From Aequorivita lipolytica (GTDB taxonomy: Bacteria > Bacteroidota > Bacteroidia > Flavobacteriales > Flavobacteriaceae): DNA of 64,000 nucleotides. Numbering within the stretch: the first letter of the stretch is position 1; each line of letters begins with the position of its first letter. The stretch covers positions 186,001 to 250,000 of the forward strand of contig NZ_VORU01000003.1 in the NCBI RefSeq assembly GCF_007997135.1, read 5' to 3'. The notes beneath the pieces were generated by a model. That model did not search any database and was not told the DNA's origin. It saw only the letters and a program-made list of their open reading frames with translations. The position numbers and the translations under genes were made by a program. Below, in pieces: positions 1-64,000 of this stretch.

Positions 1-1
1 C

Positions 2-277
2 ACTCCAATTCAAAGGGACCTTAGAAGTACTTCCTATCTTTCCTTCAGCTTATACCCAACCAAAACCCTCAGCATTATTAGCACTACCTATTACCAACCA
101 AAAATTAAGGATTTTGGCGATTATCGCGTTTCCAATCAAAGCTCCCTGCTGATTGATCTTTTTAAGAATTTTGCTTTTAAAACAACTTACACCTTTATTT
201 ATGACGAAACTCCGGCGGTAGGAATTCCCAATTCACAATACAATTTGGAAAGCGGCTTTGTTTATTCTTTTGATTAA
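2..277 (+). CDS. DUF481-like protein, C-terminal fragment
   Basis: Only about 91 C-terminal residues are in the window; the frame is open from base 2 to the TAA at 275-277. The visible part alternates polar and hydrophobic residues in the way of outer-membrane beta strands, with runs such as SIISTTYYQPKIKDFGDYR, and ends in YNLESGFVYSFD, an aromatic-rich C-terminus typical of barrel proteins. This resembles the flavobacterial DUF481 family, whose members are predicted outer-membrane beta-barrels of unknown role. The start, signal peptide and most of the protein lie upstream. It is separated by 112 bp from the arsenosugar locus and is probably not part of it. The family call rests on remembered resemblance, so it is moderate. 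Confidence 0.6.
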   Translation, partial: TPIQRDLRSTSYLSFSLYPTKTLSIISTTYYQPKIKDFGDYRVSNQSSLLIDLFKNFAFKTTYTFIYDETPAVGIPNSQYNLESGFVYSFD

Positions 278-389
278 AAGTTTAATAACTTTAGCAAGCA
301 ATTCTTTAATTGAAAGACTACTTGCCTATATTTACAACTGTTGAAAAACCAAAACAGGTTCAACTTCGTAACTATAACAAAAATCATCC

Positions 390-728
390 ATGGCTGCCAA
401 CAACTACTATGACCCTGCTGACCTAAGAAAATTTGGAAATATTACCGAATGGAGCAAAGAACTCGGCGATAAATTTTTTGATTACTACGGAAAAGTTTTC
501 GAGGAAGGTGCGCTCACGGCACGAGAAAAAGCTTTGATAGCCTTAGCCGTGGCTCATACCGAACAGTGCCCATACTGCATTGATGCTTATACAAAAGACA
601 CTTTACAAAGAGGCGTAACCAAAGAAGAAATGATGGAAGCCATCCACGTGGGCGCGGCCATAAAAAGCGGCGCAACCTTGGTTCACGGAGTGATGATGAT
701 GAATAAAGTGAACAAATTAGAAATGTAG
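390..728 (+). CDS. Arsenosugar-associated AhpD-like peroxidase (carboxymuconolactone decarboxylase family)
   Basis: A 112-residue protein of the carboxymuconolactone decarboxylase/AhpD superfamily. Residues 43-65 contain TAREKALIALAVAHTEQCPYC, with the redox pair C60 and C63 in a CxxC motif, followed by an all-helical tail ending LVHGVMMMNKVNKLEM. This matches the subfamily (TIGR04169 type) that is found beside the radical SAM protein ArsS, annotated as an arsenosugar biosynthesis-associated peroxidase-like protein. Its actual reaction is not established; a thiol-based redox step on an arsenic intermediate is an inference. It is the first gene of the run, 60 bp before arsS. Its stop codon TAG lies inside a 28-bp palindromic repeat (725-752). 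Confidence 0.9.
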   Translation: MAANNYYDPADLRKFGNITEWSKELGDKFFDYYGKVFEEGALTAREKALIALAVAHTEQCPYCIDAYTKDTLQRGVTKEEMMEAIHVGAAIKSGATLVHGVMMMNKVNKLEM

Positions 729-752
729 GCGCGCGATTAATCGTGAGCCTGC
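725..752. repeat. GC-rich intergenic palindromic repeat, copy 1
   Basis: GTAGGCGCGCGATTAATCGT followed by GAGCCTGC is a copy of the 28-bp palindrome (perfect at 44782-44809) with mismatches in its right half. The peroxidase stop codon TAG (726-728) is inside it. Confidence 0.8.
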
Positions 753-788
753 GAATAATTTATTAGAATACCATTCGATAAAAATTCT

Positions 789-1865
789 ATGCTAAAAGAA
801 AAAAAGAAAAAACAGCAATCCCTTCATAAACGCCACAGCGAACTCGCAGTGGCAAACAAACAACTCGAAAAACTTTCCAACGGCATCTTCGCCAATGGAG
901 AGCTTCCCCTTTTTTCTGAAAAAATAAGGGAAACAAACCAATTTCCGCTCCGTCCAAATAAATTGGAGATCCTACAAATAAATGTTGGCTATATGTGCAA
1001 CCAAGTTTGCGAACACTGCCACGTAGATGCCGGCCCTGATCGAAAGGAAATTATGACACGCGAAACGATGCAGCAGTGTTTGGATGTAATAAAAAACACA
1101 GGTGCGCACACGTTGGATCTAACCGGCGGCGCCCCAGAAATGAACCCCGATTTTCGATGGTTTGTTGATGAAGCGAGCAAAGCCGGAATCAAGGATTTTA
1201 TTGTTCGAAGTAATCTTACCATCATTCGTGCAAATAAAAAATATTACGATTTACCGGAATTTTTCAAAAACCACAATGTGCACGTCGTTAGCAGCATGCC
1301 GCACTGGACGCGAGGAAAAACCGATAAACAAAGAGGCGAAGGCGTTTTTGACCTTTCAATAAAAGCGTTGCAGGAATTGAATGCTGTAGGCTACGGAATG
1401 CCTGAAAGTGATCTCCGATTGGATTTGGTTTACAATCCAAGTGGTGCCTATTTACCCGGCGATCAAGCAAGTATGGAAAAGGAATTTAAACACGCTTTAC
1501 TTGAAGATTTTGGCATTCATTTTCACAATCTTTTCGCCATTACAAACCTTCCCGTTTCCAGATTTTTGGATTATTTGATTGCTTCGGAAAATTATGAGGA
1601 CTATATGTATTCATTGGTTGAAGCCTACAATCCCGCCGCAGTTAAAAACGTGATGTGTCGAAATACAATTTCAATAAGTTGGGATGGGTTTCTATACGAT
1701 TGCGATTTTAACCAAATGCTGGAATTGAAGGTTGCGAGCAAAATCCAACACATTTCAGAATACAACGAAGATATTTTAAACGATAGAAAAATTATAATCT
1801 CCCAACATTGCTACGGTTGTACCGCCGGTGCCGGAAGCAGTTGCCAAGGAGCAGTTGCAGATTAG
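789..1865 (+). CDS. arsS: Arsenosugar biosynthesis radical SAM protein ArsS
   Basis: A 358-residue radical SAM enzyme. The [4Fe-4S]-binding cysteines are C70, C74 and C77 in CNQVCEHCHVDAGPD, and LTGGAPEMNPDF follows as the SAM-binding GGxPE-type motif. The C-terminal half is the DUF3641 domain and ends in HCYGCTAGAGSSCQGAVAD (C341, C344, C352), the hallmark of the TIGR04167/ArsS family, some members of which carry selenocysteine; here all positions are cysteine. In characterised ArsS, SAM cleavage delivers a 5-prime-deoxyadenosyl group to a dimethylarsenic acceptor, forming the precursor nucleoside of arsenosugars. Neighbours (AhpD-like protein, DUF2064, TIGR04283, nucleoside phosphorylase) fit this pathway. 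The stop codon sits in a GATTAGG tandem repeat. Confidence 0.93.
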   Translation: MLKEKKKKQQSLHKRHSELAVANKQLEKLSNGIFANGELPLFSEKIRETNQFPLRPNKLEILQINVGYMCNQVCEHCHVDAGPDRKEIMTRETMQQCLDVIKNTGAHTLDLTGGAPEMNPDFRWFVDEASKAGIKDFIVRSNLTIIRANKKYYDLPEFFKNHNVHVVSSMPHWTRGKTDKQRGEGVFDLSIKALQELNAVGYGMPESDLRLDLVYNPSGAYLPGDQASMEKEFKHALLEDFGIHFHNLFAITNLPVSRFLDYLIASENYEDYMYSLVEAYNPAAVKNVMCRNTISISWDGFLYDCDFNQMLELKVASKIQHISEYNEDILNDRKIIISQHCYGCTAGAGSSCQGAVAD

Positions 1866-1884
1866 GGATTAGGGATTAGGGATT
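1860..1884. repeat. Tandem repeat of GATTAGG, about 3.6 copies
   Basis: Three perfect heptamers and a GATT remnant at 1860-1884. The arsS stop codon TAG (1863-1865) lies in the first unit, and the last aspartate codon GAT belongs to it too. Confidence 0.9.
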
Positions 1885-1941
1885 CGACGAAACCAAATTA
1901 TTTTGTTATCGCAACAAACCTTAAATATCGAATTTTAAACC

Positions 1942-2628
1942 TTGAATACTAAAAAAACCGCCATACTAATATTTGCGAATTCGGCCCAACAAGAGGCCGT
2001 AAACAAACCGTTCCCAAAATCGTCGGCGCTTTTTGATGAGCTCAATAAACAGACATTACAAAAAGTAAAACGCAGCGGCCTGCCCTATTTTCTTTTTTCT
2101 GAAGATGAGCAGCTAGGTACAACTTTTGGCGAAAGATATACCAATGCAATCCAGTTTGTCTATAATCAAGGTTTCGAAAATGTTATTACCATTGGGAATG
2201 ATACGCCCCAACTAAAGACTTCACAATTAATTGAAACCGCCAAAAAACTGGAATACAGCCCCATCATTTTAGGGCCTTCTAAAGATGGGGGATATTATAT
2301 GATGGGATTGAACAGATCCCAATTCAACGTTGAAACCTTTTTAAAACTACCATGGCAAACTTCACAGTTGACGAAGCACATTTCGCGCTTGCTCGCCGCT
2401 CAGAGAATTAAGATCGTTTTTCTGAAAATGTTTGCCGATATTGATTCCATTACTGACGTTGAATCAGTTTTAAATGGTTTCAGAAATATTGGCGTTAATC
2501 TTAAAAAGATTCTTCTTTCCCTATTTTCTTCAGAAAAAAATACAATTTCATTTTCGCCTTTCTTCTTTCAAAATACTTCGAAAGAAATAAAACTCAACAA
2601 AGGCTCTCCCCTATTGCTTCATATTTAA
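1942..2628 (+). CDS. DUF2064 / TIGR04282-like nucleotidyl- or glycosyltransferase, first copy
   Basis: A 228-residue protein of the DUF2064 family (GT-A-like fold, related to TIGR04282 proteins of arsenosugar loci). Visible signatures are VITIGNDTPQL (the GxDxP element near residue 92) and LGPSKDGGYYMMGL near residues 112-125, the conserved substrate-loop motif. The N-terminal ILIFANSAQQE lacks the usual KTRL motif seen in the second copy (10249-10941), so its donor-binding site may differ. The start is TTG at 1942; no nearby ATG would keep the N-terminal strand. The C-terminal 40 residues are serine/phenylalanine rich and not family-like. Reaction unknown; it may add or activate a moiety on the arsenoribose. 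Confidence 0.75.
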   Translation: MNTKKTAILIFANSAQQEAVNKPFPKSSALFDELNKQTLQKVKRSGLPYFLFSEDEQLGTTFGERYTNAIQFVYNQGFENVITIGNDTPQLKTSQLIETAKKLEYSPIILGPSKDGGYYMMGLNRSQFNVETFLKLPWQTSQLTKHISRLLAAQRIKIVFLKMFADIDSITDVESVLNGFRNIGVNLKKILLSLFSSEKNTISFSPFFFQNTSKEIKLNKGSPLLLHI

Positions 2629-2641
2629 TTTTTAAAAAACC

Positions 2642-2676
2642 TGTCAGTCATTGCGAAGAATGAAACAATCCACAGG
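2642..2676. repeat. Dispersed repeat GTCATTGCGAAGAATGAAAC type
   Basis: TGTCAGTCATTGCGAAGAAT followed by GAAACAATCCACA matches the widely seen bacterial CATTGCGAGGAATGAAGCAATC-type element. It lies in the 82-bp spacer before the SusC gene. Confidence 0.6.
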
Positions 2677-2710
2677 TCTGTGAAAATCCTTTTCTAACTA
2701 ATCACAATTT

Positions 2711-5700
2711 ATGAAGCACATATACTTATGCGTATTGCTGTTTTTTTCTATTTACAGCTACGCCCAAACCACCGTTACCGGCACGGTGACCTCGGCGGTT
2801 GATGATATCACTATTCCGTTTGTAACAATACAGGCGAGTAATGGCAAAGCAACAACCACCGATGAAAACGGGAATTATTCCATTTCAGTTTCCGAAAATG
2901 ACAAACTTAAATTCTCCGCAATTGGTTACGCCGCACAAACCGTTTCAGTTGAAAATAGAACTACAATAAACGTTGTTTTGGCTGAAACTACTACCGATCT
3001 TGATGAGGTGGTGGTAACGGCACTCGGTGTAAAACGCGAAACAAAAGAGTTAGGTTACACCGTTCAAGCGCTGAAGTCGGAAGAAATTTCTGAAGTAAAA
3101 TCGGTTAACTTTCTCGACAATCTTGCAGGGAAGTTGGCTGGCGTTACCATAACCCAAGGTGCTACCGGTGTGGGTTCTTCTTCAAAAATCACCATTCGGG
3201 GCGAAGCTTCCTTTTCAAACAACAATCCACTTTTTGTGATTGATGGCACGCCTATAAACAACAACACTGTTTTTAACGTAACGAACGAAGCCGCAGCCGG
3301 ATTTCAGGAAATAGATTTTGGGAACGGCGCGATGGAAGTAAACCCAGACGATATTGAATCTGTCACCGTTCTAAAAGGCCCAACGGCCGCAGCTCTTTAC
3401 GGAACACGTGCCGCAAACGGCGTGATTGTAATAGAGACCAAAGACGGCAGCAAAGCCAAGGGAATGGGCATCAGCGTCAACACATCCCTTTTTGTGGATA
3501 CTGCGTTCAAATTACCAAAATTTCAAAATGAATACGGGCAGGGAAATTCCGGACAGTTTGAATACGTTGACGGGCTGGGTGGCGGAACAAATGACCTTAT
3601 CAGTTATTCCTGGGGACCGAGGTTGGATGTGGGAAATTTAATTCCGCAATATGACAGTCCAGTTTATTTGCCCGATGGAACGGTGGTTCGAGGTGGTGAT
3701 ACTTCGCTATACGACGGACTACCCATTACTGCAACCCCCTTTGTTTCACATCCCGATAATTTGAAGGATTTCTACAAAACGGGGATTACTACCATTAACA
3801 ATGTATCTGTTTCGGATAACTTCGGAAACGGAAATTATCGCCTTTCCTTTACAGATTTAAGAAGCGAATCCATCATTCCCGGTGTAAATCTTGACCGGCA
3901 AACGGTTGCGGCAAACCTAACATTTCGACCAACCGCTAAAACCGAAATTACAACTTCCATGAGTTACGTAAATTCAAACAGCGACAATCGCCCGTCCAAT
4001 GGCTATGGTAGTGAAAACGTGAATTACGCTTTGATAGCCTGGGGTCCGCGCTCGTTGAATATTGAAAATATGAAACAGTATTGGCAGCCCGGTTTGGAAA
4101 ATGTGCAGCATTATTCCTTCAATTATACCTATTTCGACAACCCATATTTCACTTTACTTGAAAACAGAAACTCATTTAATCGCGATCGCGTTTTTGGGAA
4201 TGTTTCAATCAGGCAGAATCTTTCACAACACTTGAGTGTTTCCTTGCGAACAGGAATGGATTATTCCTCAGAAAATCGCGAATTCCGAAGAGCTTACAGC
4301 AGTAATCGCTTTAAAAATGGTGCTTATGCTGAGGACGATGTTTTTTACAGGGAAGTAAACACAGACTTTTTGATCAACTATAACAAGCTCTTCGGAAATT
4401 TCTCTTTTGATATTTCTGCTGGAGGCAATAGATTGGACCAAACAGCTTCAACCAAACAATCGCAAGCTTTGAATTTGGCACAACCTGGAATTTTCAGTTT
4501 GAACAACGCCGCGTCGCCAATCGAGGTTTTTCAGTTTGAATCACAGAAAAGGATTAATTCATTTTACGGAATCGCAAAATTCGGTTTTAAGGATATTGCA
4601 TATTTGGATATAACCGCCCGTAATGATTGGTCCAGCGCTTTGGCTACACCTTTTTCTGTGGATGGCACTTCGTTCTTTTATCCTTCGGCTTCGTTGAGTT
4701 TTATACTTTCAAATGCGGCGAAACTTCCGAGGGTTATTTCCTTCGCAAAATTGCGCGGAAGCATCGCCCAAGTTGGGAATGATACCAATCCGTACCAAAC
4801 TTCGGGAGCATTTGTTTCGCAAACCCCATATTTGGGTCAGCCAACTTTCAGCGACCAAAACTTTATACCGAATTCCAATTTGAAACCCGAGCAGGTTACT
4901 TCGTATGAAGTAGGCGCGGACATTCGTTTTTTTAGAGATAGATTGAATTTCGATTTTACCTATTACAATGCTTTGACCAAAGATCAAATTATTTCGCTGC
5001 CGATTGCTATTTCTTCTGGTTACAACCAACAAGTTGTAAACGGCGGAAAAGTTCGCTCTCAGGGAATTGAATTGGTTGCAGATATAATTCCCGTAAAAAC
5101 TGGAAATTTCAGTTGGAATAGCACCTTCAACTTCAGTAAAAACAAAGCGGTGGTGGAAGAGCTTCCGCAGACAGATGGCAGGTTAACGCTGGCTTACAGT
5201 AGAATTTATGACAGTGCCAACCAAACCGTTTGGTTTCAAGTGGAAGAAGGTGGCGAAATTGGCGATATCTACGGAACAGGTTATTTGAAAAATGAAAATG
5301 GCGATTTCATCCTTACTTCCGAAGGGAGATATATTGCTGATAATACGCTGAAAAAAATAGGAAATTACAATCCTGATTTTATTTTGGGCTGGAACAATAC
5401 TTTCACCTATAAAAACTGGAATCTTGGTTTTTTGTTCGATTGGCGTCAAGGTGGAGAGTTGGTTTCACGAACCCGTGCTTTGGCAACTGTTGGCGGTCAA
5501 CTCGCAGAAACTGCTGGTGACAGAGGCGATATAATTCCGCAAGGTGTTGTAAATATTGGAACAGAAGAAAATCCAAATTACGTTCCAAATACCACAGCAG
5601 TTTCCGCCGAAAGTTATTATCGTCAGTTTTACGATAGAAACCACGAAGAAAACAATACATACGACGCTTCCTATTTAAAGCTTCGTCAGTTTTCAATCGG

Positions 5701-5917
5701 TTACACCTTCAAAACCAGAAAGGGTTTTGCGGGTCTTGACGAAGGTGCGGCGATCGATTTTTCCATAATTGGAAGAAACATATTTGCCATTAGCGACATT
5801 CCCCATTTTGATCCCGAACAACTCGCCGTGCAGGGAACTGGTTTTGTAAGCGGTGTTGAGGATATGAGTTATGCTTCAACCAGAAGTATTGGATTTAAAG
5901 CGGGATTAACATTTTAG
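2711..5917 (+). CDS. SusC/RagA-type TonB-dependent outer-membrane receptor
   Basis: A 1068-residue outer-membrane transporter. Residues 1-19 form a signal peptide ending YSYAQ. A CarboxypepD_reg-like domain follows (TTVTGTVTSAVDDITIPFV to about residue 95), then the DEVVVTALG TonB box region, a plug domain (residues about 110-245 with ITIRGEASFSNNNPLFVIDG and GPTAAALYGTRAANGVIVIE), and a long beta-barrel ending in SIGFKAGLTF. Such proteins form a lidded pore with the SusD partner encoded 89 bp downstream (6007-7449). Its substrate cannot be read from sequence; the place between arsS and pathway enzymes suggests an organoarsenical, a sugar phosphate or another precursor. Length and architecture are normal. 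Confidence 0.95.
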   Translation: MKHIYLCVLLFFSIYSYAQTTVTGTVTSAVDDITIPFVTIQASNGKATTTDENGNYSISVSENDKLKFSAIGYAAQTVSVENRTTINVVLAETTTDLDEVVVTALGVKRETKELGYTVQALKSEEISEVKSVNFLDNLAGKLAGVTITQGATGVGSSSKITIRGEASFSNNNPLFVIDGTPINNNTVFNVTNEAAAGFQEIDFGNGAMEVNPDDIESVTVLKGPTAAALYGTRAANGVIVIETKDGSKAKGMGISVNTSLFVDTAFKLPKFQNEYGQGNSGQFEYVDGLGGGTNDLISYSWGPRLDVGNLIPQYDSPVYLPDGTVVRGGDTSLYDGLPITATPFVSHPDNLKDFYKTGITTINNVSVSDNFGNGNYRLSFTDLRSESIIPGVNLDRQTVAANLTFRPTAKTEITTSMSYVNSNSDNRPSNGYGSENVNYALIAWGPRSLNIENMKQYWQPGLENVQHYSFNYTYFDNPYFTLLENRNSFNRDRVFGNVSIRQNLSQHLSVSLRTGMDYSSENREFRRAYSSNRFKNGAYAEDDVFYREVNTDFLINYNKLFGNFSFDISAGGNRLDQTASTKQSQALNLAQPGIFSLNNAASPIEVFQFESQKRINSFYGIAKFGFKDIAYLDITARNDWSSALATPFSVDGTSFFYPSASLSFILSNAAKLPRVISFAKLRGSIAQVGNDTNPYQTSGAFVSQTPYLGQPTFSDQNFIPNSNLKPEQVTSYEVGADIRFFRDRLNFDFTYYNALTKDQIISLPIAISSGYNQQVVNGGKVRSQGIELVADIIPVKTGNFSWNSTFNFSKNKAVVEELPQTDGRLTLAYSRIYDSANQTVWFQVEEGGEIGDIYGTGYLKNENGDFILTSEGRYIADNTLKKIGNYNPDFILGWNNTFTYKNWNLGFLFDWRQGGELVSRTRALATVGGQLAETAGDRGDIIPQGVVNIGTEENPNYVPNTTAVSAESYYRQFYDRNHEENNTYDASYLKLRQFSIGYTFKTRKGFAGLDEGAAIDFSIIGRNIFAISDIPHFDPEQLAVQGTGFVSGVEDMSYASTRSIGFKAGLTF

Positions 5918-5918
5918 A

Positions 5919-5985
5919 CCCACCCCTAACCCCTCCCGAAGGGAGGGGAACAAAAGCCCCTCCTTTGGAGGGGTTGGGGAGGACT
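5919..5985. repeat. Hairpin repeat between SusC and SusD genes
   Basis: CCCACCCCTAACCCCTCCCG and the following AAGCCCCTCCTTTGGAGGGG (then TTGGGGAGG) form nested G/C-rich stems: CCCTCCC/GGGAGGG and CCCCTCC/GGAGGGG. A near copy lies at 7450-7519. Confidence 0.85.
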
Positions 5986-6006
5986 CTTAACATAAAACAA
6001 TAAATT

Positions 6007-7449
6007 ATGAAAAACAAATTATACATTTTCAGCTTGGTTTGCCTGCTTTTTGCAAGCGGATGTACCAAAGATTTTGAGGAAATAAATACGAACCCAAACG
6101 CACCGAATAGCGTGCAGCCAAGTCTTTTGCTTCGACAGGTAATTTATGATTTTGGCGAACAGATGAGCTACGAAGGTTTCGTGGCCGGCGATTTACTTTC
6201 GCAGCACAGAACAGCGATTGACTTTAACCTTTTTGACCGACACGCGTTGAAATCGCCGCAATTGGGTGGAAATCCTTGGCCAGTTTTTTACGTAAACCTT
6301 CGCGATAACGAGATTTTATTAAACCAAGCGCAAACGGTGCAAACCTACGCAGTTTACGAAGGGCCTGCCCTAATTATGAAAGCTTATATGGCAGCAGGAT
6401 TGACCGATCTTTTTGGCGATGTTCCTTACATTGAAGCTTTCAATGGTGTAAATGGAACTGTCACGCCGAAATACGATAAACAGGAAGACATTTACTTGGC
6501 CGATGGCGGAATTTTGGATAATCTCAACAAAGGCATTGCCGCAATCAACAATTACAACGATGTACTTCCGCTGGAAGGCGATATACTTTTCAACGGAAAT
6601 TTGGACGGTTGGGTAAAGTTTGCAAACGCTTTGAAAATAAAAGCATTGTTGAGAATTTCAGGAAAAATTGATGTTTCGGCACAACTGCAAGCCATTTACA
6701 GTTCTGGAAATTACATTCAAAGTAATTCTGAAAATGCAATTTTCAATTTTACAAATACAGATCCGAACCGATTCCGTTTGGCAAAACTCCGCGTGGGCGA
6801 TTTTAACAACTTTGTGCTTTCGGAAACTATGGAAGATATCATGCTCGGCTTTAACGACGATAGAATTGATGCGTTTTTTCGTCCTTTTCAAAATTCAACA
6901 AATGGCGAATTTAATGGCCTGATAAACGGAATTGACGCCTCAAACACTTCCATAGAATTGTCGGATTATTCGCTTGCGGGTACCATTTTCCGCGAAGATA
7001 CTTCAACGCTCGACGCCAACTTTCTGACCGCCTGGGAAACCTATCTCAATTTGGCCGAAGCCGCGCAAAAAGGTTTGATTACTGCAAATGCAAAAGATTT
7101 ATACGAAACTGGCGTAACGCTGGCATTTGAATATTGGAATGCGCCGCTGCCTCCAGATTATTTAACCGGCCCCGCCGCTTTTGATGCGTCCGGCACAACT
7201 CCCATTCAGCAAATTGTTACCCAAAAGTGGATTGCAAACATCATCAACGGTTACGAAGGTTGGGTGGAATATCGACGTACAGGTTTCCCAATGCTAAAAC
7301 CTGTTGCAGCAAGTTTGAACGACGGTTTAATCCCGGTAAGAATGCCGTATCCCGCAGAAGAACAGGCATTGAATGCAGATAATTATAATGAAGCGGCATC
7401 AAACACAGATGGCAATAGCATCAATTTCCCAGTTTGGTGGGATGAATAG
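6007..7449 (+). CDS. SusD/RagB-family outer-membrane lipoprotein
   Basis: A 480-residue SusD-like surface lipoprotein. The lipobox FASGC puts the lipidated cysteine at residue 19, followed by TKDFEEINTNPNAPNSVQPS, the characteristic start of the SusD-like_2 subfamily. Helical TPR-like segments follow, for example ALIMKAYMAAGLTDLFGDVPYIEAF. It pairs with the SusC receptor immediately upstream and would bind substrate at the cell surface. The gene is bracketed by two near-identical hairpin-forming repeats (5919-5985 and 7450-7519). The ligand is unknown; genomic context links it to arsenosugar biosynthesis rather than to a polysaccharide utilisation locus, because no polysaccharide hydrolase lies nearby on the same strand. 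Confidence 0.93.
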   Translation: MKNKLYIFSLVCLLFASGCTKDFEEINTNPNAPNSVQPSLLLRQVIYDFGEQMSYEGFVAGDLLSQHRTAIDFNLFDRHALKSPQLGGNPWPVFYVNLRDNEILLNQAQTVQTYAVYEGPALIMKAYMAAGLTDLFGDVPYIEAFNGVNGTVTPKYDKQEDIYLADGGILDNLNKGIAAINNYNDVLPLEGDILFNGNLDGWVKFANALKIKALLRISGKIDVSAQLQAIYSSGNYIQSNSENAIFNFTNTDPNRFRLAKLRVGDFNNFVLSETMEDIMLGFNDDRIDAFFRPFQNSTNGEFNGLINGIDASNTSIELSDYSLAGTIFREDTSTLDANFLTAWETYLNLAEAAQKGLITANAKDLYETGVTLAFEYWNAPLPPDYLTGPAAFDASGTTPIQQIVTQKWIANIINGYEGWVEYRRTGFPMLKPVAASLNDGLIPVRMPYPAEEQALNADNYNEAASNTDGNSINFPVWWDE

Positions 7450-7519
7450 TCCCACCCCTAGCCCCTCCCAAAGGGAAGGGAATATAAAAGCCCCTCCTTT
7501 GGAGGGGTTGGGGAGGACT
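7450..7519. repeat. Hairpin repeat after the SusD gene
   Basis: A near copy of the element at 5919-5985, with AAAAGCCCCTCCTTTGGAGG followed by GGTTGGGGAGG. It flanks susD on the other side; similar intergenic G/C-rich repeats are known in flavobacteria. Confidence 0.85.
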
Positions 7520-7533
7520 TTTAAACAAAATTT

Positions 7534-8868
7534 ATGAACGTAGAAATTTGGCAATGGGCATTGATAATCGTATCGAGTTTGATACTGTTTTTCCTTTCCC
7601 CATTAGCTAAAACCACTGATCAATTTTTTAAGGCCACGCACCGCAAAAAAGCGCCCAATGCGTTTATGCTCACGGGAAGCCTCATTATTTCGTGGATTTT
7701 TGCGAAAAGCATTACTAACGCCGCAAATCTCGGCCTCAATTTCGGGATTGTGGGCGGCGTTGCTTATGCCGGATATTATTTGTCCTTTGCCGTGGCGGGG
7801 ATTATTATTTATTTCCTGAGAAAAGATGGCGGGTTTACAAGCATCCACCACTTTTTAACGAGCCGTTTCGGAAAAGGCGCAATGCGGATTTTTTCTGTTT
7901 TAATCGCAATCCGTTTGTTCAACGAAGTTTGGAGCAACACGATGGTAATTGGCACCTATTTTGGCGAACAGGGAAGCTCTGCCTCTTATTGGTCTATTAT
8001 GGTTTTTACGGCATTGACTTTGGCTTATGCAATGAAAGGTGGCTTGAGCAGTTCCATTTTTACCGATGTAATTCAAATGGGTCTATTTGCCATTTTGCTT
8101 TGTATTATTCTTTGGAAAATATTTTCTGTGGAAGATTTCACAGTTGCAGAAGTTGCTAGTTCAGGAACTTGGAGTTTTGGATTGGGACTCAATCTATTTT
8201 TCGCAGCAATCATTCAATCATTTAGTTACCCTTTTCACGACCCAGTTTTGACGGATCGTGCTTTTTTAAGTTCGCCTAAAACTACACTGAAAAGTTTTTT
8301 ATGGGCTACTTTATTAGGCGGTTTGTGTATCGTACTTTTTAGTGTAATCGGTATTTATGCAAAAATGCAAGGAATGGAAGGACAGGCGGCGGTTGAAGTT
8401 GGCAAAGCATTTGGCGTGATTATACTTTTGGTTATAAATTTCATTATGATCACCTCCGCTGCTTCCACTTTGGACTCAACTTTTTCTTCATTTTCAAAAT
8501 TGCTTGCGGTAGATCTAAAGTTGGGAAAAAACTTAAGTTTCGGACGATTATCAATGGCAATTATTGCAATATTGGGAACCATTCCAGTATTTTTGAATGC
8601 CGAAATCCTTTCCGCTACAACTATATCTGGAACGATGGTAATTGGACTTACCCCCGTATTTTTATTTTGGAAAATGAAAGCTCCTAAAGTGAGTTTTTAC
8701 GTAAGTGTACTGATGGGAATTGTTTTCGGCTTTATTTTGGTTTTTGAAATTTTTCCAAAGCAACTCATTTTCACCGAAGGCAAATACGCCGATTTGCTTT
8801 GGGTAAACATTTGGGGAATTGGCAGTTGTATACTTTTATATTTAATACCAACTTGGATAAAAAAATAG
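7534..8868 (+). CDS. Sodium:solute symporter (SSS family)
   Basis: A 444-residue inner-membrane protein with about twelve hydrophobic segments. It carries SSS-type features: FFKATHRKKAPNAFMLTGSL after the first helix, MKGGLSSSIFTDVIQMG near residues 168-184 (the conserved GGLxxxxxTDxxQ signature), and a serine-rich SAASTLDSTFSSFSKLLAVD near residues 308-327 resembling the sodium-site helix. It would move a solute across the inner membrane with sodium. Position directly after SusC/SusD suggests the same substrate passes both membranes. The substrate is not readable from sequence. The next gene starts 26 bp after its stop, consistent with an operon. Confidence 0.88.
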   Translation: MNVEIWQWALIIVSSLILFFLSPLAKTTDQFFKATHRKKAPNAFMLTGSLIISWIFAKSITNAANLGLNFGIVGGVAYAGYYLSFAVAGIIIYFLRKDGGFTSIHHFLTSRFGKGAMRIFSVLIAIRLFNEVWSNTMVIGTYFGEQGSSASYWSIMVFTALTLAYAMKGGLSSSIFTDVIQMGLFAILLCIILWKIFSVEDFTVAEVASSGTWSFGLGLNLFFAAIIQSFSYPFHDPVLTDRAFLSSPKTTLKSFLWATLLGGLCIVLFSVIGIYAKMQGMEGQAAVEVGKAFGVIILLVINFIMITSAASTLDSTFSSFSKLLAVDLKLGKNLSFGRLSMAIIAILGTIPVFLNAEILSATTISGTMVIGLTPVFLFWKMKAPKVSFYVSVLMGIVFGFILVFEIFPKQLIFTEGKYADLLWVNIWGIGSCILLYLIPTWIKK

Positions 8869-8894
8869 AACATATAAAAAATCTGAAAGGAAAG

Positions 8895-9680
8895 ATGCTT
8901 CTTTTTGGGGGCGTGTACAGCAATCTGCAAGCCTTGGAAAAGCTGAAAAGCATTGCCGAAGAGGAAAATATTTCCCCGGAAAATTGCATTTGCACGGGCG
9001 ATATTGTGGGCTATTGCGCACAGCCCGAAGAAACGGTTCAGCTTTTTAAACTTTGGGGTGTCAAAAGCATTGTTGGAAATGTGGAAATTCAGCTCCGTGA
9101 AGGCGCTGAGGATTGCGGTTGCGATTTTAGAGCTGGCGGAAGGTGCGACGGATTTTCGCAAATGTGGTATCCATTCGCGCAAAGCAAACTTTCAAAAAGT
9201 TCGTTGGATTTTATGAAAACGTTGCCCGATCATCTTCAATTTGAATATGCTGGAAAGAAGGTTACAGTTGTGCACGGCTCCTATTTTAATGTTTCGGAAT
9301 TTATTTTTAAATCGACTCCGTGGGAAATTAAAGCTGAAAATTTTAAAGCTACCAAAAGTGACGTAATTATAGCGGGCCACTGCGGCTTGCCATTTCATCA
9401 CATTAAAGAGAATAAAACGTGGTTAAACCCAGGAGTTATAGGGATGCCAGCAAACGACGGCACCCCGCAGGTCTGGTACATGATTTTGAATGATTTAAAA
9501 AACAAACTGAGTTTTAAACATCACAGGATGGATTACAACTTCGCGTTGACGAGCAAACTGATGCAAAACGAATTGTTGCCACAGGAATATGCGAGAACGA
9601 TAATCACCGGAATTTGGGACAATACCGAAATTCTTCCGCCCGTAGAAAGCGGTTGGCAGGGTTTTGGCGTTGTATTGTAA
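8895..9680 (+). CDS. Metallophosphoesterase family protein
   Basis: A 261-residue calcineurin-like phosphoesterase. Motifs in order are LLFGGVYSNLQAL (first metal motif, with an unusual GGVYSN in place of the common DxHxN), CTGDIVGYCAQPEE, IVGNVEIQL (in the place of GNHD), VTVVHGSYFNV, and VIIAGHCGLPFHH (in the place of GHTH). Two cysteines in EDCGCDFRAGGRCDGF are also notable. I chose ATG 8895, preceded by GGAAAG, over an in-frame ATG at 8799 that would overlap the symporter by 70 bases and add a non-family N-terminus. A phosphatase would suit removal of ribose-1-phosphate or a sugar phosphate in the pathway, but this is inference. The metal ligand changes hint at a specialised subfamily. 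Confidence 0.82.
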   Translation: MLLFGGVYSNLQALEKLKSIAEEENISPENCICTGDIVGYCAQPEETVQLFKLWGVKSIVGNVEIQLREGAEDCGCDFRAGGRCDGFSQMWYPFAQSKLSKSSLDFMKTLPDHLQFEYAGKKVTVVHGSYFNVSEFIFKSTPWEIKAENFKATKSDVIIAGHCGLPFHHIKENKTWLNPGVIGMPANDGTPQVWYMILNDLKNKLSFKHHRMDYNFALTSKLMQNELLPQEYARTIITGIWDNTEILPPVESGWQGFGVVL

Positions 9681-9688
9681 ATAATATT

Positions 9689-10189
9689 ATGAAACAAAAA
9701 ACAATCTTCATTCTTCTATTCTTAATCGCAGCAAACAGCTCCGCCCAAAAAGACTTGGCTGATTTGTTGCAAACCTACAACACACATAGCATTCCCTATA
9801 TTTCTGTCGAAGAATTGCGCATGTTGCAGATGAATGATTCTGTAGTAATTTTGGACGCACGCGAGCCGAACGAATTCGTCGTAAGCCATATTGCTTCGGC
9901 CAAAAACGTTGGCTTCAACGATTTTTCTTCCGAAGAAAAAGAGCTTAAAAAATTACAGAAAAACGCACCGATAATTATTTATTGCTCTTTGGGAATCCGT
10001 TCCGAACAAATTGGCGAAAAGCTAAAAAAAGCTGGATTTACTAACATTAAAAATTTATACGGTGGTATATTTGAATGGAAAAACAAGAATTATCCCGTGA
10101 TTGATTCCACAGGAATTGAAACCGAAAATGTACATACATTTTCGAAAATGTGGAGCAGGTATTTGCACGCAGGGAATCCTGTTTATTAA
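9689..10189 (+). CDS. Exported rhodanese-like protein
   Basis: A 166-residue protein with a signal peptide (residues 1-20, IFILLFLIAANSSAQ) and one rhodanese domain. The catalytic loop is IIIYCSLGIRSEQI with cysteine 99; DAREPNEFVVSHIASAKNVG is the typical rhodanese substructure before it. Rhodaneses move sulfane sulfur or, in the arsenate reductase relatives, handle oxyanions. Here the export signal implies a periplasmic role. I chose ATG 9689, 8 bp after the metallophosphoesterase stop, because it begins the signal peptide; a longer frame from 9614 overlaps that gene. Tight spacing implies translational coupling. A role in thiolation or reduction of arsenic compounds is possible but unproven. 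Confidence 0.85.
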   Translation: MKQKTIFILLFLIAANSSAQKDLADLLQTYNTHSIPYISVEELRMLQMNDSVVILDAREPNEFVVSHIASAKNVGFNDFSSEEKELKKLQKNAPIIIYCSLGIRSEQIGEKLKKAGFTNIKNLYGGIFEWKNKNYPVIDSTGIETENVHTFSKMWSRYLHAGNPVY

Positions 10190-10202
10190 AACCAATGATG
10201 GT

Positions 10203-10230
10203 GTACGCGCGCGATTAATCGCGCGCCTAC
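10203..10230. repeat. GC-rich intergenic palindromic repeat, copy 2
   Basis: GTACGCGCGCGATTAATCGC followed by GCGCCTAC differs from the perfect palindrome at 44782 by only one base. It lies between the rhodanese and DUF2064 genes. Confidence 0.85.
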
Positions 10231-10248
10231 CGAATACCGATTATAAAA

Positions 10249-10941
10249 ATGGCATTATTAACTTCAAAAGACACTACCGGCGACAAAGAAATGGCTTTCG
10301 ATTTTCATTTTCCCACTTCAAAAAAAGCATTGATTATTTTTACGCGAAATCCTGAATTGGGAAAGGTAAAAACCCGTTTGGCAAAATCGGTTGGGGATGA
10401 AAGTGCATTGAAAATCTATAAATTTCTGCTTAAGCATACTGTTGAAATTACAGAAAACTTAAACGTAGATAAATATGTTTTTTATTCAGAAAACATTCAT
10501 CGCGACGATATTTGGAATCCAGATATTTTCAGAAAAAAAATACAAACTGGTCTAGATTTGGGGGAACGGATGAAAAACGCTTTCTCCGAAGTTTTAGAAA
10601 TGGGCTATGAAAAAGTGATGATTGTAGGTAGCGATATTTATGAACTGAAGCAAAAAGATATAGAAAAAGCCTTCGGAATTTTGGATACAGGCCAATTTGT
10701 AATTGGCCCAGCAACCGACGGCGGCTATTATCTTTTGGGAATGAAAGAATTGAATTCAGAAATTTTCAAAAATAAAAATTGGGGCACTAGCACGGTTTTG
10801 GAAGCTACTTTGAAAGATTTAAAAAACCAAAAATACATACTTCTGGAAGAACGAAATGACATAGATTATTTTGAAGACCTCAAAAATATTGATGCTTTTC
10901 AGCAATTTCTGCCGCCTTATTTAGACAATAACTTTTTATGA
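10249..10941 (+). CDS. TIGR04282 family arsenosugar biosynthesis glycosyltransferase (DUF2064), second copy
   Basis: A 230-residue DUF2064 protein with the full family signature: ALIIFTRNPELGKVKTRLAK near residues 28-47, GLDLGERMKNAF, VMIVGSDIYEL, and FVIGPATDGGYYLLGMKELN. The fold is GT-A-like, related to nucleotidyltransferases. NCBI models place TIGR04282 proteins in arsenosugar loci. Start 10249 is used; ATG 10291 is an alternative that still keeps the whole domain, and neither has a clear ribosome binding site. It lies 19 bp after a perfect 28-bp palindrome-type repeat (10203-10230). Compared with the first copy (1942-2628), this one retains the KTRL motif and is the likelier active enzyme. 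Confidence 0.87.
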   Translation: MALLTSKDTTGDKEMAFDFHFPTSKKALIIFTRNPELGKVKTRLAKSVGDESALKIYKFLLKHTVEITENLNVDKYVFYSENIHRDDIWNPDIFRKKIQTGLDLGERMKNAFSEVLEMGYEKVMIVGSDIYELKQKDIEKAFGILDTGQFVIGPATDGGYYLLGMKELNSEIFKNKNWGTSTVLEATLKDLKNQKYILLEERNDIDYFEDLKNIDAFQQFLPPYLDNNFL

Positions 10942-10943
10942 AT

Positions 10944-11037
10944 AGGACATAAGAGTTAGAGCTAAATATTATTAATCATAAAAGTCAATTTTAAATTATT
11001 TCAGTCTTATGTCTTAAGTCCTTTCGTCCTACGTCTG
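10944..11037. repeat. Inverted intergenic repeat (AGGACATAAG family)
   Basis: AGGACATAAG (10944-10953) and CTTATGTCTTAAGTCCTTTC followed by GTCCTACGTC (11006-11035) face each other. It is a copy of the element at 54383-54473, in the 132-bp gap before the phosphorylase gene. Confidence 0.55.
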
Positions 11038-11073
11038 GTTATAGTAGAAGATTATCATAAAAATGAACAAAAT

Positions 11074-11892
11074 ATGAGCATTACAAAATATATTGAACAA
11101 GCCGCAGACTATTTAAAACAGCGCGGTTTTGAAAATCCAGAAGTTGGAATTATTCTGGGTACCGGTCTCGGAAAACTAATTGAAAACTTGGAAGTTGAAG
11201 CCGAGATTAGCTACAACCATATTCCAAATTTCCCTACAGCTACAGTAGAATTCCACAAGGGAAAACTTATTTACGGCTCTTTGGAAGGAAAAAAGGTAGT
11301 TGTAATGCAAGGCCGTTTTCACGTTTATGAAGGCTATTCGTTAAGCGATGTTACCTTTCCCGTTCGCGTTATGCACTTACTGGGAATAAAGCATTTGTTG
11401 GTGAGCAATGCATCTGGAGCAATCAACCTCAATTTCAAAAAAGGAGAAATAATGCTTATTGACGACCATATCAATCTTCAAGGTGATTCGCCATTAGCTT
11501 TCCGCGGTGTTGAAAAAATGGGTGAGCGTTTTGTAGATATGAGTGCGCCCTATAACGCCGAAATGAACAAAAAAATGGAGCAGATTGCTTCCGCAAATAA
11601 TATAAAATTACACAAAGGTGTTTACGCAAGTGTGGTTGGCCCACAATTGGAAACCCGCGCTGAATACCGTTATTTAAAAATTATTGGCGCAGATGCAGTC
11701 GGGATGAGCACGGTGCCAGAAGTTATCGTTGCTAACCACTTAGGAATACCCGTTTCAGCCGTTTCGGTTTTGACTGATGAATGTGATCCAGACAATTTGG
11801 AACCTGTGAATATTGAAGAAATAATAGCAATGGCGGCAAAGGCAGAACCAGATATGATTACTCTATTTACCGAGTTAATTAAGCAATTGTAA
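11074..11892 (+). CDS. Purine nucleoside phosphorylase (PNP, trimeric type)
   Basis: A 272-residue phosphorylase of the trimeric PNP/MTAP family. Motifs: VGIILGTGLGKLIENL (phosphate-binding glycine loop, residues 24-39), VVMQGRFHVYEGY (ribose-binding histidine), LLVSNASGAINLNFKKGEI, VYASVVGPQLETRAEYRYL, DAVGMSTVPEVIVANHLG, and the base-binding SVLTDECDPDNL (with the N/D position occupied by aspartate). It splits purine nucleosides with phosphate into base and ribose-1-phosphate. In this setting the likely substrate is the dimethylarsinoyl-adenosine nucleoside produced through ArsS, releasing adenine. It could also be the general cellular salvage enzyme that happens to be here. It is 132 bp after the upstream gene, across an inverted repeat (10944-11037). 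Confidence 0.92.
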   Translation: MSITKYIEQAADYLKQRGFENPEVGIILGTGLGKLIENLEVEAEISYNHIPNFPTATVEFHKGKLIYGSLEGKKVVVMQGRFHVYEGYSLSDVTFPVRVMHLLGIKHLLVSNASGAINLNFKKGEIMLIDDHINLQGDSPLAFRGVEKMGERFVDMSAPYNAEMNKKMEQIASANNIKLHKGVYASVVGPQLETRAEYRYLKIIGADAVGMSTVPEVIVANHLGIPVSAVSVLTDECDPDNLEPVNIEEIIAMAAKAEPDMITLFTELIKQL

Positions 11893-11922
11893 ACTTTAGC
11901 AATTTATTGCGACCAAAAAACC

Positions 11923-12807
11923 TTGGAAAAATACTTAGAAATATTCAAAAACTCCTACCATGGCTACTTTAATTATCTGTGGACAGAAATGACTCGTTTC
12001 CATTGGGAAAATTATTTCTATGGATTAATACTTGTTTCTTTGGTAGTCTGGGGTTTAGAGCTTTTATTTCCGTGGCGAAAGAAGCAAAATGTTTTCAGAA
12101 AAGATTTTTGGCTAGATACATTTTATATGTTCTTCAACTTTTTTCTTTTGAATTTGATCGTGCTTATTTTCCTGTCAAATGCAACGGCAGAGTTGTTTAA
12201 TGATATTTTAGGCTTTGCTGGATTAAAGCTCTCAGCTTTTCAGCTTTTAGATTTGGATGCACTACCTTTTGGTTTCGGACTTCTAATTTTCTTTTTGATA
12301 ACAGATTTTGTACAATGGAATACGCATCGGTTACTTCACTACTCTCCCTTTCTTTGGAATTTTCACAAATTACACCATTCCGTAAAAGAGATGGGCTTTG
12401 CTGCACACCTGCGTTATCACTGGATGGAACCTGTGGTTTATAAATCTCTGCTGTACATTCCACTAGCGATTATTGGTGGTTTTAATGTAGAATCAGTAGC
12501 GATTGTCCATTTTTCCGCACTTGCTATTGGACATTTAAATCATGCAAACTTGGGATGGGATTACGGTTTTTTAAAATATATTTTTAACAACCCAAAAATG
12601 CACATTTGGCACCACGCTAAAGTTTTACCAAAAAATGCCCAACACGGTGTTAATTTTGGAATTAGTTTAAGCCTTTGGGACTACCTTTTCAGAACCGATC
12701 ATATTCCGCACGATGGCAGGGACGTTGAGCTGGGCTTTAATGGTGATGAAAAATTTCCTGTAAAGTTCACCTCACAAATGCTTTATCCCGTTAAAACCAA
12801 AAACTGA
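11923..12807 (+). CDS. Sterol desaturase / fatty acid hydroxylase family membrane protein
   Basis: A 294-residue integral membrane di-iron oxygenase. The histidine clusters are HRLLH (near residues 134-138), HKLHH (147-151), and later HLNHAN and HIWHH, which is the full eight-histidine set of the FA_hydroxylase superfamily. Hydrophobic segments surround them. Homologues hydroxylate or desaturate fatty acids, sterols or alkylglycerols. It starts at TTG 11923, 30 bp after the phosphorylase stop; the next ATG would lose the first helix. Within an arsenosugar locus it suggests that a lipid-linked product (arsenolipid) is made or modified, though a general membrane lipid role is equally compatible. 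Confidence 0.88.
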   Translation: MEKYLEIFKNSYHGYFNYLWTEMTRFHWENYFYGLILVSLVVWGLELLFPWRKKQNVFRKDFWLDTFYMFFNFFLLNLIVLIFLSNATAELFNDILGFAGLKLSAFQLLDLDALPFGFGLLIFFLITDFVQWNTHRLLHYSPFLWNFHKLHHSVKEMGFAAHLRYHWMEPVVYKSLLYIPLAIIGGFNVESVAIVHFSALAIGHLNHANLGWDYGFLKYIFNNPKMHIWHHAKVLPKNAQHGVNFGISLSLWDYLFRTDHIPHDGRDVELGFNGDEKFPVKFTSQMLYPVKTKN

Positions 12808-12847
12808 TATTGCTCGTATATAAAACCGAACAAAAATCTCGAAAATA

Positions 12848-13651
12848 ATGAAAACATTAATCAATTTCACAACATTAATAATGGCTGCACTTATAATGCA
12901 GAGTTGTAATTTACTTTCCGCTGCAGGGGTTAGCAGCCAAGGACAACCTACTAAAGAAGTGAAATCAGATCTTACTTCAACAACTGCAAATTCTGCCATA
13001 AATGTGGACCACTCACAATGGGACAAATTGCTGAAAAAACACGTGAATAATGAAGGTCTGGTCGATTATAAAGGATTCAAAAACGACAAAGCAAAACTGG
13101 ACGATTATCTAAAGATGCTTTCTGAAAAAAATCCTACTGACGATTGGAGCGTACAGGAATTGTTAGCCTATTACATAAACCTTTACAATGCTGCAACGGT
13201 AGAATTAATCGTGGAAAATTATCCCCTTAAAAGTATAAAAGATATTGATGGCGCCTGGACCAAAGGCCGCGTCTCCGTGGGAAGCAAAGAATTGTCTTTA
13301 GGCGGAATTGAAAACGGAATTCTTCGGAAAATGAACGAATCTAGAATCCACTTCGCTATAAACTGTGCTTCTATTTCCTGCCCAAAGCTTTTGAATGAAG
13401 CTTTTACAGCGGGTAAAATAAACGAGCAATTAGATCGCGTTACAAAAGAATTTGTCAATAGTGATAAGAACGATATTTCTGCCAGCAATCCTAAACTGTC
13501 CTCGGTTTTTGATTGGTACCAGAAAGATTTTACGGTAAATGGAAAAAAAGACGTTATCGGTTACATTAACGAATACGCTAAGACCAAGATAAATGCTGGT
13601 GCAAGCTTGGCCTATAAAAATTATAATTGGAACTTGAACGAACAGAAATAG
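12848..13651 (+). CDS. DUF547 domain lipoprotein
   Basis: A 267-residue predicted lipoprotein (lipobox IMQSC, cysteine 20), then a low-complexity linker and a DUF547 domain from about residue 60. Family motifs are visible: GLVDYKGFKNDKAKLDDYL, LLAYYINLYNAATVELIVEN, and HFAINCASISCPKLLNEAF with two cysteines. DUF547 has no established biochemical function. It follows the sterol desaturase gene by 40 bp and is followed by an 11-bp-stem hairpin at 13673-13705 that probably terminates transcription, so it may close a transcription unit. Its repeated presence near arsenosugar genes in other flavobacteria is a recollection rather than something I can check here. Confidence 0.9.
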   Translation: MKTLINFTTLIMAALIMQSCNLLSAAGVSSQGQPTKEVKSDLTSTTANSAINVDHSQWDKLLKKHVNNEGLVDYKGFKNDKAKLDDYLKMLSEKNPTDDWSVQELLAYYINLYNAATVELIVENYPLKSIKDIDGAWTKGRVSVGSKELSLGGIENGILRKMNESRIHFAINCASISCPKLLNEAFTAGKINEQLDRVTKEFVNSDKNDISASNPKLSSVFDWYQKDFTVNGKKDVIGYINEYAKTKINAGASLAYKNYNWNLNEQK

Positions 13652-13672
13652 TTTTCTGTTTTGAAAATAATC

Positions 13673-13705
13673 AAACCTCACAGACTATTAAATCCTGTGA
13701 GGTTT
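13673..13705 (+). terminator. Hairpin terminator after the DUF547 gene
   Basis: An 11-bp perfect stem, AAACCTCACAG at 13673-13683 paired with CTGTGAGGTTT at 13695-13705, closes an 11-base loop, and the 3-prime arm runs into a short T-rich stretch. It lies between the DUF547 and TIGR04283 genes, whose spacing is 74 bp. A rho-independent terminator or an attenuating hairpin is likely. Similar hairpins are common between flavobacterial genes, so it may also be a dispersed repeat. Confidence 0.65.
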
Positions 13706-13725
13706 AACTTTTGTAAATTTACCGC

Positions 13726-14499
13726 ATGCTATCCATCATCATCCCGGTTTTGAATGAAGCCGAAACTATAAAAAAATTATTGACCTTTCTTTCAGAAAAC
13801 ATTTCTGCAAAAAATGAAATAGAAATTATTACCGTGGATGGCGGAAGCAATGACGGAACGCAGCAAATAATTAAAGAGTTTATCGAGTCCATTAACCCTT
13901 CGGCTACGCTCAGGATGACATTGGAAAATTCAGAAAAAGGTCGCGCCAAGCAAATGAATAAAGGTGCTACTGAAGCATCTGGCGAAATTCTATACTTTCT
14001 ACACGCAGATTCTTTTCCTCCCAAAAATTTCGATAAATATATTATTTCCGAAATTGAAAAAGGAAATCCTGCTGGTTGCTTCCGAATGAAATTTGACAGC
14101 AACCATTGGTGGCTGCAACTTGCGGGATGGTTTACTAAATTTAGCTGGCGTGCCTGCCGCGGTGGCGACCAAAGTCAATTTATCACCAAAGATCTCTTCG
14201 AAGAAATTGGAGGTTTTGATGAAAAATATATTATTTACGAAGATAATATTTTAATCAACGAGCTTTACGAACGGAACAAATTTGTAGTAATACAGCAATG
14301 GATTACAACTTCTGCAAGGCTTTATAAGCAAGAAGGCGTTTGGAAGTTGCAGTACCATTTTTGGGCAATTTATGTAAAACGTTGGCTGGGAGCTGATGCG
14401 GAGCAACTCTACAATTATTATTTGAAAAACATAAAACTAGCCAACTCCACAAAATTTTCAGAACAAAAAATTTCTCAACAAGTAGCTGAAAAGCAATAA
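13726..14499 (+). CDS. TIGR04283 family arsenosugar biosynthesis glycosyltransferase
   Basis: A 257-residue family 2 glycosyltransferase. It begins LSIIIPVLNEAETIKKLL, has the nucleotide-binding VDGGSNDGT (residues 37-45), NSEKGRAKQMNKGA (68-81) and the catalytic-metal region YFLHADSFPPK, with the DQSQFI and acceptor-side sequence GGFDEKYIIYEDN further on. NCBI models assign this subfamily to arsenosugar loci; it presumably transfers a sugar or glycerol unit to, or of, the arsenoribose. Residues about 57-66 (NPSATLRMTL) are encoded by a dispersed genomic repeat (13896-13920) inserted in frame in a variable loop. The gene starts after a terminator, so it may have its own promoter. Confidence 0.9.
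   Translation: MLSIIIPVLNEAETIKKLLTFLSENISAKNEIEIITVDGGSNDGTQQIIKEFIESINPSATLRMTLENSEKGRAKQMNKGATEASGEILYFLHADSFPPKNFDKYIISEIEKGNPAGCFRMKFDSNHWWLQLAGWFTKFSWRACRGGDQSQFITKDLFEEIGGFDEKYIIYEDNILINELYERNKFVVIQQWITTSARLYKQEGVWKLQYHFWAIYVKRWLGADAEQLYNYYLKNIKLANSTKFSEQKISQQVAEKQ
13896..13920 (+). repeat. Dispersed repeat inserted in frame in the TIGR04283 gene
   Basis: The 25 bases here contain CCTTCGGCTACGCTCAGGAT followed by GACA, which is the well-known bacterial dispersed repeat whose reverse strand reads TGTCATCCTGAGCGTAGCCG and is normally intergenic. Here it lies wholly inside a glycosyltransferase reading frame and adds about eight codons without a frameshift, between the nucleotide-binding motif and the KGRAKQMN motif. 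Related copies at 24690 and 26631 in the window are intergenic. Confidence 0.8.
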
Positions 14500-14583
14500 C
14501 GCCACGAAATTTCATTTTTCAAATTCGCTTCTTTCCAAAATTTTTAGGATATTGTAAGAGAAACCATTGTAAAAGACAAAACC

Positions 14584-15018
14584 ATGAACATTTTTGAAGC
14601 CATTAGAAAAGACCACGACAAACAACGCGAACTATGCCGTTTGGCAACCTCCACTTCGGGAGATTCAAAGGGCAGAAAAGAAATGTGGGAAAAATTGAAA
14701 CACGAGTTGCAAATCCACGCAGATGCAGAGGAACGCACTTTCTATTCGCCATTGATCCATAACGACATGATGCAAGAGCACGCCCGCCACGGAATTGCCG
14801 AACATCACGAAATGGACGAATTAATTGAAAAAGTGAGCGAGACAGATATGGACTCGCCAGCTTGGCTTGTGTATGCAAAACAGTTGTGCGAAAAGGTTGA
14901 ACATCATTTAGACGAAGAAGAACACACCTTTTTTCAACTGGCGGGTAAGGTATTTTCTGAAACGCAAAAAACAGCCATTGCCAAGGATTACTTGGAAGAA
15001 ATGAAAAAGCACAGATAA
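14584..15018 (+). CDS. Hemerythrin HHE domain protein
   Basis: A 144-residue four-helix protein with hemerythrin-type ligands: H11 in RKDHDKQ, H45 and E49/E50 in QIHADAEER, H74/H75 in IAEHHEMDE, and H107/H108 with E112 and H114 in KVEHHLDEEEHTFF. This layout fits an HHE cation-binding di-iron domain used in oxygen, NO or redox sensing and in iron-sulfur repair. It is 84 bp after the TIGR04283 gene on the same strand and ends only 12 bp from the convergent gene at 15031. It may be an oxygen or NO protective factor for the oxygen-sensitive radical SAM step, which is inference only. Confidence 0.9.
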   Translation: MNIFEAIRKDHDKQRELCRLATSTSGDSKGRKEMWEKLKHELQIHADAEERTFYSPLIHNDMMQEHARHGIAEHHEMDELIEKVSETDMDSPAWLVYAKQLCEKVEHHLDEEEHTFFQLAGKVFSETQKTAIAKDYLEEMKKHR

Positions 15019-15030
15019 TCCAGAACTAGT

Positions 15031-16086
15031 TTATTTATTAAACTTTGTATAATACTTTGCCACAGTAACTTCCGCAGGTTTGTTTTGTGGGGTAAATTGA
15101 TTGTTGGTTTCGCCTCCCACTTTTTCGTGCGCAATAAACCATTTCCAAAGAAAACCACCTGCAAACCAATTTTCTTTCCATAAAGATTGGTACAAACCTT
15201 CCAATAGATTTATCTGTGCTTCTGCGTTTGTAGAAGTCATTTCTCTATCACTTTTCCAAGGTTCTTTCCCGCTAAAGTCAACATTGCGATAACCATATTC
15301 AGCGAAAAGGATTTTTTTATTTTTCTTTTCTGAAAACATTTTTAAATCCTCTTTCCATCGCTCCCAACCTGCTCTTGTTTCGGCAATAGTCGGCGTTTTG
15401 CTGTCAGAAATTGGAAAGTATGCATCCACGCCAATATAATCCAAGGCATCCCAAAAAGGCACACGTTTGTATTCGTCCCAATTGGCAGCATAGGTTAATT
15501 TTCCATTGTAAACCTTTTTCACTTCAGCAATCAAATCTCGCCAATACTCTGGACGATGTTCTATAAATTTTTCTAGTTCGGTGCCAATACACAATATTTC
15601 TACACTTTCTTCTTCAGCAACTTTTGCAAAACCCAAAATAAATTCTTGGTATGAATTTTCAAGTTGGAGCCAATCTTCTTCCGAAGCCATTTTTACCAAA
15701 CCTGTAAACTCTCCATTCCAAACCCAAATTTGGGGTTTCATCATTACATTCATTTCGTTCTTGTGAAGCAGCTTTATATTCTGCCGAACGCCTGTAGCAG
15801 TTTCGCCAAACCATTGCCGCTCTTGGTTGTATATTACTTCGGGATGGTTTAGACTTTTAATAAAGCCGAAAGGCATCACAGTAGCATAATTGGCGTGGAT
15901 TTCTTTTAAGGGAGCAATGTTTTTCTGCAAAAGAGAATCGGGAGCTGCAACTAGACTCACTCCGTTTATTTTGGAAATCGAAGCTTGCTGGATTGTCTTT
16001 TCTTTGAAAGAATCCTTCTTTTGGGCACATCCGGCAACAACGAAAAAAAGACAAAAACAAAACACGACGCGGGAAAGTAAAACCAT
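15031..16086 (-). CDS. TIM-barrel glycoside hydrolase-like lipoprotein (GH113-like)
   Basis: A 351-residue predicted lipoprotein (VVAGC, cysteine 20). Sequence features suit a TIM-barrel glycosidase: VMMKPQIWVWNGEFTG, ILCIGTELEKFIEHRPEYW with a candidate acid/base glutamate, DYIGVDAYFPISDSK, and ILFAEYGYRNVDFSG with a candidate nucleophile glutamate, then GGFLWKWF near the end. This is the order seen in GH113 beta-mannanase-like proteins. Substrate is unknown. It is the only minus-strand gene before 22269 and is tail to tail with the hemerythrin-like gene; it also diverges from the FAD oxidoreductase gene over 131 bp, so it may be regulated separately from the arsenosugar genes. Confidence 0.75.
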   Translation of the reverse strand: MVLLSRVVFCFCLFFVVAGCAQKKDSFKEKTIQQASISKINGVSLVAAPDSLLQKNIAPLKEIHANYATVMPFGFIKSLNHPEVIYNQERQWFGETATGVRQNIKLLHKNEMNVMMKPQIWVWNGEFTGLVKMASEEDWLQLENSYQEFILGFAKVAEEESVEILCIGTELEKFIEHRPEYWRDLIAEVKKVYNGKLTYAANWDEYKRVPFWDALDYIGVDAYFPISDSKTPTIAETRAGWERWKEDLKMFSEKKNKKILFAEYGYRNVDFSGKEPWKSDREMTSTNAEAQINLLEGLYQSLWKENWFAGGFLWKWFIAHEKVGGETNNQFTPQNKPAEVTVAKYYTKFNK

Positions 16087-16217
16087 TTTTGAAATAAATT
16101 ATGGTTGAATTTAGCCCTTTATTTAGAATTTATAGAAATATTAATAGCCGTTTTGAATCTGCCGAAGTTGTAATTGCGTAAATTTATAAACGACTGAAAA
16201 TTCAATCATCAAAAAAT

Positions 16218-17519
16218 ATGGAGCACATCGTCATTATAGGCAACGGTATTGCCGGTATAACCGCCGCACGGCACATCCGTAAACTTTCTGATAAAAAGAT
16301 AACTATAATTTCCGCAGAAACAGATCACTTTTTTTCACGTACCGCCTTAATGTATGTTTATATGGGCCATATGCGCTGGAGAGATATTGAACCTTATGAA
16401 CCTTGGTTTTGGGAAAAGAACAGACTGGAACTTAAAAAAGCTTTCGTTGAAACGGTCGACACAGCTAACAAAACACTCCATTTTAAAGATGGCGGAACAA
16501 TTGACTACGATAAACTGATTATTGCTACAGGCTCGGTTACAAACACATTTGGATGGGAAGGCTTGAAATTAAACGGCGTACAAGGTTTGGTGACAAAACA
16601 AGATTTAGAAACCCTCGAAAAAAATGCCCCGAACAATAAAGAATGTCCGCGAGCGGTAATAATTGGCGGAGGATTGATTGGTGTTGAAATGGCCGAAATG
16701 CTCCGAACCCGAAACATTGAAGTAACAATGCTCGTTCGCGAAGATGCTTTTTGGGCCGGCGTACTTCCAAAGCCAGATGCTGAAATGATTTCACGGCATA
16801 TACTTTCGCACGGAGTAGACCTTCGCCCTAATACGGAACTTGAGAAAATTTTAGGTGATGACAAAGGCAATGTAAAAGCAATTATTACAAAAGACGGCGA
16901 AGAAATACCTTGCTGTGTGGTTGGGATAACTACTGGCGTAAAACCACAAATTTCATTTCTGAAAAACTCAGAAATTGAAACTGACAAAGGTATTTTAGTA
17001 AACCGAATGCTAGAAACCAACATTAAAAATGTTTATGCCATTGGCGATTGTGCACAGCAACGCGAACCCATCGGCAACCGCCCATCCGTAGAAGCTGTTT
17101 GGTACACAGGCAGAATAATGGGCGAAGCATTGGCGCAAACCATTTGCGAAAAACCGTTTGAATATAATCCAGGAAACTGGTTTAACAGCGCCAAGTTTTT
17201 TGATATTGAATACCAAACCTATGGTTGGGTTTTTTCAGAAAGCAGAAAAAAGGATTACGAAGCGCAATTTCATTGGAAATGCAATAGCGATCTGCGTTGC
17301 GTGACTATTTCATATAATAAAAACACCAATGAATTTTTGGGAATAAACACTTTCGGAATACGAATGAGGCACGAAGTTTTTGATAAGTGGCTAAATGAAA
17401 AAAGAAGTCTGGAGTACGTAATCCAAAACCTAAAACAAGCCAATTTTGATCCCGAGTTTTATAAAAAGTATGAAAAGGAAATTCAGTCCAAATTTTTAAA
17501 TCAAACCGTAAACGCCTAG
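16218..17519 (+). CDS. NAD(P)/FAD-dependent oxidoreductase
   Basis: A 433-residue pyridine nucleotide-disulfide reductase family protein. The FAD-binding GNGIAG (residues 8-13) opens it, LIIATGSVTNT marks the second FAD contact, GGGLIG (150-155) is the NAD(P)-binding motif, and NVYAIGDCAQQR binds the FAD flavin end. The C-terminal domain (from about residue 325) is unusual, with SAKFFDIEYQTYGWVFSE and many aromatics, unlike rubredoxin reductase. It ends with 3 bp to the next gene, a membrane iron-sulfur protein, so the two probably form an electron-transfer unit. What they reduce is unknown. Confidence 0.88.
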   Translation: MEHIVIIGNGIAGITAARHIRKLSDKKITIISAETDHFFSRTALMYVYMGHMRWRDIEPYEPWFWEKNRLELKKAFVETVDTANKTLHFKDGGTIDYDKLIIATGSVTNTFGWEGLKLNGVQGLVTKQDLETLEKNAPNNKECPRAVIIGGGLIGVEMAEMLRTRNIEVTMLVREDAFWAGVLPKPDAEMISRHILSHGVDLRPNTELEKILGDDKGNVKAIITKDGEEIPCCVVGITTGVKPQISFLKNSEIETDKGILVNRMLETNIKNVYAIGDCAQQREPIGNRPSVEAVWYTGRIMGEALAQTICEKPFEYNPGNWFNSAKFFDIEYQTYGWVFSESRKKDYEAQFHWKCNSDLRCVTISYNKNTNEFLGINTFGIRMRHEVFDKWLNEKRSLEYVIQNLKQANFDPEFYKKYEKEIQSKFLNQTVNA

Positions 17520-17522
17520 TCT

Positions 17523-19109
17523 ATGAGTAACTTCCAAAGAAATATGTCGCTTACTGGCGAGCCGCCAAAAACTATTAATACCCAACAAAAAATCGCTTCA
17601 GCAATTGGATTAATTGGTTTGGCGTTGCTTTTTTTGGCACTCTTCAATCTCGATTTTCCCAACAAAACCTTGTGGTTAAGCGTTTCATTGGGAATGATAG
17701 CTGCGGGGACTATTTGGTTTTCAATTGCGGCCTACGCTAATAAACACGAAGGAATTAAAAACGATGGAATCTATTTTAAATCGCTAACCTCCCGCGGGTT
17801 TTGGGCTTGGATTTTGGGTATATTACTCACCCTTTTTTATATGGTGCTGTATTGGTTTCCGCAGTATTTGGGGTTGGTGCAAGATGGAGATAATAAAGGT
17901 CTTGTTGCTCTTTTTGATCCGTTAAGCAAATTATTGAATGGCGGCCCAGCAAGCCAATGGTTTTTATATGGCACGCTCTATACGATGGCAATTTTGGCTT
18001 TTGGGGTGAAATTTCTTCTGAAATACCGTAACAACAATTACGAAAAGCTAAGAACGTTTTCTGTCATGTTTTTTCAACTTGGCTTTGCCTTTTTGATTCC
18101 TGAATTAATGCTGCGTTTAAACAGTGCATCATTTTCACTTCCCTACTACGACTTAAAAAATATCTGGCCACTTAATTATTACAATTTTGAACAATACCGT
18201 GTGGACGAATTTGTTTCTGCAGGAGATATTGGTTTGGGACTTCTAATTTTTGGAATCGCATCCATCTTTATAATTACCCCAATTTTAACTTATAAGTATG
18301 GCAAACGTTGGTACTGTTCTTGGGTTTGCGGTTGTGGCGGTTTGGCGGAAACTGCCGGAGATCCTTTTCGCCATTTGAGCGATAAAAGACAAGTAGCCTG
18401 GAAAGTAGAACGCTGGGTAATCCACAGCGTACTGGTTTTTGTGGTTTTGATGACCACAGCAGTTGTGCATTCCTATTTAGGGGATGACAGTTCAAAATAT
18501 TGGTTGACGAAAGATGTTTTTCTTATAAGTGTAGCATCACTTTTAACACTTGTTTTTTTAGGAGTTTGGATTTTTAAAAGGGAAGAATTGCAAAAAGATG
18601 CCCGAATAGGTTCCATTGCTTATTTCGTTATTATAATTGCATTAATTGCGCTTCATTTCACCACTGGTAAAACCCTTTTCCTTTTTGATGCTGAAATCTT
18701 GCGTCAATCTTACGGCTTTCTCATTGGCGCAATTTTTAGTGGTGTAATTGGCGTTGGCTTCTACCCTATTTTTGGCAGTCGTGTTTGGTGTCGTTTTGGA
18801 TGTCCAATGGCAGCAATACTTGGATTTCAGCAGCGTTTGTTTTCAAAATTTAGAATTACTACCAACGGCGGACAGTGCATTAGCTGCGGTAATTGCTCAA
18901 CCTATTGCGAAATGGGTATAGACGTGCGCGCCTACGCGCAAAAAGGCGAAAACATTGTGCGTTCCAGTTGTGTGGGCTGTGGAATTTGTGCTGCCGTTTG
19001 CCCGCGTGGCGTTTTGAATCTTGAAAATGGTCCACTCGAAAAACGCATCAACAGCAATGAAATTCTGCTTGGAAACGATGTGGATTTAATGAATTATGTA
19101 AATAAGTAA
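17523..19109 (+). CDS. Membrane 4Fe-4S ferredoxin-type protein (NapH/NosR-like)
   Basis: A 528-residue polytopic membrane protein. After five or six hydrophobic segments come KRWYCSWVCGCGGLAETAGD (near residue 260), VWCRFGCPMAAILG (near 420), and two ferredoxin motifs, CISCGNCSTYCEMG (near 451) and CVGCGICAAVCPRG (near 482), each with a full CxxCxxCxxxC set. This matches NapH/NosR/CcoG-like quinol-linked electron carriers. It starts 3 bp after the FAD oxidoreductase gene, so electrons likely pass between NAD(P)H, flavin, iron-sulfur centres and the membrane. It could supply reducing power for methyl-arsenic or radical SAM chemistry; this is an inference from position. Confidence 0.9.
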   Translation: MSNFQRNMSLTGEPPKTINTQQKIASAIGLIGLALLFLALFNLDFPNKTLWLSVSLGMIAAGTIWFSIAAYANKHEGIKNDGIYFKSLTSRGFWAWILGILLTLFYMVLYWFPQYLGLVQDGDNKGLVALFDPLSKLLNGGPASQWFLYGTLYTMAILAFGVKFLLKYRNNNYEKLRTFSVMFFQLGFAFLIPELMLRLNSASFSLPYYDLKNIWPLNYYNFEQYRVDEFVSAGDIGLGLLIFGIASIFIITPILTYKYGKRWYCSWVCGCGGLAETAGDPFRHLSDKRQVAWKVERWVIHSVLVFVVLMTTAVVHSYLGDDSSKYWLTKDVFLISVASLLTLVFLGVWIFKREELQKDARIGSIAYFVIIIALIALHFTTGKTLFLFDAEILRQSYGFLIGAIFSGVIGVGFYPIFGSRVWCRFGCPMAAILGFQQRLFSKFRITTNGGQCISCGNCSTYCEMGIDVRAYAQKGENIVRSSCVGCGICAAVCPRGVLNLENGPLEKRINSNEILLGNDVDLMNYVNK

Positions 19110-19225
19110 TTAGCATTCAGTCGCAGTTGGCAGCATCAAAAATGTTAGGTTTGGAAATTGTTTCCGTCCAACGGTTTGTCATATATTTTTCTGAAATTCG
19201 CAGTCCATAAATCCTCAAGCTCTTA

Positions 19226-19921
19226 ATGCCAAAAAATATTAAAGTAATCATTCCTGCGTATAACGAAGAAGCCTCAATTGGGAAAGTGATTGCCGAAATT
19301 CCCGATATTGTTTCAGAAATAATTGTGGTAAATAACAATTCTACAGATACTACTGCGATCGTAGCAAAAGAAGCGGGTGCAACCGTGCTTTTTGAGCCAA
19401 ATCCCGGTTACGGAAATGCTTGTTTGAAAGGGATGAAATACATTTCAGAAGAAAAAATAAAACCAGAAATTGTAGTTTTTCTAGATGGTGATTATAGTGA
19501 TTACCCTTCAGAATTAACAAAAATTATTGCTCCAATTCTTGAAGACAATATCGATTTTGTAGTTGGTGCCAGAGTGAAACATTTACGTGAAAACGGCTCG
19601 ATGACTTTTCCGCAGCGATTTGGCAACGGATTAGCAACAAAGCTAATGGCGCTTTTTTTTAATTCAAAATTTACAGATCTTGGGCCTTTTCGTGCAATTA
19701 AATATGAAAAATTGCTCGCCCTAAATATGGAGGACAAAACCTATGGTTGGACTGTAGAGATGCAACTTAAAGCATTAAAAAAGAAATATACATACGCAGA
19801 AGTACCCGTGAAATACAAAAACCGCATTGGCGTTTCAAAAGTTTCGGGTACAATAAAAGGTGCTATCTTTGCGGGCGTAAAAATCCTAAGCTGGATTTTT
19901 AAATACAGTTTCAAAAAATGA
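19226..19921 (+). CDS. Glycosyltransferase family 2 (dolichyl-phosphate mannosyltransferase-like)
   Basis: A 231-residue GT-A transferase resembling polyprenyl-phosphate sugar synthases. Features: IKVIIPAYNEEASIGKVI at the start, VVNNNSTDTT, VVFLDGDYSDYP (DxD-like), MTFPQRFGNGLATKLMALFF and LGPFRAIKYEKLLAL, then a basic C-terminus with KNRIGVSKVSGT. There is no large membrane domain. Its stop overlaps the start of the next glycosyltransferase by four bases (ATGA at 19918-19921), so the two are translationally coupled. Probable role: transfer of a sugar to a lipid carrier or lipid anchor. Confidence 0.9.
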   Translation: MPKNIKVIIPAYNEEASIGKVIAEIPDIVSEIIVVNNNSTDTTAIVAKEAGATVLFEPNPGYGNACLKGMKYISEEKIKPEIVVFLDGDYSDYPSELTKIIAPILEDNIDFVVGARVKHLRENGSMTFPQRFGNGLATKLMALFFNSKFTDLGPFRAIKYEKLLALNMEDKTYGWTVEMQLKALKKKYTYAEVPVKYKNRIGVSKVSGTIKGAIFAGVKILSWIFKYSFKK

Positions 19922-21408
19922 TTCTTGAATTCATAATCATTGCCATTTACTCCATTGCCCTGCTCCTCATCTTTATGTATGCCTTGGCGCAATTAAACCT
20001 ACTTTTCAACTATTTAAAAGCTAGAAAAAACCACAGCACTTCCCCTACTTTCGATTTTTCAAAAGAAGAAGAAGTTCCTTACGTAACTATCCAACTCCCA
20101 GTTTATAATGAGCTTTATGTTATGGAACGCCTGTTGGACAATATTTCCGAAATGGACTATCCGAAGGATAAACTGGAAATACAAGTACTTGACGATAGTA
20201 CCGATGAATCTTTTGAAGAAACCGCTAAGCACATTCAAGAACTTCAAAAAACAGGTCTAGACATTCAACATGTAACGCGTAAAAACCGCGAGGGTTTTAA
20301 GGCTGGGGCATTAAAAGAAGGTCTGAAAACTGCCAAAGGAGAATATATTGCAATCTTTGATGCAGATTTTCTTCCGAAGAAAAACTGGTTGAAAAATACA
20401 ATTCCATATTTTAAAGATCCCGAAATAGGCGTTGTTCAAACCCGTTGGGGGCATTTAAATAGGGATTATTCCATTCTCACCCGTGTTCAGGCTTTTGCGC
20501 TGGATGCGCATTTCACTTTAGAACAAGTAGGCCGAAACAGTAAGGGACATTTTATAAATTTCAACGGCACGGCTGGCGTTTGGCGAAAAGACTGCATTCT
20601 GGATGCAGGCAATTGGGAAGGCGATACGCTCACCGAAGATTTAGACCTCAGCTATCGAGCCCAACTAAAAAACTGGAAATTCAAATATTTGGAAGAAGTT
20701 GAAACTCCTGCAGAACTTCCCGTGGTTATAAGTGCAGCACGTTCGCAACAATTTAGATGGAACAAAGGTGGCGCAGAGAATTTTCAAAAAATGGCTTGGC
20801 GTGTTTTTAAAAGTCCTGATATTTCCTTCAAAACTAAAATACACAGCTTCTTACATTTGCTGAACAGCACTATGTTTTTGAACATTTTTATAGTTGCTAT
20901 TTTAAGTATTCCGATGCTTTATATCAAAAATGAATACGAGCATTTGAAGCTATATTTTTATGTGATGAGCTTTTTCATAATGAGCACCATTATCTTCTTT
21001 ATCTGCTATTGGTTCACTTACAAAGCCATTTACGGCGGTGGGTTTAAGCACTTTTTAAAATATAGCGGTATGTTTTTTACATTTTTTTCAGTAGCAATGG
21101 GTTTTTCACTACATAATTCCATTGCGGTTTTGGAGGGACATTTCGGGAAGAAAAGTGAATTTATCCGTACCCCAAAATTCAACATTGGAGCACTGAAAGA
21201 CGGTTGGAAAGGCAATAAATACCTAACCAAAAACATATCCCCAAACGTAATTTTTGAAGGTGTGCTGATGCTTTATTTCGCTTTCGGGATGTACAGTGCT
21301 TTTGTGGTAGGCGACCAAGGTGGCGATTTTGGACTATTTCCTTTCCACCTAATGCTTTTCTTGGGGTTTGGGTTTGTGTTTTTTAAATCACTGACTTCCA
21401 AAGCTTAA
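19918..21408 (+). CDS. Processive-type membrane glycosyltransferase family 2 (cellulose synthase-like)
   Basis: A 496-residue membrane glycosyltransferase with one N-terminal transmembrane segment and about four at the C-terminus. The catalytic part has VTIQLPVYNE, VLDDSTDESFE (DDS), AIFDADFLPK (DxD), TEDLDLSYRA (TED) and QQFRWNKGG (QxxRW), the complete set for cellulose- or mannan-synthase-like enzymes. It starts inside the stop codon of the upstream glycosyltransferase. The product cannot be predicted; a beta-glycan or glycolipid is possible. It ends the plus-strand run and is followed by 178 bp of spacer. Confidence 0.92.
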   Translation: MILEFIIIAIYSIALLLIFMYALAQLNLLFNYLKARKNHSTSPTFDFSKEEEVPYVTIQLPVYNELYVMERLLDNISEMDYPKDKLEIQVLDDSTDESFEETAKHIQELQKTGLDIQHVTRKNREGFKAGALKEGLKTAKGEYIAIFDADFLPKKNWLKNTIPYFKDPEIGVVQTRWGHLNRDYSILTRVQAFALDAHFTLEQVGRNSKGHFINFNGTAGVWRKDCILDAGNWEGDTLTEDLDLSYRAQLKNWKFKYLEEVETPAELPVVISAARSQQFRWNKGGAENFQKMAWRVFKSPDISFKTKIHSFLHLLNSTMFLNIFIVAILSIPMLYIKNEYEHLKLYFYVMSFFIMSTIIFFICYWFTYKAIYGGGFKHFLKYSGMFFTFFSVAMGFSLHNSIAVLEGHFGKKSEFIRTPKFNIGALKDGWKGNKYLTKNISPNVIFEGVLMLYFAFGMYSAFVVGDQGGDFGLFPFHLMLFLGFGFVFFKSLTSKA

Positions 21409-21586
21409 ATTTTTTTCTTTACATTTAAACTCTGCTAACTTGAGTGGAGTTCACTTGGAAATTGTGGCTTCGATACATTTTGAAAACAAGAAGATTTGGC
21501 AGAATATTTTTAATTCTTAATTAGTTTTCAAAACACTCAGCCACCTTTTAAGTTCAACAATTTAAAATCGTAAATCTAAAATCAAA

Positions 21587-22189
21587 ATGTATCCACCGCC
21601 GCACCACCAATCGCACGATATTGAAAATATGATTTCAGTAATCAATCATTTTCCTTTGGGAATGTTGGTTACTGCGAAGGCTGGAAAACCATTTGTGACG
21701 CACATTCCTTTTATTTACAACGAAATCACCAAAAGACTAGTTGCGCACTTAGACCGAAGCAATCCACAACTGGAAACTTTAACTGAGAACGCCGAAGTTA
21801 CTGTAGTTTTTAAAGGGCCGGATACTTATATTTCACCAAGCATTTATACTACACCACAATTACCAACGTGGAATTATATAATCGTTCACATTACAGGAAA
21901 TATTAAACTTATAAATGATAATGAAACGGCCAAGCAAACAATGGTTGTTATGACGGAATTTTTGGAAGGTAAGGATCAAAAGTTCATATTGAAACAGGAT
22001 GATTCAAGAATGGAACGCTTTGTAAATTACATACAAGCTTTTGAAATTGAAATCACTAATTGGGAAGGTAAGTTTAAGCTTTCGCAGGATAAAAACGCAG
22101 CGGATTTTGAAAACGCAAAACATGAATTGATTAAAAATTCTGGGAAGGATGTTTCGGGATTTATTGAGGAAATTTACAAAATGAAGTAA
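21587..22189 (+). CDS. PaiB-like FMN-binding protein (predicted transcriptional regulator)
   Basis: A 200-residue protein of the FMN-binding negative transcriptional regulator family (PaiB-like, split-barrel flavin fold). It starts MYPPPHHQSHDIENMISV, typical of the family, and has FPLGMLVTA, THIPFIYNE, AHLDRSNPQ, VVFKGPDTYISPS and TWNYIIVHITG. In Bacillus the founding member affects sporulation and protease genes; in bacteroidetes the role is not known and the DNA-binding claim is weak. It is a lone gene with a long spacer on its left and the inverted minus-strand Mur ligase gene on its right. Confidence 0.9.
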   Translation: MYPPPHHQSHDIENMISVINHFPLGMLVTAKAGKPFVTHIPFIYNEITKRLVAHLDRSNPQLETLTENAEVTVVFKGPDTYISPSIYTTPQLPTWNYIIVHITGNIKLINDNETAKQTMVVMTEFLEGKDQKFILKQDDSRMERFVNYIQAFEIEITNWEGKFKLSQDKNAADFENAKHELIKNSGKDVSGFIEEIYKMK

Positions 22190-22193
22190 GACT

Positions 22194-22270
22194 CTTAGAC
22201 ATAGGACTTAAGAGAGTTACAACTAAAAGTCTTGCGTCTTGCGTCTTGCGTCTTATAGCGAAGCGGTCTT
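22194..22270. repeat. Inverted intergenic repeat with CTTGCGT tandem
   Basis: TAGACATAGGACTTAAGAG (22195-22213) faces AGTCTTGCGTCTTGCGTCTT and GCGTCTTATAGC downstream. The CTTGCGT heptamer is repeated three times. It sits between the PaiB-like gene and the convergent Mur ligase gene. Confidence 0.55.
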
Positions 22271-23630
22271 ACGTCTTTCCCAGATACCCCTTCACCTCCT
22301 CAAAATCCAACCCACCATAATTACCGCTACTCATCAAGAGCAAGCAAGTATTATCGTAATCCTGCGAAAAAAGATAGGTTTTAAAATCGGCGGGATTTGT
22401 GAAAACTACCAAATCATGGCGATCAAAGGCTTCTTCAATTTGCTCCCCTTTTATTGCTTCTAATTGTTTTATGAACACTGCGTGTGGTGAGTAGAAAACT
22501 ACGGCACTATCTGCCGCATCCAGTGTTCCTTTGTATTCTTTTATAAATTCTGGGTTTAGGCTACTGTAAGTGTGTAGCTCCAAACAGGCTATCAGTTTTC
22601 TATTGGGATACTGGCTTTTTACGGCTTGCGTAGTTGCTTTTACTTTACTTGGGGAATGAGCATAATCTTTATAAGCTACAGCAGTTTTTGTTTCGGCAAT
22701 TTTTTCAAGTCGTTTGCTGGCGCCTTTAAATGTTGCGATTGCTTCGTAAAAGTCTTCAGCGTCCACGCCCATCAATTGGCAAATCCAACGGGCGCCTTCA
22801 AGATTGTTTAAATTGTGTTTTCCAAAAATTTCCACAGGCATCGGGCCTTCGGGAGTTTCCAAAAGAGTGGTTCCATCCTCAACCGAATATTCGGGGGTTT
22901 GATATGGGTATTTTTTTATGTGATTTGTAGAATTTTCCACAACTCGTTTTACCTCAGCATCCTCTTCGTTGTAAATAATTGCGCCACCGTTCGTGATTTC
23001 GTTCAGAAATATTTCAAACTGCTCCACGTAGTTTTCATAGGTCGGGAAAACATTTATGTGGTCCCAAGCTATGCCGCTCAACAAAGCAATGTTCGGTTTA
23101 TAAAGGTGAAATTTAGGCCTGCGATCAATTGGCGAGGAAAGATACTCATCACCTTCAATTACCATGAAATCACTTTCTTCAGTAATTTTTACCATCGTAT
23201 CAAAACCTTCCAATTGGGCACCGACCATATAATCCACATTTTTTCCGTTGTAATTCATAACGTGAAGAATCATGGATGTAATTGTGGTCTTTCCGTGCGA
23301 ACCGCCAATGACTACACGGGTTTTGTTTTTGGACTGCTCATATAGAAATTCGGGATAACTGTAAATTTTCAGATCGAGTTCCTTTGCTTTTAGAAGTTCA
23401 GGATTGTCTGCTTTGGCGTGCATTCCGAGGATCACGGCATCGATTTCAGAAGTTAATTTTTCGGGGAACCAGCCTTCTTTTTCGGGCAACAAACCTTTGT
23501 TTTTCAGTCTGTTTCTAGATGGCTCAAAAACCTCGTCGTCGCTTCCAGTTACGGTATCTCCTTTTTGATGTAATGCCAATGCAAGATTGTGCATCGCGCT
23601 GCCGCCAATGGCTATAAAGTGGATTCTCAT
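22269..23630 (-). CDS. mpl: UDP-N-acetylmuramate:L-alanyl-gamma-D-glutamyl-mesoDAP ligase-like (Mpl)
   Basis: A 453-residue Mur ligase family protein. N-terminal HFIAIGGSAMHNLALALH is the MurC/Mpl-type Rossmann segment, RVVIGGSHGKTTITSMIL holds the ATP-binding loop, and DFMVIEGDEYLSSPIDRRPKFHLYKPNIALLSGIAWDHINVF is split here as ligase core motifs. The C-terminal half includes YAHSPSKVKATTQAVK. In Gram-negative bacteria Mpl recycles murein tripeptide; flavobacterial members are annotated as peptidoglycan synthetase. It precedes a TPR-protein gene by 63 bp on the same strand (the TPR gene is upstream in transcription). Confidence 0.88.
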   Translation of the reverse strand: MRIHFIAIGGSAMHNLALALHQKGDTVTGSDDEVFEPSRNRLKNKGLLPEKEGWFPEKLTSEIDAVILGMHAKADNPELLKAKELDLKIYSYPEFLYEQSKNKTRVVIGGSHGKTTITSMILHVMNYNGKNVDYMVGAQLEGFDTMVKITEESDFMVIEGDEYLSSPIDRRPKFHLYKPNIALLSGIAWDHINVFPTYENYVEQFEIFLNEITNGGAIIYNEEDAEVKRVVENSTNHIKKYPYQTPEYSVEDGTTLLETPEGPMPVEIFGKHNLNNLEGARWICQLMGVDAEDFYEAIATFKGASKRLEKIAETKTAVAYKDYAHSPSKVKATTQAVKSQYPNRKLIACLELHTYSSLNPEFIKEYKGTLDAADSAVVFYSPHAVFIKQLEAIKGEQIEEAFDRHDLVVFTNPADFKTYLFSQDYDNTCLLLMSSGNYGGLDFEEVKGYLGKT

Positions 23631-23693
23631 ATTTTAGTAGAAGATTTATGAGTTTAAAAGTTTAGATGTAAAGATACTTTTTCTAATTATGAA

Positions 23694-24668
23694 TTATAAT
23701 GCCAGAATGAGGGATTTTTCCTTTTGAGCTTCTTTGAAATCTGCTTCACCCAATAAAGCTTTATTTATCCAAGTAAGGGCGATTTCCTTTTTTCCCAGGT
23801 TTTTGTATATCTGCGCCAATCGGTAATATGCCCAATCTTTAGGCACGCCGTCTTTTATGGAATAGTTGGCTAAATACTGGCTTAGGCATTCAATCCCGTA
23901 TTCTGGTTCAAGATTGTATTGCGCTGATATTTTACCTATTTGGTAATTAAGTTGATTGCGTTTATGCTTTTTTAAGGATTGTGAAGTTGTTTCAATAGCC
24001 TCCTTTGGCTGCTTGTTTTTTTCGTAAAGGTTAGAGAGTTTTTCATAGGTATGTGGCGAGCCACCTATCTCAATTGCCTTTTTGTAAAATCGTTCTGCAT
24101 CTTTAGGTCTGTCAGAATATTCAGCAATATAGCCGTTGGCAAGGTAGCCATCAACTTTAGATATCTTTCCCAATTCGTAAGCATAGGCTATTGCCTTATT
24201 TTCGCTTCCACCAATAATTCCGGGCAGCTGAATGTAAAATTCCACCAAAGCCCAACGTGTTTCTATATGTCTTGAATCTAATGCAGCAGCGCGTTCTAAG
24301 TGATGCTTTATATCGCTAATATAGCTAACTGCCCTAATTCGACTAACCGAAAGGGCTTTCATTCCTAAGGCGCCACCATATTTAAAATGATAATTGGCAT
24401 TATCTGCTTCAGACTTTACAAGACTTTCGTAATAGGCAATAGCTGTGTCCCAATCTTTCCCGTAACCCGCAATATCACCCAAATACTCACGGGTTTTTTT
24501 GTCTTTGGGATATTGCTTCAGAAAACTTTCAAAAATTGGTTTCGCCTTGCTGAAGTCTTCCTGCTCAAAATAATCCTCCGCTTGTTGATAGTTGTATTGG
24601 GCAACTGCAAACAAAGGAAGCAGATAAAAAAGGAGGGTTATTTTTCTGAATAAAATAATATTGTTCAA
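23694..24668 (-). CDS. Exported tetratricopeptide repeat protein
   Basis: A 324-residue protein with a signal peptide (LLFYLLPLFAVAQYN, about residues 11-24) and TPR-like helix pairs throughout, such as YQQAEDYFEQEDFSKAKPIFESF and RFYKKAIEIGGSPHTYEKLSN (both cut short here). It probably works as a periplasmic scaffold or binding protein. No catalytic motif is visible and the family is not assignable further. It is 63 bp upstream of the Mur ligase gene in the direction of transcription, so co-transcription is plausible. Confidence 0.8.
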   Translation of the reverse strand: MNNIILFRKITLLFYLLPLFAVAQYNYQQAEDYFEQEDFSKAKPIFESFLKQYPKDKKTREYLGDIAGYGKDWDTAIAYYESLVKSEADNANYHFKYGGALGMKALSVSRIRAVSYISDIKHHLERAAALDSRHIETRWALVEFYIQLPGIIGGSENKAIAYAYELGKISKVDGYLANGYIAEYSDRPKDAERFYKKAIEIGGSPHTYEKLSNLYEKNKQPKEAIETTSQSLKKHKRNQLNYQIGKISAQYNLEPEYGIECLSQYLANYSIKDGVPKDWAYYRLAQIYKNLGKKEIALTWINKALLGEADFKEAQKEKSLILAL

Positions 24669-24690
24669 GATTTAAAATTCAAAGTTCAAG

Positions 24691-24733
24691 GTTCGACACT
24701 TCGACTGCTCAGTGCAGACCCGCTCAGGGGGAC
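24691..24733. repeat. Dispersed repeat, GACACTTCGACTGCTCAGTG type
   Basis: GACACTTCGACTGCTCAGTG followed by CAGACCCGCTCAGGGGGACA is part of the well-known CTTCGACTGCTCAG family, related to the repeat at 26631. It lies upstream of the TPR-protein gene (minus strand). Confidence 0.6.
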
Positions 24734-24802
24734 AAATTTATGATTAAATTAAAAGAACTTACTGCTGCGTAGTAAAATGGTTGTTGATTATTTTCAACAT
24801 TC

Positions 24803-24828
24803 GTGCACGCGATAAATCGCGAGCCTAC
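24803..24828. repeat. Degenerate copy of the GC-rich palindromic intergenic repeat
   Basis: GTGCACGCGATAAATCGCGA followed by GCCTAC is a shortened, imperfect copy of the palindrome seen at 725, 10203 and 44782. It lies just outside the 3-prime end of the DUF4136 gene. Stem pairing CGCGAT/ATCGCG remains. Confidence 0.55.
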
Positions 24829-24831
24829 TGG

Positions 24832-25353
24832 CTACTCAACTTTCGGTGGATATTTCGCCAATATTCTCTGAATTACCGAAACATAGTACGCTTCCTTCTG
24901 CTGGGGTGCTGCACGTTCTTTCATTTCGCCCTCGGCAACGGCTTGCCATACCAAGTCGTCTTTTTCAACGTCTATAAAATCTATTGTCAAACGTTGGTTG
25001 AGCACATTTCCGCCAATAGGAATTCCGCCACTAACGCCTACTCCAACGTTGCCACCGCCACCGCCAACACCAATACCAATGGTATTTCGTGAACGTGAAA
25101 CACTCTCACGCGCATAAAAGTTAATATATATTTGTGGTGTCTCGCTCTTCACAAAACCGCGTTGCTGCAATAAGCTGTCCGTAATTTGCATAATACGGCT
25201 ATCGTCAAGTTGGTTTAGGCCAGAGTCTATAGTAGGAAAATAATTATAGGAATTGTATTTTGAAAAATCTACTTGTTTGTCATAATCTACGGCCACTGTT
25301 GCGCCGCAAGAAACAAGGAGAATAGAGAGTACTAAAATTGAGAGGAATTTCAT
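24832..25353 (-). CDS. DUF4136 domain lipoprotein
   Basis: A 173-residue lipoprotein: lipobox LLVSCG with cysteine 16. The DUF4136 domain shows VDYDKQVDFSKYNSYNYFP, a ...IMQITDSLLQQRGF segment, IYINFYARESVSRSR, then a glycine-rich loop IGIGVGGGGGNVGVGVSGG, and RLTIDFIDVEKDDLVWQAVA near the C-terminus. The order is classic for the family, which is of unknown function and sits at the periplasmic face of the outer membrane. No operon partner is evident. Confidence 0.9.
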   Translation of the reverse strand: MKFLSILVLSILLVSCGATVAVDYDKQVDFSKYNSYNYFPTIDSGLNQLDDSRIMQITDSLLQQRGFVKSETPQIYINFYARESVSRSRNTIGIGVGGGGGNVGVGVSGGIPIGGNVLNQRLTIDFIDVEKDDLVWQAVAEGEMKERAAPQQKEAYYVSVIQRILAKYPPKVE

Positions 25354-25408
25354 TGTATTTTTCTTTTCCTAAAAATACGCAAAAAAGCTTCCTTTAGTTT
25401 TGGGTTTG

Positions 25409-26548
25409 TTATTCTTTAACAATTTTCTTTATTACGCTCCCTTTGTCAGTAACCACTTCTACAAAATAGATGCCTGCGGAAAGGGTTTCGAGGTTGATTT
25501 GTTTTTCTGAAGTTTCAAGAATTAGTCTGCCTAATGTTGAATAAACTATTGCCTTCTCAAATATAATTGAATTTGAAGTATTTATTTGAAGGGTTGAAGA
25601 AACTAGATTGGGAAATATTGAAAGACTTTGTGATAAATCCTCTCCGGTTATGGAAAGTTGGCATTGGGCTTCTACTTCGGGAACTGAATTGCAACCTTGG
25701 GCATTATCATTTATTTGTACACCGGGATAATTTAAATTCTGGCAAATAAAATCAATATCGCAAACCGATAAGTTCGGATTATCTTCTATAAGATAACCAT
25801 CTTCAGCAATGGATTGAGGATCTAAATTTTCCAATTTATCTATTGATTGTAGATTATCATTGCCTTTTATAATAAGAGTTCCTTCTATACTTTCTAATGC
25901 TTCAAGTCCATTGAGATTCTGTAAATTACGACTATAGGATATTCTAAAACCACCATATATATTTACAAGTCCACTTAGCCCGCTCAAATCTTCTAAGGCG
26001 TAATTATTAGTAAGCTCCATACTTCCACTTATGTGAGAAAGATTTTCCAAGCCTGAAAGTGATATGAGCGAAAAATTATACGAAATTTGCAAACCCCAAC
26101 CACCAGGAATACTGTCCCCAATAGAAGTTAGTGAATCAAAACCCGAAAGGTTTTGAAGAGAACTATTACCGTGAAAGAATAATCCACTACCGACTGTTTC
26201 CAGACTAGATAACCCTTGAGCATTCTGTAAAAAATCATTTTCTGCAATAGTGAACCTATAACCAATAGACTCGAGATTCTCTAAACCATTAAAATTTTCA
26301 ATATTTGTTTCGTTAATGTTAAAATTTCCATTAATAATTTCTATTTGAGATAAACCTTCAAGATTAAAAATATCATTAAGCGAACCATTAATTAAAATAG
26401 TGTCAAATTCAGTACATCCTGAATAGGTCGTGGCAAATTCATCAATTTCTGCCTGTGATTGTAAAACAAGTGGACCATTTGTCGGACACTGCCCAAAACC
26501 AACAAAAGAAACCAAAAACAAAACGAGAAAGAGTAGTCCTTTTTTCAT
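25409..26548 (-). CDS. Leucine-rich repeat protein with T9SS type A sorting domain
   Basis: A 379-residue secreted protein. A signal peptide (LLFLVLFLVSFVGFGQC) precedes repeated segments of the form LENLESIGYRF, LSSLETVGSGL and FDSLTSIGDS, close to the receptor L-domain/leucine-rich type, about ten copies from residue 70 to 255. The last 80 residues hold the Por-secretion C-terminal domain: IFPNLVSSTLQIN, RLILETSEKQINLETLSAGIYFVEV and IKKIVKE (split here). It should be exported by the type IX system and attached to the surface. Binding partner unknown. Confidence 0.92.
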   Translation of the reverse strand: MKKGLLFLVLFLVSFVGFGQCPTNGPLVLQSQAEIDEFATTYSGCTEFDTILINGSLNDIFNLEGLSQIEIINGNFNINETNIENFNGLENLESIGYRFTIAENDFLQNAQGLSSLETVGSGLFFHGNSSLQNLSGFDSLTSIGDSIPGGWGLQISYNFSLISLSGLENLSHISGSMELTNNYALEDLSGLSGLVNIYGGFRISYSRNLQNLNGLEALESIEGTLIIKGNDNLQSIDKLENLDPQSIAEDGYLIEDNPNLSVCDIDFICQNLNYPGVQINDNAQGCNSVPEVEAQCQLSITGEDLSQSLSIFPNLVSSTLQINTSNSIIFEKAIVYSTLGRLILETSEKQINLETLSAGIYFVEVVTDKGSVIKKIVKE

Positions 26549-26630
26549 ACCAATTAATTTTTTGGCAAGTAATAAGAAATAAAGAACTTATGAAAGTTTT
26601 TTTAAGAAATCTTTAAGAAAAGATAAATGA

Positions 26631-26703
26631 TCTCCCCGAGCGCAGTCGGTTATTGGTTAGCAGAACTATAATTAAACAGGAGGTCTCGACTGCGCACGAC
26701 CGG
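26631..26703. repeat. Dispersed inverted repeat (GAGCGCAGTCG family)
   Basis: Two arms, CTCCCCGAGCGCAGTCGG at 26633-26650 and GGTCTCGACTGCGCACGACC near 26682-26701, can pair over the GAGCGCAGTCG/CGACTGCGC core across a 30-base loop. This is a common flavobacterial intergenic element, here in the 165-bp gap between the T9SS protein and obgE genes, both minus strand, where it could also stop transcription from obgE. Confidence 0.6.
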
Positions 26704-26713
26704 ACATTTAATT

Positions 26714-27712
26714 TTAATTCAGCATTTTCCAAAGTTTATCTTTCAACTCCGTCAGCCCCTGTTGCGCCACGGAAGAAATAAACATATAAGGAATGTCCTT
26801 AAACTGCTTGTCAAGAATCTTTTTCATTTCAGCTTTTAGCTCATCGTCCAGCATATCGCTTTTGCTGATGGCAACCAAACGTTCTTTATCCAAAAGCTGT
26901 GGATTGTAACGACGCAATTCATCTACCAATATTTCATACTGCTCCTTAATATCCGGCGCATCTGCGGGAACCAAGAACAACAAAGTAGAATTACGCTCAA
27001 TATGGCGAAGAAAACGATGCCCAATTCCTTTACCCTCTGCGGCGCCTTCAATAATTCCAGGGATATCAGCCACCACAAAAGTTTTGAAATCGCGGTATTC
27101 CACTATGCCCAAATTCGGTTTTAAAGTGGTGAATTCGTAATTGGCAATTTTCGGTTTGGCTGCGGTAATAACTGAAAGTAAAGTGGATTTTCCTGCATTC
27201 GGGAAACCTACCAAACCTACATCGGCTAGTATTTTTAGTTCAAGAATAATATCTGACTCAAGTCCTTCCTCACCTGGCTGCGAATAGCGTGGAGTTTGGT
27301 TGGTGGCCGTTTTAAAGTGCGCATTACCCAAGCCACCGCGACCGCCTTTTGCAACTACCTTTTCCTCGCCATCCTCGGTAAGTTCAAAAAGTATTTCCTC
27401 AGTTTCCTTATCGCGGACCACCGTGCCTAGTGGCACTTCAATATAAACATCGGCGCCTTCGGCACCGGTGCTGGTTTGTTTACTACCGTGTGAGCCGGGT
27501 TCAGCTTTAAAGTGTCTTTTGAATTTTAAATGGTAGAGCGTCCAAAGATTTTTGTTCGCTTTTATAATCACGTGCCCTCCACGGCCACCATCACCCCCAT
27601 CTGGCCCACCTTTGGGAATATACTTTTCCCGCCTCATGTGCTTGCTACCCTGTCCTCCCTTTCCGGAAGTAACATGAACCTTTACGTAATCTACAAAATT
27701 GCCTTCAGTCAT
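26714..27712 (-). CDS. obgE: GTPase Obg (CgtA)
   Basis: A 332-residue Obg GTPase. The N-terminal glycine-rich Obg fold begins [19 protein letters not shown] and includes [14 protein letters not shown] and [13 protein letters not shown]. The G domain has GFPNAGKST at residues 169-177 (G1), DIPGIIEGA (G3), and SKSDML (G4). Length is normal for the short bacteroidetal form without the C-terminal OCT domain. It acts in ribosome maturation. The adk gene lies about 105 bp upstream on the same strand, an arrangement typical in flavobacteria. Confidence 0.97.
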
Positions 27713-27816
27713 ATAAATAATAAATGTAAAATGATAATTGTAAAAGTAAAAAGTCTTGAAATATTAGCTTCTTACACTTTAAAATTTACTGTTTTACATT
27801 TTTCGGTTTTTAATTT

Positions 27817-28389
27817 TTACAATTTATCAATCACGTCACTCAATCGTTCCGTGATTTCCTCAATACTCCCCACCCCATCAACACCGTGATATTTGTTCTG
27901 TTTTTGATAATATTTTTTCAGAATAGCGGTTTCGTTATAATATACTTTTATTCTATTTCTTATAATGCTTTCCTCTGCGTCATCGGCTCTTCCGCTTGTT
28001 TTTCCTCTTTCCAGAAGTCGCTTCACTAAAACCTCATCGTCCACTTCCAACGCAACCATTGCAGCAATATTTGTGTCTTTATCATCCATTAAATGCCCCA
28101 ATGCTTCTGCCTGTGCTTCCGTTCTTGGGAAACCATCAAATATAAATCCATTGGCGCCGCTGTTCTTGTCTAACTCGTTGCTGAGCATATCGATAGTGAT
28201 TTCATCCGGAACCAATTTCCCTTTTGCCATAAAGGACTTGGCAAGGTTGCCGAGTTGAGTTTCGTTTTTGATATTATATCTAAAAACATCACCCGTGGAA
28301 ATATGTACTAGGTTGTATTTTTCTTTCAAAAAATTAGCTTGCGTGCCTTTTCCCGCACCGGGAGGGCCAAAGAGAATTATATTTGTCAT
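27817..28389 (-). CDS. adk: Adenylate kinase
   Basis: A 190-residue adenylate kinase with P-loop GPPGAGKGT (residues 8-16), STGDVFRYN, GFIFDGFPRTEAQAEAL (AMP-binding and catalytic arginine) and RGKTSGRADDAEESIIRNR, the short LID typical of bacteroidetes without a zinc finger. It interconverts ATP, AMP and ADP. It is transcribed ahead of obgE. No hypoxanthine phosphoribosyltransferase gene lies before it, unlike many flavobacteria; the 111 bp upstream lead to an unrelated gene. Confidence 0.97.
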   Translation of the reverse strand: MTNIILFGPPGAGKGTQANFLKEKYNLVHISTGDVFRYNIKNETQLGNLAKSFMAKGKLVPDEITIDMLSNELDKNSGANGFIFDGFPRTEAQAEALGHLMDDKDTNIAAMVALEVDDEVLVKRLLERGKTSGRADDAEESIIRNRIKVYYNETAILKKYYQKQNKYHGVDGVGSIEEITERLSDVIDKL

Positions 28390-28500
28390 GATTGTGGTTT
28401 AATAAAATAAAAAACGAAGGTGCAAATTTACGAAATTATAATTCGGGATTCGTTAATTTGGGAAATGGGATTTATCGATTTGGAATTTGTTATTTGTTAT

Positions 28501-28815
28501 TTAAATTACAACCCCAACCGCTTTGTAAAGAAAAGTTACCAAGGCATTCCAAAGTTTTTCCAGCGTTACCATCAAAATACCTTTTAGCGTATTTACGAAA
28601 TTGAGCGTCATAGCTTCCAAACCGTCGAGAAAAAACTCGCGAAGATCTTCGTCAATATCGCCATTGGCTATACCTTTTTGAATAATTGCTGTTTGTTTGG
28701 CGATGGCCTCTACTTGGCGCTCGCTAAACCCGCGTATTGTAGAAATATCTTTTTCTAACACATCTGAAGCAATGTCTTTTATATCAGTAATAATTTTTGC
28801 TACATTTTCGCTCAT
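28501..28815 (-). CDS. Small protein of unknown function
   Basis: A 104-residue protein I do not recognise. Residues 1-40 look helical with charged spacing (IITDIKDIASDVLEKDISTI), the middle has IIQKGIANGDIDEDLREF, and the C-terminal 35 residues are strongly amphipathic to hydrophobic (LNFVNTLKGILMVTLEKLW, then LVTFLYKAVGVVI). It has no cysteine. Its start is 4 bp after the stop of the lipoprotein gene at 28820-29314, so the two are probably translated together. It may be membrane associated. No function is assigned. Confidence 0.7.
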   Translation of the reverse strand: MSENVAKIITDIKDIASDVLEKDISTIRGFSERQVEAIAKQTAIIQKGIANGDIDEDLREFFLDGLEAMTLNFVNTLKGILMVTLEKLWNALVTFLYKAVGVVI

Positions 28816-28819
28816 AACT

Positions 28820-29314
28820 TTACCTTTTTAAGAAACTTTCATACGTTATTGCCTGGTCTAAAAAGATTTCAACTTGTCCTTTAAAAGCTTGTAGCGCCAA
28901 GGGTTTTATGCCGTTCTCACTGTCAGTTTGCTTCATTTTACTAAAGGTTGCCGCTATCTGCTCAAAGGCAAAAGCGCTGGGATACTCGCCGGTAATAGCA
29001 CTGCTACCCTTAGATTGAAGAAGTGCGTTTATCTTTTCTAAAGCAGCACTATTGGGAAGAGGACGTGCTCTGGCCTGCAGCTTCAAAGACTCAAACGCAC
29101 CTATTAATTTATTGTAGGTGGGTTGGCGCATGAAAAAACTCTCACTCTCGGTCCCGCCATCAAGCTCCGCGAAAAAACGCATAGCCAGATTGCTACTTTC
29201 AGTTACCCTTTCAACAATAGCTTGATCATAAGCGGGTGCCAACGTAGCTTCGCAAGCTGTAAAAAGAGCGATGCTGAAAAATGCTAAAAATGATAAATAC
29301 AGTTTGGGTTTCAT
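28820..29314 (-). CDS. Lipoprotein of unknown function
   Basis: A 164-residue predicted lipoprotein (lipobox ALFTAC, cysteine 21). I chose ATG 29314 (MKPKLYLSFLAFFSIAL) because it starts the signal peptide; an in-frame ATG at 29338 would add eight residues before it. The remaining sequence is helical and polar, with YNKLIGAFESLKLQARARPL and IKPLALQAFKGQVEIFLDQA. No domain is recognised. It is co-directional and nearly fused (4 bp) to the small protein gene at 28501, suggesting a two-component unit. Confidence 0.78.
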   Translation of the reverse strand: MKPKLYLSFLAFFSIALFTACEATLAPAYDQAIVERVTESSNLAMRFFAELDGGTESESFFMRQPTYNKLIGAFESLKLQARARPLPNSAALEKINALLQSKGSSAITGEYPSAFAFEQIAATFSKMKQTDSENGIKPLALQAFKGQVEIFLDQAITYESFLKR

Positions 29315-29360
29315 AGTGCTGTGACATTCAAGAAGCACTAAATTAATGATTTATAATGAA

Positions 29361-29909
29361 TTATAAGTCGATTTTATATTTTTCCCACTCCGTTTTATGT
29401 AGCGAATAGAAATTGTGAAGGGTGCCATCATAAATAAATTCATTTTGTTTTATAAGTCCCACTTTTTTCAAAATGGTATTGGAGGCTGTATGCTCAGCAT
29501 CAGCAATTCCAATAATTTCGTGGAAGTTCAATTCTGTAAAACCATGATTTAATGAAGCGATGGCGGTTTCAGTAGCGTAGCCTTTTCCCCAATATTTTTT
29601 AATGAATCTGTAACCCAGATCGTAATATTGGGTTCTGCCGTTTATAACATCGGTTATAAGTTTAAAGCCGCTCCACCCAATAAAGTCGCCACTATCTTTT
29701 TCAACTACCGCCCATCTTCCAATTCCGTTATCGATGTATTGTTGTTTTATGGAAGCGATCATTTTTTTAGCTTCGTCCAAAGTGGAAATTGGCTTGTTTC
29801 CTAAAAAAGCATGCACCCCGGCATCACTATCCATCGCGAACATTTCGTGCGCGTCTTCATCTGTCAAATCGCGCATAAGCAAACGATCTGTTTCTATGTG
29901 AATTTTCAT
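29361..29909 (-). CDS. GNAT family N-acetyltransferase (RimJ/RimL-like)
   Basis: A 182-residue acetyltransferase: starts MKIHIETDRLLMRDLTDEDA, with GRWAVVEKDSGDFIGWSGF, YDLGYRFIKKYWGKGYATE (acetyl-CoA pyrophosphate loop is KYWGKGYATE) and HEIIGIADAEHTASNTILKK, the standard order of Acetyltransf_3 proteins. Substrate unknown; relatives acetylate ribosomal protein N-termini or antibiotics. The ATG at 29909 is chosen; a TTG at 29933 would add eight residues. It is alone between two lipoprotein genes on the same strand. Confidence 0.9.
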   Translation of the reverse strand: MKIHIETDRLLMRDLTDEDAHEMFAMDSDAGVHAFLGNKPISTLDEAKKMIASIKQQYIDNGIGRWAVVEKDSGDFIGWSGFKLITDVINGRTQYYDLGYRFIKKYWGKGYATETAIASLNHGFTELNFHEIIGIADAEHTASNTILKKVGLIKQNEFIYDGTLHNFYSLHKTEWEKYKIDL

Positions 29910-29962
29910 TTTCTTGATTGTTTTATTGATCAAAAGGAAAGAAGTCCTTTAAAAAGTATCTC

Positions 29963-30535
29963 TTAAAGCTGTTCTATAATTAAGGCTGCCAATTCAACTG
30001 CCTTTACCTTGTTAGCTGTGGCATCATCAGAGATTCTTACATGTAGATGAATCATCGTTCCCTTTGTCAAAAAGGTAAGCTGCGACATTGTTGAGCCCCA
30101 AATCGCCAAATCGCCAATGCCGTCTATGGCCACCCCATCTTTATAAACCTTTGTTGAAATTCCAAACATTTTTTCAGTAGCATTTTTAACCAATACGATG
30201 CTCGCTTCAGCCGGATAATTAAGAATTACCTCTTGCCCGGCAATACTTTTTTTAGTGGTAAATGCAATTGTCTCCCATTTGTAAAAACAAGATGGGTAGG
30301 TTCGCATCACATCTTTTATTTCGGTAAGATCATCAGCAGGTATGCCCAATACTTCCTTGATTTTTGTCTCTGTTACTAAACCACAAGGCGAAGTTGCATT
30401 TTCATTCTCGGCAGTAGAATCATCTTTTTCAGATACTGTTGCGTCAGATTGTGAGTTTTCTGCTTTGGAAGTTTCAGAGTTTCCACACGCAACTGTGAAA
30501 ATACAGATGGCTATTAATAATAATGATTTCTTCAT
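29963..30535 (-). CDS. Lipoprotein of unknown function
   Basis: A 190-residue predicted lipoprotein (FTVACG, cysteine 17) with an acidic serine/glutamate-rich linker to about residue 48, then a folded region with two cysteines: SPCGLVTETKIKEVLGIPAD and RTYPSCFYKWETIAFTTKK. The remainder alternates beta-like segments. I do not recognise the family; the cysteine plus LVTETKIKEVLG pattern recalls small DUF3558-like folds, but that is only a suggestion. It is monocistronic as far as visible. Confidence 0.75.
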   Translation of the reverse strand: MKKSLLLIAICIFTVACGNSETSKAENSQSDATVSEKDDSTAENENATSPCGLVTETKIKEVLGIPADDLTEIKDVMRTYPSCFYKWETIAFTTKKSIAGQEVILNYPAEASIVLVKNATEKMFGISTKVYKDGVAIDGIGDLAIWGSTMSQLTFLTKGTMIHLHVRISDDATANKVKAVELAALIIEQL

Positions 30536-30757
30536 AATGTTGCGATTTAGGTTATTTTAGTTGGTTTTTTTAAGTCATTGAATATTTGACCACTAGACAT
30601 TAAATGTACAAAAGGACATCCAATTATAAGTTCCAAATTCACAAAAACAAAAAAGCTTACAGATTCTCTTAAAGAACCCATAAGCTAATATAATAAATTA
30701 CAAATCGAAAGGAAGCCATTAGAAATAGCCAACAACTATCAACCAGCAACCCATCAA

Positions 30758-32512
30758 CTAAATCTTCTTCCCAACAATCTCCTGCCCCCCTTGAAACAAG
30801 GTCAAGCTCTCAACAAATCCAGCGCTATTTTTATTAAAAGTGATTTGCGCTGAAACCACCTTCAAATAAAACTCAGTTTCAGACTTTGGGAAAATTTCTG
30901 CAGCAGGTTGTCCAGTGGCTTGCGCCTTCATCTGGTTTCCCTCTTTGGTAATAGTAAGAACAAACCCCGGCTTTAATTCGTATTTGCCTACATAGCTAGC
31001 CAAAACTGCATCGGGTACGGTTGCATCTTTTATCATTCCTTCGGTTTCCACGCCCAACTTTTTCAGCATATCCATTCCGTTTTGGTTAGCTGGGTTTAAT
31101 TCAATTGATTTCTTATAATTGGTAATCGCTAACTCATTTTTCCCTTGCTCCATTAATGCCTCGGCATAACTGTCATATACATTGAATGATTTTGGAAACG
31201 CTTCCACATTCATTTTAAAAACCGCTTCTGCTTCCTGTTTCTTTCCAGCTTGCAAGAGCGTGTAACCCATAGTATTCATTTCGCTTTCGCTATAGGAATA
31301 TTCTTTTGAAGCTTTATTCTTTTCATAAAACGCAAGGCCAGCTTTCAAATCCTTATCAATAATTTCCTTGTAAACTAAATTGGCCACTGATTGCTTCGGC
31401 AGGTCATAGGTTGCTCCATGCAGAATGCCGTCAATCGCTATTGAAATATCTTCCAAGGGCGCTCTACCTGTATTGTTCAATAAGATAACCGTGGATTTTT
31501 CCTGGGGCATACGTGTAATAAGAGTGTTGAAACCATTTATTCCTCCACCGTGAACAATTATTTGCGTACTATCCTTGGTATTACCAATGGGCATTGTACC
31601 AATCATCCATCCATAGCCATAATATTGTCCAAAACCTGGGATGTATTTTTCATACATCATATCCATATATTTCTTAGGCAGTAACTTTTGAGTATATAAT
31701 GCCTGATCCCACAAATACAGATCTTCCACAGTGGAATAAAGCGAACCCGCCGCATAAGGTGTGGACATATCTATATAGGGTGAATTTTCGGGAGTGCTTC
31801 CCTTCATTTCATAACCAGTAGCGCGTTTTTTAAGTATTGTATTGTGATGGTCATAACCAGAGTCTTTCATCTTTAGCGGGTCAAATATTTTTTCCTGCAA
31901 AACCGTTTCATAAGATTTGCCAGTAACCTTTTCAATTATAGCACCCAATAAAATATAACCGGAATTGCTATACGCAAATTGCGCTCCAGGCTTAAATGTT
32001 AAAGTGGAATCTGCAAAAGTTTCTACCATTTCCGTAGGCGTGAAAGAATTGCGGCTCATTTCCTCAAAGAATTTTGGGAAGGAAGTATAATTGGGCGTTC
32101 CCGAAGTATGCGTCAGCAATTGATGGATGGTGATTTTATCGCCATTTACTTTTGAATAATCTGGCAGATATTTGGAAACCGTAGCCTGCAAATCCAGCTT
32201 CCCTTCGGCTACCAATTGCATAATGAGCATAGCGGTAAACTGCTTTGTGATACTTCCCAAACGGTGCTTGGTATCGGGTGCATTGGGTATGTCCCATTCC
32301 ATATTCGCCATGCCGAAGCCTTTTTTATAGATAACCTTGCCGTTATCGGCCACGAGTACTGAACCATTGAACTGTCCGTATTCAGTGTATTTGTTTAAAA
32401 GCTCGTCAAGTTGTGCCGTTTTTGTTTGTGCGAAGCTAGTAGCAAAGGTTGCCACAAAGGCAATAACCGCTACAAAGGCTGTTCTGCGGAAAGATCTTTT
32501 TTGTGCTTTCAT
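30758..32512 (-). CDS. Class C beta-lactamase-like serine hydrolase with TPR and C-terminal DUF3471-like domain
   Basis: A 584-residue exported hydrolase. A signal peptide ends at FATSFAQ. The beta-lactamase class C domain has SITK (S87-x-x-K90), FAYSNSGYILLG (YxN-type) and VHGGGINGFNT (the HxG motif). It is followed by TPR-like repeats (FNVYDSYAEALMEQGKNELA, then SIELNPANQNGM) and a small C-terminal beta domain (YELKPGFVLTITKEGNQMKA). I chose ATG 32512; ATG 32533 and 32650 are in frame upstream. Probable role: D-amino peptide or ester hydrolysis in the periplasm. It is 183 bp from the amidohydrolase gene upstream. Confidence 0.88.
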   Translation of the reverse strand: MKAQKRSFRRTAFVAVIAFVATFATSFAQTKTAQLDELLNKYTEYGQFNGSVLVADNGKVIYKKGFGMANMEWDIPNAPDTKHRLGSITKQFTAMLIMQLVAEGKLDLQATVSKYLPDYSKVNGDKITIHQLLTHTSGTPNYTSFPKFFEEMSRNSFTPTEMVETFADSTLTFKPGAQFAYSNSGYILLGAIIEKVTGKSYETVLQEKIFDPLKMKDSGYDHHNTILKKRATGYEMKGSTPENSPYIDMSTPYAAGSLYSTVEDLYLWDQALYTQKLLPKKYMDMMYEKYIPGFGQYYGYGWMIGTMPIGNTKDSTQIIVHGGGINGFNTLITRMPQEKSTVILLNNTGRAPLEDISIAIDGILHGATYDLPKQSVANLVYKEIIDKDLKAGLAFYEKNKASKEYSYSESEMNTMGYTLLQAGKKQEAEAVFKMNVEAFPKSFNVYDSYAEALMEQGKNELAITNYKKSIELNPANQNGMDMLKKLGVETEGMIKDATVPDAVLASYVGKYELKPGFVLTITKEGNQMKAQATGQPAAEIFPKSETEFYLKVVSAQITFNKNSAGFVESLTLFQGGQEIVGKKI

Positions 32513-32695
32513 TATTTTGATTGGTTTTTTCATTGATGAATTATTTTGATTGCAGATAGGACGCAGGTGAAGCAATTGTGTTACAAATAAAAGCTTTACA
32601 CTTTTTTTTCGGAAATTATGATATATGATCTTTGGTTGTTGTGATGACAATTTGTAAAAAGATTATAACAAACAACAGCTAGTTTGAATTGGGAA

Positions 32696-34780
32696 TTAAT
32701 TCAATTTAACCACAGGCTTTTCAACAAACGGTTTAATACCAAACTCTGGATATATTTCACTCGGGAAATAAATAACCCCGCCACGAGAAACCATTGAAAT
32801 CTTTTTTATGGCCTTTATGTCTTTCGTTGGATCGTTAGGAATAAGAAAGAAATCGGCAAGCATTCCGGGTTCAATAGCACCTCTATCTTTTTGCCCCAGA
32901 TATTGGGCCATATCATAACTTCCCAATTTCAATAATTCTTCTGGGGTGTATCCCAATTGTTGATAGAGTTCCAATTCTCTGTGCAAAGTAAACGCCCCAC
33001 CCAAATCAGTTCCGGGCAAAATCAAAATGCCGCGTTGTTTCATGAGTTTTAAGGTTTCAACAATTTTATCATAAGCCCCTCGGTATGCCTTATCTTCATC
33101 ATCGTTGGCGATGCTTGCCATTGCCTCTTTAGCATCACGCTGTTCGCTAGCGGGCATATTTTCAATATAATCCAAAGTACCCACCTGCGTTTCCCCGTTG
33201 CGGGAAAGCAATAACAACTCGTGAATAGCAAGCGTTGGGTCCATTGCTACTTTATTTTTCACCATTAAATCCAGAGTTTTTTTCACTGGCGCGCTGTTCA
33301 GATCCAAATCTGGTAGGCGCTGTAATGCAGTTAATCGCAATAGGGTTCGGGTGTCTTCATCAGGCTCAAGAACCCAGCCCAACATAGTTTGATTAATGTG
33401 GGTCATTTCGTCAAAACCGGCCATCAGCATATCGTTCGCATTGGAAAAAGCAGGAACGTGGCCCGTTACGGGCATATTCAGTTCGTGTGCTTTTTTAACT
33501 ATAGCAGGAGCCCATTTTCCATCCATACTATTGTATAATTTTATACCGTAAAACCCTTTATCGGCATAAGTCTGAACCGCCGCAAGGGCTTGTTCCTCGC
33601 TCTCCACAAGGATTCCGTTGTTACTATTAAATGGGCTTTTGCCTTCTATAAATCCTAATCTTGTAATGTTTGGTCCTGCTAAAACTCCTGATTCTATTTT
33701 TTGAACAAGACTATCCAGCACCTCATTGTTGTTGCCCATATCGCGAACCGAAGTAACTCCAGCCGCAACGTTCAAAAGGGCAGAATTCGCTCCCATATGG
33801 CCGTGCATATCGTAAAGCCCTGCCACCAATGTTCCTCCAGCGCCATCTATTTCAATTGCGTTTTCGCCAACTGCCACATCAGCGGCATCAATGCTTACTA
33901 TTTTATCGCCACTTATCAATACCGAAGATAAATCTGTAAGCGCTAAAGTTTTTGGATCGAATATTTTTACGTTGCGAATGCGAATATTCTTTTCATATTT
34001 GTGTGCAAACCGCTTTTGCAAATCTTCATAGCGCTGCGCCGAATACTTCTCTGCAAGCAGGCGCATTCCCTTTTCTTCGCTCTCAAAACCAGACCGGATA
34101 ATTATAACCCTCGGAGTGATTAGGGCGAAAAAATGATTCTTTTCATCTAAAACAAAATAAGTAGGATTAAGGCCTATTCCAGACAAAGCATAGCTTTTCA
34201 ACTTCACTTGCCCAGCGTCTGAACTTGCTTCAATAGCCTCTAACTCCGTAAGCTGTAACAGCCCAGCTGGCAATGCTGTAATAGATTTATCTTTTGAATT
34301 TAGCAGAACGCGCGCCTGCATAAGTAAAGAGTACGGACTACCAGACTGATTTACATAAAAGGAAGGCTGCTCCATTTTTGCAGCGCCTTCTCCCGTGGCA
34401 TCTGTCCAACTCGCATTCTTGCCGTCAAGCTTAAAACTTTCCTTTATGTCGTTGCCAAATGTTGTATTGCCAGCAATATCCCATTGCACCGGAAAACCTT
34501 CGTTATTGAGCACAATGGTTTCCTTAATAGTTGGACCTCTACCATTGTCTTTATAATCATAATTGGTGACAACGGTATCGCCAGAACGAGTGACGTTTAA
34601 ATGACCAACCTTTGTCCCCGCAATAATTACGGTAAATGCTTCTTCGGCAGGTAAATCAGCTTGTGAGGAAGTTTGCTCAATTGGCGATTTACAGCTTTGG
34701 TTTACTAGCAGCAGCACACCAATTAAAAGATAGTACTGTTTGAATTTTTGAAGTTTCGGTATTCTGAAAGTGAAGCGCAT
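32696..34780 (-). CDS. Amidohydrolase family lipoprotein with N-terminal extension
   Basis: A 694-residue predicted lipoprotein (VNQSCKS). Residues about 30-280 are a poorly recognisable domain of beta-strand character before the metal-dependent hydrolase domain. The latter has GLYDMHGHMGANSALL (HxH metal site), LYNSMDGKWAPA, MPVTGHVPAFSN, FDEMTHINQTM, and ILPGTDLGGAFTLHRE with the catalytic aspartate. The ending EPGMLADFFLIPNDPTKDIK is the usual TIM-barrel C-terminal strand. I chose ATG 34780 over 34816 because it fits the signal peptide. Substrate unknown. The extension may bind a substrate or partner. Confidence 0.88.
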   Translation of the reverse strand: MRFTFRIPKLQKFKQYYLLIGVLLLVNQSCKSPIEQTSSQADLPAEEAFTVIIAGTKVGHLNVTRSGDTVVTNYDYKDNGRGPTIKETIVLNNEGFPVQWDIAGNTTFGNDIKESFKLDGKNASWTDATGEGAAKMEQPSFYVNQSGSPYSLLMQARVLLNSKDKSITALPAGLLQLTELEAIEASSDAGQVKLKSYALSGIGLNPTYFVLDEKNHFFALITPRVIIIRSGFESEEKGMRLLAEKYSAQRYEDLQKRFAHKYEKNIRIRNVKIFDPKTLALTDLSSVLISGDKIVSIDAADVAVGENAIEIDGAGGTLVAGLYDMHGHMGANSALLNVAAGVTSVRDMGNNNEVLDSLVQKIESGVLAGPNITRLGFIEGKSPFNSNNGILVESEEQALAAVQTYADKGFYGIKLYNSMDGKWAPAIVKKAHELNMPVTGHVPAFSNANDMLMAGFDEMTHINQTMLGWVLEPDEDTRTLLRLTALQRLPDLDLNSAPVKKTLDLMVKNKVAMDPTLAIHELLLLSRNGETQVGTLDYIENMPASEQRDAKEAMASIANDDEDKAYRGAYDKIVETLKLMKQRGILILPGTDLGGAFTLHRELELYQQLGYTPEELLKLGSYDMAQYLGQKDRGAIEPGMLADFFLIPNDPTKDIKAIKKISMVSRGGVIYFPSEIYPEFGIKPFVEKPVVKLN

Positions 34781-35007
34781 TGATTTAGAGGTTTTGGTTA
34801 GAATAAGAACCGCCAAGCATTGAAAGCTTTGTGAATTAGCTTTTTAACTGGTGGGAATATCAAATATAGGTTTTAATTGGAAAATGGCAATTGGCTGTAA
34901 GCTTTAGGCAAAATAAAACCAAAAAAAGGCTTATGACGATTGTCATATGTTTTCTTTCATTTCAACCTTACTTTTATTTCCTAATTAACCTTTTAAAATC
35001 CAATAAA

Positions 35008-35391
35008 ATGAAAAACAACCAATCACTTAAAACTTGGCTCAGAATTATCCTTGGCGTGTTCTTGATAGGATACGCATTAAACCAATTTTTCCATTTTCTG
35101 CCTACCAGCTATGGCGACATGCCCGAGGATGCAAAGGATTTTATAGATGCTACGGTAATATACCTTCCAATACTCTACGTTTTTGAAATCATTTTAGGGT
35201 TATTATTAATATTTAATAAATGGACAGCTTTTGTATTACTGGTCCTTTTCCCATTGTCAGTAACATTTTTAATATTCAATATTTCAAACCAAGATCTTTC
35301 TGATGCTTGGCCTGCGTTGATTGTTGCAATACTGAATTTTACCTTGTTACTATTTGAAAAAGAAAAATACAAGCCCCTTTTCAGTAAATAG
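35008..35391 (+). CDS. DoxX-like small membrane protein
   Basis: A 127-residue membrane protein with four hydrophobic segments: LRIILGVFLIGYALNQF, FDATVIYLPILYVFEII in similar position, FNKWTAFVLLVLFPLSV and VAILNFTLLLF. It resembles DoxX/DoxD-like proteins of flavobacteria. I chose ATG 35008 (MKNNQSLKTW) rather than a 39-residue upstream extension from 34891, since this starts the first polar segment and a segment rich in A and T precedes it. Function unknown. Fhs starts 40 bp after its stop on the same strand. Confidence 0.72.
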   Translation: MKNNQSLKTWLRIILGVFLIGYALNQFFHFLPTSYGDMPEDAKDFIDATVIYLPILYVFEIILGLLLIFNKWTAFVLLVLFPLSVTFLIFNISNQDLSDAWPALIVAILNFTLLLFEKEKYKPLFSK

Positions 35392-35430
35392 AACTCACTT
35401 TTAATTCCATTTCTAAAGAGAAATTAATTT

Positions 35431-37098
35431 ATGACCGATATACAAATTGCACAAAGCGTTACCCCTGAACATATTAAAAAAATAGCTGCAGAATTATCCA
35501 TTCCTGAAGATAAGTTGGAATACTACGGTAATGACAAGGCGAAAATTCCTTTGAACATTATCGATGAAGCTAAATTAAAAAAAAGCAATCTTATATTGGT
35601 GACTGCAATTACACCTACTCCCGCCGGCGAAGGAAAAACAACAACTTGCATTGGGCTGGGCGATGCGCTCAATTATTTAAAAAAGAAAGCTGTTGTGGTA
35701 ATTCGGGAACCAAGCTTGGGCCCCGTATTTGGCATTAAAGGTGGCGCTGCCGGTGGAGGTAGGAGTCAGGTTATTCCTATGGTAGATATTAACCTGCATT
35801 TTACGGGAGATTTTCACGCTATTGAAAAAGCCAATAACCTGCTTTCTGCCCTTATAGAAAATAACATTCAAAGTAAATCCAGAAGCCTTGGTATTGATCC
35901 CAGAACTGTAATCTGGAAACGGTGCATGGATATGAATGATCGCGGATTGAGAAATATTGTGGCCGCACTTGGCGGAAAAGCTGGTGGAATTCCCCGAGAA
36001 ACAGGTTTTAATATTACTGCAGCATCTGAAATTATGGCGATTCTATGCATGGCATCAAATTTAGAAGACCTAAAAGAAAGATGTGGAAATATTTATATAG
36101 GTGATACTTGGGAAGGAAAGGCTGTATATGCAAAAGATTTAAATGCAAATGGCGCCATGGCTGTGCTATTAAAAGATGCTATAAAACCTAATTTGGTTCA
36201 AACACTGGAAGGAAATCCCGCCATTATCCACGGAGGACCTTTTGCCAATATTGCACAAGGAACCAACTCTATAATAGCAACAAAAATGGGGATGACCCTA
36301 TGTGACTATACCGTAACGGAAGCGGGATTCGGAGCCGATTTAGGTGCAGAAAAGTTTATGAACATCAAGTGTCGCGCAGCTGGAATTTCTCCTAAAACCA
36401 TTGTTTTGGTTGCTACCATAAGAGCATTAAAATACCACGGAGGCAAATCATTAAAAGAAATTACGCAGGAAGATGTGGAAGCAGTTAGAAAAGGACTTCC
36501 CAATTTGGAACGACATATTTCCAGTCTAAAGAGTTTTGGAATTCCTATTGTTGTTTCCTTAAACGCCTTTAAAACTGATACGGAAGCTGAAATGCAAGTC
36601 GTTGCGGACCATTGTGAAAAAGTGGGCATTCCCATAGCATTGAGTTATGGTTGGGAAAAGGGTGGCAAAGGTTGTACTGATTTAGCTGAAGAAGTGATTA
36701 AAGCAGCTAATTCTTGTAGTGACAAATTTCATCCTACCTACAGCCTCGATGATAGTGTAAATACCAAAATTGAAAAAATTTGCCAAACCATCTATGGTGC
36801 AGAACACGTTGAGTTAAGTAATATAGCGATTTCGCAATTACGTAAATATGAATCAATGGGCTATGGAAATTTACCTATCTGTATGGCTAAAACCGAAAAA
36901 AGTTTCAGTGATGATGAAAAGCGATTGGGCCGTCCGGAACATTTTGATATTCATATTAGGGAGTTTGAAATAGCAACCGGTGCCGGGTTTATTATTCCAA
37001 TTGCTGGAAACATTTTGCGTATGCCTGGATTACCCGCCACCCCCGCCGCCGAGAAAATCACCATTGATGAGAATGGTATTATTGAAGGGTTGTTTTAA
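35431..37098 (+). CDS. fhs: Formate--tetrahydrofolate ligase
   Basis: A 555-residue enzyme that joins formate to tetrahydrofolate with ATP. The ATP loop TPTPAGEGKTT is at residues 61-71, followed by KKAVVVIREPSLGPVFGIKG and QVIPMVDINLHFTGDFHAI, the family signatures. The C-terminal part has GAGFIIPIAGNILRMPGLPA. Length is the usual one. The gene is probably monocistronic or cotranscribed with the DoxX-like gene. Role in one-carbon metabolism fits the presence of gcvP later in the window. Confidence 0.97.
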   Translation: MTDIQIAQSVTPEHIKKIAAELSIPEDKLEYYGNDKAKIPLNIIDEAKLKKSNLILVTAITPTPAGEGKTTTCIGLGDALNYLKKKAVVVIREPSLGPVFGIKGGAAGGGRSQVIPMVDINLHFTGDFHAIEKANNLLSALIENNIQSKSRSLGIDPRTVIWKRCMDMNDRGLRNIVAALGGKAGGIPRETGFNITAASEIMAILCMASNLEDLKERCGNIYIGDTWEGKAVYAKDLNANGAMAVLLKDAIKPNLVQTLEGNPAIIHGGPFANIAQGTNSIIATKMGMTLCDYTVTEAGFGADLGAEKFMNIKCRAAGISPKTIVLVATIRALKYHGGKSLKEITQEDVEAVRKGLPNLERHISSLKSFGIPIVVSLNAFKTDTEAEMQVVADHCEKVGIPIALSYGWEKGGKGCTDLAEEVIKAANSCSDKFHPTYSLDDSVNTKIEKICQTIYGAEHVELSNIAISQLRKYESMGYGNLPICMAKTEKSFSDDEKRLGRPEHFDIHIREFEIATGAGFIIPIAGNILRMPGLPATPAAEKITIDENGIIEGLF

Positions 37099-37311
37099 AT
37101 AGTAGAATTTGCGATTGGCGACTATCTCTGCTATTTCCACAATATCAAATTAAGTTATATCGTGATTTTGTATGGCTTTATCACTCAACTTGAACTACTA
37201 TATAAACAGAGGCTGCAATATTATTGGGTACACTATAGAAAATCCGCGAAAAACGAGCGAAGCGATCTGGCAAAACTATTTCCATAAGTCGGCTAGAACT
37301 AGCAATTAATT

Positions 37312-38502
37312 TTATAGATCGTTGGGTACATTTATTTTATTTTTCCTTCCCAACGCAATCAAACCCAAAATAGGACCTATCGCCAAAATTGCGTAAATGC
37401 CATTTGAATCCGTCAATGTTATCATTCCAGTAATAAATTGAATGCTAATTATAGTTATTGAAAACCCAAGGCAATTAACAATTGTAAGTGCGGTACCTTT
37501 TATTTCTGCTGATGCGTTTTGAGCCACTAGGGTTGATAACAATGGTGAATCTGCAATAACAACCATTCCCCAAAAAATAAGAAAACCAATAAACAAACTT
37601 TCAAATTCACTAGAAAACATCAATGGAGAAATGAGGCAACATCCACATGATAAGAGTAGTGCAATAAATGCTGTTCGTTTGGTTCCTACTGTTTGCGCAA
37701 CATATGCACCGAGTACGCAGGCTAATCCACCTATTCCGATTATTAGAAATGATAATATTGGAATATTGAATGTTACTTGAGTATGTTCAATACTATATTT
37801 TTTTAGCATAATGGGTACAAATGCCCAAAAGGCATACAGTTCCCACATGTGTCCAAAGTAACCGAAAGCGACAGAACGAAATTCTCGATTATGAAATACC
37901 CTAAAAAAAGCTGACAGATCTGTACGTTGGCTAGATTTTCGGTATGGACCATCAGGCACCATAATTACCATCAATAAGCCACCCAAAACTGCAAGAGATG
38001 ACGTTACCATCAGTACAGATTTCCATGCATATGCATCAGTCATTTCCTTCAGTAAATGGGGAAAAGCAGTACCTATCACCAAGGCGCCAACTAAAAATCC
38101 AAGTGATTTGCCCAGTCCTTGTTCATAGTAATCTGAAGCTATTTTCATCCCTACCGGGTAAATGCCTGCAAGAAAAAAACCAGTAAAAAAACGAAAGGAA
38201 AGTAAACTTATAAAATTGTTAGATTCCCATAGGACGCCTAAATTAAAAAGTGAACCTAGTAAAGCACTGATTAAAAATACTTTTGAAGGTGAAAACCGGT
38301 CAGCAATTGTTAGAATAGCGAAAATCAGTGTGCCAATAATAAATCCAAATTGTACTGCCGAGGTTAAATGCCCTAAAGCACTCGCTTTAAGCCCAAAATT
38401 GAGCACAAGATCATTTATCACACCATTACCAGCAAACCAAAGTGATGTACAGCAGAACTGCGAGATTACAATTACTGGAAGTATTAATTTAGAGTGTTTC
38501 AA
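37312..38502 (-). CDS. MFS transporter
   Basis: A 396-residue inner-membrane protein with about twelve hydrophobic segments. Opening segments are ILPVIVISQFCCTSLWFAG and LTSAVQFGFIIGTLIFAIL, and the loop between helices 2 and 3 is ADRFSPSKVFLI, the MFS type A motif. ASDYYEQGLGKSLGF follows in helix 5 region. No substrate can be named; such flavobacterial carriers are often annotated as MFS transporters of the CynX/NimT-like group. It converges with fhs over a 213-bp spacer and lies head to head with the methyltransferase gene (256 bp). Confidence 0.88.
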   Translation of the reverse strand: MKHSKLILPVIVISQFCCTSLWFAGNGVINDLVLNFGLKASALGHLTSAVQFGFIIGTLIFAILTIADRFSPSKVFLISALLGSLFNLGVLWESNNFISLLSFRFFTGFFLAGIYPVGMKIASDYYEQGLGKSLGFLVGALVIGTAFPHLLKEMTDAYAWKSVLMVTSSLAVLGGLLMVIMVPDGPYRKSSQRTDLSAFFRVFHNREFRSVAFGYFGHMWELYAFWAFVPIMLKKYSIEHTQVTFNIPILSFLIIGIGGLACVLGAYVAQTVGTKRTAFIALLLSCGCCLISPLMFSSEFESLFIGFLIFWGMVVIADSPLLSTLVAQNASAEIKGTALTIVNCLGFSITIISIQFITGMITLTDSNGIYAILAIGPILGLIALGRKNKINVPNDL

Positions 38503-38758
38503 TTCTAGTGTTATTCAATTGTAACATGAGGATAAACACTATACAGTATTAATTCCTAATATATAAAATGATTTGTATTCAATAGATTTTCAAATTAAAG
38601 AACATTTCAAACCCACCAAGTACATATAATAATACCAAATATAGGTTTAATTCTAAATTATCAAATCTACCTTTTCAGGTCCTTCCACTAACGTAAAGCA
38701 AAAGTAAAAACGTTTTATATTTTTACATATAATTCGTCGGGTTGTTTTAATAGTACAT

Positions 38759-39484
38759 TTGAACACCTCTAAATGGCTTTTAGCATTGATCAATAACTTA
38801 TTTGTGAAAAAGAAAGAAACTGGAACTATAAGAATAAAGCAACCCTGGCCCACTAAGCTTGCTATGGAACAGGTTTATGAAATGAAACTTTGGGGCGGTA
38901 CCGAATCTGATTTCTATTCTGGTGAGGGATCGCACCATCCTGAAATTGTAAATCCGTATTTAGCTGCTGTAACAGCATTTTTAACTTCTTTTAAAAATCC
39001 GCTAACGGTATGTGATTTAGGTTGTGGAGATTTTAATGTTGGAAAAGAGTTGGTAAAGCATACCAAGAAATATATTGCGATAGATATAGTAGCAGACCTT
39101 ATAACCCGTAATAAAGAAAAGTTTAAAGCAGAAAATTTAGAATTTCATTGTTTGGACATCGCAGTAGCTGATTTGCCTTCTGGGGATTGTGCTTTAGTAA
39201 GACAAGTGCTACAACACGTATCAAATGCTGAAATACAAAGTATAGTGAATAAGTTGGCTGATTTTAAATATGTTATTCTCACAGAACATGTACCTGAAGG
39301 AGATTTTGTACCCAATAAAGATATTATCTCAGGACAGGGAAACAGGCTAAAAAAGCAAAGCGGTGTAAACTTATTAGCGCCGCCATTTAATTTTAAGGTT
39401 AAAGAAGAAAAACAATTAGCTGCAGTGGTTTTGAACGATGGTAAAGGAATTATAATAACTACACTTTATCAAATATTTTATTAA
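38759..39484 (+). CDS. Class I SAM-dependent methyltransferase
   Basis: A 241-residue methyltransferase: VCDLGCGDFNVGKELVK (SAM glycine loop near residues 84-100), YIAIDIVADLI, FHCLDIAVADLPSGDCALVR and LRQVLQH-type motif VRQVLQHVSN. It ends in the sequence ILTEHVPEGDFVP and LAAVVLNDGKGIIITT. The start is TTG 38759; an ATG at 38867 (MEQVYEMKLWGG) is an alternative that retains the whole SAM domain. It overlaps the convergent pseudouridine synthase gene by 26 bp at its 3-prime end. Its methyl acceptor is unknown. Confidence 0.85.
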   Translation: MNTSKWLLALINNLFVKKKETGTIRIKQPWPTKLAMEQVYEMKLWGGTESDFYSGEGSHHPEIVNPYLAAVTAFLTSFKNPLTVCDLGCGDFNVGKELVKHTKKYIAIDIVADLITRNKEKFKAENLEFHCLDIAVADLPSGDCALVRQVLQHVSNAEIQSIVNKLADFKYVILTEHVPEGDFVPNKDIISGQGNRLKKQSGVNLLAPPFNFKVKEEKQLAAVVLNDGKGIIITTLYQIFY

Positions 39485-40235
39485 AGCTTTCAGGAAATTC
39501 ATCTTTTAGATGCACTTCTTCATTTGTAAATGGATGTGTGAATTTTAAAGAATAGGCGTGCAAATACAAACCTTTACCGTTCAAAATTAGGTTTTCAATT
39601 CCATATTCTTTATCTCCCAATATCGGGTTTCCGATAGTAGAAAGATGTTTGCGCAATTGATGCCTTCTTCCTGTTTCAGGTTCTAATTTTACCAAGTTCA
39701 GTTTCCCGAATCTTTCTGAAGGGACAGTTTCACACAACGTATAATTTGATTGTGATTTCTTGCCATCAACTTCTGAAGTGATTTTGCCTCGATTGTCCAT
39801 TTCCCCAATAGTAACTGCGTAGTATGTTTTCTTAACGGCTCTCTTTTCAAATAATTTATTTAACGCACGAATGCTACTGCTCGTTTTCCCAACCAATAAA
39901 ATACCGGTGGTAGCAAAGTCTAATCGGTGAACAGGTTGCGGTGTTGTGGCATCGGGGAGATTACTACCCTTTAGGTTTTGATCTAAAGCATTGGCAATGG
40001 TTTTAAAACTATTGCCGCTCACCAAAATACCAGCAGATTTATGAATTACAGCTAAGTACTCGTCTTCAAATATTACTTTAAGTGGAAAGACCAGTTTTTT
40101 CTTAGGACTCACTTCTTTTAAAATGGATAAACGAATGCATTCTCCCCCATTTATAAAAGTAGCCGAAGTAGCAATAACACCATTAACCGTAATATACTGT
40201 TTCTTTAGCGCTTTCTTTAATGCTGATTTTGTCAA
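39459..40235 (-). CDS. RluA-type pseudouridine synthase, N-terminus uncertain
   Basis: A 258-residue RluA-type pseudouridine synthase beginning at TTG 40235. The catalytic aspartate D106 lies in PVHRLDFATTGILL, and KTYYAVTIGEM and ETGRRHQLRKHLSTIGNPI (split) follow. The N-terminal S4-like domain continues upstream: reading-frame codons back to a TAA at 40382 encode TTETHIAPKLETPIRLQEYG and VGIFQAALTKSALKK, which look like normal family sequence, but there is no ATG, GTG or CTG there. The true start may be an ATT or ATC (for example at 40322), or the start codon is mutated. It converts uridine in rRNA or tRNA. Confidence 0.82.
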   Translation of the reverse strand: MTKSALKKALKKQYITVNGVIATSATFINGGECIRLSILKEVSPKKKLVFPLKVIFEDEYLAVIHKSAGILVSGNSFKTIANALDQNLKGSNLPDATTPQPVHRLDFATTGILLVGKTSSSIRALNKLFEKRAVKKTYYAVTIGEMDNRGKITSEVDGKKSQSNYTLCETVPSERFGKLNLVKLEPETGRRHQLRKHLSTIGNPILGDKEYGIENLILNGKGLYLHAYSLKFTHPFTNEEVHLKDEFPESFNKIFDKV

Positions 40236-40379
40236 AGCTGCCTGAAAAATACCTACCCCATATTCTTGGAGGCGAATAGGAGTTTCTAGTTTTGGAGCAA
40301 TATGGGTTTCGGTTGTTTTGATGCTATTTTTCTTATTATCAAAGTTTCCGGCTATGAGAAGTTGCGTGTTTAAGGCAAT

Positions 40380-40751
40380 TTAAATTAATGACATTGCGCT
40401 CTCTCCAGCAAGGAATTATTAAAGGTATATCATTTGGTTGAAAAGAGGACTAAATACTTTTGCCTAGGAACGCGAGCGGGACGCTCGCGCCATCTGGAGT
40501 TATTAAAATACAAAATGAAGAAGTAGAAACTGATTATTCTAAAACAAGAAGAGTTATAGCATTTGCCTATGGTTAGGTTAAAAAATTGTAGTTTACAAGT
40601 ATCTAAGATAGAAAAGGGATTGCCAGTGAAAAACCATCGCTTACCAAATTTGATTTAAAAGAAAATTAGAGCTTGAAATGTCATAAAATAAAAATATTAT
40701 TCTTGAAGAGAGGGATTAGTGCTTTTCATAGAATATGGGTTTGTGTGTAGT
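40380..40751. other. 372-bp spacer with one palindrome and a possible gene remnant
   Basis: Apart from the CGCGAGCG palindrome at 40471-40489, it holds a short open stretch at 40496-40576 that reads GVIKIQNEEVETDYSKTRRV then IAFAYG and stop. That looks more protein-like than its neighbours and could be the end of a decayed gene. Frames before it contain stops. No promoter-like element or RNA is apparent. Base composition is AT-rich. Confidence 0.35.
40471..40489. repeat. GC-rich palindrome
   Basis: CGCGAGCG (40471-40478), loop GGA, CGCTCGCG (40482-40489) form an eight-base perfect stem. This CGCGAGCG/CGCTCGCG element is widely dispersed in bacterial intergenic DNA. It stands out from the AT-rich spacer. 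Confidence 0.7.
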
Positions 40752-41588
40752 CTAATATTTAGCCTCATTGTTGTCGGTTATAGAATTTTCTTTTCGGAAA
40801 ATGGTAATTGAAATGCCGATTAATAATGTGAGGGTTACCCAAATCCAAAAACGTTGTTGAGGTATGTCTTTTTGCAAAATCAATACTGGCATAAGGGGCA
40901 TAAAAGCATTGGCCACACCATGCGTATAAAGTCCTGAGAATGGCCTGTTACCTGAGATTTTTCGAATCCAGGAAAAAATGAAAGAATAACCAACCAACAG
41001 GAGTATAAAACCTCCGAAGTTCATATAGGTTTGACTTGAACCTGTTATAAACCATAAAGGAAGATGCCAGCAAGCCCAAATGACTCCAAGGATTATGTTT
41101 GCGTACCATATTCCAAATCGTTTTTCAAGGAGTGGAAGTGCATAACCCCGCCAGCCAAATTCTTCCTGACCTCCACCCAGGAATATCATCATTAATAAAT
41201 AAGGAACAAAAACCCAGACAGAAGGTAATAACATTGGTAGTCGTTTTTCACCAAATAATTCAGGGAGAAACCATGCAATAAATGTACTACTGCCTAATAT
41301 TACTAATGGAAAAATATAGCCTTTCCAACCTAAATGAAGATCAAGAAAACTTCGCAGATATTTTACTGTGGAACCTTTGTCACCCTGGCCTTTTCGTAAG
41401 GCAAAAAGAGCACCTGCCAGTGGTCCGAAGGCTCCAAGTATTATTATTGGCATTGTTGAGAAAGACAAAAGCTTATCCGAAATAGAAATGATTTTGAAAT
41501 TACCAAGGACAAAAGGCGACCAAAGTACCCAGGACCAAAAAAATGTAATTAAAAAAAATCGGTAAGGGAAACGAATTTTTGCATCCAT
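40752..41588 (-). CDS. CPBP family intramembrane glutamic endopeptidase
   Basis: A 278-residue polytopic membrane protein of the CPBP (CAAX protease and bacteriocin-processing) family. Catalytic motifs are GGGQEEFGWRGYALPLLE (E142/E143), IWACWHLPLWFITG, and THGVANAFM. In bacteria these act in bacteriocin self-immunity, envelope stress or protein processing; no partner is seen here. It is on the minus strand with 385 bp of AT-rich, repeat-bearing spacer before purK. Confidence 0.9.
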   Translation of the reverse strand: MDAKIRFPYRFFLITFFWSWVLWSPFVLGNFKIISISDKLLSFSTMPIIILGAFGPLAGALFALRKGQGDKGSTVKYLRSFLDLHLGWKGYIFPLVILGSSTFIAWFLPELFGEKRLPMLLPSVWVFVPYLLMMIFLGGGQEEFGWRGYALPLLEKRFGIWYANIILGVIWACWHLPLWFITGSSQTYMNFGGFILLLVGYSFIFSWIRKISGNRPFSGLYTHGVANAFMPLMPVLILQKDIPQQRFWIWVTLTLLIGISITIFRKENSITDNNEAKY

Positions 41589-41973
41589 AATTAAAGTGAT
41601 TTGTTATGGTTAAACATCATTAAAAAAATATACGAAATTGCACACAACTCGTATACATAACATTCGAGTGTTGTATATCCGGCCTATATCGATTTAACTA
41701 AAATTTTCCAAATATAAAACAAAAAAAAACCCACCCATTACGGAAAATCACTAGGATAGGCTAATAAAAAGGGGAGAATACCAAATATAACTTTTAATTT
41801 TAAAAAAGCAAGAAGGCTGTAGGCTTTAAGCCATAAGCAAAAATCTTTTCGCTTTTCGCTAACTCCTAAATCCCTACTCCCCATTTTACTATCTTTGCGG
41901 AGAAGCTTTAGGCTTTAAGCTGTAAGCAATAGGCAAAAAACCATCAACCATCAACCATCAACTATCAACCAAT
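41589..41973. other. 385-bp spacer with repeats and purK -7 box
   Basis: No reading frame of note. It contains a copy of a short shared motif (ACCAAATATAACTTTTAATT at 41780-41799), two imperfect GGCTTTAAGCC-type units (GGCTGTAGGCTTTAAGCCAT at 41816-41835 and TTAGGCTTTAAGCTGTAAGC near 41907), a heptanucleotide CCATCAA run at 41941-41970, and a TATCTTTG -7 box at 41890-41897. The spacer probably holds the purK promoter plus dispersed repeats. Confidence 0.6.
41890..41897 (+). promoter_or_regulatory. Likely -7 box before purK
   Basis: TATCTTTG matches the bacteroidetal -7 consensus TAnnTTTG, 76 bases before the purK ATG. No clear TTTG -33 element is visible at the expected spacing, so it is only a candidate. 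Confidence 0.45.
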
Positions 41974-43128
41974 ATGAATTATTTCTCCACCAGCTTCACC
42001 CTCGGCATCCTCGGCGGCGGACAGTTGGGCAAAATGATGCTCTACGAAACTCGTAAATGGGATATTAAAACACACGTTTTAGATCCGAGTAATGAAGCTC
42101 CGTGCCGCATAGCTGCAGATCATTTTCAGCAAGGCAATTTGATGGATTTTGAAACCGTTTACAACTTCGGAAAAAAGGTGGACGTACTCACTTTTGAAAT
42201 AGAAGGCGTAAATATTGAAGCTTTGGAAAAGCTAGAAAGTGAAGGCATTAAGGTGTATCCCAGCGCAGCAACGCTCAGAAATATTCAGGACAAAGGCATT
42301 CAAAAACAGTTTTATAAAGACCACCAAATACCCACTTCGCCCTTTAAAGTTTATAAAGATAAATACGCTTTAAACGAAGCCATTGTTCGCAAAGAGCTTC
42401 ACTTTCCTTTTGTGTGGAAAAGCTGCACCGGCGGTTATGACGGCAAAGGCGTAAGCATCATCCGCGAAGCCGAAGAAGTAATTCCATTATCGGAAGGCGC
42501 CTGTATTGCAGAGAAATTGATTCCCTTTAAAAATGAATTGGCAGTAATAGTAGCCCGCAACCCTTCCGGTGAAGTAAAAACCTATCCCGTGGTGGAAATG
42601 GAATTCCACCCCGAAGCCAACCAAGTGGAATACGTAATCTGTCCCGCAAGAATAGATGATGCTGTTGCAGAAAAAGCAAGAGCTCTAGCCACCAAAGTTT
42701 CCGAAGCATTTAAACACGTAGGCCTTTTGGCAGTAGAAATGTTCCAAACCGAGGACGATGAAATCCTAGTAAATGAGGTAGCACCAAGACCACACAATAG
42801 CGGCCATTACAGTATAGAAGCCAGCTATACCAATCAGTTTGAGCAGCAAATAAGAGCGATTTTAGATTTACCTTTGGGAAATACCGATAGTAAAGTAGCC
42901 GGAGTAATGGTGAATTTAGTTGGCGCAGAAAGTCACACTGGTCCCGTAGTTTATAAAAACATAGAAAAAATATTGGCAATGGAAGGCGTAACGCCTCACA
43001 TTTATGGTAAAAAAGAAACCCGCCCGTTTAGAAAAATGGGTCACGTGACAATTGTAAACAAAGACCTCAACAAAGCAAGAAAGATTGCGGAGGAGGTTAA
43101 GAAGACGATTAAAGTTGTTTCGAAATAA
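41974..43128 (+). CDS. purK: 5-(carboxyamino)imidazole ribonucleotide synthase
   Basis: A 384-residue ATP-grasp enzyme of purine synthesis. It begins FTLGILGGGQLGKMMLYETR, shows FPFVWKSCTGGYDGKGVSII (ATP-grasp loop), and VNEVAPRPHNSGHYSIEASY. It carboxylates aminoimidazole ribonucleotide with bicarbonate and ATP. PurE, the mutase acting on its product, is encoded at 44284, with one foreign-looking gene between. A long intergenic segment with a TATCTTTG box precedes it. Confidence 0.97.
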   Translation: MNYFSTSFTLGILGGGQLGKMMLYETRKWDIKTHVLDPSNEAPCRIAADHFQQGNLMDFETVYNFGKKVDVLTFEIEGVNIEALEKLESEGIKVYPSAATLRNIQDKGIQKQFYKDHQIPTSPFKVYKDKYALNEAIVRKELHFPFVWKSCTGGYDGKGVSIIREAEEVIPLSEGACIAEKLIPFKNELAVIVARNPSGEVKTYPVVEMEFHPEANQVEYVICPARIDDAVAEKARALATKVSEAFKHVGLLAVEMFQTEDDEILVNEVAPRPHNSGHYSIEASYTNQFEQQIRAILDLPLGNTDSKVAGVMVNLVGAESHTGPVVYKNIEKILAMEGVTPHIYGKKETRPFRKMGHVTIVNKDLNKARKIAEEVKKTIKVVSK

Positions 43129-43222
43129 AATTGAGTTATTGCAAAAATTGCACAAACCGAAAAATTTTTAAGAATCAACAAATTTTCAATCTTCTCGATA
43201 AGAAAAAGCTATGAAATGAAGC

Positions 43223-43247
43223 AACTTGGCGGGAATCCCGCCAAGTT
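43223..43247. repeat. 25-bp palindrome AACTTGGCGGGA
   Basis: AACTTGGCGGGA, central A, TCCCGCCAAGTT is a perfect inverted repeat, typical of dispersed bacterial intergenic palindromes. It lies in the spacer between purK and the RhuM gene. It may act as a terminator or mark the edge of inserted DNA. Confidence 0.8.
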
Positions 43248-43313
43248 CAAAAAATATAATGTATTAGTAAAAGCACTTCAAATATCATAATTTATAAGGC
43301 CGAAGATGGTCTG

Positions 43314-44228
43314 ATGGATGTCCAAGTAAAATTTGACAAAGAAACGGTTTGGCTTTCGCTCAACCAGGTTTCAGAATTATTTGACAAAGATAAATCGGTA
43401 ATTTCAAGACATATCCGAAATATTTTTAAAGAAGGAGAACTTGAAAGGAATTCAGTTGTTGCAAAAAATGCAACAACTGCTTCTGATGGCAAAACATATC
43501 AAATTGAATTTTTTAATCTGGATGTAATAATTTCAGTTGGTTATCGCGTAAATTCCAAAAAAGGAACACAATTCAGAATTTGGGCGACCAGCCAATTAAA
43601 GGAACATCTCATTAAAGGTTACACCTTAAACGAAAAACGCCTAAAACAACTCCAACAAACAATTCAGCTTGTAAACCGAGCATCAAAACAAATCTCAAAT
43701 ACAGACGAAGCCCAAGGTTTAATGGAAGTGCTTTCCGATTATTCAAGAGCACTTGACATTTTGGATGATTACGATCACCAAAAGCTTTCAAAAAAAGTTA
43801 CTGATAAAGACGTAACATTCAGCATAGATTACATAGAAGCCATTAAGGCCATCGAACAGTTACGGAAAAAGTTTGGCGGTTCTAGTCTCTTTGGTAACGA
43901 AAAAGACCAATCCTTTAAAAGTTCCATCGCCGTAATTGACCAGACCTTTGACGGTAAAGATCTTTATCCAAGTCTTGAAGAGAAAGCCGCAAACCTTTTG
44001 TATTTGGTGGTGAAAAACCATTCCTTTACAGATGGCAATAAACGCATTGCCGCTTGGTTATTTGTTTGGTATTTAGCCAAAAACAATTTTTTGTATAATG
44101 AAGATGGAACAAAAAAAATCGTCAACAATACGTTAGTTGCCTTAACTTTGATGATTGCAGAAAGCAATCCCGCAGAAAAGGAAATGATGATAAGCGTAGT
44201 TATGAATTTAATGAACTCGAAAGAATAA
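43314..44228 (+). CDS. RhuM-family protein with C-terminal Fic/DOC domain, N-terminus uncertain
   Basis: A 304-residue protein. The N-terminal RhuM part reads KETVWLSLNQVSELFDKD then KSVISRHIRNIFKEGELERN (winged helix-turn-helix-like) and FFNLDVIISVGYRVNSKKG. The C-terminal part is Fic/DOC-like with SFTDGNKRIAAWLFVWYL (the HxFxDGNKR motif). RhuM proteins occur in mobile and toxin-like contexts. Codons upstream of ATG 43314 (back to TAA 43257) encode STSNIIIYKAEDGL, which is the normal family N-terminus, but contain no ATG, GTG or TTG; an ATT at 43263 may be the start. It is inserted between purK and purE. Targets unknown. Confidence 0.85.
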   Translation: MDVQVKFDKETVWLSLNQVSELFDKDKSVISRHIRNIFKEGELERNSVVAKNATTASDGKTYQIEFFNLDVIISVGYRVNSKKGTQFRIWATSQLKEHLIKGYTLNEKRLKQLQQTIQLVNRASKQISNTDEAQGLMEVLSDYSRALDILDDYDHQKLSKKVTDKDVTFSIDYIEAIKAIEQLRKKFGGSSLFGNEKDQSFKSSIAVIDQTFDGKDLYPSLEEKAANLLYLVVKNHSFTDGNKRIAAWLFVWYLAKNNFLYNEDGTKKIVNNTLVALTLMIAESNPAEKEMMISVVMNLMNSKE

Positions 44229-44283
44229 AATTTTAAGCAACAAATTCCAAAACCTTGAATTTTGAATTTTAAACCTTGAATCA

Positions 44284-44766
44284 ATGAAAGTAGCAATAAT
44301 AATGGGAAGCACCAGCGACCTGCCAGTAATGCAGGAAGCTGTGGATATTCTAAAAGAATTCAAAATTGAAGTGGAAGTAGACATCGTTTCTGCCCACCGC
44401 ACCCCCGACAAACTTTTTGATTACGGAAAGAACGCACACACACGCGGTATTTCGGTAATAATAGCCGGAGCAGGCGGCGCGGCGCATCTTCCGGGGATGA
44501 TTGCTTCATTGTCGCCATTGCCCGTTATTGGCGTTCCCGTAAAATCCAGCAACTCCATTGATGGTTGGGACAGTATCCTTTCCATTCTTCAAATGCCCGG
44601 CGGGGTTCCCGTTGCCACCGTTGCGCTTAATGGCGCCAAAAATGCGGGTATTCTAGCAGCACAAATTATCGGGTCTTCCGATAAAGCTGTTTTGGATAAG
44701 ATTATTGCTTACAAAGAAAGCCTTAAAACAAAGGTTGAAGAAGACACTAAAAAAATGAAAAAATAA
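44284..44766 (+). CDS. purE: 5-(carboxyamino)imidazole ribonucleotide mutase
   Basis: A 160-residue PurE with AIIMGSTSDLPVMQEAVD at the start, VSAHRTPDKLF in the active site and IIAGAGGAAHLPGMIASLSP. It isomerises the PurK product to carboxyaminoimidazole ribonucleotide. It would normally follow purK; the RhuM gene separates them here. A perfect 28-bp palindrome (44782-44809) lies just after its stop. Confidence 0.97.
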   Translation: MKVAIIMGSTSDLPVMQEAVDILKEFKIEVEVDIVSAHRTPDKLFDYGKNAHTRGISVIIAGAGGAAHLPGMIASLSPLPVIGVPVKSSNSIDGWDSILSILQMPGGVPVATVALNGAKNAGILAAQIIGSSDKAVLDKIIAYKESLKTKVEEDTKKMKK

Positions 44767-44781
44767 TATATCAATAATTCC

Positions 44782-44809
44782 GTAGGCGCGCGATTAATCG
44801 CGCGCCTAC
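44782..44809. repeat. Perfect 28-bp palindrome, GC-rich intergenic repeat
   Basis: The 28 bases read the same on both strands: GTAGGCGCGCGATT followed by AATCGCGCGCCTAC. Near-identical copies lie at 725-752 and 10203-10230 and a degenerate one at 24803-24828. It sits after purE and 15 bases before the M3 peptidase gene, so it could form a strong cruciform or hairpin that stops transcription. Confidence 0.88.
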
Positions 44810-44824
44810 AATTTTCAAAAAACA

Positions 44825-46849
44825 ATGAACAACAATCCTCTTTTACATCCCTTCAACACCGCCCCATTTTCCAAAATAGAAAACAAACATTTCCTCCCTG
44901 CTATCAGCAAATTGATTGAAGAAACCAAAGCGGAAATAGATACAATCACTTCAAACACTGAAGAACCTAGTTTTAAAAACACAGTAGAAGCACTTGAAAA
45001 CACAGGAGAACAACTTGACAGAGCAACAAGCATTTTCTTCAACCTCAACAGCGCCGAAACCAATGACGAAATTCAAAAACTAGCACAAGAGATTTCGCCT
45101 ATGCTTACTGAATTCAGTAATGACATGTTGTTGAACGAGGCGTTGTTTGAAAGAATTAAAACGGTTTATAACCAAAAAGACACATTAAAACTTTCCGGAG
45201 AACAGCAAATGCTGCTCGATAAAAAATACAAAGCTTTTTCAAGAAACGGTGCCAATCTATCCGAAGAAAAGAAATCGAAACTGCGAAAAATTGACACCGA
45301 GCTTTCAAAGCTAAGCCTTACTTTCGGCGAAAACATATTAGCAGAAACCAATAAGTTTGAACTTCATATTACAGATGAAAAGGATCTTTCGGGCTTACCG
45401 GAAGGCGTACTTGAAGCAGCGGCACAAACCGCCGAAGAAAAAGGAAAAGAAGGTTGGGTTTTCACATTGGATTACCCGAGTTACGTTCCATTTTTAACCT
45501 ATGCCGATAACCGCAAACTGCGTAAAAAAATGGCGATTGCCTTTGGAGCAAAAGGTTTTCACAATGATAAATTGGACAACCAGCAAAATGTTTTGCAGAT
45601 TGCAACGCTTCGCCATAAACGGGCAAATTTATTGGGTTATAAAAGCCACGCTCATTTTGTGCTAGAAGAACGCATGGCAGAAACACTGGAAAAAGTAAAA
45701 TTATTTTTAACTGAACTGCTCGAAAAAGCAAAACCAGCTGCCAAAAGAGAATTCGAAGAATTGACGGCCTTCGCAAAAGAATTAGACAGCATCGACCATC
45801 TAGAAAAATGGGACGGCGCGTATTATTCTGAAAAATTGAAACAGAAGCTTTTCAATCTTGATGATGAAAAGCTAAAGCCTTATTTCGAACTAAAAAACGT
45901 AATCAATGGCGTTTTTACTGTTGCTGAAAAACTCTACGGACTTCATTTTGAAGAAGTGCAAAACATCGATAAATATCATGCCGATGTGAAAACCTACGAA
46001 GTAAAAGACGACGAGGGCGAACTGGTTGCCATCTTTTATGCGGACTTTCACCCGCGGGCAGGAAAACGTAATGGTGCTTGGATGACATCTTATAAACCCC
46101 AACAAATGAAGGACGGAAAAAATGAACGTCCGCATATTTCAATAGTTTGCAATTTTACGAAACCGACGGCCAGCAAACCTTCACTACTAACTTTTAATGA
46201 AGTAACAACATTATTCCACGAGTTTGGCCACGCGCTGCACGGCATGTTAGCAAACACCCACTACCCTAGCCTTTCGGGCACGAGTGTTTACTGGGATTTT
46301 GTGGAACTGCCAAGCCAGATTTTGGAGAATTGGTGTTACGAAAAAGAAACGCTGGAACTCTTCGCTACACATTACAAAACAGGAGAAGTAATCCCAATGG
46401 AGTATTTAGAAAAGATAAAGGAGTCCGCTACTTTTCATGAAGGAATGGCAACATTACGCCAGTTGAGTTTTGGACTGCTCGATATGACTTGGCATGGTTC
46501 TGACCCATCAGGAATTAAAGATGTAAAAGCTTTTGAAGTAGCCGCTTTTGATGACACCAAACTCTATCCAGATGTGAATGAAAATTGTATGAGCACTGCT
46601 TTTTCACACATTTTTCAAGGTGGTTATTCAGCGGGCTATTACAGCTACAAATGGGCTGAGGTTTTGGATGCGGATGCTTTCGCCTTGTTTAAACAGGAAG
46701 GTATCTTCAACAAAAAAGTGGCGGACCGTTTTAAGGGCTTTGTCCTTTCGCAAGGCGGCACTGTGGATCCAATGGAACTATACATCAAATTCCGCGGACA
46801 AAAACCTGATCCGGAAGCACTTTTAAAACGCGCAGGATTACTCCAATAA
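44825..46849 (+). CDS. dcp: M3 family peptidyl-dipeptidase
   Basis: A 674-residue zinc metallopeptidase of family M3 (oligopeptidase A/peptidyl-dipeptidase Dcp type). The zinc-binding HEFGHALHG lies near residue 463, with the third zinc ligand in ILENWCYEKETLELFATH. The C-terminal RFKGFVLSQGGTVDPMELY is typical. It cuts small peptides inside the cell or periplasm; no signal peptide is seen. A strong hairpin terminator follows at 46853-46893. Confidence 0.95.
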   Translation: MNNNPLLHPFNTAPFSKIENKHFLPAISKLIEETKAEIDTITSNTEEPSFKNTVEALENTGEQLDRATSIFFNLNSAETNDEIQKLAQEISPMLTEFSNDMLLNEALFERIKTVYNQKDTLKLSGEQQMLLDKKYKAFSRNGANLSEEKKSKLRKIDTELSKLSLTFGENILAETNKFELHITDEKDLSGLPEGVLEAAAQTAEEKGKEGWVFTLDYPSYVPFLTYADNRKLRKKMAIAFGAKGFHNDKLDNQQNVLQIATLRHKRANLLGYKSHAHFVLEERMAETLEKVKLFLTELLEKAKPAAKREFEELTAFAKELDSIDHLEKWDGAYYSEKLKQKLFNLDDEKLKPYFELKNVINGVFTVAEKLYGLHFEEVQNIDKYHADVKTYEVKDDEGELVAIFYADFHPRAGKRNGAWMTSYKPQQMKDGKNERPHISIVCNFTKPTASKPSLLTFNEVTTLFHEFGHALHGMLANTHYPSLSGTSVYWDFVELPSQILENWCYEKETLELFATHYKTGEVIPMEYLEKIKESATFHEGMATLRQLSFGLLDMTWHGSDPSGIKDVKAFEVAAFDDTKLYPDVNENCMSTAFSHIFQGGYSAGYYSYKWAEVLDADAFALFKQEGIFNKKVADRFKGFVLSQGGTVDPMELYIKFRGQKPDPEALLKRAGLLQ

Positions 46850-46852
46850 ATA

Positions 46853-46893
46853 AAATAAGGCATCAAAAATTTTTAATTTTTGATGCCTTATTT
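46853..46893. terminator. Bidirectional terminator hairpin
   Basis: AAATAAGGCATCAAAAATT (46853-46871) pairs perfectly with AATTTTTGATGCCTTATTT (46875-46893), a 19-base stem with a three-base loop. A T-run follows on the plus strand and an A-run precedes it. It lies between the convergent M3 and M28 peptidase genes and should stop both. Confidence 0.88.
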
Positions 46894-46897
46894 TTTG

Positions 46898-46928
46898 CCT
46901 ACAGCTTAAAGCCTAGAGCCTAGAGCAT
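46898..46928. repeat. Copy of the TTAAGCC-type intergenic repeat
   Basis: GCCTACAGCTTAAAGCCTAG followed by AGCCTAGAGCAT resembles, in reverse orientation, the GGCTTTAAGC units near 41816, 41907 and 34893. It lies next to the terminator after the M3 peptidase gene and probably belongs to the same dispersed family. Confidence 0.55.
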
Positions 46929-46932
46929 TTTA

Positions 46933-48378
46933 CTAATTGAGTATAAATTTCTTAGTAAAGGAGTACCCATTTTCCAAAGTGAACTGCGCAATATAAAAAC
47001 CTTGCGCAAATTGCTGCAGCTGTACGCTTCCTATTTCACTATTCATTTCTTCAGAAATTATTCTCTGTCCGGCTACATTGTAAATAGCTACTTCTTTTAC
47101 GTTTGAAACCGTATTGTTCAAACGAAAATTCAAGGTTTTATCTTTTACAAAAACACGAATGGCATTTTCAGAAAAATCATCTACGGAAAGAGTCTGCGGT
47201 TTGGCCGCTTCAATCAAAAACTGTAATCCAAGTTTTGTAAATTTCACTGAATGGTCCGGTTCACCAAAGAAGGAATAAACATCTCCGGGACTATGAATAT
47301 TAGGATTGTCTTCGCCAAAGTCCGCTTCAAATGGAAAGGCAGCATCAAAACCATTGTCGGCCCAGCTAGCATGGTCTGAGCAGCCATAACCACATTCGGT
47401 ATAATTATAGGTAAAACTGTGTATGCCCGAAGCATTGTAATGATCCATCAAATCAGTTAAATAATTGTTTAGACTACTGCTGTTATACCAGTCTGTCGTA
47501 ATATAAATATCACTATTGGAGCCATTATACCCAGTCATATCAAACTGTACATAGGCAGCTACATTTACGCCGTCATCGGCATATTCCTGCGCAATTTCGG
47601 CAGAACCTACAAGGCCAATTTCTTCAGCTGCAAATGCCATTACTTCTATGGATCTATTCGGCACAAAATTCTTTTCAAGAAGTACGCGTACCATCTCGTT
47701 AAGCGATGCAATACCTGAAGCATTATCATCTGCGCCCGGAGCGTTATTCTTGTCTCCAAATGTAGTTGAATCTATATGCCCACCAATAATTACAAATTCA
47801 TCTGGCGTATTCGCTCCTTCAAAAGTTAGTATCACGGAAGGCATTGGGGTATTCACGTGGTTGTAAATACGGGTGCTTACGTCAGTTCTTCCAGCAGCTG
47901 TAATCATTGCATCCCATTTAGCCTTTTGGTCTATAACGGCTTGTTCTGCCTGAGATTTGGTATGATAACGAGTACCATAGCCCTGCAGGTTCAATATGTC
48001 GTTTTCTATGTTTTGGCCATCAACAAGGTCTAAACATTCGTTTACAAATATGTCTTCGGTAATGCTGAAATCAATTTGTGGATTTCTACGCGGCTCACGA
48101 TTCAATGCCTGCAGTGCCATCGCTTCCGAAGCTCTGAAAATATAGCCTGGGCCGTGGGTTTTCACATTGTCGTGGATGCTATGGGTTACTTCTTCTGAAA
48201 GCAGCACAGCAGCCTGTTTTTCATTGCTCGCCAAAATAGTTATTCCTTCTGGATAAAGTGCTTTAAAGGAAACCGCGTCTGTAGCATCCATTGTGGCATA
48301 GATGTTACTGCCATTTTGCGCAAGTCCTGCAATTGTAAATAATAGAAAGGTAAAAATTCCTGTAGTAAATTTTTTCAT
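46933..48378 (-). CDS. M28 family metallopeptidase with T9SS type A sorting domain
   Basis: A 481-residue secreted aminopeptidase-like protein. The signal peptide is MKKFTTGIFTFLLFTIAGLA. Peptidase motifs: FVIIGGHIDSTTFGD and NAPGADDNASGIASL (zinc ligands), VMAFAAEEIGLVGSAEIA (catalytic glutamates), and YTECGYGCSDHASWADNGFD. The C-terminal 80 residues form the T9SS sorting domain with YNVAGQRIISEE and GFYIAQFTLENG. I chose ATG 48378; 48426 would add a 16-residue extension before the signal peptide. It should be released by the type IX secretion system. Confidence 0.94.
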   Translation of the reverse strand: MKKFTTGIFTFLLFTIAGLAQNGSNIYATMDATDAVSFKALYPEGITILASNEKQAAVLLSEEVTHSIHDNVKTHGPGYIFRASEAMALQALNREPRRNPQIDFSITEDIFVNECLDLVDGQNIENDILNLQGYGTRYHTKSQAEQAVIDQKAKWDAMITAAGRTDVSTRIYNHVNTPMPSVILTFEGANTPDEFVIIGGHIDSTTFGDKNNAPGADDNASGIASLNEMVRVLLEKNFVPNRSIEVMAFAAEEIGLVGSAEIAQEYADDGVNVAAYVQFDMTGYNGSNSDIYITTDWYNSSSLNNYLTDLMDHYNASGIHSFTYNYTECGYGCSDHASWADNGFDAAFPFEADFGEDNPNIHSPGDVYSFFGEPDHSVKFTKLGLQFLIEAAKPQTLSVDDFSENAIRVFVKDKTLNFRLNNTVSNVKEVAIYNVAGQRIISEEMNSEIGSVQLQQFAQGFYIAQFTLENGYSFTKKFILN

Positions 48379-48518
48379 TGGGAAATTTATAGAGTTAATT
48401 CCCGTAAAAATAATACATCTGCCCAAACTATTAGGGTAATTTACAAGTTTAACTATTTCTGCATAAATTATTTAAAACTAAATGGTTGGTATTTTCGTAT
48501 ATGTTCTTAAAACTTCCC

Positions 48519-48526
48519 TATTTTTG
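48519..48526 (+). promoter_or_regulatory. Likely -7 box before the ECF sigma gene
   Basis: TATTTTTG fits the bacteroidetal TAnnTTTG -7 box, 23 bases before the TTG start at 48549. The -33 region has only a partial TTTTCG. Candidate promoter of the sigma-factor operon. Confidence 0.45.
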
Positions 48527-48548
48527 AAATAGGCTAAAAACTATTCTT

Positions 48549-49097
48549 TTGGAATTACTGAATCCGGACCAATGGGTCGACAAATATGCTGATTACCTTT
48601 ACAACTACACTATTGTTAGGGTAAATGACCATATTGTTGTGCAGGATTTGATTTCTGAAACTTTCTTGGCAGGTCTTAAATCGAAAAATAACTTTAAGGG
48701 TGAAGCCACAGAACGCACTTGGCTAATTTCAATTTTAAAGCGAAAAATAATCGATCATTACAGAAAAACAAATTCCAAAAAAGGAAAGGCTGAAGTTCAC
48801 ATTTCTTACCGAGATGACGATTCTGAAGGCGATTGGCTGGAAGAAAACGCCGCTGATCCGTTTGACAAAACCGCCGAAGACAGGATGGTAAACAAAGAAT
48901 TAGGGCTTGCCATTTTAGAATGTTTAGACAATCTGGAAGAAAGACAGGCCACAATTTTTAAGTTAAAAACTATAGAAAATTTTGATACTGAATCCATTTG
49001 TAAAGAATACAATATTACGCCGTCTAACCTTTGGGTAATAATTCACAGGGCACGAAAGTCATTGGCTGAGTGTTTGGAAAAAAATTGGCTTAACTAA
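48549..49097 (+). CDS. ECF-type RNA polymerase sigma factor
   Basis: A 182-residue extracytoplasmic function sigma factor. Region 2 shows VVQDLISETFLAGLKSKNNF and TERTWLISILKRKIIDHYR (the WL..I..N/K..DYxR segment); region 4 has ILECLDNLEERQATIFKLKT and ITPSNLWVIIHRARKSLAEC (split). It starts at TTG 48549 with no better alternative. Five bases after its stop follows a small protein gene that could encode its anti-sigma factor. Target regulon unknown. Confidence 0.9.
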   Translation: MELLNPDQWVDKYADYLYNYTIVRVNDHIVVQDLISETFLAGLKSKNNFKGEATERTWLISILKRKIIDHYRKTNSKKGKAEVHISYRDDDSEGDWLEENAADPFDKTAEDRMVNKELGLAILECLDNLEERQATIFKLKTIENFDTESICKEYNITPSNLWVIIHRARKSLAECLEKNWLN

Positions 49098-49102
49098 TAA
49101 AT

Positions 49103-49357
49103 ATGAAGTTTTTTTTGAAATGTGGCGAAGCTGCAATAGTATGTGACAAAGTTCAATACAAAGAAGCTGGAACCATGGCTAGATTTATGCTAAGGGCGCA
49201 CATATTAATCTGTAGACCGTGCCGGGGTTATTCTGAGCAGAATGTAAAGTTGACTAAAACAATACGTTCAGCAAAACTAAGTGCGCTTTGCCCTGAAAGA
49301 AAACAACTTTTAAAGAAGCGAATACGTGAGGAACTCGACAAAGAAAGACTTCTTTAA
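49103..49357 (+). CDS. Small zinc-finger-like protein, putative anti-sigma factor
   Basis: An 84-residue protein paired with the sigma gene 5 bp upstream. It has HILICRPCRGYSEQ (an HxxxCxxC-type element near residues 35-48) and a second cysteine at residue 7 (FLKCGEAAIVCDKVQYKEA), which suggests a zinc-binding anti-sigma domain. The tail is basic and helical (KKRIREELDKERLL). It has no membrane segment. Its last four bases overlap the stop of the convergent prenyltransferase-like gene. The anti-sigma role is inferred from context. Confidence 0.7.
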   Translation: MKFFLKCGEAAIVCDKVQYKEAGTMARFMLRAHILICRPCRGYSEQNVKLTKTIRSAKLSALCPERKQLLKKRIREELDKERLL

Positions 49358-50172
49358 AGCATTTCAAAAAGCATAAAAACAAGCAGCCAAACTATTGGCA
49401 GGCTCTCCACCCAAAAAGATGAAAAATAGCGGTTTTGTTCAGGTTTTGAAATAACCAACAACCACCCCAAAACGATGCAAAAAACTATCAAGCTTATTAT
49501 ATAAGCTACTACAAAATCATCTTTGAAAAACTCAAAAACCAAACATGGCAACAACACTCCCAGACCCATCAACTTGGTGTTTCTCACACCCATTTGTTGT
49601 GGCAGCGTTCTAAGCTTGAGCGCATCGTAAGGCACATCGCGTATTTCAAAAGGCAGTATAAGCGCCACAACAATAAAAATACGCTGGAAAAAAGTGAGTA
49701 GCACATCGCCAGTAATTGCGACTTCCGAAGCAACAAAAGGTAAAACTACCGTCACACCTGACCAAACAAATGCTACTACGAAAATTTTTATTCCTGAAAA
49801 GTTTCTTAAATTTTTACTTCTCACAAATGGAACCGCATAAAAGAAAGTTGCCAAACCAAATGCTGTAGTTATAATTAGTACATCAATAGCGAGCCGAAAG
49901 GCAATAATACCAAGCAATACGAAACAAATTGCTGAAAAAACTTGAATGGTTTTTAAGGACTGTGTCAAACTTCTATGGTGGAGCCCCGCAACTTTGGCGT
50001 ATTTCACAAAATTATAACCTGTTAGCGCGCCCAAGAATACAAACGCCCAAATCTCCTTCGAAATCGTTAAATTATACTCCAAAACAGTAATCGCCAATAG
50101 CGACACAACCGCCAAGGCAACATGAATGCTACTGTTTATATAAAAAGCGAAAACACCTCGGAGTACCTTCAT
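49354..50172 (-). CDS. UbiA-like membrane protein (prenyltransferase family)
   Basis: A 272-residue membrane protein with about eight hydrophobic segments. It resembles UbiA prenyltransferases in overall pattern (FLGALTGYNFVKYAKV near the first loop, PFEIRDVPYDALKLRTLPQQ in the second) but lacks the clear NDxxDxxxD motif; the first loop has NFVKYAK. It may be a degenerate UbiA-like protein of unknown role. I chose ATG 50172; ATG 50190 adds six residues. It is tail to tail with the small protein gene. Confidence 0.65.
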   Translation of the reverse strand: MKVLRGVFAFYINSSIHVALAVVSLLAITVLEYNLTISKEIWAFVFLGALTGYNFVKYAKVAGLHHRSLTQSLKTIQVFSAICFVLLGIIAFRLAIDVLIITTAFGLATFFYAVPFVRSKNLRNFSGIKIFVVAFVWSGVTVVLPFVASEVAITGDVLLTFFQRIFIVVALILPFEIRDVPYDALKLRTLPQQMGVRNTKLMGLGVLLPCLVFEFFKDDFVVAYIISLIVFCIVLGWLLVISKPEQNRYFSSFWVESLPIVWLLVFMLFEML

Positions 50173-50270
50173 AATATCAAAAATAACCAAAGTGTTTATA
50201 ACCTCACTATTTAGTTGAAAAATTTAATATTTCAGCCTCTTAAAAATGAACTATTTTGCGTTTAAAATTG

Positions 50271-50278
50271 TAATTTTG
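50271..50278 (+). promoter_or_regulatory. Likely -7 box before gcvP
   Basis: TAATTTTG fits TAnnTTTG and lies 26 bases before the gcvP ATG. The upstream -33 element is not clear. Confidence 0.45.
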
Positions 50279-50303
50279 CCACCTAAATTTCAAACGCAAA
50301 TTA

Positions 50304-53165
50304 ATGAATACAGATTCTTTTGCTCTAAGGCATATCGGTCCCCGGGAAAATGACCTTCCTGAAATGCTTTCAACCATTGGTGTAAGCTCTATTGATCAAC
50401 TTATTTTCGAAACTGTTCCAGACGATATTCTGCTTAAAAAAGCGTTAAACTTGGACACGGCGATGAGCGAACAGGAGTACCTGGAGCACATTACCGAACT
50501 TTCCACAAAAAACAAACTCTTTAAAACATATATTGGGTTGGGATACCACCAGTCCATCACACCGCCCGTAATTCAAAGAAATATTCTTGAAAATCCGGGC
50601 TGGTATACCGCATACACACCTTATCAGGCCGAAATTGCCCAAGGCAGATTGGAAGCTCTTTTAAACTTTCAAACAGTAATTAGTGATTTAACAGGAATGG
50701 AGCTTGCAAATGCCTCACTTTTGGACGAATCTACCGCTGCTGCAGAAGCAATGGCACTTCTTTTAAATGTGCGTGAAAAGTCAAAGAAAAAAAGCGACGC
50801 TTCTAAATTTTTTGTCTCGGAAGAAATACTTCCGCAAACGCTTTCTTTACTGGAAACACGTTCTGAACCTTTAGGAATTGAATTGGTTGTGGGCAATCAC
50901 GAAGATTTTGACTTTTCAGAAGAATTCTTCGGTGCTATACTTCAATACCCAGGTAGAACAGGAAAGGTTTACAACTATAAAGACTTCATTGAAAAAGCGA
51001 ATGACAACCAAATAAAAGTTGCTGTAGCTGCAGATATTTTGAGCCTTGTGATGTTGGAATCTCCTGGTCATTTCGGTGTTGATGTTGTTGTGGGAACCAC
51101 CCAACGATTCGGAATTCCGTTAGGTTACGGCGGCCCACACGCGGCTTTCTTTGCTACAAAAGATGAGTATAAACGAAGTATTCCGGGAAGAATAATTGGC
51201 GTTACCAAAGATACCGATGGAAACAGAGCACTACGTATGGCTTTGCAAACCCGCGAGCAACACATAAAACGCGACAAGGCAACGTCCAATATTTGTACTG
51301 CGCAGGTTTTACTTGCCGTTATGGCAGCAATGTATGCCGTTTATCACGGTCCCGAAGGATTAAAATACATCGCAAGAAAAGTTCACAATGGAGCGGCAAC
51401 ACTGGCCAATGCTTTAGAAAAATTAGGCTTCGAACAATTAAACGAAACCTATTTTGACACCATCGCCATAAAAACCGATGCCACTAAAATTAAGTTTTTA
51501 GCAGAGGCAAAAGAAGTAAATTTCTATTATCCTGATGACGAAACTGTTTCCATTTCAATAAACGAAACCACCACGGTAAAAGATCTGAACAAAATAGTTT
51601 CGATCTTTTCCGAAGCCATTAAAAAGGATTTCCAGAAAATTACTGAATTAGAAACCGGAAATAAAATTCCGCAGGAAGTATCACGTAAAACGGAGTTTCT
51701 TCAACAGGAGGTTTTCAATAAATACCACAGTGAGACCGATTTAATGCGGTACATCAAAAAACTGGAGCGTAAAGATCTTTCACTAACCCACTCGATGATT
51801 TCTCTGGGCTCTTGCACAATGAAATTGAACGCTGCCGCGGAAATGCTTCCATTGAGCGACCCAATGTGGGGGAACATACATCCCTTCGTACCTGTGGACC
51901 AAGCAGAAGGCTATCAAACCATTCTGAAAAAGCTTGAAAAACAACTTACTGAAATCACTGGGTTTGCAGGAACTTCACTGCAACCAAACAGTGGTGCACA
52001 AGGTGAATATGCTGGCTTAATGGTTATTCGCGCTTATCACGAATCTCGCGGTGAAAGCCATAGAAACATTTGTTTAATCCCTTCTTCCGCACACGGAACA
52101 AACCCGGCAAGTGCAGTAATGGCAGGTATGCAAGTAGTGGTTACCAAAGCCAATGAGGAAGGCAATATAGACGTTGACGATCTACGCGAAAAAGCATTAA
52201 AGCACAAAGACAACCTGTCCTGCTTGATGGTTACCTATCCTTCTACACACGGTGTTTATGAATCTGCGATTCGTGAAATAACAGGTATTATCCACGAAAA
52301 TGGCGGACAAGTTTATATGGACGGTGCAAATATGAACGCGCAGGTAGGCTTGACCAACCCGGGCGCAATTGGCGCAGACGTTTGCCACTTAAACCTTCAC
52401 AAAACATTCGCTATTCCCCACGGAGGTGGCGGTCCTGGTGTTGGCCCCATCTGTGTGGCAGCGCAATTGGTTCCGTTTCTACCTTCAAATCCAGTGATAA
52501 AAACTGGTGGTGAAAAAGCTATTTCAGCAATTTCCGGAGCGCCTTATGGTAGCTCTTTGGTTTGCTTAATTAGCTACGCCTACATCTGTATGCTTGGTGT
52601 GAATGGTTTGAAAAAAGCTACGCAGTATGCTATTTTGAACGCAAACTACATTAAAGAAAGACTGAGTGGCCAATATGACGTGCTTTATGCAGGAGAGAAA
52701 GGCCGCGCAGCCCACGAAATGATTGTGGATTGCCGTCCATTTAAAGCCAAGGGAATTGAAGTTACCGACATCGCAAAACGATTGATGGATTACGGTTTCC
52801 ACGCGCCAACGGTTTCTTTCCCTATTGCTGGAACGTTAATGATTGAGCCTACTGAAAGCGAAAGCAAGATGGCCTTAGATCAATTTTGTGATGCGATGAT
52901 TTCTATTAGAAAAGAAATTGAAGATGCAGATAAGGACGAACCAAACAACGTATTGAAAAATTCGCCACACACACTGCAAATGCTGACAACGGACGATTGG
53001 GAATTTCCGTATAGCAGACAGAAAGCGGCGTTTCCATTAGAGTATGTTTCAGAAAATAAATTTTGGCCTTCAATTAGAAGAGTAGATGATGCTTACGGCG
53101 ATAGAAACTTGATTTGTACCTGTAACCCTATTGAAGCTTATATGGAAACTGAAGTTAGTAGTTAG
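50304..53165 (+). CDS. gcvP: Glycine dehydrogenase (decarboxylating), P protein
   Basis: A 953-residue PLP-dependent P protein of the glycine cleavage system. It starts DSFALRHIGPRENDLPEML (normal N-terminus), with FVSEEILPQTLSLLETR in the first half and HLNLHKTFAIPHGGGGPGVG, where lysine 700 binds PLP. It decarboxylates glycine and passes the aminomethyl group to H protein. It joins fhs in one-carbon metabolism. Its final residues (VSS) and stop codon are encoded by a 7-bp tandem repeat that continues into the spacer. Confidence 0.97.
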   Translation: MNTDSFALRHIGPRENDLPEMLSTIGVSSIDQLIFETVPDDILLKKALNLDTAMSEQEYLEHITELSTKNKLFKTYIGLGYHQSITPPVIQRNILENPGWYTAYTPYQAEIAQGRLEALLNFQTVISDLTGMELANASLLDESTAAAEAMALLLNVREKSKKKSDASKFFVSEEILPQTLSLLETRSEPLGIELVVGNHEDFDFSEEFFGAILQYPGRTGKVYNYKDFIEKANDNQIKVAVAADILSLVMLESPGHFGVDVVVGTTQRFGIPLGYGGPHAAFFATKDEYKRSIPGRIIGVTKDTDGNRALRMALQTREQHIKRDKATSNICTAQVLLAVMAAMYAVYHGPEGLKYIARKVHNGAATLANALEKLGFEQLNETYFDTIAIKTDATKIKFLAEAKEVNFYYPDDETVSISINETTTVKDLNKIVSIFSEAIKKDFQKITELETGNKIPQEVSRKTEFLQQEVFNKYHSETDLMRYIKKLERKDLSLTHSMISLGSCTMKLNAAAEMLPLSDPMWGNIHPFVPVDQAEGYQTILKKLEKQLTEITGFAGTSLQPNSGAQGEYAGLMVIRAYHESRGESHRNICLIPSSAHGTNPASAVMAGMQVVVTKANEEGNIDVDDLREKALKHKDNLSCLMVTYPSTHGVYESAIREITGIIHENGGQVYMDGANMNAQVGLTNPGAIGADVCHLNLHKTFAIPHGGGGPGVGPICVAAQLVPFLPSNPVIKTGGEKAISAISGAPYGSSLVCLISYAYICMLGVNGLKKATQYAILNANYIKERLSGQYDVLYAGEKGRAAHEMIVDCRPFKAKGIEVTDIAKRLMDYGFHAPTVSFPIAGTLMIEPTESESKMALDQFCDAMISIRKEIEDADKDEPNNVLKNSPHTLQMLTTDDWEFPYSRQKAAFPLEYVSENKFWPSIRRVDDAYGDRNLICTCNPIEAYMETEVSS

Positions 53166-53235
53166 TAGTTAGTAGTTAGTAGTTAGTAGTTAGTAGTTAG
53201 TAGTTAGTAGTTAGTAGTTAGTAGTTAGTAGTTAG
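53154..53235. repeat. Tandem repeat of GTTAGTA, about 11.7 copies
   Basis: Eleven perfect heptamers (GTTAGTA) plus a five-base partial copy run from 53154 to 53235. The first nine bases encode V-S-S and the stop TAG of gcvP. A reverse-type element (GACTACTAA near 53267) follows close by, so the array can partly fold back. Slippage could change copy number. Confidence 0.95.
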
Positions 53236-53307
53236 AAAATACTGAATACTGCTTACTGCGTACTGACTACTAAAATTTTCCGTATTTTTAACGAAATTTT
53301 TTGAGTT

Positions 53308-54366
53308 ATGAATGTCAAGATAACAGGCATAGGAAGTTATATTCCAAGCGAGATTGCAAAGAATGAACAATTCGGTAACCATCATTTTTACAATGAGGAT
53401 GGCACCCGTTTTGGTCAAGAAAACGAGACTATCATAGAAAAATTTAAGGCTATTACAGGGATTCACGAAAGACGTTACATTCCAAAGACAATGGCTACTT
53501 CAGATATAGCTTCATTTGCTGCCGAAAATGCAATAAAAAATGCTGGAATAAATAAAGAAGAACTTGATTATATTATTGTCGCTCATAATTACGGCGATGT
53601 AAAGCATGGTTCCGTGCAAAGTGATACCGTCCCCAGTATTGCAACACGCGTAAAGCACAATCTAAAAATCCAAAACCCAACTTGTGTGGGCTATGATATG
53701 CTTTTTGGTTGTCCAGGTTGGATTGAAAGCATGATTCAGGCCAATGCGTTTATAAAAGCAGGAATTGCGAAAAAATGTTTGGTTATAGGAGCAGAGGCAC
53801 TTTCCCGTGTTGTAGATCCACACGATCGCGACTCTATGATTTATAGTGATGGCGCAGGTGCCGCAGTAGTAGAAGCTACTGAGGAAGCGGGCGGAATTTT
53901 AAGCCACTTTAGCGCAACTTATGCTTTTGAGGAGGCGCATTTTATCTTTTTTGGAGAAAGTAATAATCTAGCAAAAAAGGATAACCGCCGCTACATAAAA
54001 ATGTATGGTCGGAAAATTTATGAATTCGCACTAAGCCACGTGCCTGATGCAATGAAAACGTGTTTGGAAAAAAGTGGAGTAGGCATAGACGAAGTGAAAA
54101 AAATCTTTATCCACCAAGCGAACGAAAAAATGGATGAAGCCATCGTGAATCGATTTTATAAACTTTACAATAAAGCTACGCCCGATAAGATCATGCCCAT
54201 GAGCATTAACAAACTTGGCAATAGCAGCGTGGCAACAGTACCAACGCTGTACGATTTAGTATTGAATGGCGAACTGCAAGGCCACTCCATCCAGAAAGGC
54301 GATGTTGTAATTTTTGCAAGCGTTGGCGCTGGCATGAATATTAATGCGATTGTTTATAGGGTCTGA
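53308..54366 (+). CDS. 3-oxoacyl-ACP synthase III family protein (FabH-like)
   Basis: A 352-residue thiolase-fold condensing enzyme. The catalytic cysteine is C135 in DMLFGCPGWIESM; the histidine is in FIHQANEKMDEA and the asparagine in NKLGNSSVATVPTLYDLV, giving the Cys-His-Asn triad. It resembles flavobacterial 3-oxoacyl-ACP synthase III proteins, which are longer than E. coli FabH. It may start fatty acid synthesis or make a specialised lipid or polyketide. A GGKIY-type substrate pocket cannot be read. Followed by an inverted repeat and a methyltransferase gene. Confidence 0.92.
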   Translation: MNVKITGIGSYIPSEIAKNEQFGNHHFYNEDGTRFGQENETIIEKFKAITGIHERRYIPKTMATSDIASFAAENAIKNAGINKEELDYIIVAHNYGDVKHGSVQSDTVPSIATRVKHNLKIQNPTCVGYDMLFGCPGWIESMIQANAFIKAGIAKKCLVIGAEALSRVVDPHDRDSMIYSDGAGAAVVEATEEAGGILSHFSATYAFEEAHFIFFGESNNLAKKDNRRYIKMYGRKIYEFALSHVPDAMKTCLEKSGVGIDEVKKIFIHQANEKMDEAIVNRFYKLYNKATPDKIMPMSINKLGNSSVATVPTLYDLVLNGELQGHSIQKGDVVIFASVGAGMNINAIVYRV

Positions 54367-54382
54367 ATTATTAAAGAATTAT

Positions 54383-54473
54383 AAAAAGGACTTTAGACGA
54401 AAGGATTTATGACGTAAGACAAAATATTTCAACTTTATTTAGTCCTATATCTTATGTCATTCAATCCTACGTC
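54383..54473. repeat. Inverted intergenic repeat (AGGAC..GTAAGAC family)
   Basis: AGGACTTTAGACGAAAGGAT and TTATGACGTAAGAC (54387-54420) face AGTCCTATATCTTATGTCAT and TCAATCCTACGTC (54441-54473). The two arms are imperfect reverse complements. Similar units lie at 10944-11037 and 22194-22270. Probably a mobile-like dispersed element or terminator. Confidence 0.6.
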
Positions 54474-54509
54474 CGTAATAGAATATTTTAAGTCTAACGA
54501 TTCAAATAA

Positions 54510-55031
54510 ATGTACGAAGGCAAATTTCCAAAGAAAAGATACAAACACACGCTTCAGCTTTTAAATGAGCTTATATCCAAAGAAGAAAAAATCCTTGATT
54601 TGGGCGTTTCCAATCCCTTTTCAGAAATACTTATAAAAGAAGGCTTCAACGTTACAAATTCAAAAGGTGAAGATCTTGATCTTGAAACAGATGTTGTAAA
54701 AACTGAAGAATACGATGTGGTCACCGCTTTTGAAATCTTTGAACATTTAGTTTCGCCTTTTAATGTTTTGAACGATATAAAAGCCAAAAAATTGATTGCT
54801 TCCGTACCATTAAAACTTTGGTTCGCTTCAGCATATAAAAGTAAAACTGATAAATGGGACCGCCACTATCACGAGTTTGAAGATTGGCAATTTGATTGGC
54901 TGCTCGAAAAAGCTGGCTGGCGAATTGTGAAAAGCGAAAAATTTACCAATCCCGTAAAGAAAATAGGGATACGGCCAATCCTGCGTAAGTTTACTTCACG
55001 CTATTATTTGGTTTATGCGGAAAGGATTTAA
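54510..55031 (+). CDS. SAM-dependent methyltransferase-like protein
   Basis: A 173-residue protein with a truncated-looking Rossmann methyltransferase fold: KILDLGVSNPFSEILIKEGF, DVVTAFEIFEHLVSPFNVLND and KLIASVPLKLWF. It lacks the GxGxG loop (LGVSNP) and may bind SAM weakly or have another role. Its stop shares one base with the start of the next glycosyltransferase (TAATG at 55029-55033), so the two are translationally coupled. Confidence 0.78.
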   Translation: MYEGKFPKKRYKHTLQLLNELISKEEKILDLGVSNPFSEILIKEGFNVTNSKGEDLDLETDVVKTEEYDVVTAFEIFEHLVSPFNVLNDIKAKKLIASVPLKLWFASAYKSKTDKWDRHYHEFEDWQFDWLLEKAGWRIVKSEKFTNPVKKIGIRPILRKFTSRYYLVYAERI

Positions 55032-55885
55032 TGAATTTCTACATCGTCATACCTGCCCATAACGAAGAAGCATTTATTGGCAAAACGCTTCAATCCATTG
55101 TTGAGCAAACAATTCTTCCAAAGAAAATAATTGTTGTTAACGACGCTTCAACCGATGGTACTCAAAAAATAATTAATCAATTTTCAGAAAAACACACTTT
55201 TATTGAGAGCGTCTTTCACAATTCTAAAGCAATTCACAAACCAGGAAGCAAAGTAGTGAGCGCATTTTATAAAGGACTTGAAAACCTTGACAATGACTTT
55301 GACCTCATCGGAAAATTTGATGCAGATATAATTTTACCTCGCAACTATTTTGAAAAGGTTTTAAAGCTATTTAATTCCGATGAAAAAATAGGCATCGCTG
55401 GCGGTAATCTTTATGTTGAAAAAGGAAATAACTGGGAATTCGAGGCTATTTCAGAAAAAACAAAAGTACGTGGCCCAATAAAATTATACCGGAAAAAGTG
55501 CTTTGAAGAAATAGGCTGCCTCAAAAAGTCCATCGGATGGGACACCGTGGATGAGCTTCTGGCGCAATACCACGGCTGGAAAATAAAAACTGACACTTCG
55601 CTACAAGTAAAACATTTAAAACCTACTGGCAAAGTTTACTCCAAGAGTTCAAAGTACAAACAGGGCGAAGCTTTTTATAAAATGCGCTACGGTTTCTGGC
55701 TTACAGTTATCGCTTCGGCAAAACTGGCTTCCAAAAAGAAAAGCTTCCAGTTCTTTATAGATTGCTTAAAGGGATTTCAAAAAGCAAAAAAAAGCGACTT
55801 AGCATATATAGTTTCAAAGGAAGAAGGTGCGTTTATTAGAAAGCTTAGATGGGATAATATTAAGCGCAAGGTTGGGATTCGTTAA
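55031..55885 (+). CDS. Glycosyltransferase family 2
   Basis: A 284-residue GT-A glycosyltransferase: FYIVIPAHNEEAFIGKTL, VVNDASTDGTQKII, LIGKFDADIILPRNYFE (DxD) and GGNLYVEKGNNWEFEA. It is coupled to the methyltransferase-like gene upstream. Target unknown; perhaps cell-surface polysaccharide or glycolipid. Alkaline phosphatase follows after a 125-bp gap. Confidence 0.9.
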   Translation: MNFYIVIPAHNEEAFIGKTLQSIVEQTILPKKIIVVNDASTDGTQKIINQFSEKHTFIESVFHNSKAIHKPGSKVVSAFYKGLENLDNDFDLIGKFDADIILPRNYFEKVLKLFNSDEKIGIAGGNLYVEKGNNWEFEAISEKTKVRGPIKLYRKKCFEEIGCLKKSIGWDTVDELLAQYHGWKIKTDTSLQVKHLKPTGKVYSKSSKYKQGEAFYKMRYGFWLTVIASAKLASKKKSFQFFIDCLKGFQKAKKSDLAYIVSKEEGAFIRKLRWDNIKRKVGIR

Positions 55886-55985
55886 TTCGGGATTCGTTAA
55901 ATTGAACTTTTGAATGCTTGCACTTCATATTTCAAACTTCCCAACATAACAACATCTCCTTAACACTCCAAGTAGATATATTGCC

Positions 55986-55993
55986 TATTTTTG
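55986..55993 (+). promoter_or_regulatory. Likely -7 box before the alkaline phosphatase gene
   Basis: TATTTTTG fits TAnnTTTG, 18 bases upstream of the ATG at 56011. No obvious -33 element. Confidence 0.45.
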
Positions 55994-56010
55994 CAAATAA
56001 AAATTTAAGC

Positions 56011-57117
56011 ATGAATATTAAGCTTTTCCTCCTCTCAATTATCCTTTCTTTTGCGCTCCTTTTAACTTCTTGCGTTTCTGTTCAGGTAAAAGACAATACG
56101 GTTTCTACGATTTCCTCGGAAGTAAAAAAACCAAAAAATATTATTCTATTAATAGGTGACGGTATGGGTTTAAGCCAAGTTTCCACAGCTATTTACTACA
56201 AAGATGGCAAACCAAATTTTGAACGTTTCAGCACTATCGGACTAATTAAAACTTCTTCCGCCAGTGATCTCGTTACCGATTCTGCCGCTGGAGCTACCGT
56301 TTTTTCTGCTGGCGTAAAAACATATAATGGCGCAATTGGAGTTGACAAGGACACCATCCCAGTGCCTACAATTATTGAGCAATTATCTAAAAGAGGCTTG
56401 GCGACGGGTATCATCTCAACTTCTTCCATTCAGCACGCAACACCTGCAAGTTTTTATGCACACGTAAAAAGCAGAAGAATGTATGAGGAAATTACTGAGT
56501 TTGCCCCAAATTCCGGCGTAAATTTTTTTGCCGGTGGCGGACTCAAATTCTTTAATAAAAGAAAAGACGGCAAAGATTTATTGGCTGAAATGAGAGCCAA
56601 AGGCTACGAGGTTATAATAGACCAACTTCCAAAAACTCCCAGCGAAAAACATGAACTTATTTTACTTGCCGAAGACGCAATGCCCAAAATGAGTGAAGGT
56701 CGTGGCGATTTTCTTCCGAATGCAACGAAACTAGCTTTGGAGAAACTCTCAAAAAACGAAAAAGGCTTTTTCCTAATGGTGGAAGGCAGCCAAATAGATT
56801 GGGGTGGCCACAATAATGACGCAGATTACCTAATTAAAGAATTGCTTGATTTCGATAAAACTTTAGGCGTCGCTCTCGACTTTGCCAAACAAAATGGTGA
56901 AACTCTAGTAATTGTTACCGCAGACCATGAAACGGGAGGTTACTCCCTGTCTTCAGACGGTAGCGACTATAATAAAATTAAACCTTCCTTTTCCACTACC
57001 GGTCATTCCGGCACAATGGTTCCTGTTTTTAGCGAAGGCCCAGGCGCATCATCTTTTAATGGAATTTTCGAAAGTATCGAGATCTATCACAAAATGATGG
57101 CGCTATTTAATAAATAA
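56011..57117 (+). CDS. Alkaline phosphatase lipoprotein (PhoA family)
   Basis: A 368-residue predicted lipoprotein (LLLTSC, cysteine 21). Metal and nucleophile motifs: ILLIGDGMGLSQVS (D50), LVTDSAAGATVFSAG with the nucleophile serine 91, VEGSQIDWGGHNNDADYL, IVTADHETGGYSL and TGHSGTMVPVFS. This is the PhoA fold with all key elements. It hydrolyses phosphate monoesters outside the inner membrane. I chose ATG 56011, since a 31-residue extension from 55918 does not look like part of the protein. Confidence 0.95.
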   Translation: MNIKLFLLSIILSFALLLTSCVSVQVKDNTVSTISSEVKKPKNIILLIGDGMGLSQVSTAIYYKDGKPNFERFSTIGLIKTSSASDLVTDSAAGATVFSAGVKTYNGAIGVDKDTIPVPTIIEQLSKRGLATGIISTSSIQHATPASFYAHVKSRRMYEEITEFAPNSGVNFFAGGGLKFFNKRKDGKDLLAEMRAKGYEVIIDQLPKTPSEKHELILLAEDAMPKMSEGRGDFLPNATKLALEKLSKNEKGFFLMVEGSQIDWGGHNNDADYLIKELLDFDKTLGVALDFAKQNGETLVIVTADHETGGYSLSSDGSDYNKIKPSFSTTGHSGTMVPVFSEGPGASSFNGIFESIEIYHKMMALFNK

Positions 57118-57185
57118 AAGCTAAAAAAAGCTTTTTAAAAAATCCGTGCGCTAATTTTAGTATTTTAGCCGTAGCTATCTTTTTT

Positions 57186-57926
57186 ATGAAGTACTTACAA
57201 GATATTGGTTCCTATTTTTTGATGCTCAAAAAGGTGTTTGGTAGTTTTACCAAAACATCTGTGCTGCGGCATTTAATTTTCAAGGAAATCAACGACCTCA
57301 TCGTTAGTTCTTTGGGCATCGTTGCCTTTATATCCTTTTTTGTGGGAGGTGTTGTGGCAATACAAACTGCCCTGAACATGGACAATCCCATTATTCCAGA
57401 TAGCTTGATAGGCTTTGCAACACGGCAGTCGGTAATATTAGAATTCGCACCTACCTTTATTTCAATAATTATGGCTGGAAAAGTGGGCTCTTTTATAACC
57501 TCCAGCATAGGCTCTATGAGGGTTACGGAACAGATTGATGCGCTGGAGGTTATGGGGATCAATTCTCTCAACTATTTAGTTTTTCCTAAAATAGTTGCCT
57601 TAATGTTCTATCCTTTCGTAATCGTTCTTTCCATGTTTCTTGGCGTTTTTGGCGGTTACGTTGCTGGGGTTTACGGTGGTTTTACCAGTTCTTCCGATTT
57701 TATTTCAGGGGTACAGCAAGATTTTATTCCCTATCAATTGTTTTACGCATTTTTCAAAACTTTCGTTTTCGCCTTTATTCTCGCTACGGTTCCTTCTTGG
57801 CAAGGATTTTATATGAAGGGCGGCTCACTGGAAGTAGGGAAAGCCAGTACTAACTCCTTTGTGTGGACCAGCGTGCTTATTATAGGCGCAAATTATATAA
57901 TAACCCAACTTCTTTTAAGCTCATGA
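57186..57926 (+). CDS. mlaE: MlaE-type ABC transporter permease
   Basis: A 246-residue membrane permease of the MlaE family: FISFFVGGVVAIQTALNMDN, PTFISIIMAGKVGSFITSSI, MRVTEQIDALEVMGINSLNY and LFYAFFKTFVFAFILATVPS (the cytoplasmic coupling helix). In partnership with MlaF it moves phospholipids between membranes to keep outer-membrane asymmetry. The stop overlaps the MlaF start by four bases. Confidence 0.93.
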   Translation: MKYLQDIGSYFLMLKKVFGSFTKTSVLRHLIFKEINDLIVSSLGIVAFISFFVGGVVAIQTALNMDNPIIPDSLIGFATRQSVILEFAPTFISIIMAGKVGSFITSSIGSMRVTEQIDALEVMGINSLNYLVFPKIVALMFYPFVIVLSMFLGVFGGYVAGVYGGFTSSSDFISGVQQDFIPYQLFYAFFKTFVFAFILATVPSWQGFYMKGGSLEVGKASTNSFVWTSVLIIGANYIITQLLLSS

Positions 57927-58687
57927 TAAAAATAGAAGACGTACATAAAAGTTTTGGGGATGAAGAAATTCTGAAAGGAATAACTACAGAATTTGATAAA
58001 GGAAAAACCAACCTCATAATCGGCCAGAGCGGTAGCGGTAAAACGGTTCTGCTTAAGTGCCTTATAGGTCTTTTTAAGCCCGAACAAGGAAGAATATATT
58101 ACGAAGACAGAGCCATTCAGGATATGGACGACGAAAAGCAACGACAGCTTCGGGAAGAAATTGGTATGCTTTTTCAAGGAGGAGCATTGTTTGACTCAAT
58201 GAACATTGAAGAAAATGTGATGTTTCCGCTGCGCATGTTTACCAAACAGAAAAAAGCAGATATGGTTGATAGGGTGAACCAAGTATTAAAACGCGTTAAC
58301 CTTGAAAACGTAAACAAAAAATTTCCAGCGGAAATCTCTGGCGGAATGCAAAAGCGAGTCTCTATTGCTCGGGCAATTGTAAACAAGCCAAAGTTTCTAT
58401 TCTGTGACGAACCAAACTCAGGCCTCGATCCAAAAACGGCCACATTGATAGATACGCTTATCCAAGATATTACGCATGAGAATAATATTACCACAATTGT
58501 GGTAACTCACGATATGAATTCTGTAATGGAAATTGGTGAGAAAGTAGTTTTGTTAAAACAAGGAAAGCTTGTTTGGCAAGGCACCAATCAGGAAATCTTC
58601 AAAACCGACAATGAAGATGTAACTAGTTTTGTATATTCTTCAGATCTTTTCAAAAAAATTAGGGAAGTACAATTGAAAGAAGGATAA
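57923..58687 (+). CDS. mlaF: MlaF-type ABC transporter ATP-binding protein
   Basis: A 254-residue ATPase: Walker A GQSGSGKT (residues 34-41), signature ISGGMQKRVSIARAI, Walker B FLFCDEPNSGLDP and switch VVTHDMNSVM. It powers lipid transport with the MlaE permease. I chose ATG 57923 inside the ATGA overlap; an ATG at 57863 would overlap mlaE by 64 bases. The MCE-domain partner MlaD is not encoded next to it. Confidence 0.94.
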   Translation: MIKIEDVHKSFGDEEILKGITTEFDKGKTNLIIGQSGSGKTVLLKCLIGLFKPEQGRIYYEDRAIQDMDDEKQRQLREEIGMLFQGGALFDSMNIEENVMFPLRMFTKQKKADMVDRVNQVLKRVNLENVNKKFPAEISGGMQKRVSIARAIVNKPKFLFCDEPNSGLDPKTATLIDTLIQDITHENNITTIVVTHDMNSVMEIGEKVVLLKQGKLVWQGTNQEIFKTDNEDVTSFVYSSDLFKKIREVQLKEG

Positions 58688-58754
58688 TTTTTCTTCATAT
58701 TCCTCTAATTATCAATTATTTTACATTATTTTTAGTCCTCTAATCTTAATTATC

Positions 58755-60368
58755 ATGATAAAAAAACTACTACTATTCAGCACATTTTTGATAGGTGGCA
58801 CCTTAATGGCGCAAGTTACATTTACCAACCAAAGCGGACTGATTGGCAATTACGAAGACAATTCTGAAGTAGCCGTTGATATGAATGGCGATTATCTAGA
58901 TGACTACGTTCGTGTATCTTCAAACGGAATCGGAATTGATTATCAACTTGCCGACCAAACCTTTAATTCTGTTTTTATCTCCATGCCCATCCAGAATATT
59001 CCAGATTGGAGCGTGGCCGCCGGAGATATTGATGGTAACGGTTTTAATGATCTATTTCTCGGTAACGGCTCACGAGTTTCCTTTTTATTTGCAAATGAAG
59101 ATGGTACCGCCTACACCGAGCTAACAAAACCGGATTATATTTTTTCACAAAGATCTACGCTGGCAGACATAAATAACGACGGCCTTCTGGATGCCTTTAT
59201 TTGCCACGATATAGACTTAAGCCTTCCATTCCGCAATGCCGGGGGACAAAATATGGTTCTGGATCAAACATTGATTCAAACTCTTGACAGACCTGGCAAC
59301 TACGCCGCAATTTGGGTAGATTATGATAATGATGGCGATACAGATATGTATTTAACAAAATGTCGCGGTGGTGCTTTGCCCGGCGATGAAAATAGAGATA
59401 ATGCCATGTACACCAACAATGGCGATGGTACTTTTACCGAAAACGGACTTGATATAGGGATGCGCGATAATGCACAATCTTGGTCTACCGTTTTTGAAGA
59501 TTTTGACAATGATGGTGATTTTGATGCCTTCATAGTAAACCACGATTTTCAAAACCGATTGATGCAAAATGACGGCACCGGGATGTTCACTGACGTAATT
59601 GCAGATTCTGGAATAAATCCAACCGATCTTGGCGCCTGGGAAAACCAATCTGGCGATTTCAACAATGACGGTTTTGTGGATATTTTTTCTGAAATGTCCA
59701 AGGAACTTTATCTCAACAATGGCGATATGACTTTTACTGGCCAAGACCTTAATTTTGACGAGGGCGGAATTGGCGATTTCAACAATGATGGTTTTTTAGA
59801 TGTAGTTAATGACGGAAATCTCTATATTAATGACGGTAACGCTAATAATTGGGTTAAAGTTGGTTTAGAAGGAGTGGAAAGTAACAAGAACGGAATTGGA
59901 GCAAGAGTGAAAATAGTGGGAGATTGGGGCACGCAAATGCGCGAAGTTCGCTCCGGTCAAGGTTTTAGCCATATGAATTCTCTGTTGGCCCATTTTGGAA
60001 CTGGCACTAGTTCAACTATTGAAACATTAATAATTGAATGGCCCTCTGGAACTATAGATGTTTTCCAAAATCCAGACATAAATACAACGCACATTATTGT
60101 GGAAGGAAGCGGCCCATTGGCAGTAACCGATTATGAGATAGAAGGACTAAAGATTTATCCCAATCCTACTACGGCAATGCTGAACTTTTCATTTCAAGGA
60201 CTTGAAAATACCCCAGTACAAATTATAGATCTTACCGGAAAAGTGATATTAAACACGAAAGTTTCTAATGAAGGTTCTATAAATGTAGCATCCCTTACCA
60301 ACGGTGTTTATTTTGCTATGCTGCAGGTGGAAAAGAAAACCACAAGTTATAAGTTCATTAAAAATTAA
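58755..60368 (+). CDS. VCBS/FG-GAP repeat protein with ASPIC/UnbV domain and T9SS sorting domain
   Basis: A 537-residue secreted protein: signal peptide (residues 1-19, FLIGGTLMAQ), six or more FG-GAP/VCBS calcium-binding repeats (DMNGDYLDDYV, DIDGNGFNDLF, DINNDGLLDAF, DYDNDGDTDMY, DFDNDGDFDAF, DFNNDGFVDIF, DFNNDGFLDVV), an ASPIC/UnbV region (NGIGARVKIVGDWG and EVRSGQGFSHMNSLLAHFG), and a T9SS sorting domain (IYPNPTTAMLNF, SLTNGVYFAML). It should be a surface beta-propeller. Role unknown, perhaps adhesion or carbohydrate binding. Confidence 0.93.
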   Translation: MIKKLLLFSTFLIGGTLMAQVTFTNQSGLIGNYEDNSEVAVDMNGDYLDDYVRVSSNGIGIDYQLADQTFNSVFISMPIQNIPDWSVAAGDIDGNGFNDLFLGNGSRVSFLFANEDGTAYTELTKPDYIFSQRSTLADINNDGLLDAFICHDIDLSLPFRNAGGQNMVLDQTLIQTLDRPGNYAAIWVDYDNDGDTDMYLTKCRGGALPGDENRDNAMYTNNGDGTFTENGLDIGMRDNAQSWSTVFEDFDNDGDFDAFIVNHDFQNRLMQNDGTGMFTDVIADSGINPTDLGAWENQSGDFNNDGFVDIFSEMSKELYLNNGDMTFTGQDLNFDEGGIGDFNNDGFLDVVNDGNLYINDGNANNWVKVGLEGVESNKNGIGARVKIVGDWGTQMREVRSGQGFSHMNSLLAHFGTGTSSTIETLIIEWPSGTIDVFQNPDINTTHIIVEGSGPLAVTDYEIEGLKIYPNPTTAMLNFSFQGLENTPVQIIDLTGKVILNTKVSNEGSINVASLTNGVYFAMLQVEKKTTSYKFIKN

Positions 60369-60386
60369 GCATTTTTTTAAAAGTAG

Positions 60387-60421
60387 AATCCACGAATAAC
60401 GTATAAGTTTATTCGTGGATT
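60387..60421. terminator. Terminator hairpin between the VCBS protein and DUF389 genes
   Basis: AATCCACGAATAA (60387-60399) pairs with TTATTCGTGGATT (60409-60421) as a 13-base perfect stem with a nine-base loop, and a T-rich stretch follows. The convergent genes on both sides make it a likely bidirectional terminator. Confidence 0.85.
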
Positions 60422-60458
60422 TTCTATTTCTTACAAACTGAAAAAGCTGCCGAGTTAT

Positions 60459-61895
60459 CTAAGGATACTCGCTCACTTGAAGGGTATCCAGCTTCATTTT
60501 GAACTTAATCCAAGCATCTATTTTTTTCAAATCTGCTTTTCGCTCCTTGTATGGAACATTCTTTTTCCAACGAATATTAATTACGGGCAGCGTATCTGTA
60601 TCCTTAAAATTTGTAGTTATTTTATTTGAATAGCTGAATGTTTCAACGTTATCATAATTTATTTTAATCTCTTCACTCAATTCCTTAAAAGGTACATTTT
60701 GTACTTTCAAAAGCGCCAGCTCATTTTCCAAAAACCTTATTTTTTCATCTTTGCCTTGAATAATCTGCTCGTTCTTCACATACAAATCTTCAAGTATTCC
60801 GGCTTTAATCTCACCGGAAAGCTTCGCAGCCATTTCCCCGCTCTGGTCGGCACCTTGATAGATGCGCAGCTGTGTTTGCTCCAAACTTTCAGTAGTTTCC
60901 ATTTCTTTTAGCCACTCGTCTATTTTATTTTGTGGAACGGGGCGGCCAATTAAATACACGTCTATATTTTTCGACTTATAATCCTGTGTAAATTTCACTA
61001 CTTCGGCACCATCATAATTAATAACGTTTTTTACGAACTCTTTGGTTTTATTTTCAAAAACTTGTTCTTCCAATAATTTGATGAATAACCAAACACTAGG
61101 CACCATAACTGCAATAGCGATTAATGACGCAATCTGTGCAGTTCGTTTTCTGCGTTTGCTATTGGCATAACGCACCAGCGGAAATTGTAATATTTTTGAC
61201 ACTATAAATGTGGCAAGTGCAATAAATACCGCATTAATGGAAAACAAGTATAATGCACCAAGCGCATAAGAGCCGTTCCCGATCGCCAAACCGTAACCCA
61301 CGGTACACAAAGGTGGCATTAATGCAGTAGCAATTGCTACCCCAAAAATTACACTGGCAATCGTTCCGCTTTTTGTTTTTGCAACAATTAATCCCAGACC
61401 TCCAAAAATAGCTATCAAAACATCCAATATAGTTGGATATGTTCTGGCAATTAATTCTGGCGTCTCTTCGGTTAGCGGTGAAAGTTTAAAGTAGAGAAAG
61501 GCTGTAAGCACACTCAAAAAAACCATCACCCCAAGATTAATGAGAGATCGTTTTAACGTATCCACATCATTGATGGCAACGGAAAGTCCAATACCTACAA
61601 TCGGGCCCATTAATGGCGAAATAAGCATCGCTCCAATAACTACGGCGGTGCTACTCACATTAAGTCCAATGGAGGCTACGAAGATTGAAAAAATAAGAAT
61701 CCACGCTGTATGTCCTTTAAAAGAAATATCCTTTTTTACAGCTTCAATGGTTGCATCGCGATCAGTTTCGGAACGAATATCAAAAAGTTCACTCAGGAAT
61801 TTCTTAATGCTCTGCCAGGTATTGAGCTTTACGTTCTCAAACTCTTCATCGTTCGGTGTAATCTTAATGTCGTTATTATTTTCTGATGTGCTCAT
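60459..61895 (-). CDS. DUF389 family membrane protein
   Basis: A 478-residue protein with six or so membrane segments in its first half (VASIGLNVSSTAVVIGAMLI, then PLMGPIVGIGLSVAINDVDT) and a soluble C-terminal part from about residue 275. The family is known from sequence only (DUF389, formerly linked to TrkA-type). The N-terminal soluble part begins NNNDIKITPNDEEFENVKLN. Its start follows the ManC stop without a gap, so they are likely one operon. Function unknown. Confidence 0.9.
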   Translation of the reverse strand: MSTSENNNDIKITPNDEEFENVKLNTWQSIKKFLSELFDIRSETDRDATIEAVKKDISFKGHTAWILIFSIFVASIGLNVSSTAVVIGAMLISPLMGPIVGIGLSVAINDVDTLKRSLINLGVMVFLSVLTAFLYFKLSPLTEETPELIARTYPTILDVLIAIFGGLGLIVAKTKSGTIASVIFGVAIATALMPPLCTVGYGLAIGNGSYALGALYLFSINAVFIALATFIVSKILQFPLVRYANSKRRKRTAQIASLIAIAVMVPSVWLFIKLLEEQVFENKTKEFVKNVINYDGAEVVKFTQDYKSKNIDVYLIGRPVPQNKIDEWLKEMETTESLEQTQLRIYQGADQSGEMAAKLSGEIKAGILEDLYVKNEQIIQGKDEKIRFLENELALLKVQNVPFKELSEEIKINYDNVETFSYSNKITTNFKDTDTLPVINIRWKKNVPYKERKADLKKIDAWIKFKMKLDTLQVSEYP

Positions 61896-62975
61896 TTACA
61901 AATATTTTTTTCCGAATTTATTTGAAACCTCTTTCAACAATTCCTTAATTTCCTGTTCTTTCTTCTTCGGAAATAGTAAAAGGACGTCCTCTTTATCCAC
62001 CACAATATAGTCTTCAATGCCGTCTAAAACAACTAGTTTTTTTGAATCGGTAAAAACCATATTGCTTTTTGAGTTCATCAGAAGTGTTTCAGCATTAACT
62101 ACTGCATTTTGATTTTCATCTTTCTCCAATTTATCGTAAAGTGCACCCCAGGTTCCCAAATCGTTCCAATCAAACGTAGCTTTTTTCACAAAAACATTTG
62201 CCGCTTTTTCAAGAATTCCGTAGTCTATGGAAATATTTTCTGCTTCGGGATATTTTTTATCGATAAAATGCCTTTCTTCGGAAGTATTTAAAACATCAAC
62301 CCCTTTTGAAAATAAAGAATTCATTTCAGCTAAATGCTTTTCAAAGGAATCAACAATACTTTTAGCGCTCCAAATGAAGATTCCCGCATTCCAAAGAAAA
62401 TTTCCAGCGGCCAGAAACGCTTTCGCAGTTTCATAATCGGGCTTCTCTCGAAATTGTTTCACTATTTTTATTTCGGAAGCATCGCTTTTATCACTTTCAA
62501 TATATCCATAACCAGTGTTTGGGAAAGTTGGCGCAACGCCCAAAGTAAGCAAAACATCCTCTCGTTGGGCAGCATCAAAACAGGTTTGCACATCACTGGC
62601 AAAAGCAGTTTCATCCTCAATCCAATGGTCGCTTGGCGCTACCAGCATGAGTGCTTCTGGATTTTCTTTTCTAATTTTTAAAGCTGAAAGCAAAATACAC
62701 GGCGCGGTATTGCGCATTGCAGGCTCTAGAACCACTTGTTTTTCTGAAATTTCTGGCAGTTGTTTTAGCGTAATCTCCAGATATACAGTATTGGTAAGAA
62801 TGTATATATTTTCTGAAGGGATAATTTTATTGAGCCTCGAAAAGGTTTTTTGCAGCAAACTTTGCCCAGTTCCCAACATATCCTGAAATTGCTTTGGAAA
62901 TTCTTGGGTGCTCACGGGCCAGAATCGTGAACCAATTCCACCAGCCATAATTACTGCGTAATAATTTTTGTTCAT
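61896..62975 (-). CDS. manC: Mannose-1-phosphate guanylyltransferase
   Basis: A 359-residue nucleotidyltransferase: NYYAVIMAGGIGSRFWPVST (start of the NTP_transferase domain with the GGxGxR loop), FPKQFQDMLGTGQSLLQ, LMLVAPSDHWIEDE and FLWNAGIFIWSAKSIVDSFE. The short length (no C-terminal phosphomannose isomerase domain) fits the flavobacterial form. It makes GDP-mannose for surface polysaccharides. DUF389 follows at once on the same strand. Confidence 0.93.
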   Translation of the reverse strand: MNKNYYAVIMAGGIGSRFWPVSTQEFPKQFQDMLGTGQSLLQKTFSRLNKIIPSENIYILTNTVYLEITLKQLPEISEKQVVLEPAMRNTAPCILLSALKIRKENPEALMLVAPSDHWIEDETAFASDVQTCFDAAQREDVLLTLGVAPTFPNTGYGYIESDKSDASEIKIVKQFREKPDYETAKAFLAAGNFLWNAGIFIWSAKSIVDSFEKHLAEMNSLFSKGVDVLNTSEERHFIDKKYPEAENISIDYGILEKAANVFVKKATFDWNDLGTWGALYDKLEKDENQNAVVNAETLLMNSKSNMVFTDSKKLVVLDGIEDYIVVDKEDVLLLFPKKKEQEIKELLKEVSNKFGKKYL

Positions 62976-63124
62976 TTAAAAAAGTTTAAAATTCTGGAGT
63001 TTAAGCGTTTAATAGCTCAGATAACTTTTTAAAAACCTTTAGCTTTTCAGATTTCTATTTCATCAATTTGAATTATATACAGTTTATAAACTCTTAAACA
63101 TATAAACTTATAAACTCTCTCAAC

Positions 63125-63721
63125 TCATTTTAAAAATTCCACCTCCGCATTCGGGTTAAAAAGATACGTTCTTCCAGTGGCAACCTCCAAACATTCAAAC
63201 CGTTTTACACGCTGTTTTCCACGTTTAAAAATTTTACCATTGTACAATCTAAAATGACCTCCGAAGGGGATTTCAAAGATATAGTTTTTATCGTTCTCGG
63301 GGTCAAATTGCTTTAATGCCAACGCCAATGCCGCATCCGTATCGCTCGAAGCTTTGGGGTTTTTGAAATGACGTGCTAGTAGTGGCAACAATTCATTTGG
63401 AAAAATGGTTGGCCTTAAATAGGGAAGCATCAATAGCTGAAAGGTACGCTTCCATTCCAGACCGTGTGGCTTTATGTGTCTTCCATGTTTTATAAAAGCC
63501 TCTAAATGTGCTATTTCGTGAACCAGCGTGATCAAAAACCGATACTTATTTAAAGAGGCATTTACTGTAATTTGGTGTTGTCCATTGGGCATTTTCCGAT
63601 AATCGCCATGGCGAGTCACTCGCTCATTCACAATTTTAAGATGTACATTGTGAGTTTTTATAAGCTCAAAAGCAGAATCTACGGAAGCTTGTGGAATGTA
63701 TTTTTCGAGGATTTCAGTCAT
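63125..63721 (-). CDS. SprT-like zinc metallopeptidase
   Basis: A 198-residue protein with HEIAHLEAFIKHGRHIKPHG (H68, E69, H72 of the HExxH motif). After this come RPTIFPNELLPLLARHFKN and a beta-rich end (GGHFRLYNGKIFKRGKQRVK then RFECLEVATGRTYLFN). It resembles SprT-family proteins, which in bacteria lack a firm role and in eukaryotes act on DNA-protein crosslinks. The zinc ribbon cysteines of SprT are absent. It starts 3 bp after the SDR stop. Confidence 0.85.
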   Translation of the reverse strand: MTEILEKYIPQASVDSAFELIKTHNVHLKIVNERVTRHGDYRKMPNGQHQITVNASLNKYRFLITLVHEIAHLEAFIKHGRHIKPHGLEWKRTFQLLMLPYLRPTIFPNELLPLLARHFKNPKASSDTDAALALALKQFDPENDKNYIFEIPFGGHFRLYNGKIFKRGKQRVKRFECLEVATGRTYLFNPNAEVEFLK

Positions 63722-63724
63722 AAA

Positions 63725-64000
63725 CTATGGGGTTGTACTCGAAACCTGCAGTATTTTCCCATTGTAAAATTTATTCCCGCTAAGGGAAAAATCCAAAATA
63801 TACTCTGCCATTTCCGTTGCAGAAAGTGGCGCTTTAAACCCAGGGAAAGCTTCTTCAAGCATTTCAGTTTGCACTGAGCCAAGGGCCAAAACGTTGAATG
63901 ATGGGCCTGTTTCTTTGTATTCTTCCGCTAGCAATTCGGTTAAAGTGATGACTGCTCCCTTGCTACTGCTGTAGGCGCTAAGCCCCGGAAATTTAACACT
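63725..64000 (-). CDS. SDR family oxidoreductase, C-terminal fragment
   Basis: Only the C-terminal 91 residues are present; the frame runs to the window edge at 64000. The catalytic YxxxK motif is visible as LSAYSSSKGAVITLTELLA. It continues GPSFNVLALGSVQTEMLEEA (a substrate/NAD loop) and YILDFSLSGNKFYNGKILQV. It is a short-chain dehydrogenase; substrate unknown. The start lies outside the window. SprT-like follows 3 bp later. Confidence 0.85.
   Translation of the reverse strand, partial: SVKFPGLSAYSSSKGAVITLTELLAEEYKETGPSFNVLALGSVQTEMLEEAFPGFKAPLSATEMAEYILDFSLSGNKFYNGKILQVSSTTP

Follow-up and report, generated by a model that had tools for sequence, protein, structure and literature searches.

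A SusCD and sodium symporter gene cassette in the arsenosugar locus of Aequorivita lipolytica, a candidate for uptake of methylated arsenic

The window is a stretch of 64,000 nucleotides from Aequorivita lipolytica, a member of the Flavobacteriaceae (the family, below). Positions 390-15018 contain a run of 14 genes, all on the + strand; with the gene starts used, neighboring genes are 2 to 132 bases apart. The run begins with an AhpD-like arsenosugar-associated protein containing a CPYC motif (390..728; TIGR04169, 193 bits, cut-off 120), whose gene is present in 98 of 99 ArsS loci with a median identity of 83%. The arsenosugar radical SAM enzyme ArsS follows (789..1865; TIGR04167, 439 bits, cut-off 300). 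Downstream are GT2064a, a divergent DUF2064 protein (1942..2628), a SusC-type TonB-dependent transporter (2711..5917; TIGR04056, 591 bits, cut-off 368), an adjoining SusD-type protein (6007..7449; PF12771, E 7e-88), a sodium/solute symporter with a predicted SSS/SLC5 fold (SSS; 7534..8868) and a metallophosphoesterase-fold protein (MPE; 8853..9680; PF12850). The MPE may start at TTG 8853, which creates a 16-base overlap with the SSS gene, or at ATG 8895. The remaining genes encode a rhodanese-domain protein common in such loci (9683..10189; NF045521, 198 bits, cut-off 145), the canonical TIGR04282 protein GT2064b (10249..10941; 214 bits, cut-off 134), a purine nucleoside phosphorylase (PNP; 11074..11892; NF006054, 352 bits, cut-off 218), a fatty-acid-hydroxylase-type protein (11923..12807), a DUF547 protein (12848..13651; PF04784), the TIGR04283 arsenosugar glycosyltransferase (13726..14499; 230 bits, cut-off 182) and finally a hemerythrin-domain protein (14584..15018; PF01814).

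All genes named in the original prediction, which described an arsenosugar locus with its own outer-membrane transport genes, were identified by curated models, Pfam or predicted fold. The hemerythrin-domain gene had not been named. Two DUF2064 proteins were proposed; the second is over the TIGR04282 cut-off, and the first is divergent, scoring 94 bits against the 134 required and lacking the N-terminal K-T-R-L loop. The gene described as di-iron desaturase-like is present, and its family is FA_hydroxylase (PF04116). TIGR04282, TIGR04283 and TIGR04169 proteins and PNP, all over their curated cut-offs, accompany ArsS, and the predicted product of the locus is an arsenosugar or arsenosugar-lipid. 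Promoter-like sites (40, shuffle mean 36.4) and terminator-like sites (23, shuffle mean 17.2, sd 4.7) showed no clear excess.

Comparison with related loci indicated which genes were added. Rhodanese, hydroxylase and DUF547, listed alongside the transport genes in the original prediction, do not count among the new features: all recur in loci lacking the transport genes. We rejected these three, together with PNP and TIGR04283, as members of the added set on the same ground (among 99 loci, rhodanese occurs in 62, PNP in 75, hydroxylase in 40, DUF547 in 67 and TIGR04283 in 59). The added cassette is the five genes GT2064a-SusC-SusD-SSS-MPE, built into the ArsS locus.

The cassette is linked to ArsS. 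Among 299 sampled family genomes, ArsS is over the TIGR04167 cut-off in 234 and an SSS ortholog is found in 48 (limit E 1e-40; no genome scored between E 4e-172 and 1e-40). ArsS is present in 47 of these 48 genomes. The stretches fetched around SSS contain arsS in 46, MPE in 47, SusD in 44, SusC in 43 and GT2064a in 42, so that the SusC/SusD pair and the symporter do lie near ArsS in relatives, as the original prediction needed. In a named collection, which shares some organisms with the family sample, the best 80 matches have MPE in 80/80 and by arsS in all 71 full-length loci. The linkage in 46/48 genomes and 71/71 loci rules out a chance neighborhood and shows, at the level of gene order, that cassette and ArsS locus go together. 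In a 345-genome sample of the phylum, the same 8 genomes carry SSS and a close MPE. Four of them are from other families and all four have ArsS; the two genes are on different contigs in 2 of the 4, and the cassette is found beside ArsS in two other families. Several gene arrangements are seen among family genomes, and an ArsS tree built for 136 genomes requires at least 18 changes of SSS state, a number that gene-tree errors would inflate. Shared descent alone is therefore unlikely to explain the linkage. SSS and MPE are kept without SusCD in 7 loci (3 family genomes and 4 of the best 80 named loci). An SSS relative with 60% identity, which seems to be located among phenylacetate genes, has neither ArsS nor MPE adjoining.

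The symporter was assigned by its predicted structure. It had no Pfam match at E 0.001, no match in a PDB sequence search, and scored 32 bits with TIGR00813, below the cut-off of 184. The sodium symporter proposed originally thus stands on its fold and reaches no curated sequence model. The predicted structure (mean pLDDT 86) is of the SSS/SLC5 type; its top PDB matches are SGLT, SiaT, CHT1 and NIS. Query TM-scores are 0.65-0.77 to SGLT2, SiaT, CHT1 and NIS, but identity among the fold matches is only 11-17%. An S-A-x-S-T-x-D-S stretch is invariant, and S311 and T312, which may match the sodium site, are invariant in 35 sequences.

The MPE resembles YfcE/Ap4A-hydrolase-type enzymes in fold (TM-score 0.79 to 3qfm_A) and retains the GD aspartate, the GN asparagine and two histidines. 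However, the two-metal ligand set D-x-H, GD, GNH(D/E), H, GHxH is incomplete. Compared with 3rqz, the window MPE has G-x-Y, GD, GNVE, H and GHCG; motif I D-x-H is replaced by G-x-Y, GNHD by GNVE and GHxH by GHCG. The assignment of motif residues to particular metals follows what is known of ordinary metallophosphoesterases. Unlike those enzymes, the cassette MPE also contains invariant CGC-x-F and CD cysteines. The replaced metal-binding residues argue against ordinary phosphodiester hydrolysis, and we lowered that role accordingly. In 8 of 47 cases the MPE frame continues into the AhpD-like protein, which points to a candidate step before ArsS.

The arsenosugar ArsM (NF038099) was found neither in the locus in the window nor elsewhere in its genome. 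In relatives, arsM often follows PNP, as it does in 60 of the 67 SSS-free loci that contain PNP. This ArsM is not universal, being missing from 49 of 234 ArsS genomes, the window's genome among them. A new observation is that ArsS genomes bearing SSS more often lack it: 27/47, vs 22/187 without SSS (Fisher p 2.8e-10). Relatedness among genomes inflates these counts. When each of 165 genera is represented by a single genome, the median p is 6e-6 and the largest of 1000 draws is 0.0010. SSS-bearing species without ArsM and SSS-free species with it occur together in 7 genera, the reverse in none. A pairwise test on the ArsS tree gave means of 5.4 pairs as expected, 0.1 against and 3.5 equal (median p 0.06), so the inverse relation is borderline on the tree. 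ArsS genomes with no over-cut-off match to either of the tested ArsM families make up 25/47 of those with SSS, vs 9/187 of those without; ArsM loss thus also occurs in the absence of SSS. SSS differs between species that both have ArsM in five genera, and in six others SSS-free species occur both with and without ArsM. In a 100-locus set, 6 loci that lack SSS and none that have it carry a PiT/sulfate-permease-like gene next to arsM, a pattern in favor of the uptake proposal below. The window's genome also encodes a generic ArsM (NF008823, 373 bits) in a separate arsR-arsM-arsC-like-acr3 run, so its own synthesis of methylated arsenic is possible. A generic ArsM is over cut-off in 1 of the 4 SSS genomes from other families.

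The greater frequency of uptake genes where the arsenosugar ArsM is missing suggests scavenging of ready-made methylated arsenic. SusCD and SSS-fold proteins are importers. Uptake is therefore the natural direction for this ArsS-tied transport module; the export alternative in the original prediction is not favored, and an arsenic cargo is what we infer, with best support from the inverse relation with ArsM. We give roughly even chances to the proposal that the cassette supplies ArsS with an arsenical methylated before uptake. A methylated arsenical (dimethylarsinate or a conjugate) would cross the outer membrane through SusCD and enter the cytoplasm with sodium through SSS. It may then be converted, by release or reduction, to a trivalent, thiol-bound dimethylarsenical through the MPE with its cysteines and the AhpD-like protein with its CPYC motif; to this product ArsS would add a 5'-deoxyadenosyl group. 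PNP would remove the base, and the TIGR04282 and TIGR04283 proteins would complete the sugar. With arsenic that is methylated before import, such cells could do without ArsM, and this would account for the frequent lack of ArsM in cassette genomes that keep ArsS.

Two other cargoes are each unlikely. The cassette could import algal arsenosugars whole, such as the glycerol-phosphate form, which a phosphodiesterase MPE would open and ArsS rebuild from the released dimethylarsenical. SusCD, SSS and MPE do resemble a small utilization set, SapH, an Ap4A hydrolase/phosphodiesterase, is among the folds near that of the MPE, and several host species names in the named collection point to seaweeds (names only, without a control). 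However, ArsS should then be dispensable, yet 47 of 48 SSS genomes keep it, and the MPE metal-binding motif is altered. Alternatively, the cargo could be an arsenic-free partner (nucleoside, polyol, lipid head group or cofactor precursor) joined after ArsS. GT2064a, which accompanies SusCD in 42/48, could act on such an acceptor, and 20/47 cassette genomes retain the arsenosugar ArsM, but the more frequent absence of ArsM with SSS is left unexplained. That the cassette is a general nutrient importer held in place by synteny, with the ArsM relation arising from relatedness, is very improbable: relatedness inflates the counts and the tree test is borderline, but the several gene orders, the 18 state changes, the MPE-AhpD continuation and the occurrence next to ArsS in two further families all argue against it.

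Import of a methylated arsenical would have wider consequences. Arsenosugar formation would be shared by methylators and scavengers if many family members import it, and ArsM counts would underestimate arsenosugar makers. A candidate organic-arsenic transporter would also be at hand, in a small, well-bounded gene set suited to deletion. More tentatively, and somewhat short of even odds, we propose an ArsM-independent arsenosugar route. Bacteroidota would scavenge dimethylated arsenic from algae or other microbes via a dedicated SusCD-Na+ symporter system. An MPE-AhpD unit of a new cysteine-type, single-metal kind would process it, and it would be fed directly to ArsS, with methylation and sugar building split between organisms. 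Among the matches listed in open-licence literature, no title or abstract deals with transport genes at such loci, and the literature searched offered no explanation of the role of arsenosugars in family bacteria or of the arsenic source.

A distant MPE relative (38% identity) is encoded in a plasmid cluster of Roseomonas haemaphysalidis, which like the window contains TIGR04282, DUF547 and radical SAM genes. There the MPE follows a phosphonate-type ABC importer, where the window has SusCD-SSS, and neither of the cluster's two radical SAM proteins reaches the ArsS cut-off (best 61 bits, cut-off 300). We count this cluster in favor of the uptake proposal. A plasmid search with this MPE (E limit 1e-25) matched only itself. 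The known arsenosugar biosynthesis locus is described by models for ArsS (TIGR04167), TIGR04169, TIGR04282, TIGR04283 and ArsM (NF038099). The run at 390-15018 resembles it in having ArsS, the AhpD-like protein, TIGR04282 and TIGR04283 over their cut-offs, with PNP and rhodanese. It differs in the missing arsenosugar ArsM, in the SusCD-SSS-MPE cassette and in the second, divergent DUF2064 protein after arsS. Bacteroidota SusC/SusD uptake loci likewise combine a TonB-dependent SusC and SusD with a co-oriented inner-membrane transporter and an enzyme-like protein. Unlike them, the window cassette has no glycoside hydrolase or regulator, and its partner is a biosynthetic ArsS locus.

The 14 genes at window positions 390-15018 all lie on the + strand; given the chosen starts, the intergenic gaps measure 2 to 132 bases. 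The next gene downstream is on the opposite strand. The original prediction read them as an extended arsenosugar locus with its own outer-membrane transport genes. Curated models bore out its identities for the AhpD-like protein, ArsS (the arsenosugar radical SAM enzyme), SusC, the rhodanese, the second DUF2064 protein (GT2064b), the purine nucleoside phosphorylase (PNP) and the TIGR04283 protein; Pfam did so for SusD, the metallophosphoesterase-fold protein (MPE) and the DUF547 protein. The PF04116 protein (hydroxylase) and a hemerythrin gene are also Pfam-supported. The first DUF2064 protein (GT2064a) is divergent, at 94 bits against a cut-off of 134. MPE has two candidate starts, ATG 8895 and TTG 8853; the latter would give a 16-base overlap with the sodium/solute symporter gene (SSS). 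A 17-base palindrome-like element has the same sequence in the SusC-SusD gap (5957-5973) and the SusD-SSS gap (7491-7507). It was found in 0 of 100 shuffles, and the genome holds six exact copies.

ArsS exceeded its cut-off in 234 of the 299 sampled Flavobacteriaceae genomes. Its surroundings, up to 20 kb, were compared in 99 other genomes, hand-picked among the best-listed matches and mostly one per genus; some stretches end at contig ends. AhpD-like (98), GT2064b (78), PNP (75) and DUF547 (67) genes are common, and rhodanese (62), TIGR04283 (59) and hydroxylase (40) genes recur. SusC was found in 7 loci, and SusD, SSS and MPE in 9 each. One of the nine SusD matches, in L033, reaches only 28% identity, and the other cassette genes are missing there. 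By these counts the ArsS locus can be divided into a widespread core and a less frequent cassette, GT2064a-SusC-SusD-SSS-MPE. Both sampled relatives from the window's genus lack the cassette (loci L007 and L008) and SSS (genomes G024 and G218). Downstream of the run, positions 15031-21408 contain genes for GH113, an FAD oxidoreductase, an Fe-S membrane protein and two glycosyltransferases. Between 32 and 48 of the 99 genomes also have them close to ArsS, so the conserved neighborhood extends beyond 390-15018.

The cassette is closely linked to ArsS. A search of the 299 genomes with SSS gave 48 matches, all with E of 4e-172 or better (limit 1e-40), and the remaining 38 stretches were fetched in addition to the earlier loci. 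MPE adjoins SSS in 47 genomes, and the stretch contains arsS in 46, SusD in 44, SusC in 43 (one stretch, L092, stops short of the SusC position) and GT2064a in 42. SSS-MPE stands without the rest of the cassette in three. The cassette is located straight after arsS, as in the window or with PNP upstream and arsM downstream, immediately before ahpD-arsS, or after arsS-arsM. One genome (G074) has ArsS elsewhere, and one (G207), whose SSS is 60% identical, has no ArsS. Among the best 80 of 284 SSS relatives in a named genome collection, whose organisms partly overlap the family sample, MPE is present in 80 of 80 and arsS in 71 of 71 full-length loci. The closest match listed, Aequorivita capsosiphonis (89%), has SSS-MPE and lacks SusCD. 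A phylum sample of 345 genomes contains eight with SSS, and a close MPE occurs in exactly those eight. Four belong to other families, and all four have ArsS, no more than about 3 kb from SSS in two (one on the other strand) and on a different contig in two. Arsenosugar ArsM (NF038099) exceeded its cut-off in none of these four, and generic ArsM (NF008823) in one.

SSS is inversely related to ArsM. The arsenosugar ArsM cluster gene, whose representative scores 571 bits with NF038099, is present in 60 of the 67 PNP loci that lack SSS, versus 4 of 9 with SSS. Arsenosugar ArsM exceeded its cut-off in 185 of the 299 genomes, all with ArsS. Among ArsS genomes it is missing from 27 of the 47 that have SSS and from 22 of the 187 that do not (Fisher p 2.8e-10); in 1000 draws of a single genome from each of 165 genera, p had a median of 6e-6 and a maximum of 0.0010. 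Both ArsM families are missing from 25 of 47 versus 9 of 187 (p 1e-13). All these p-values are inflated by relatedness. Generic ArsM exceeded its cut-off in 13 of the 22 arsenosugar-ArsM-free genomes without SSS and only 2 of the 27 with it, one a match with an internal stop and the other the window's own genome. Seven genera hold both SSS-bearing species without ArsM and SSS-free species with it, and none the reverse (sign test 0.016); counting generic ArsM removes the window's genus and leaves six. Contrary to the pattern, five genera differ in SSS though both species keep ArsM, and SSS-free species have lost ArsM in six. Nine supported independent pairs from a 136-genome ArsS tree agreed with the expected direction in 5.4 cases on average, opposed it in 0.1 and were equal in 3.5 (median p 0.06); the reverse question, with any ArsM and eight pairs, gave a median p of 0.03. 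The direction is consistent, and tree-based significance is borderline. In six cassette-free loci (L021, L029, L045, L063, L067 and L102), a PiT/sulfate-permease-like gene directly adjoins arsM; none of the cassette loci in that set of 100 has this arrangement.

The window's own genome has no match to arsenosugar ArsM. Its generic ArsM lies about 90 kb upstream (contig position 96104) and belongs to an arsR-arsM-arsC-like-acr3 run (L265:2227-5181) on the same contig, separate from the ArsS locus; the arsC-like protein does not reach its cut-offs. In this strain the cassette may therefore supplement methylation rather than replace it.

The first pathway steps in Synechocystis are reported to be those of ArsM and ArsS (PMC8552651), and ArsS-type enzymes to adenosylate arsenic (PMC12159101). 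The pathway, as described, leads from ArsM to ArsS by way of a methylated arsenical. This intermediate is dimethylated. SSS implies ArsS (47 of 48 genomes) but not arsenosugar ArsM (20 of 48), an argument against the uptake of finished arsenosugars being the cassette's sole purpose. Import of the methylated intermediate, or of a conjugate of it, would fit the transporter's near-constant presence with ArsS and its frequent presence where ArsM is missing. Seven loci of the family sample and named collection retain SSS-MPE and lack SusCD, suggesting a small substrate. The predicted SSS fold (mean pLDDT 86) matches SGLT, SiaT, CHT1 and NIS at 11-17% identity; sequence does not name its substrate. 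The G207 SSS (L159:8492-9868) has no MPE alongside, and ORF reading suggested phenylacetate-degradation-type neighbors, a hint that this transporter branch may carry small monovalent acids. Among the open-licence papers listed we found no treatment of transport genes in ArsS loci, a weak negative.

MPE is confidently predicted to adopt a metallophosphoesterase fold (mean pLDDT 91). Five cysteines are common to all 47 cassette MPEs. Together with the CPYC motif of the AhpD-like protein they suggest that the two proteins could carry out thiol chemistry on arsenic. In 8 of 47 no stop codon separates MPE from the AhpD-like protein: the frame continues across a short linker, but the AhpD-like methionine is retained, so a separate start is possible. 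A plasmid cluster of Roseomonas haemaphysalidis (L264:1711-9810) contains argC-like, TIGR04282, DUF547 and two radical SAM genes, a phosphonate-type ABC importer and a cysteine-bearing MPE. This MPE, a single case, is 38% identical and located downstream of the importer genes. Three of the five cysteines are also present in it and in three other-family relatives, in an alignment without the fourth other-family MPE (G466). The top TM-score among the matches listed for MPE, 0.79, is to the Ap4A hydrolase/phosphodiesterase SapH. Compared to 3rqz, the cassette MPE has G-x-Y in place of the motif I D-x-H, GNVE in place of GNHD and GHCG in place of GHTH. Like 3rqz, it retains the GD aspartate, the N and two histidines. 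With the residue-to-metal-site assignment that we assume for these motifs, the cassette MPE would lack one metal site and retain the other.
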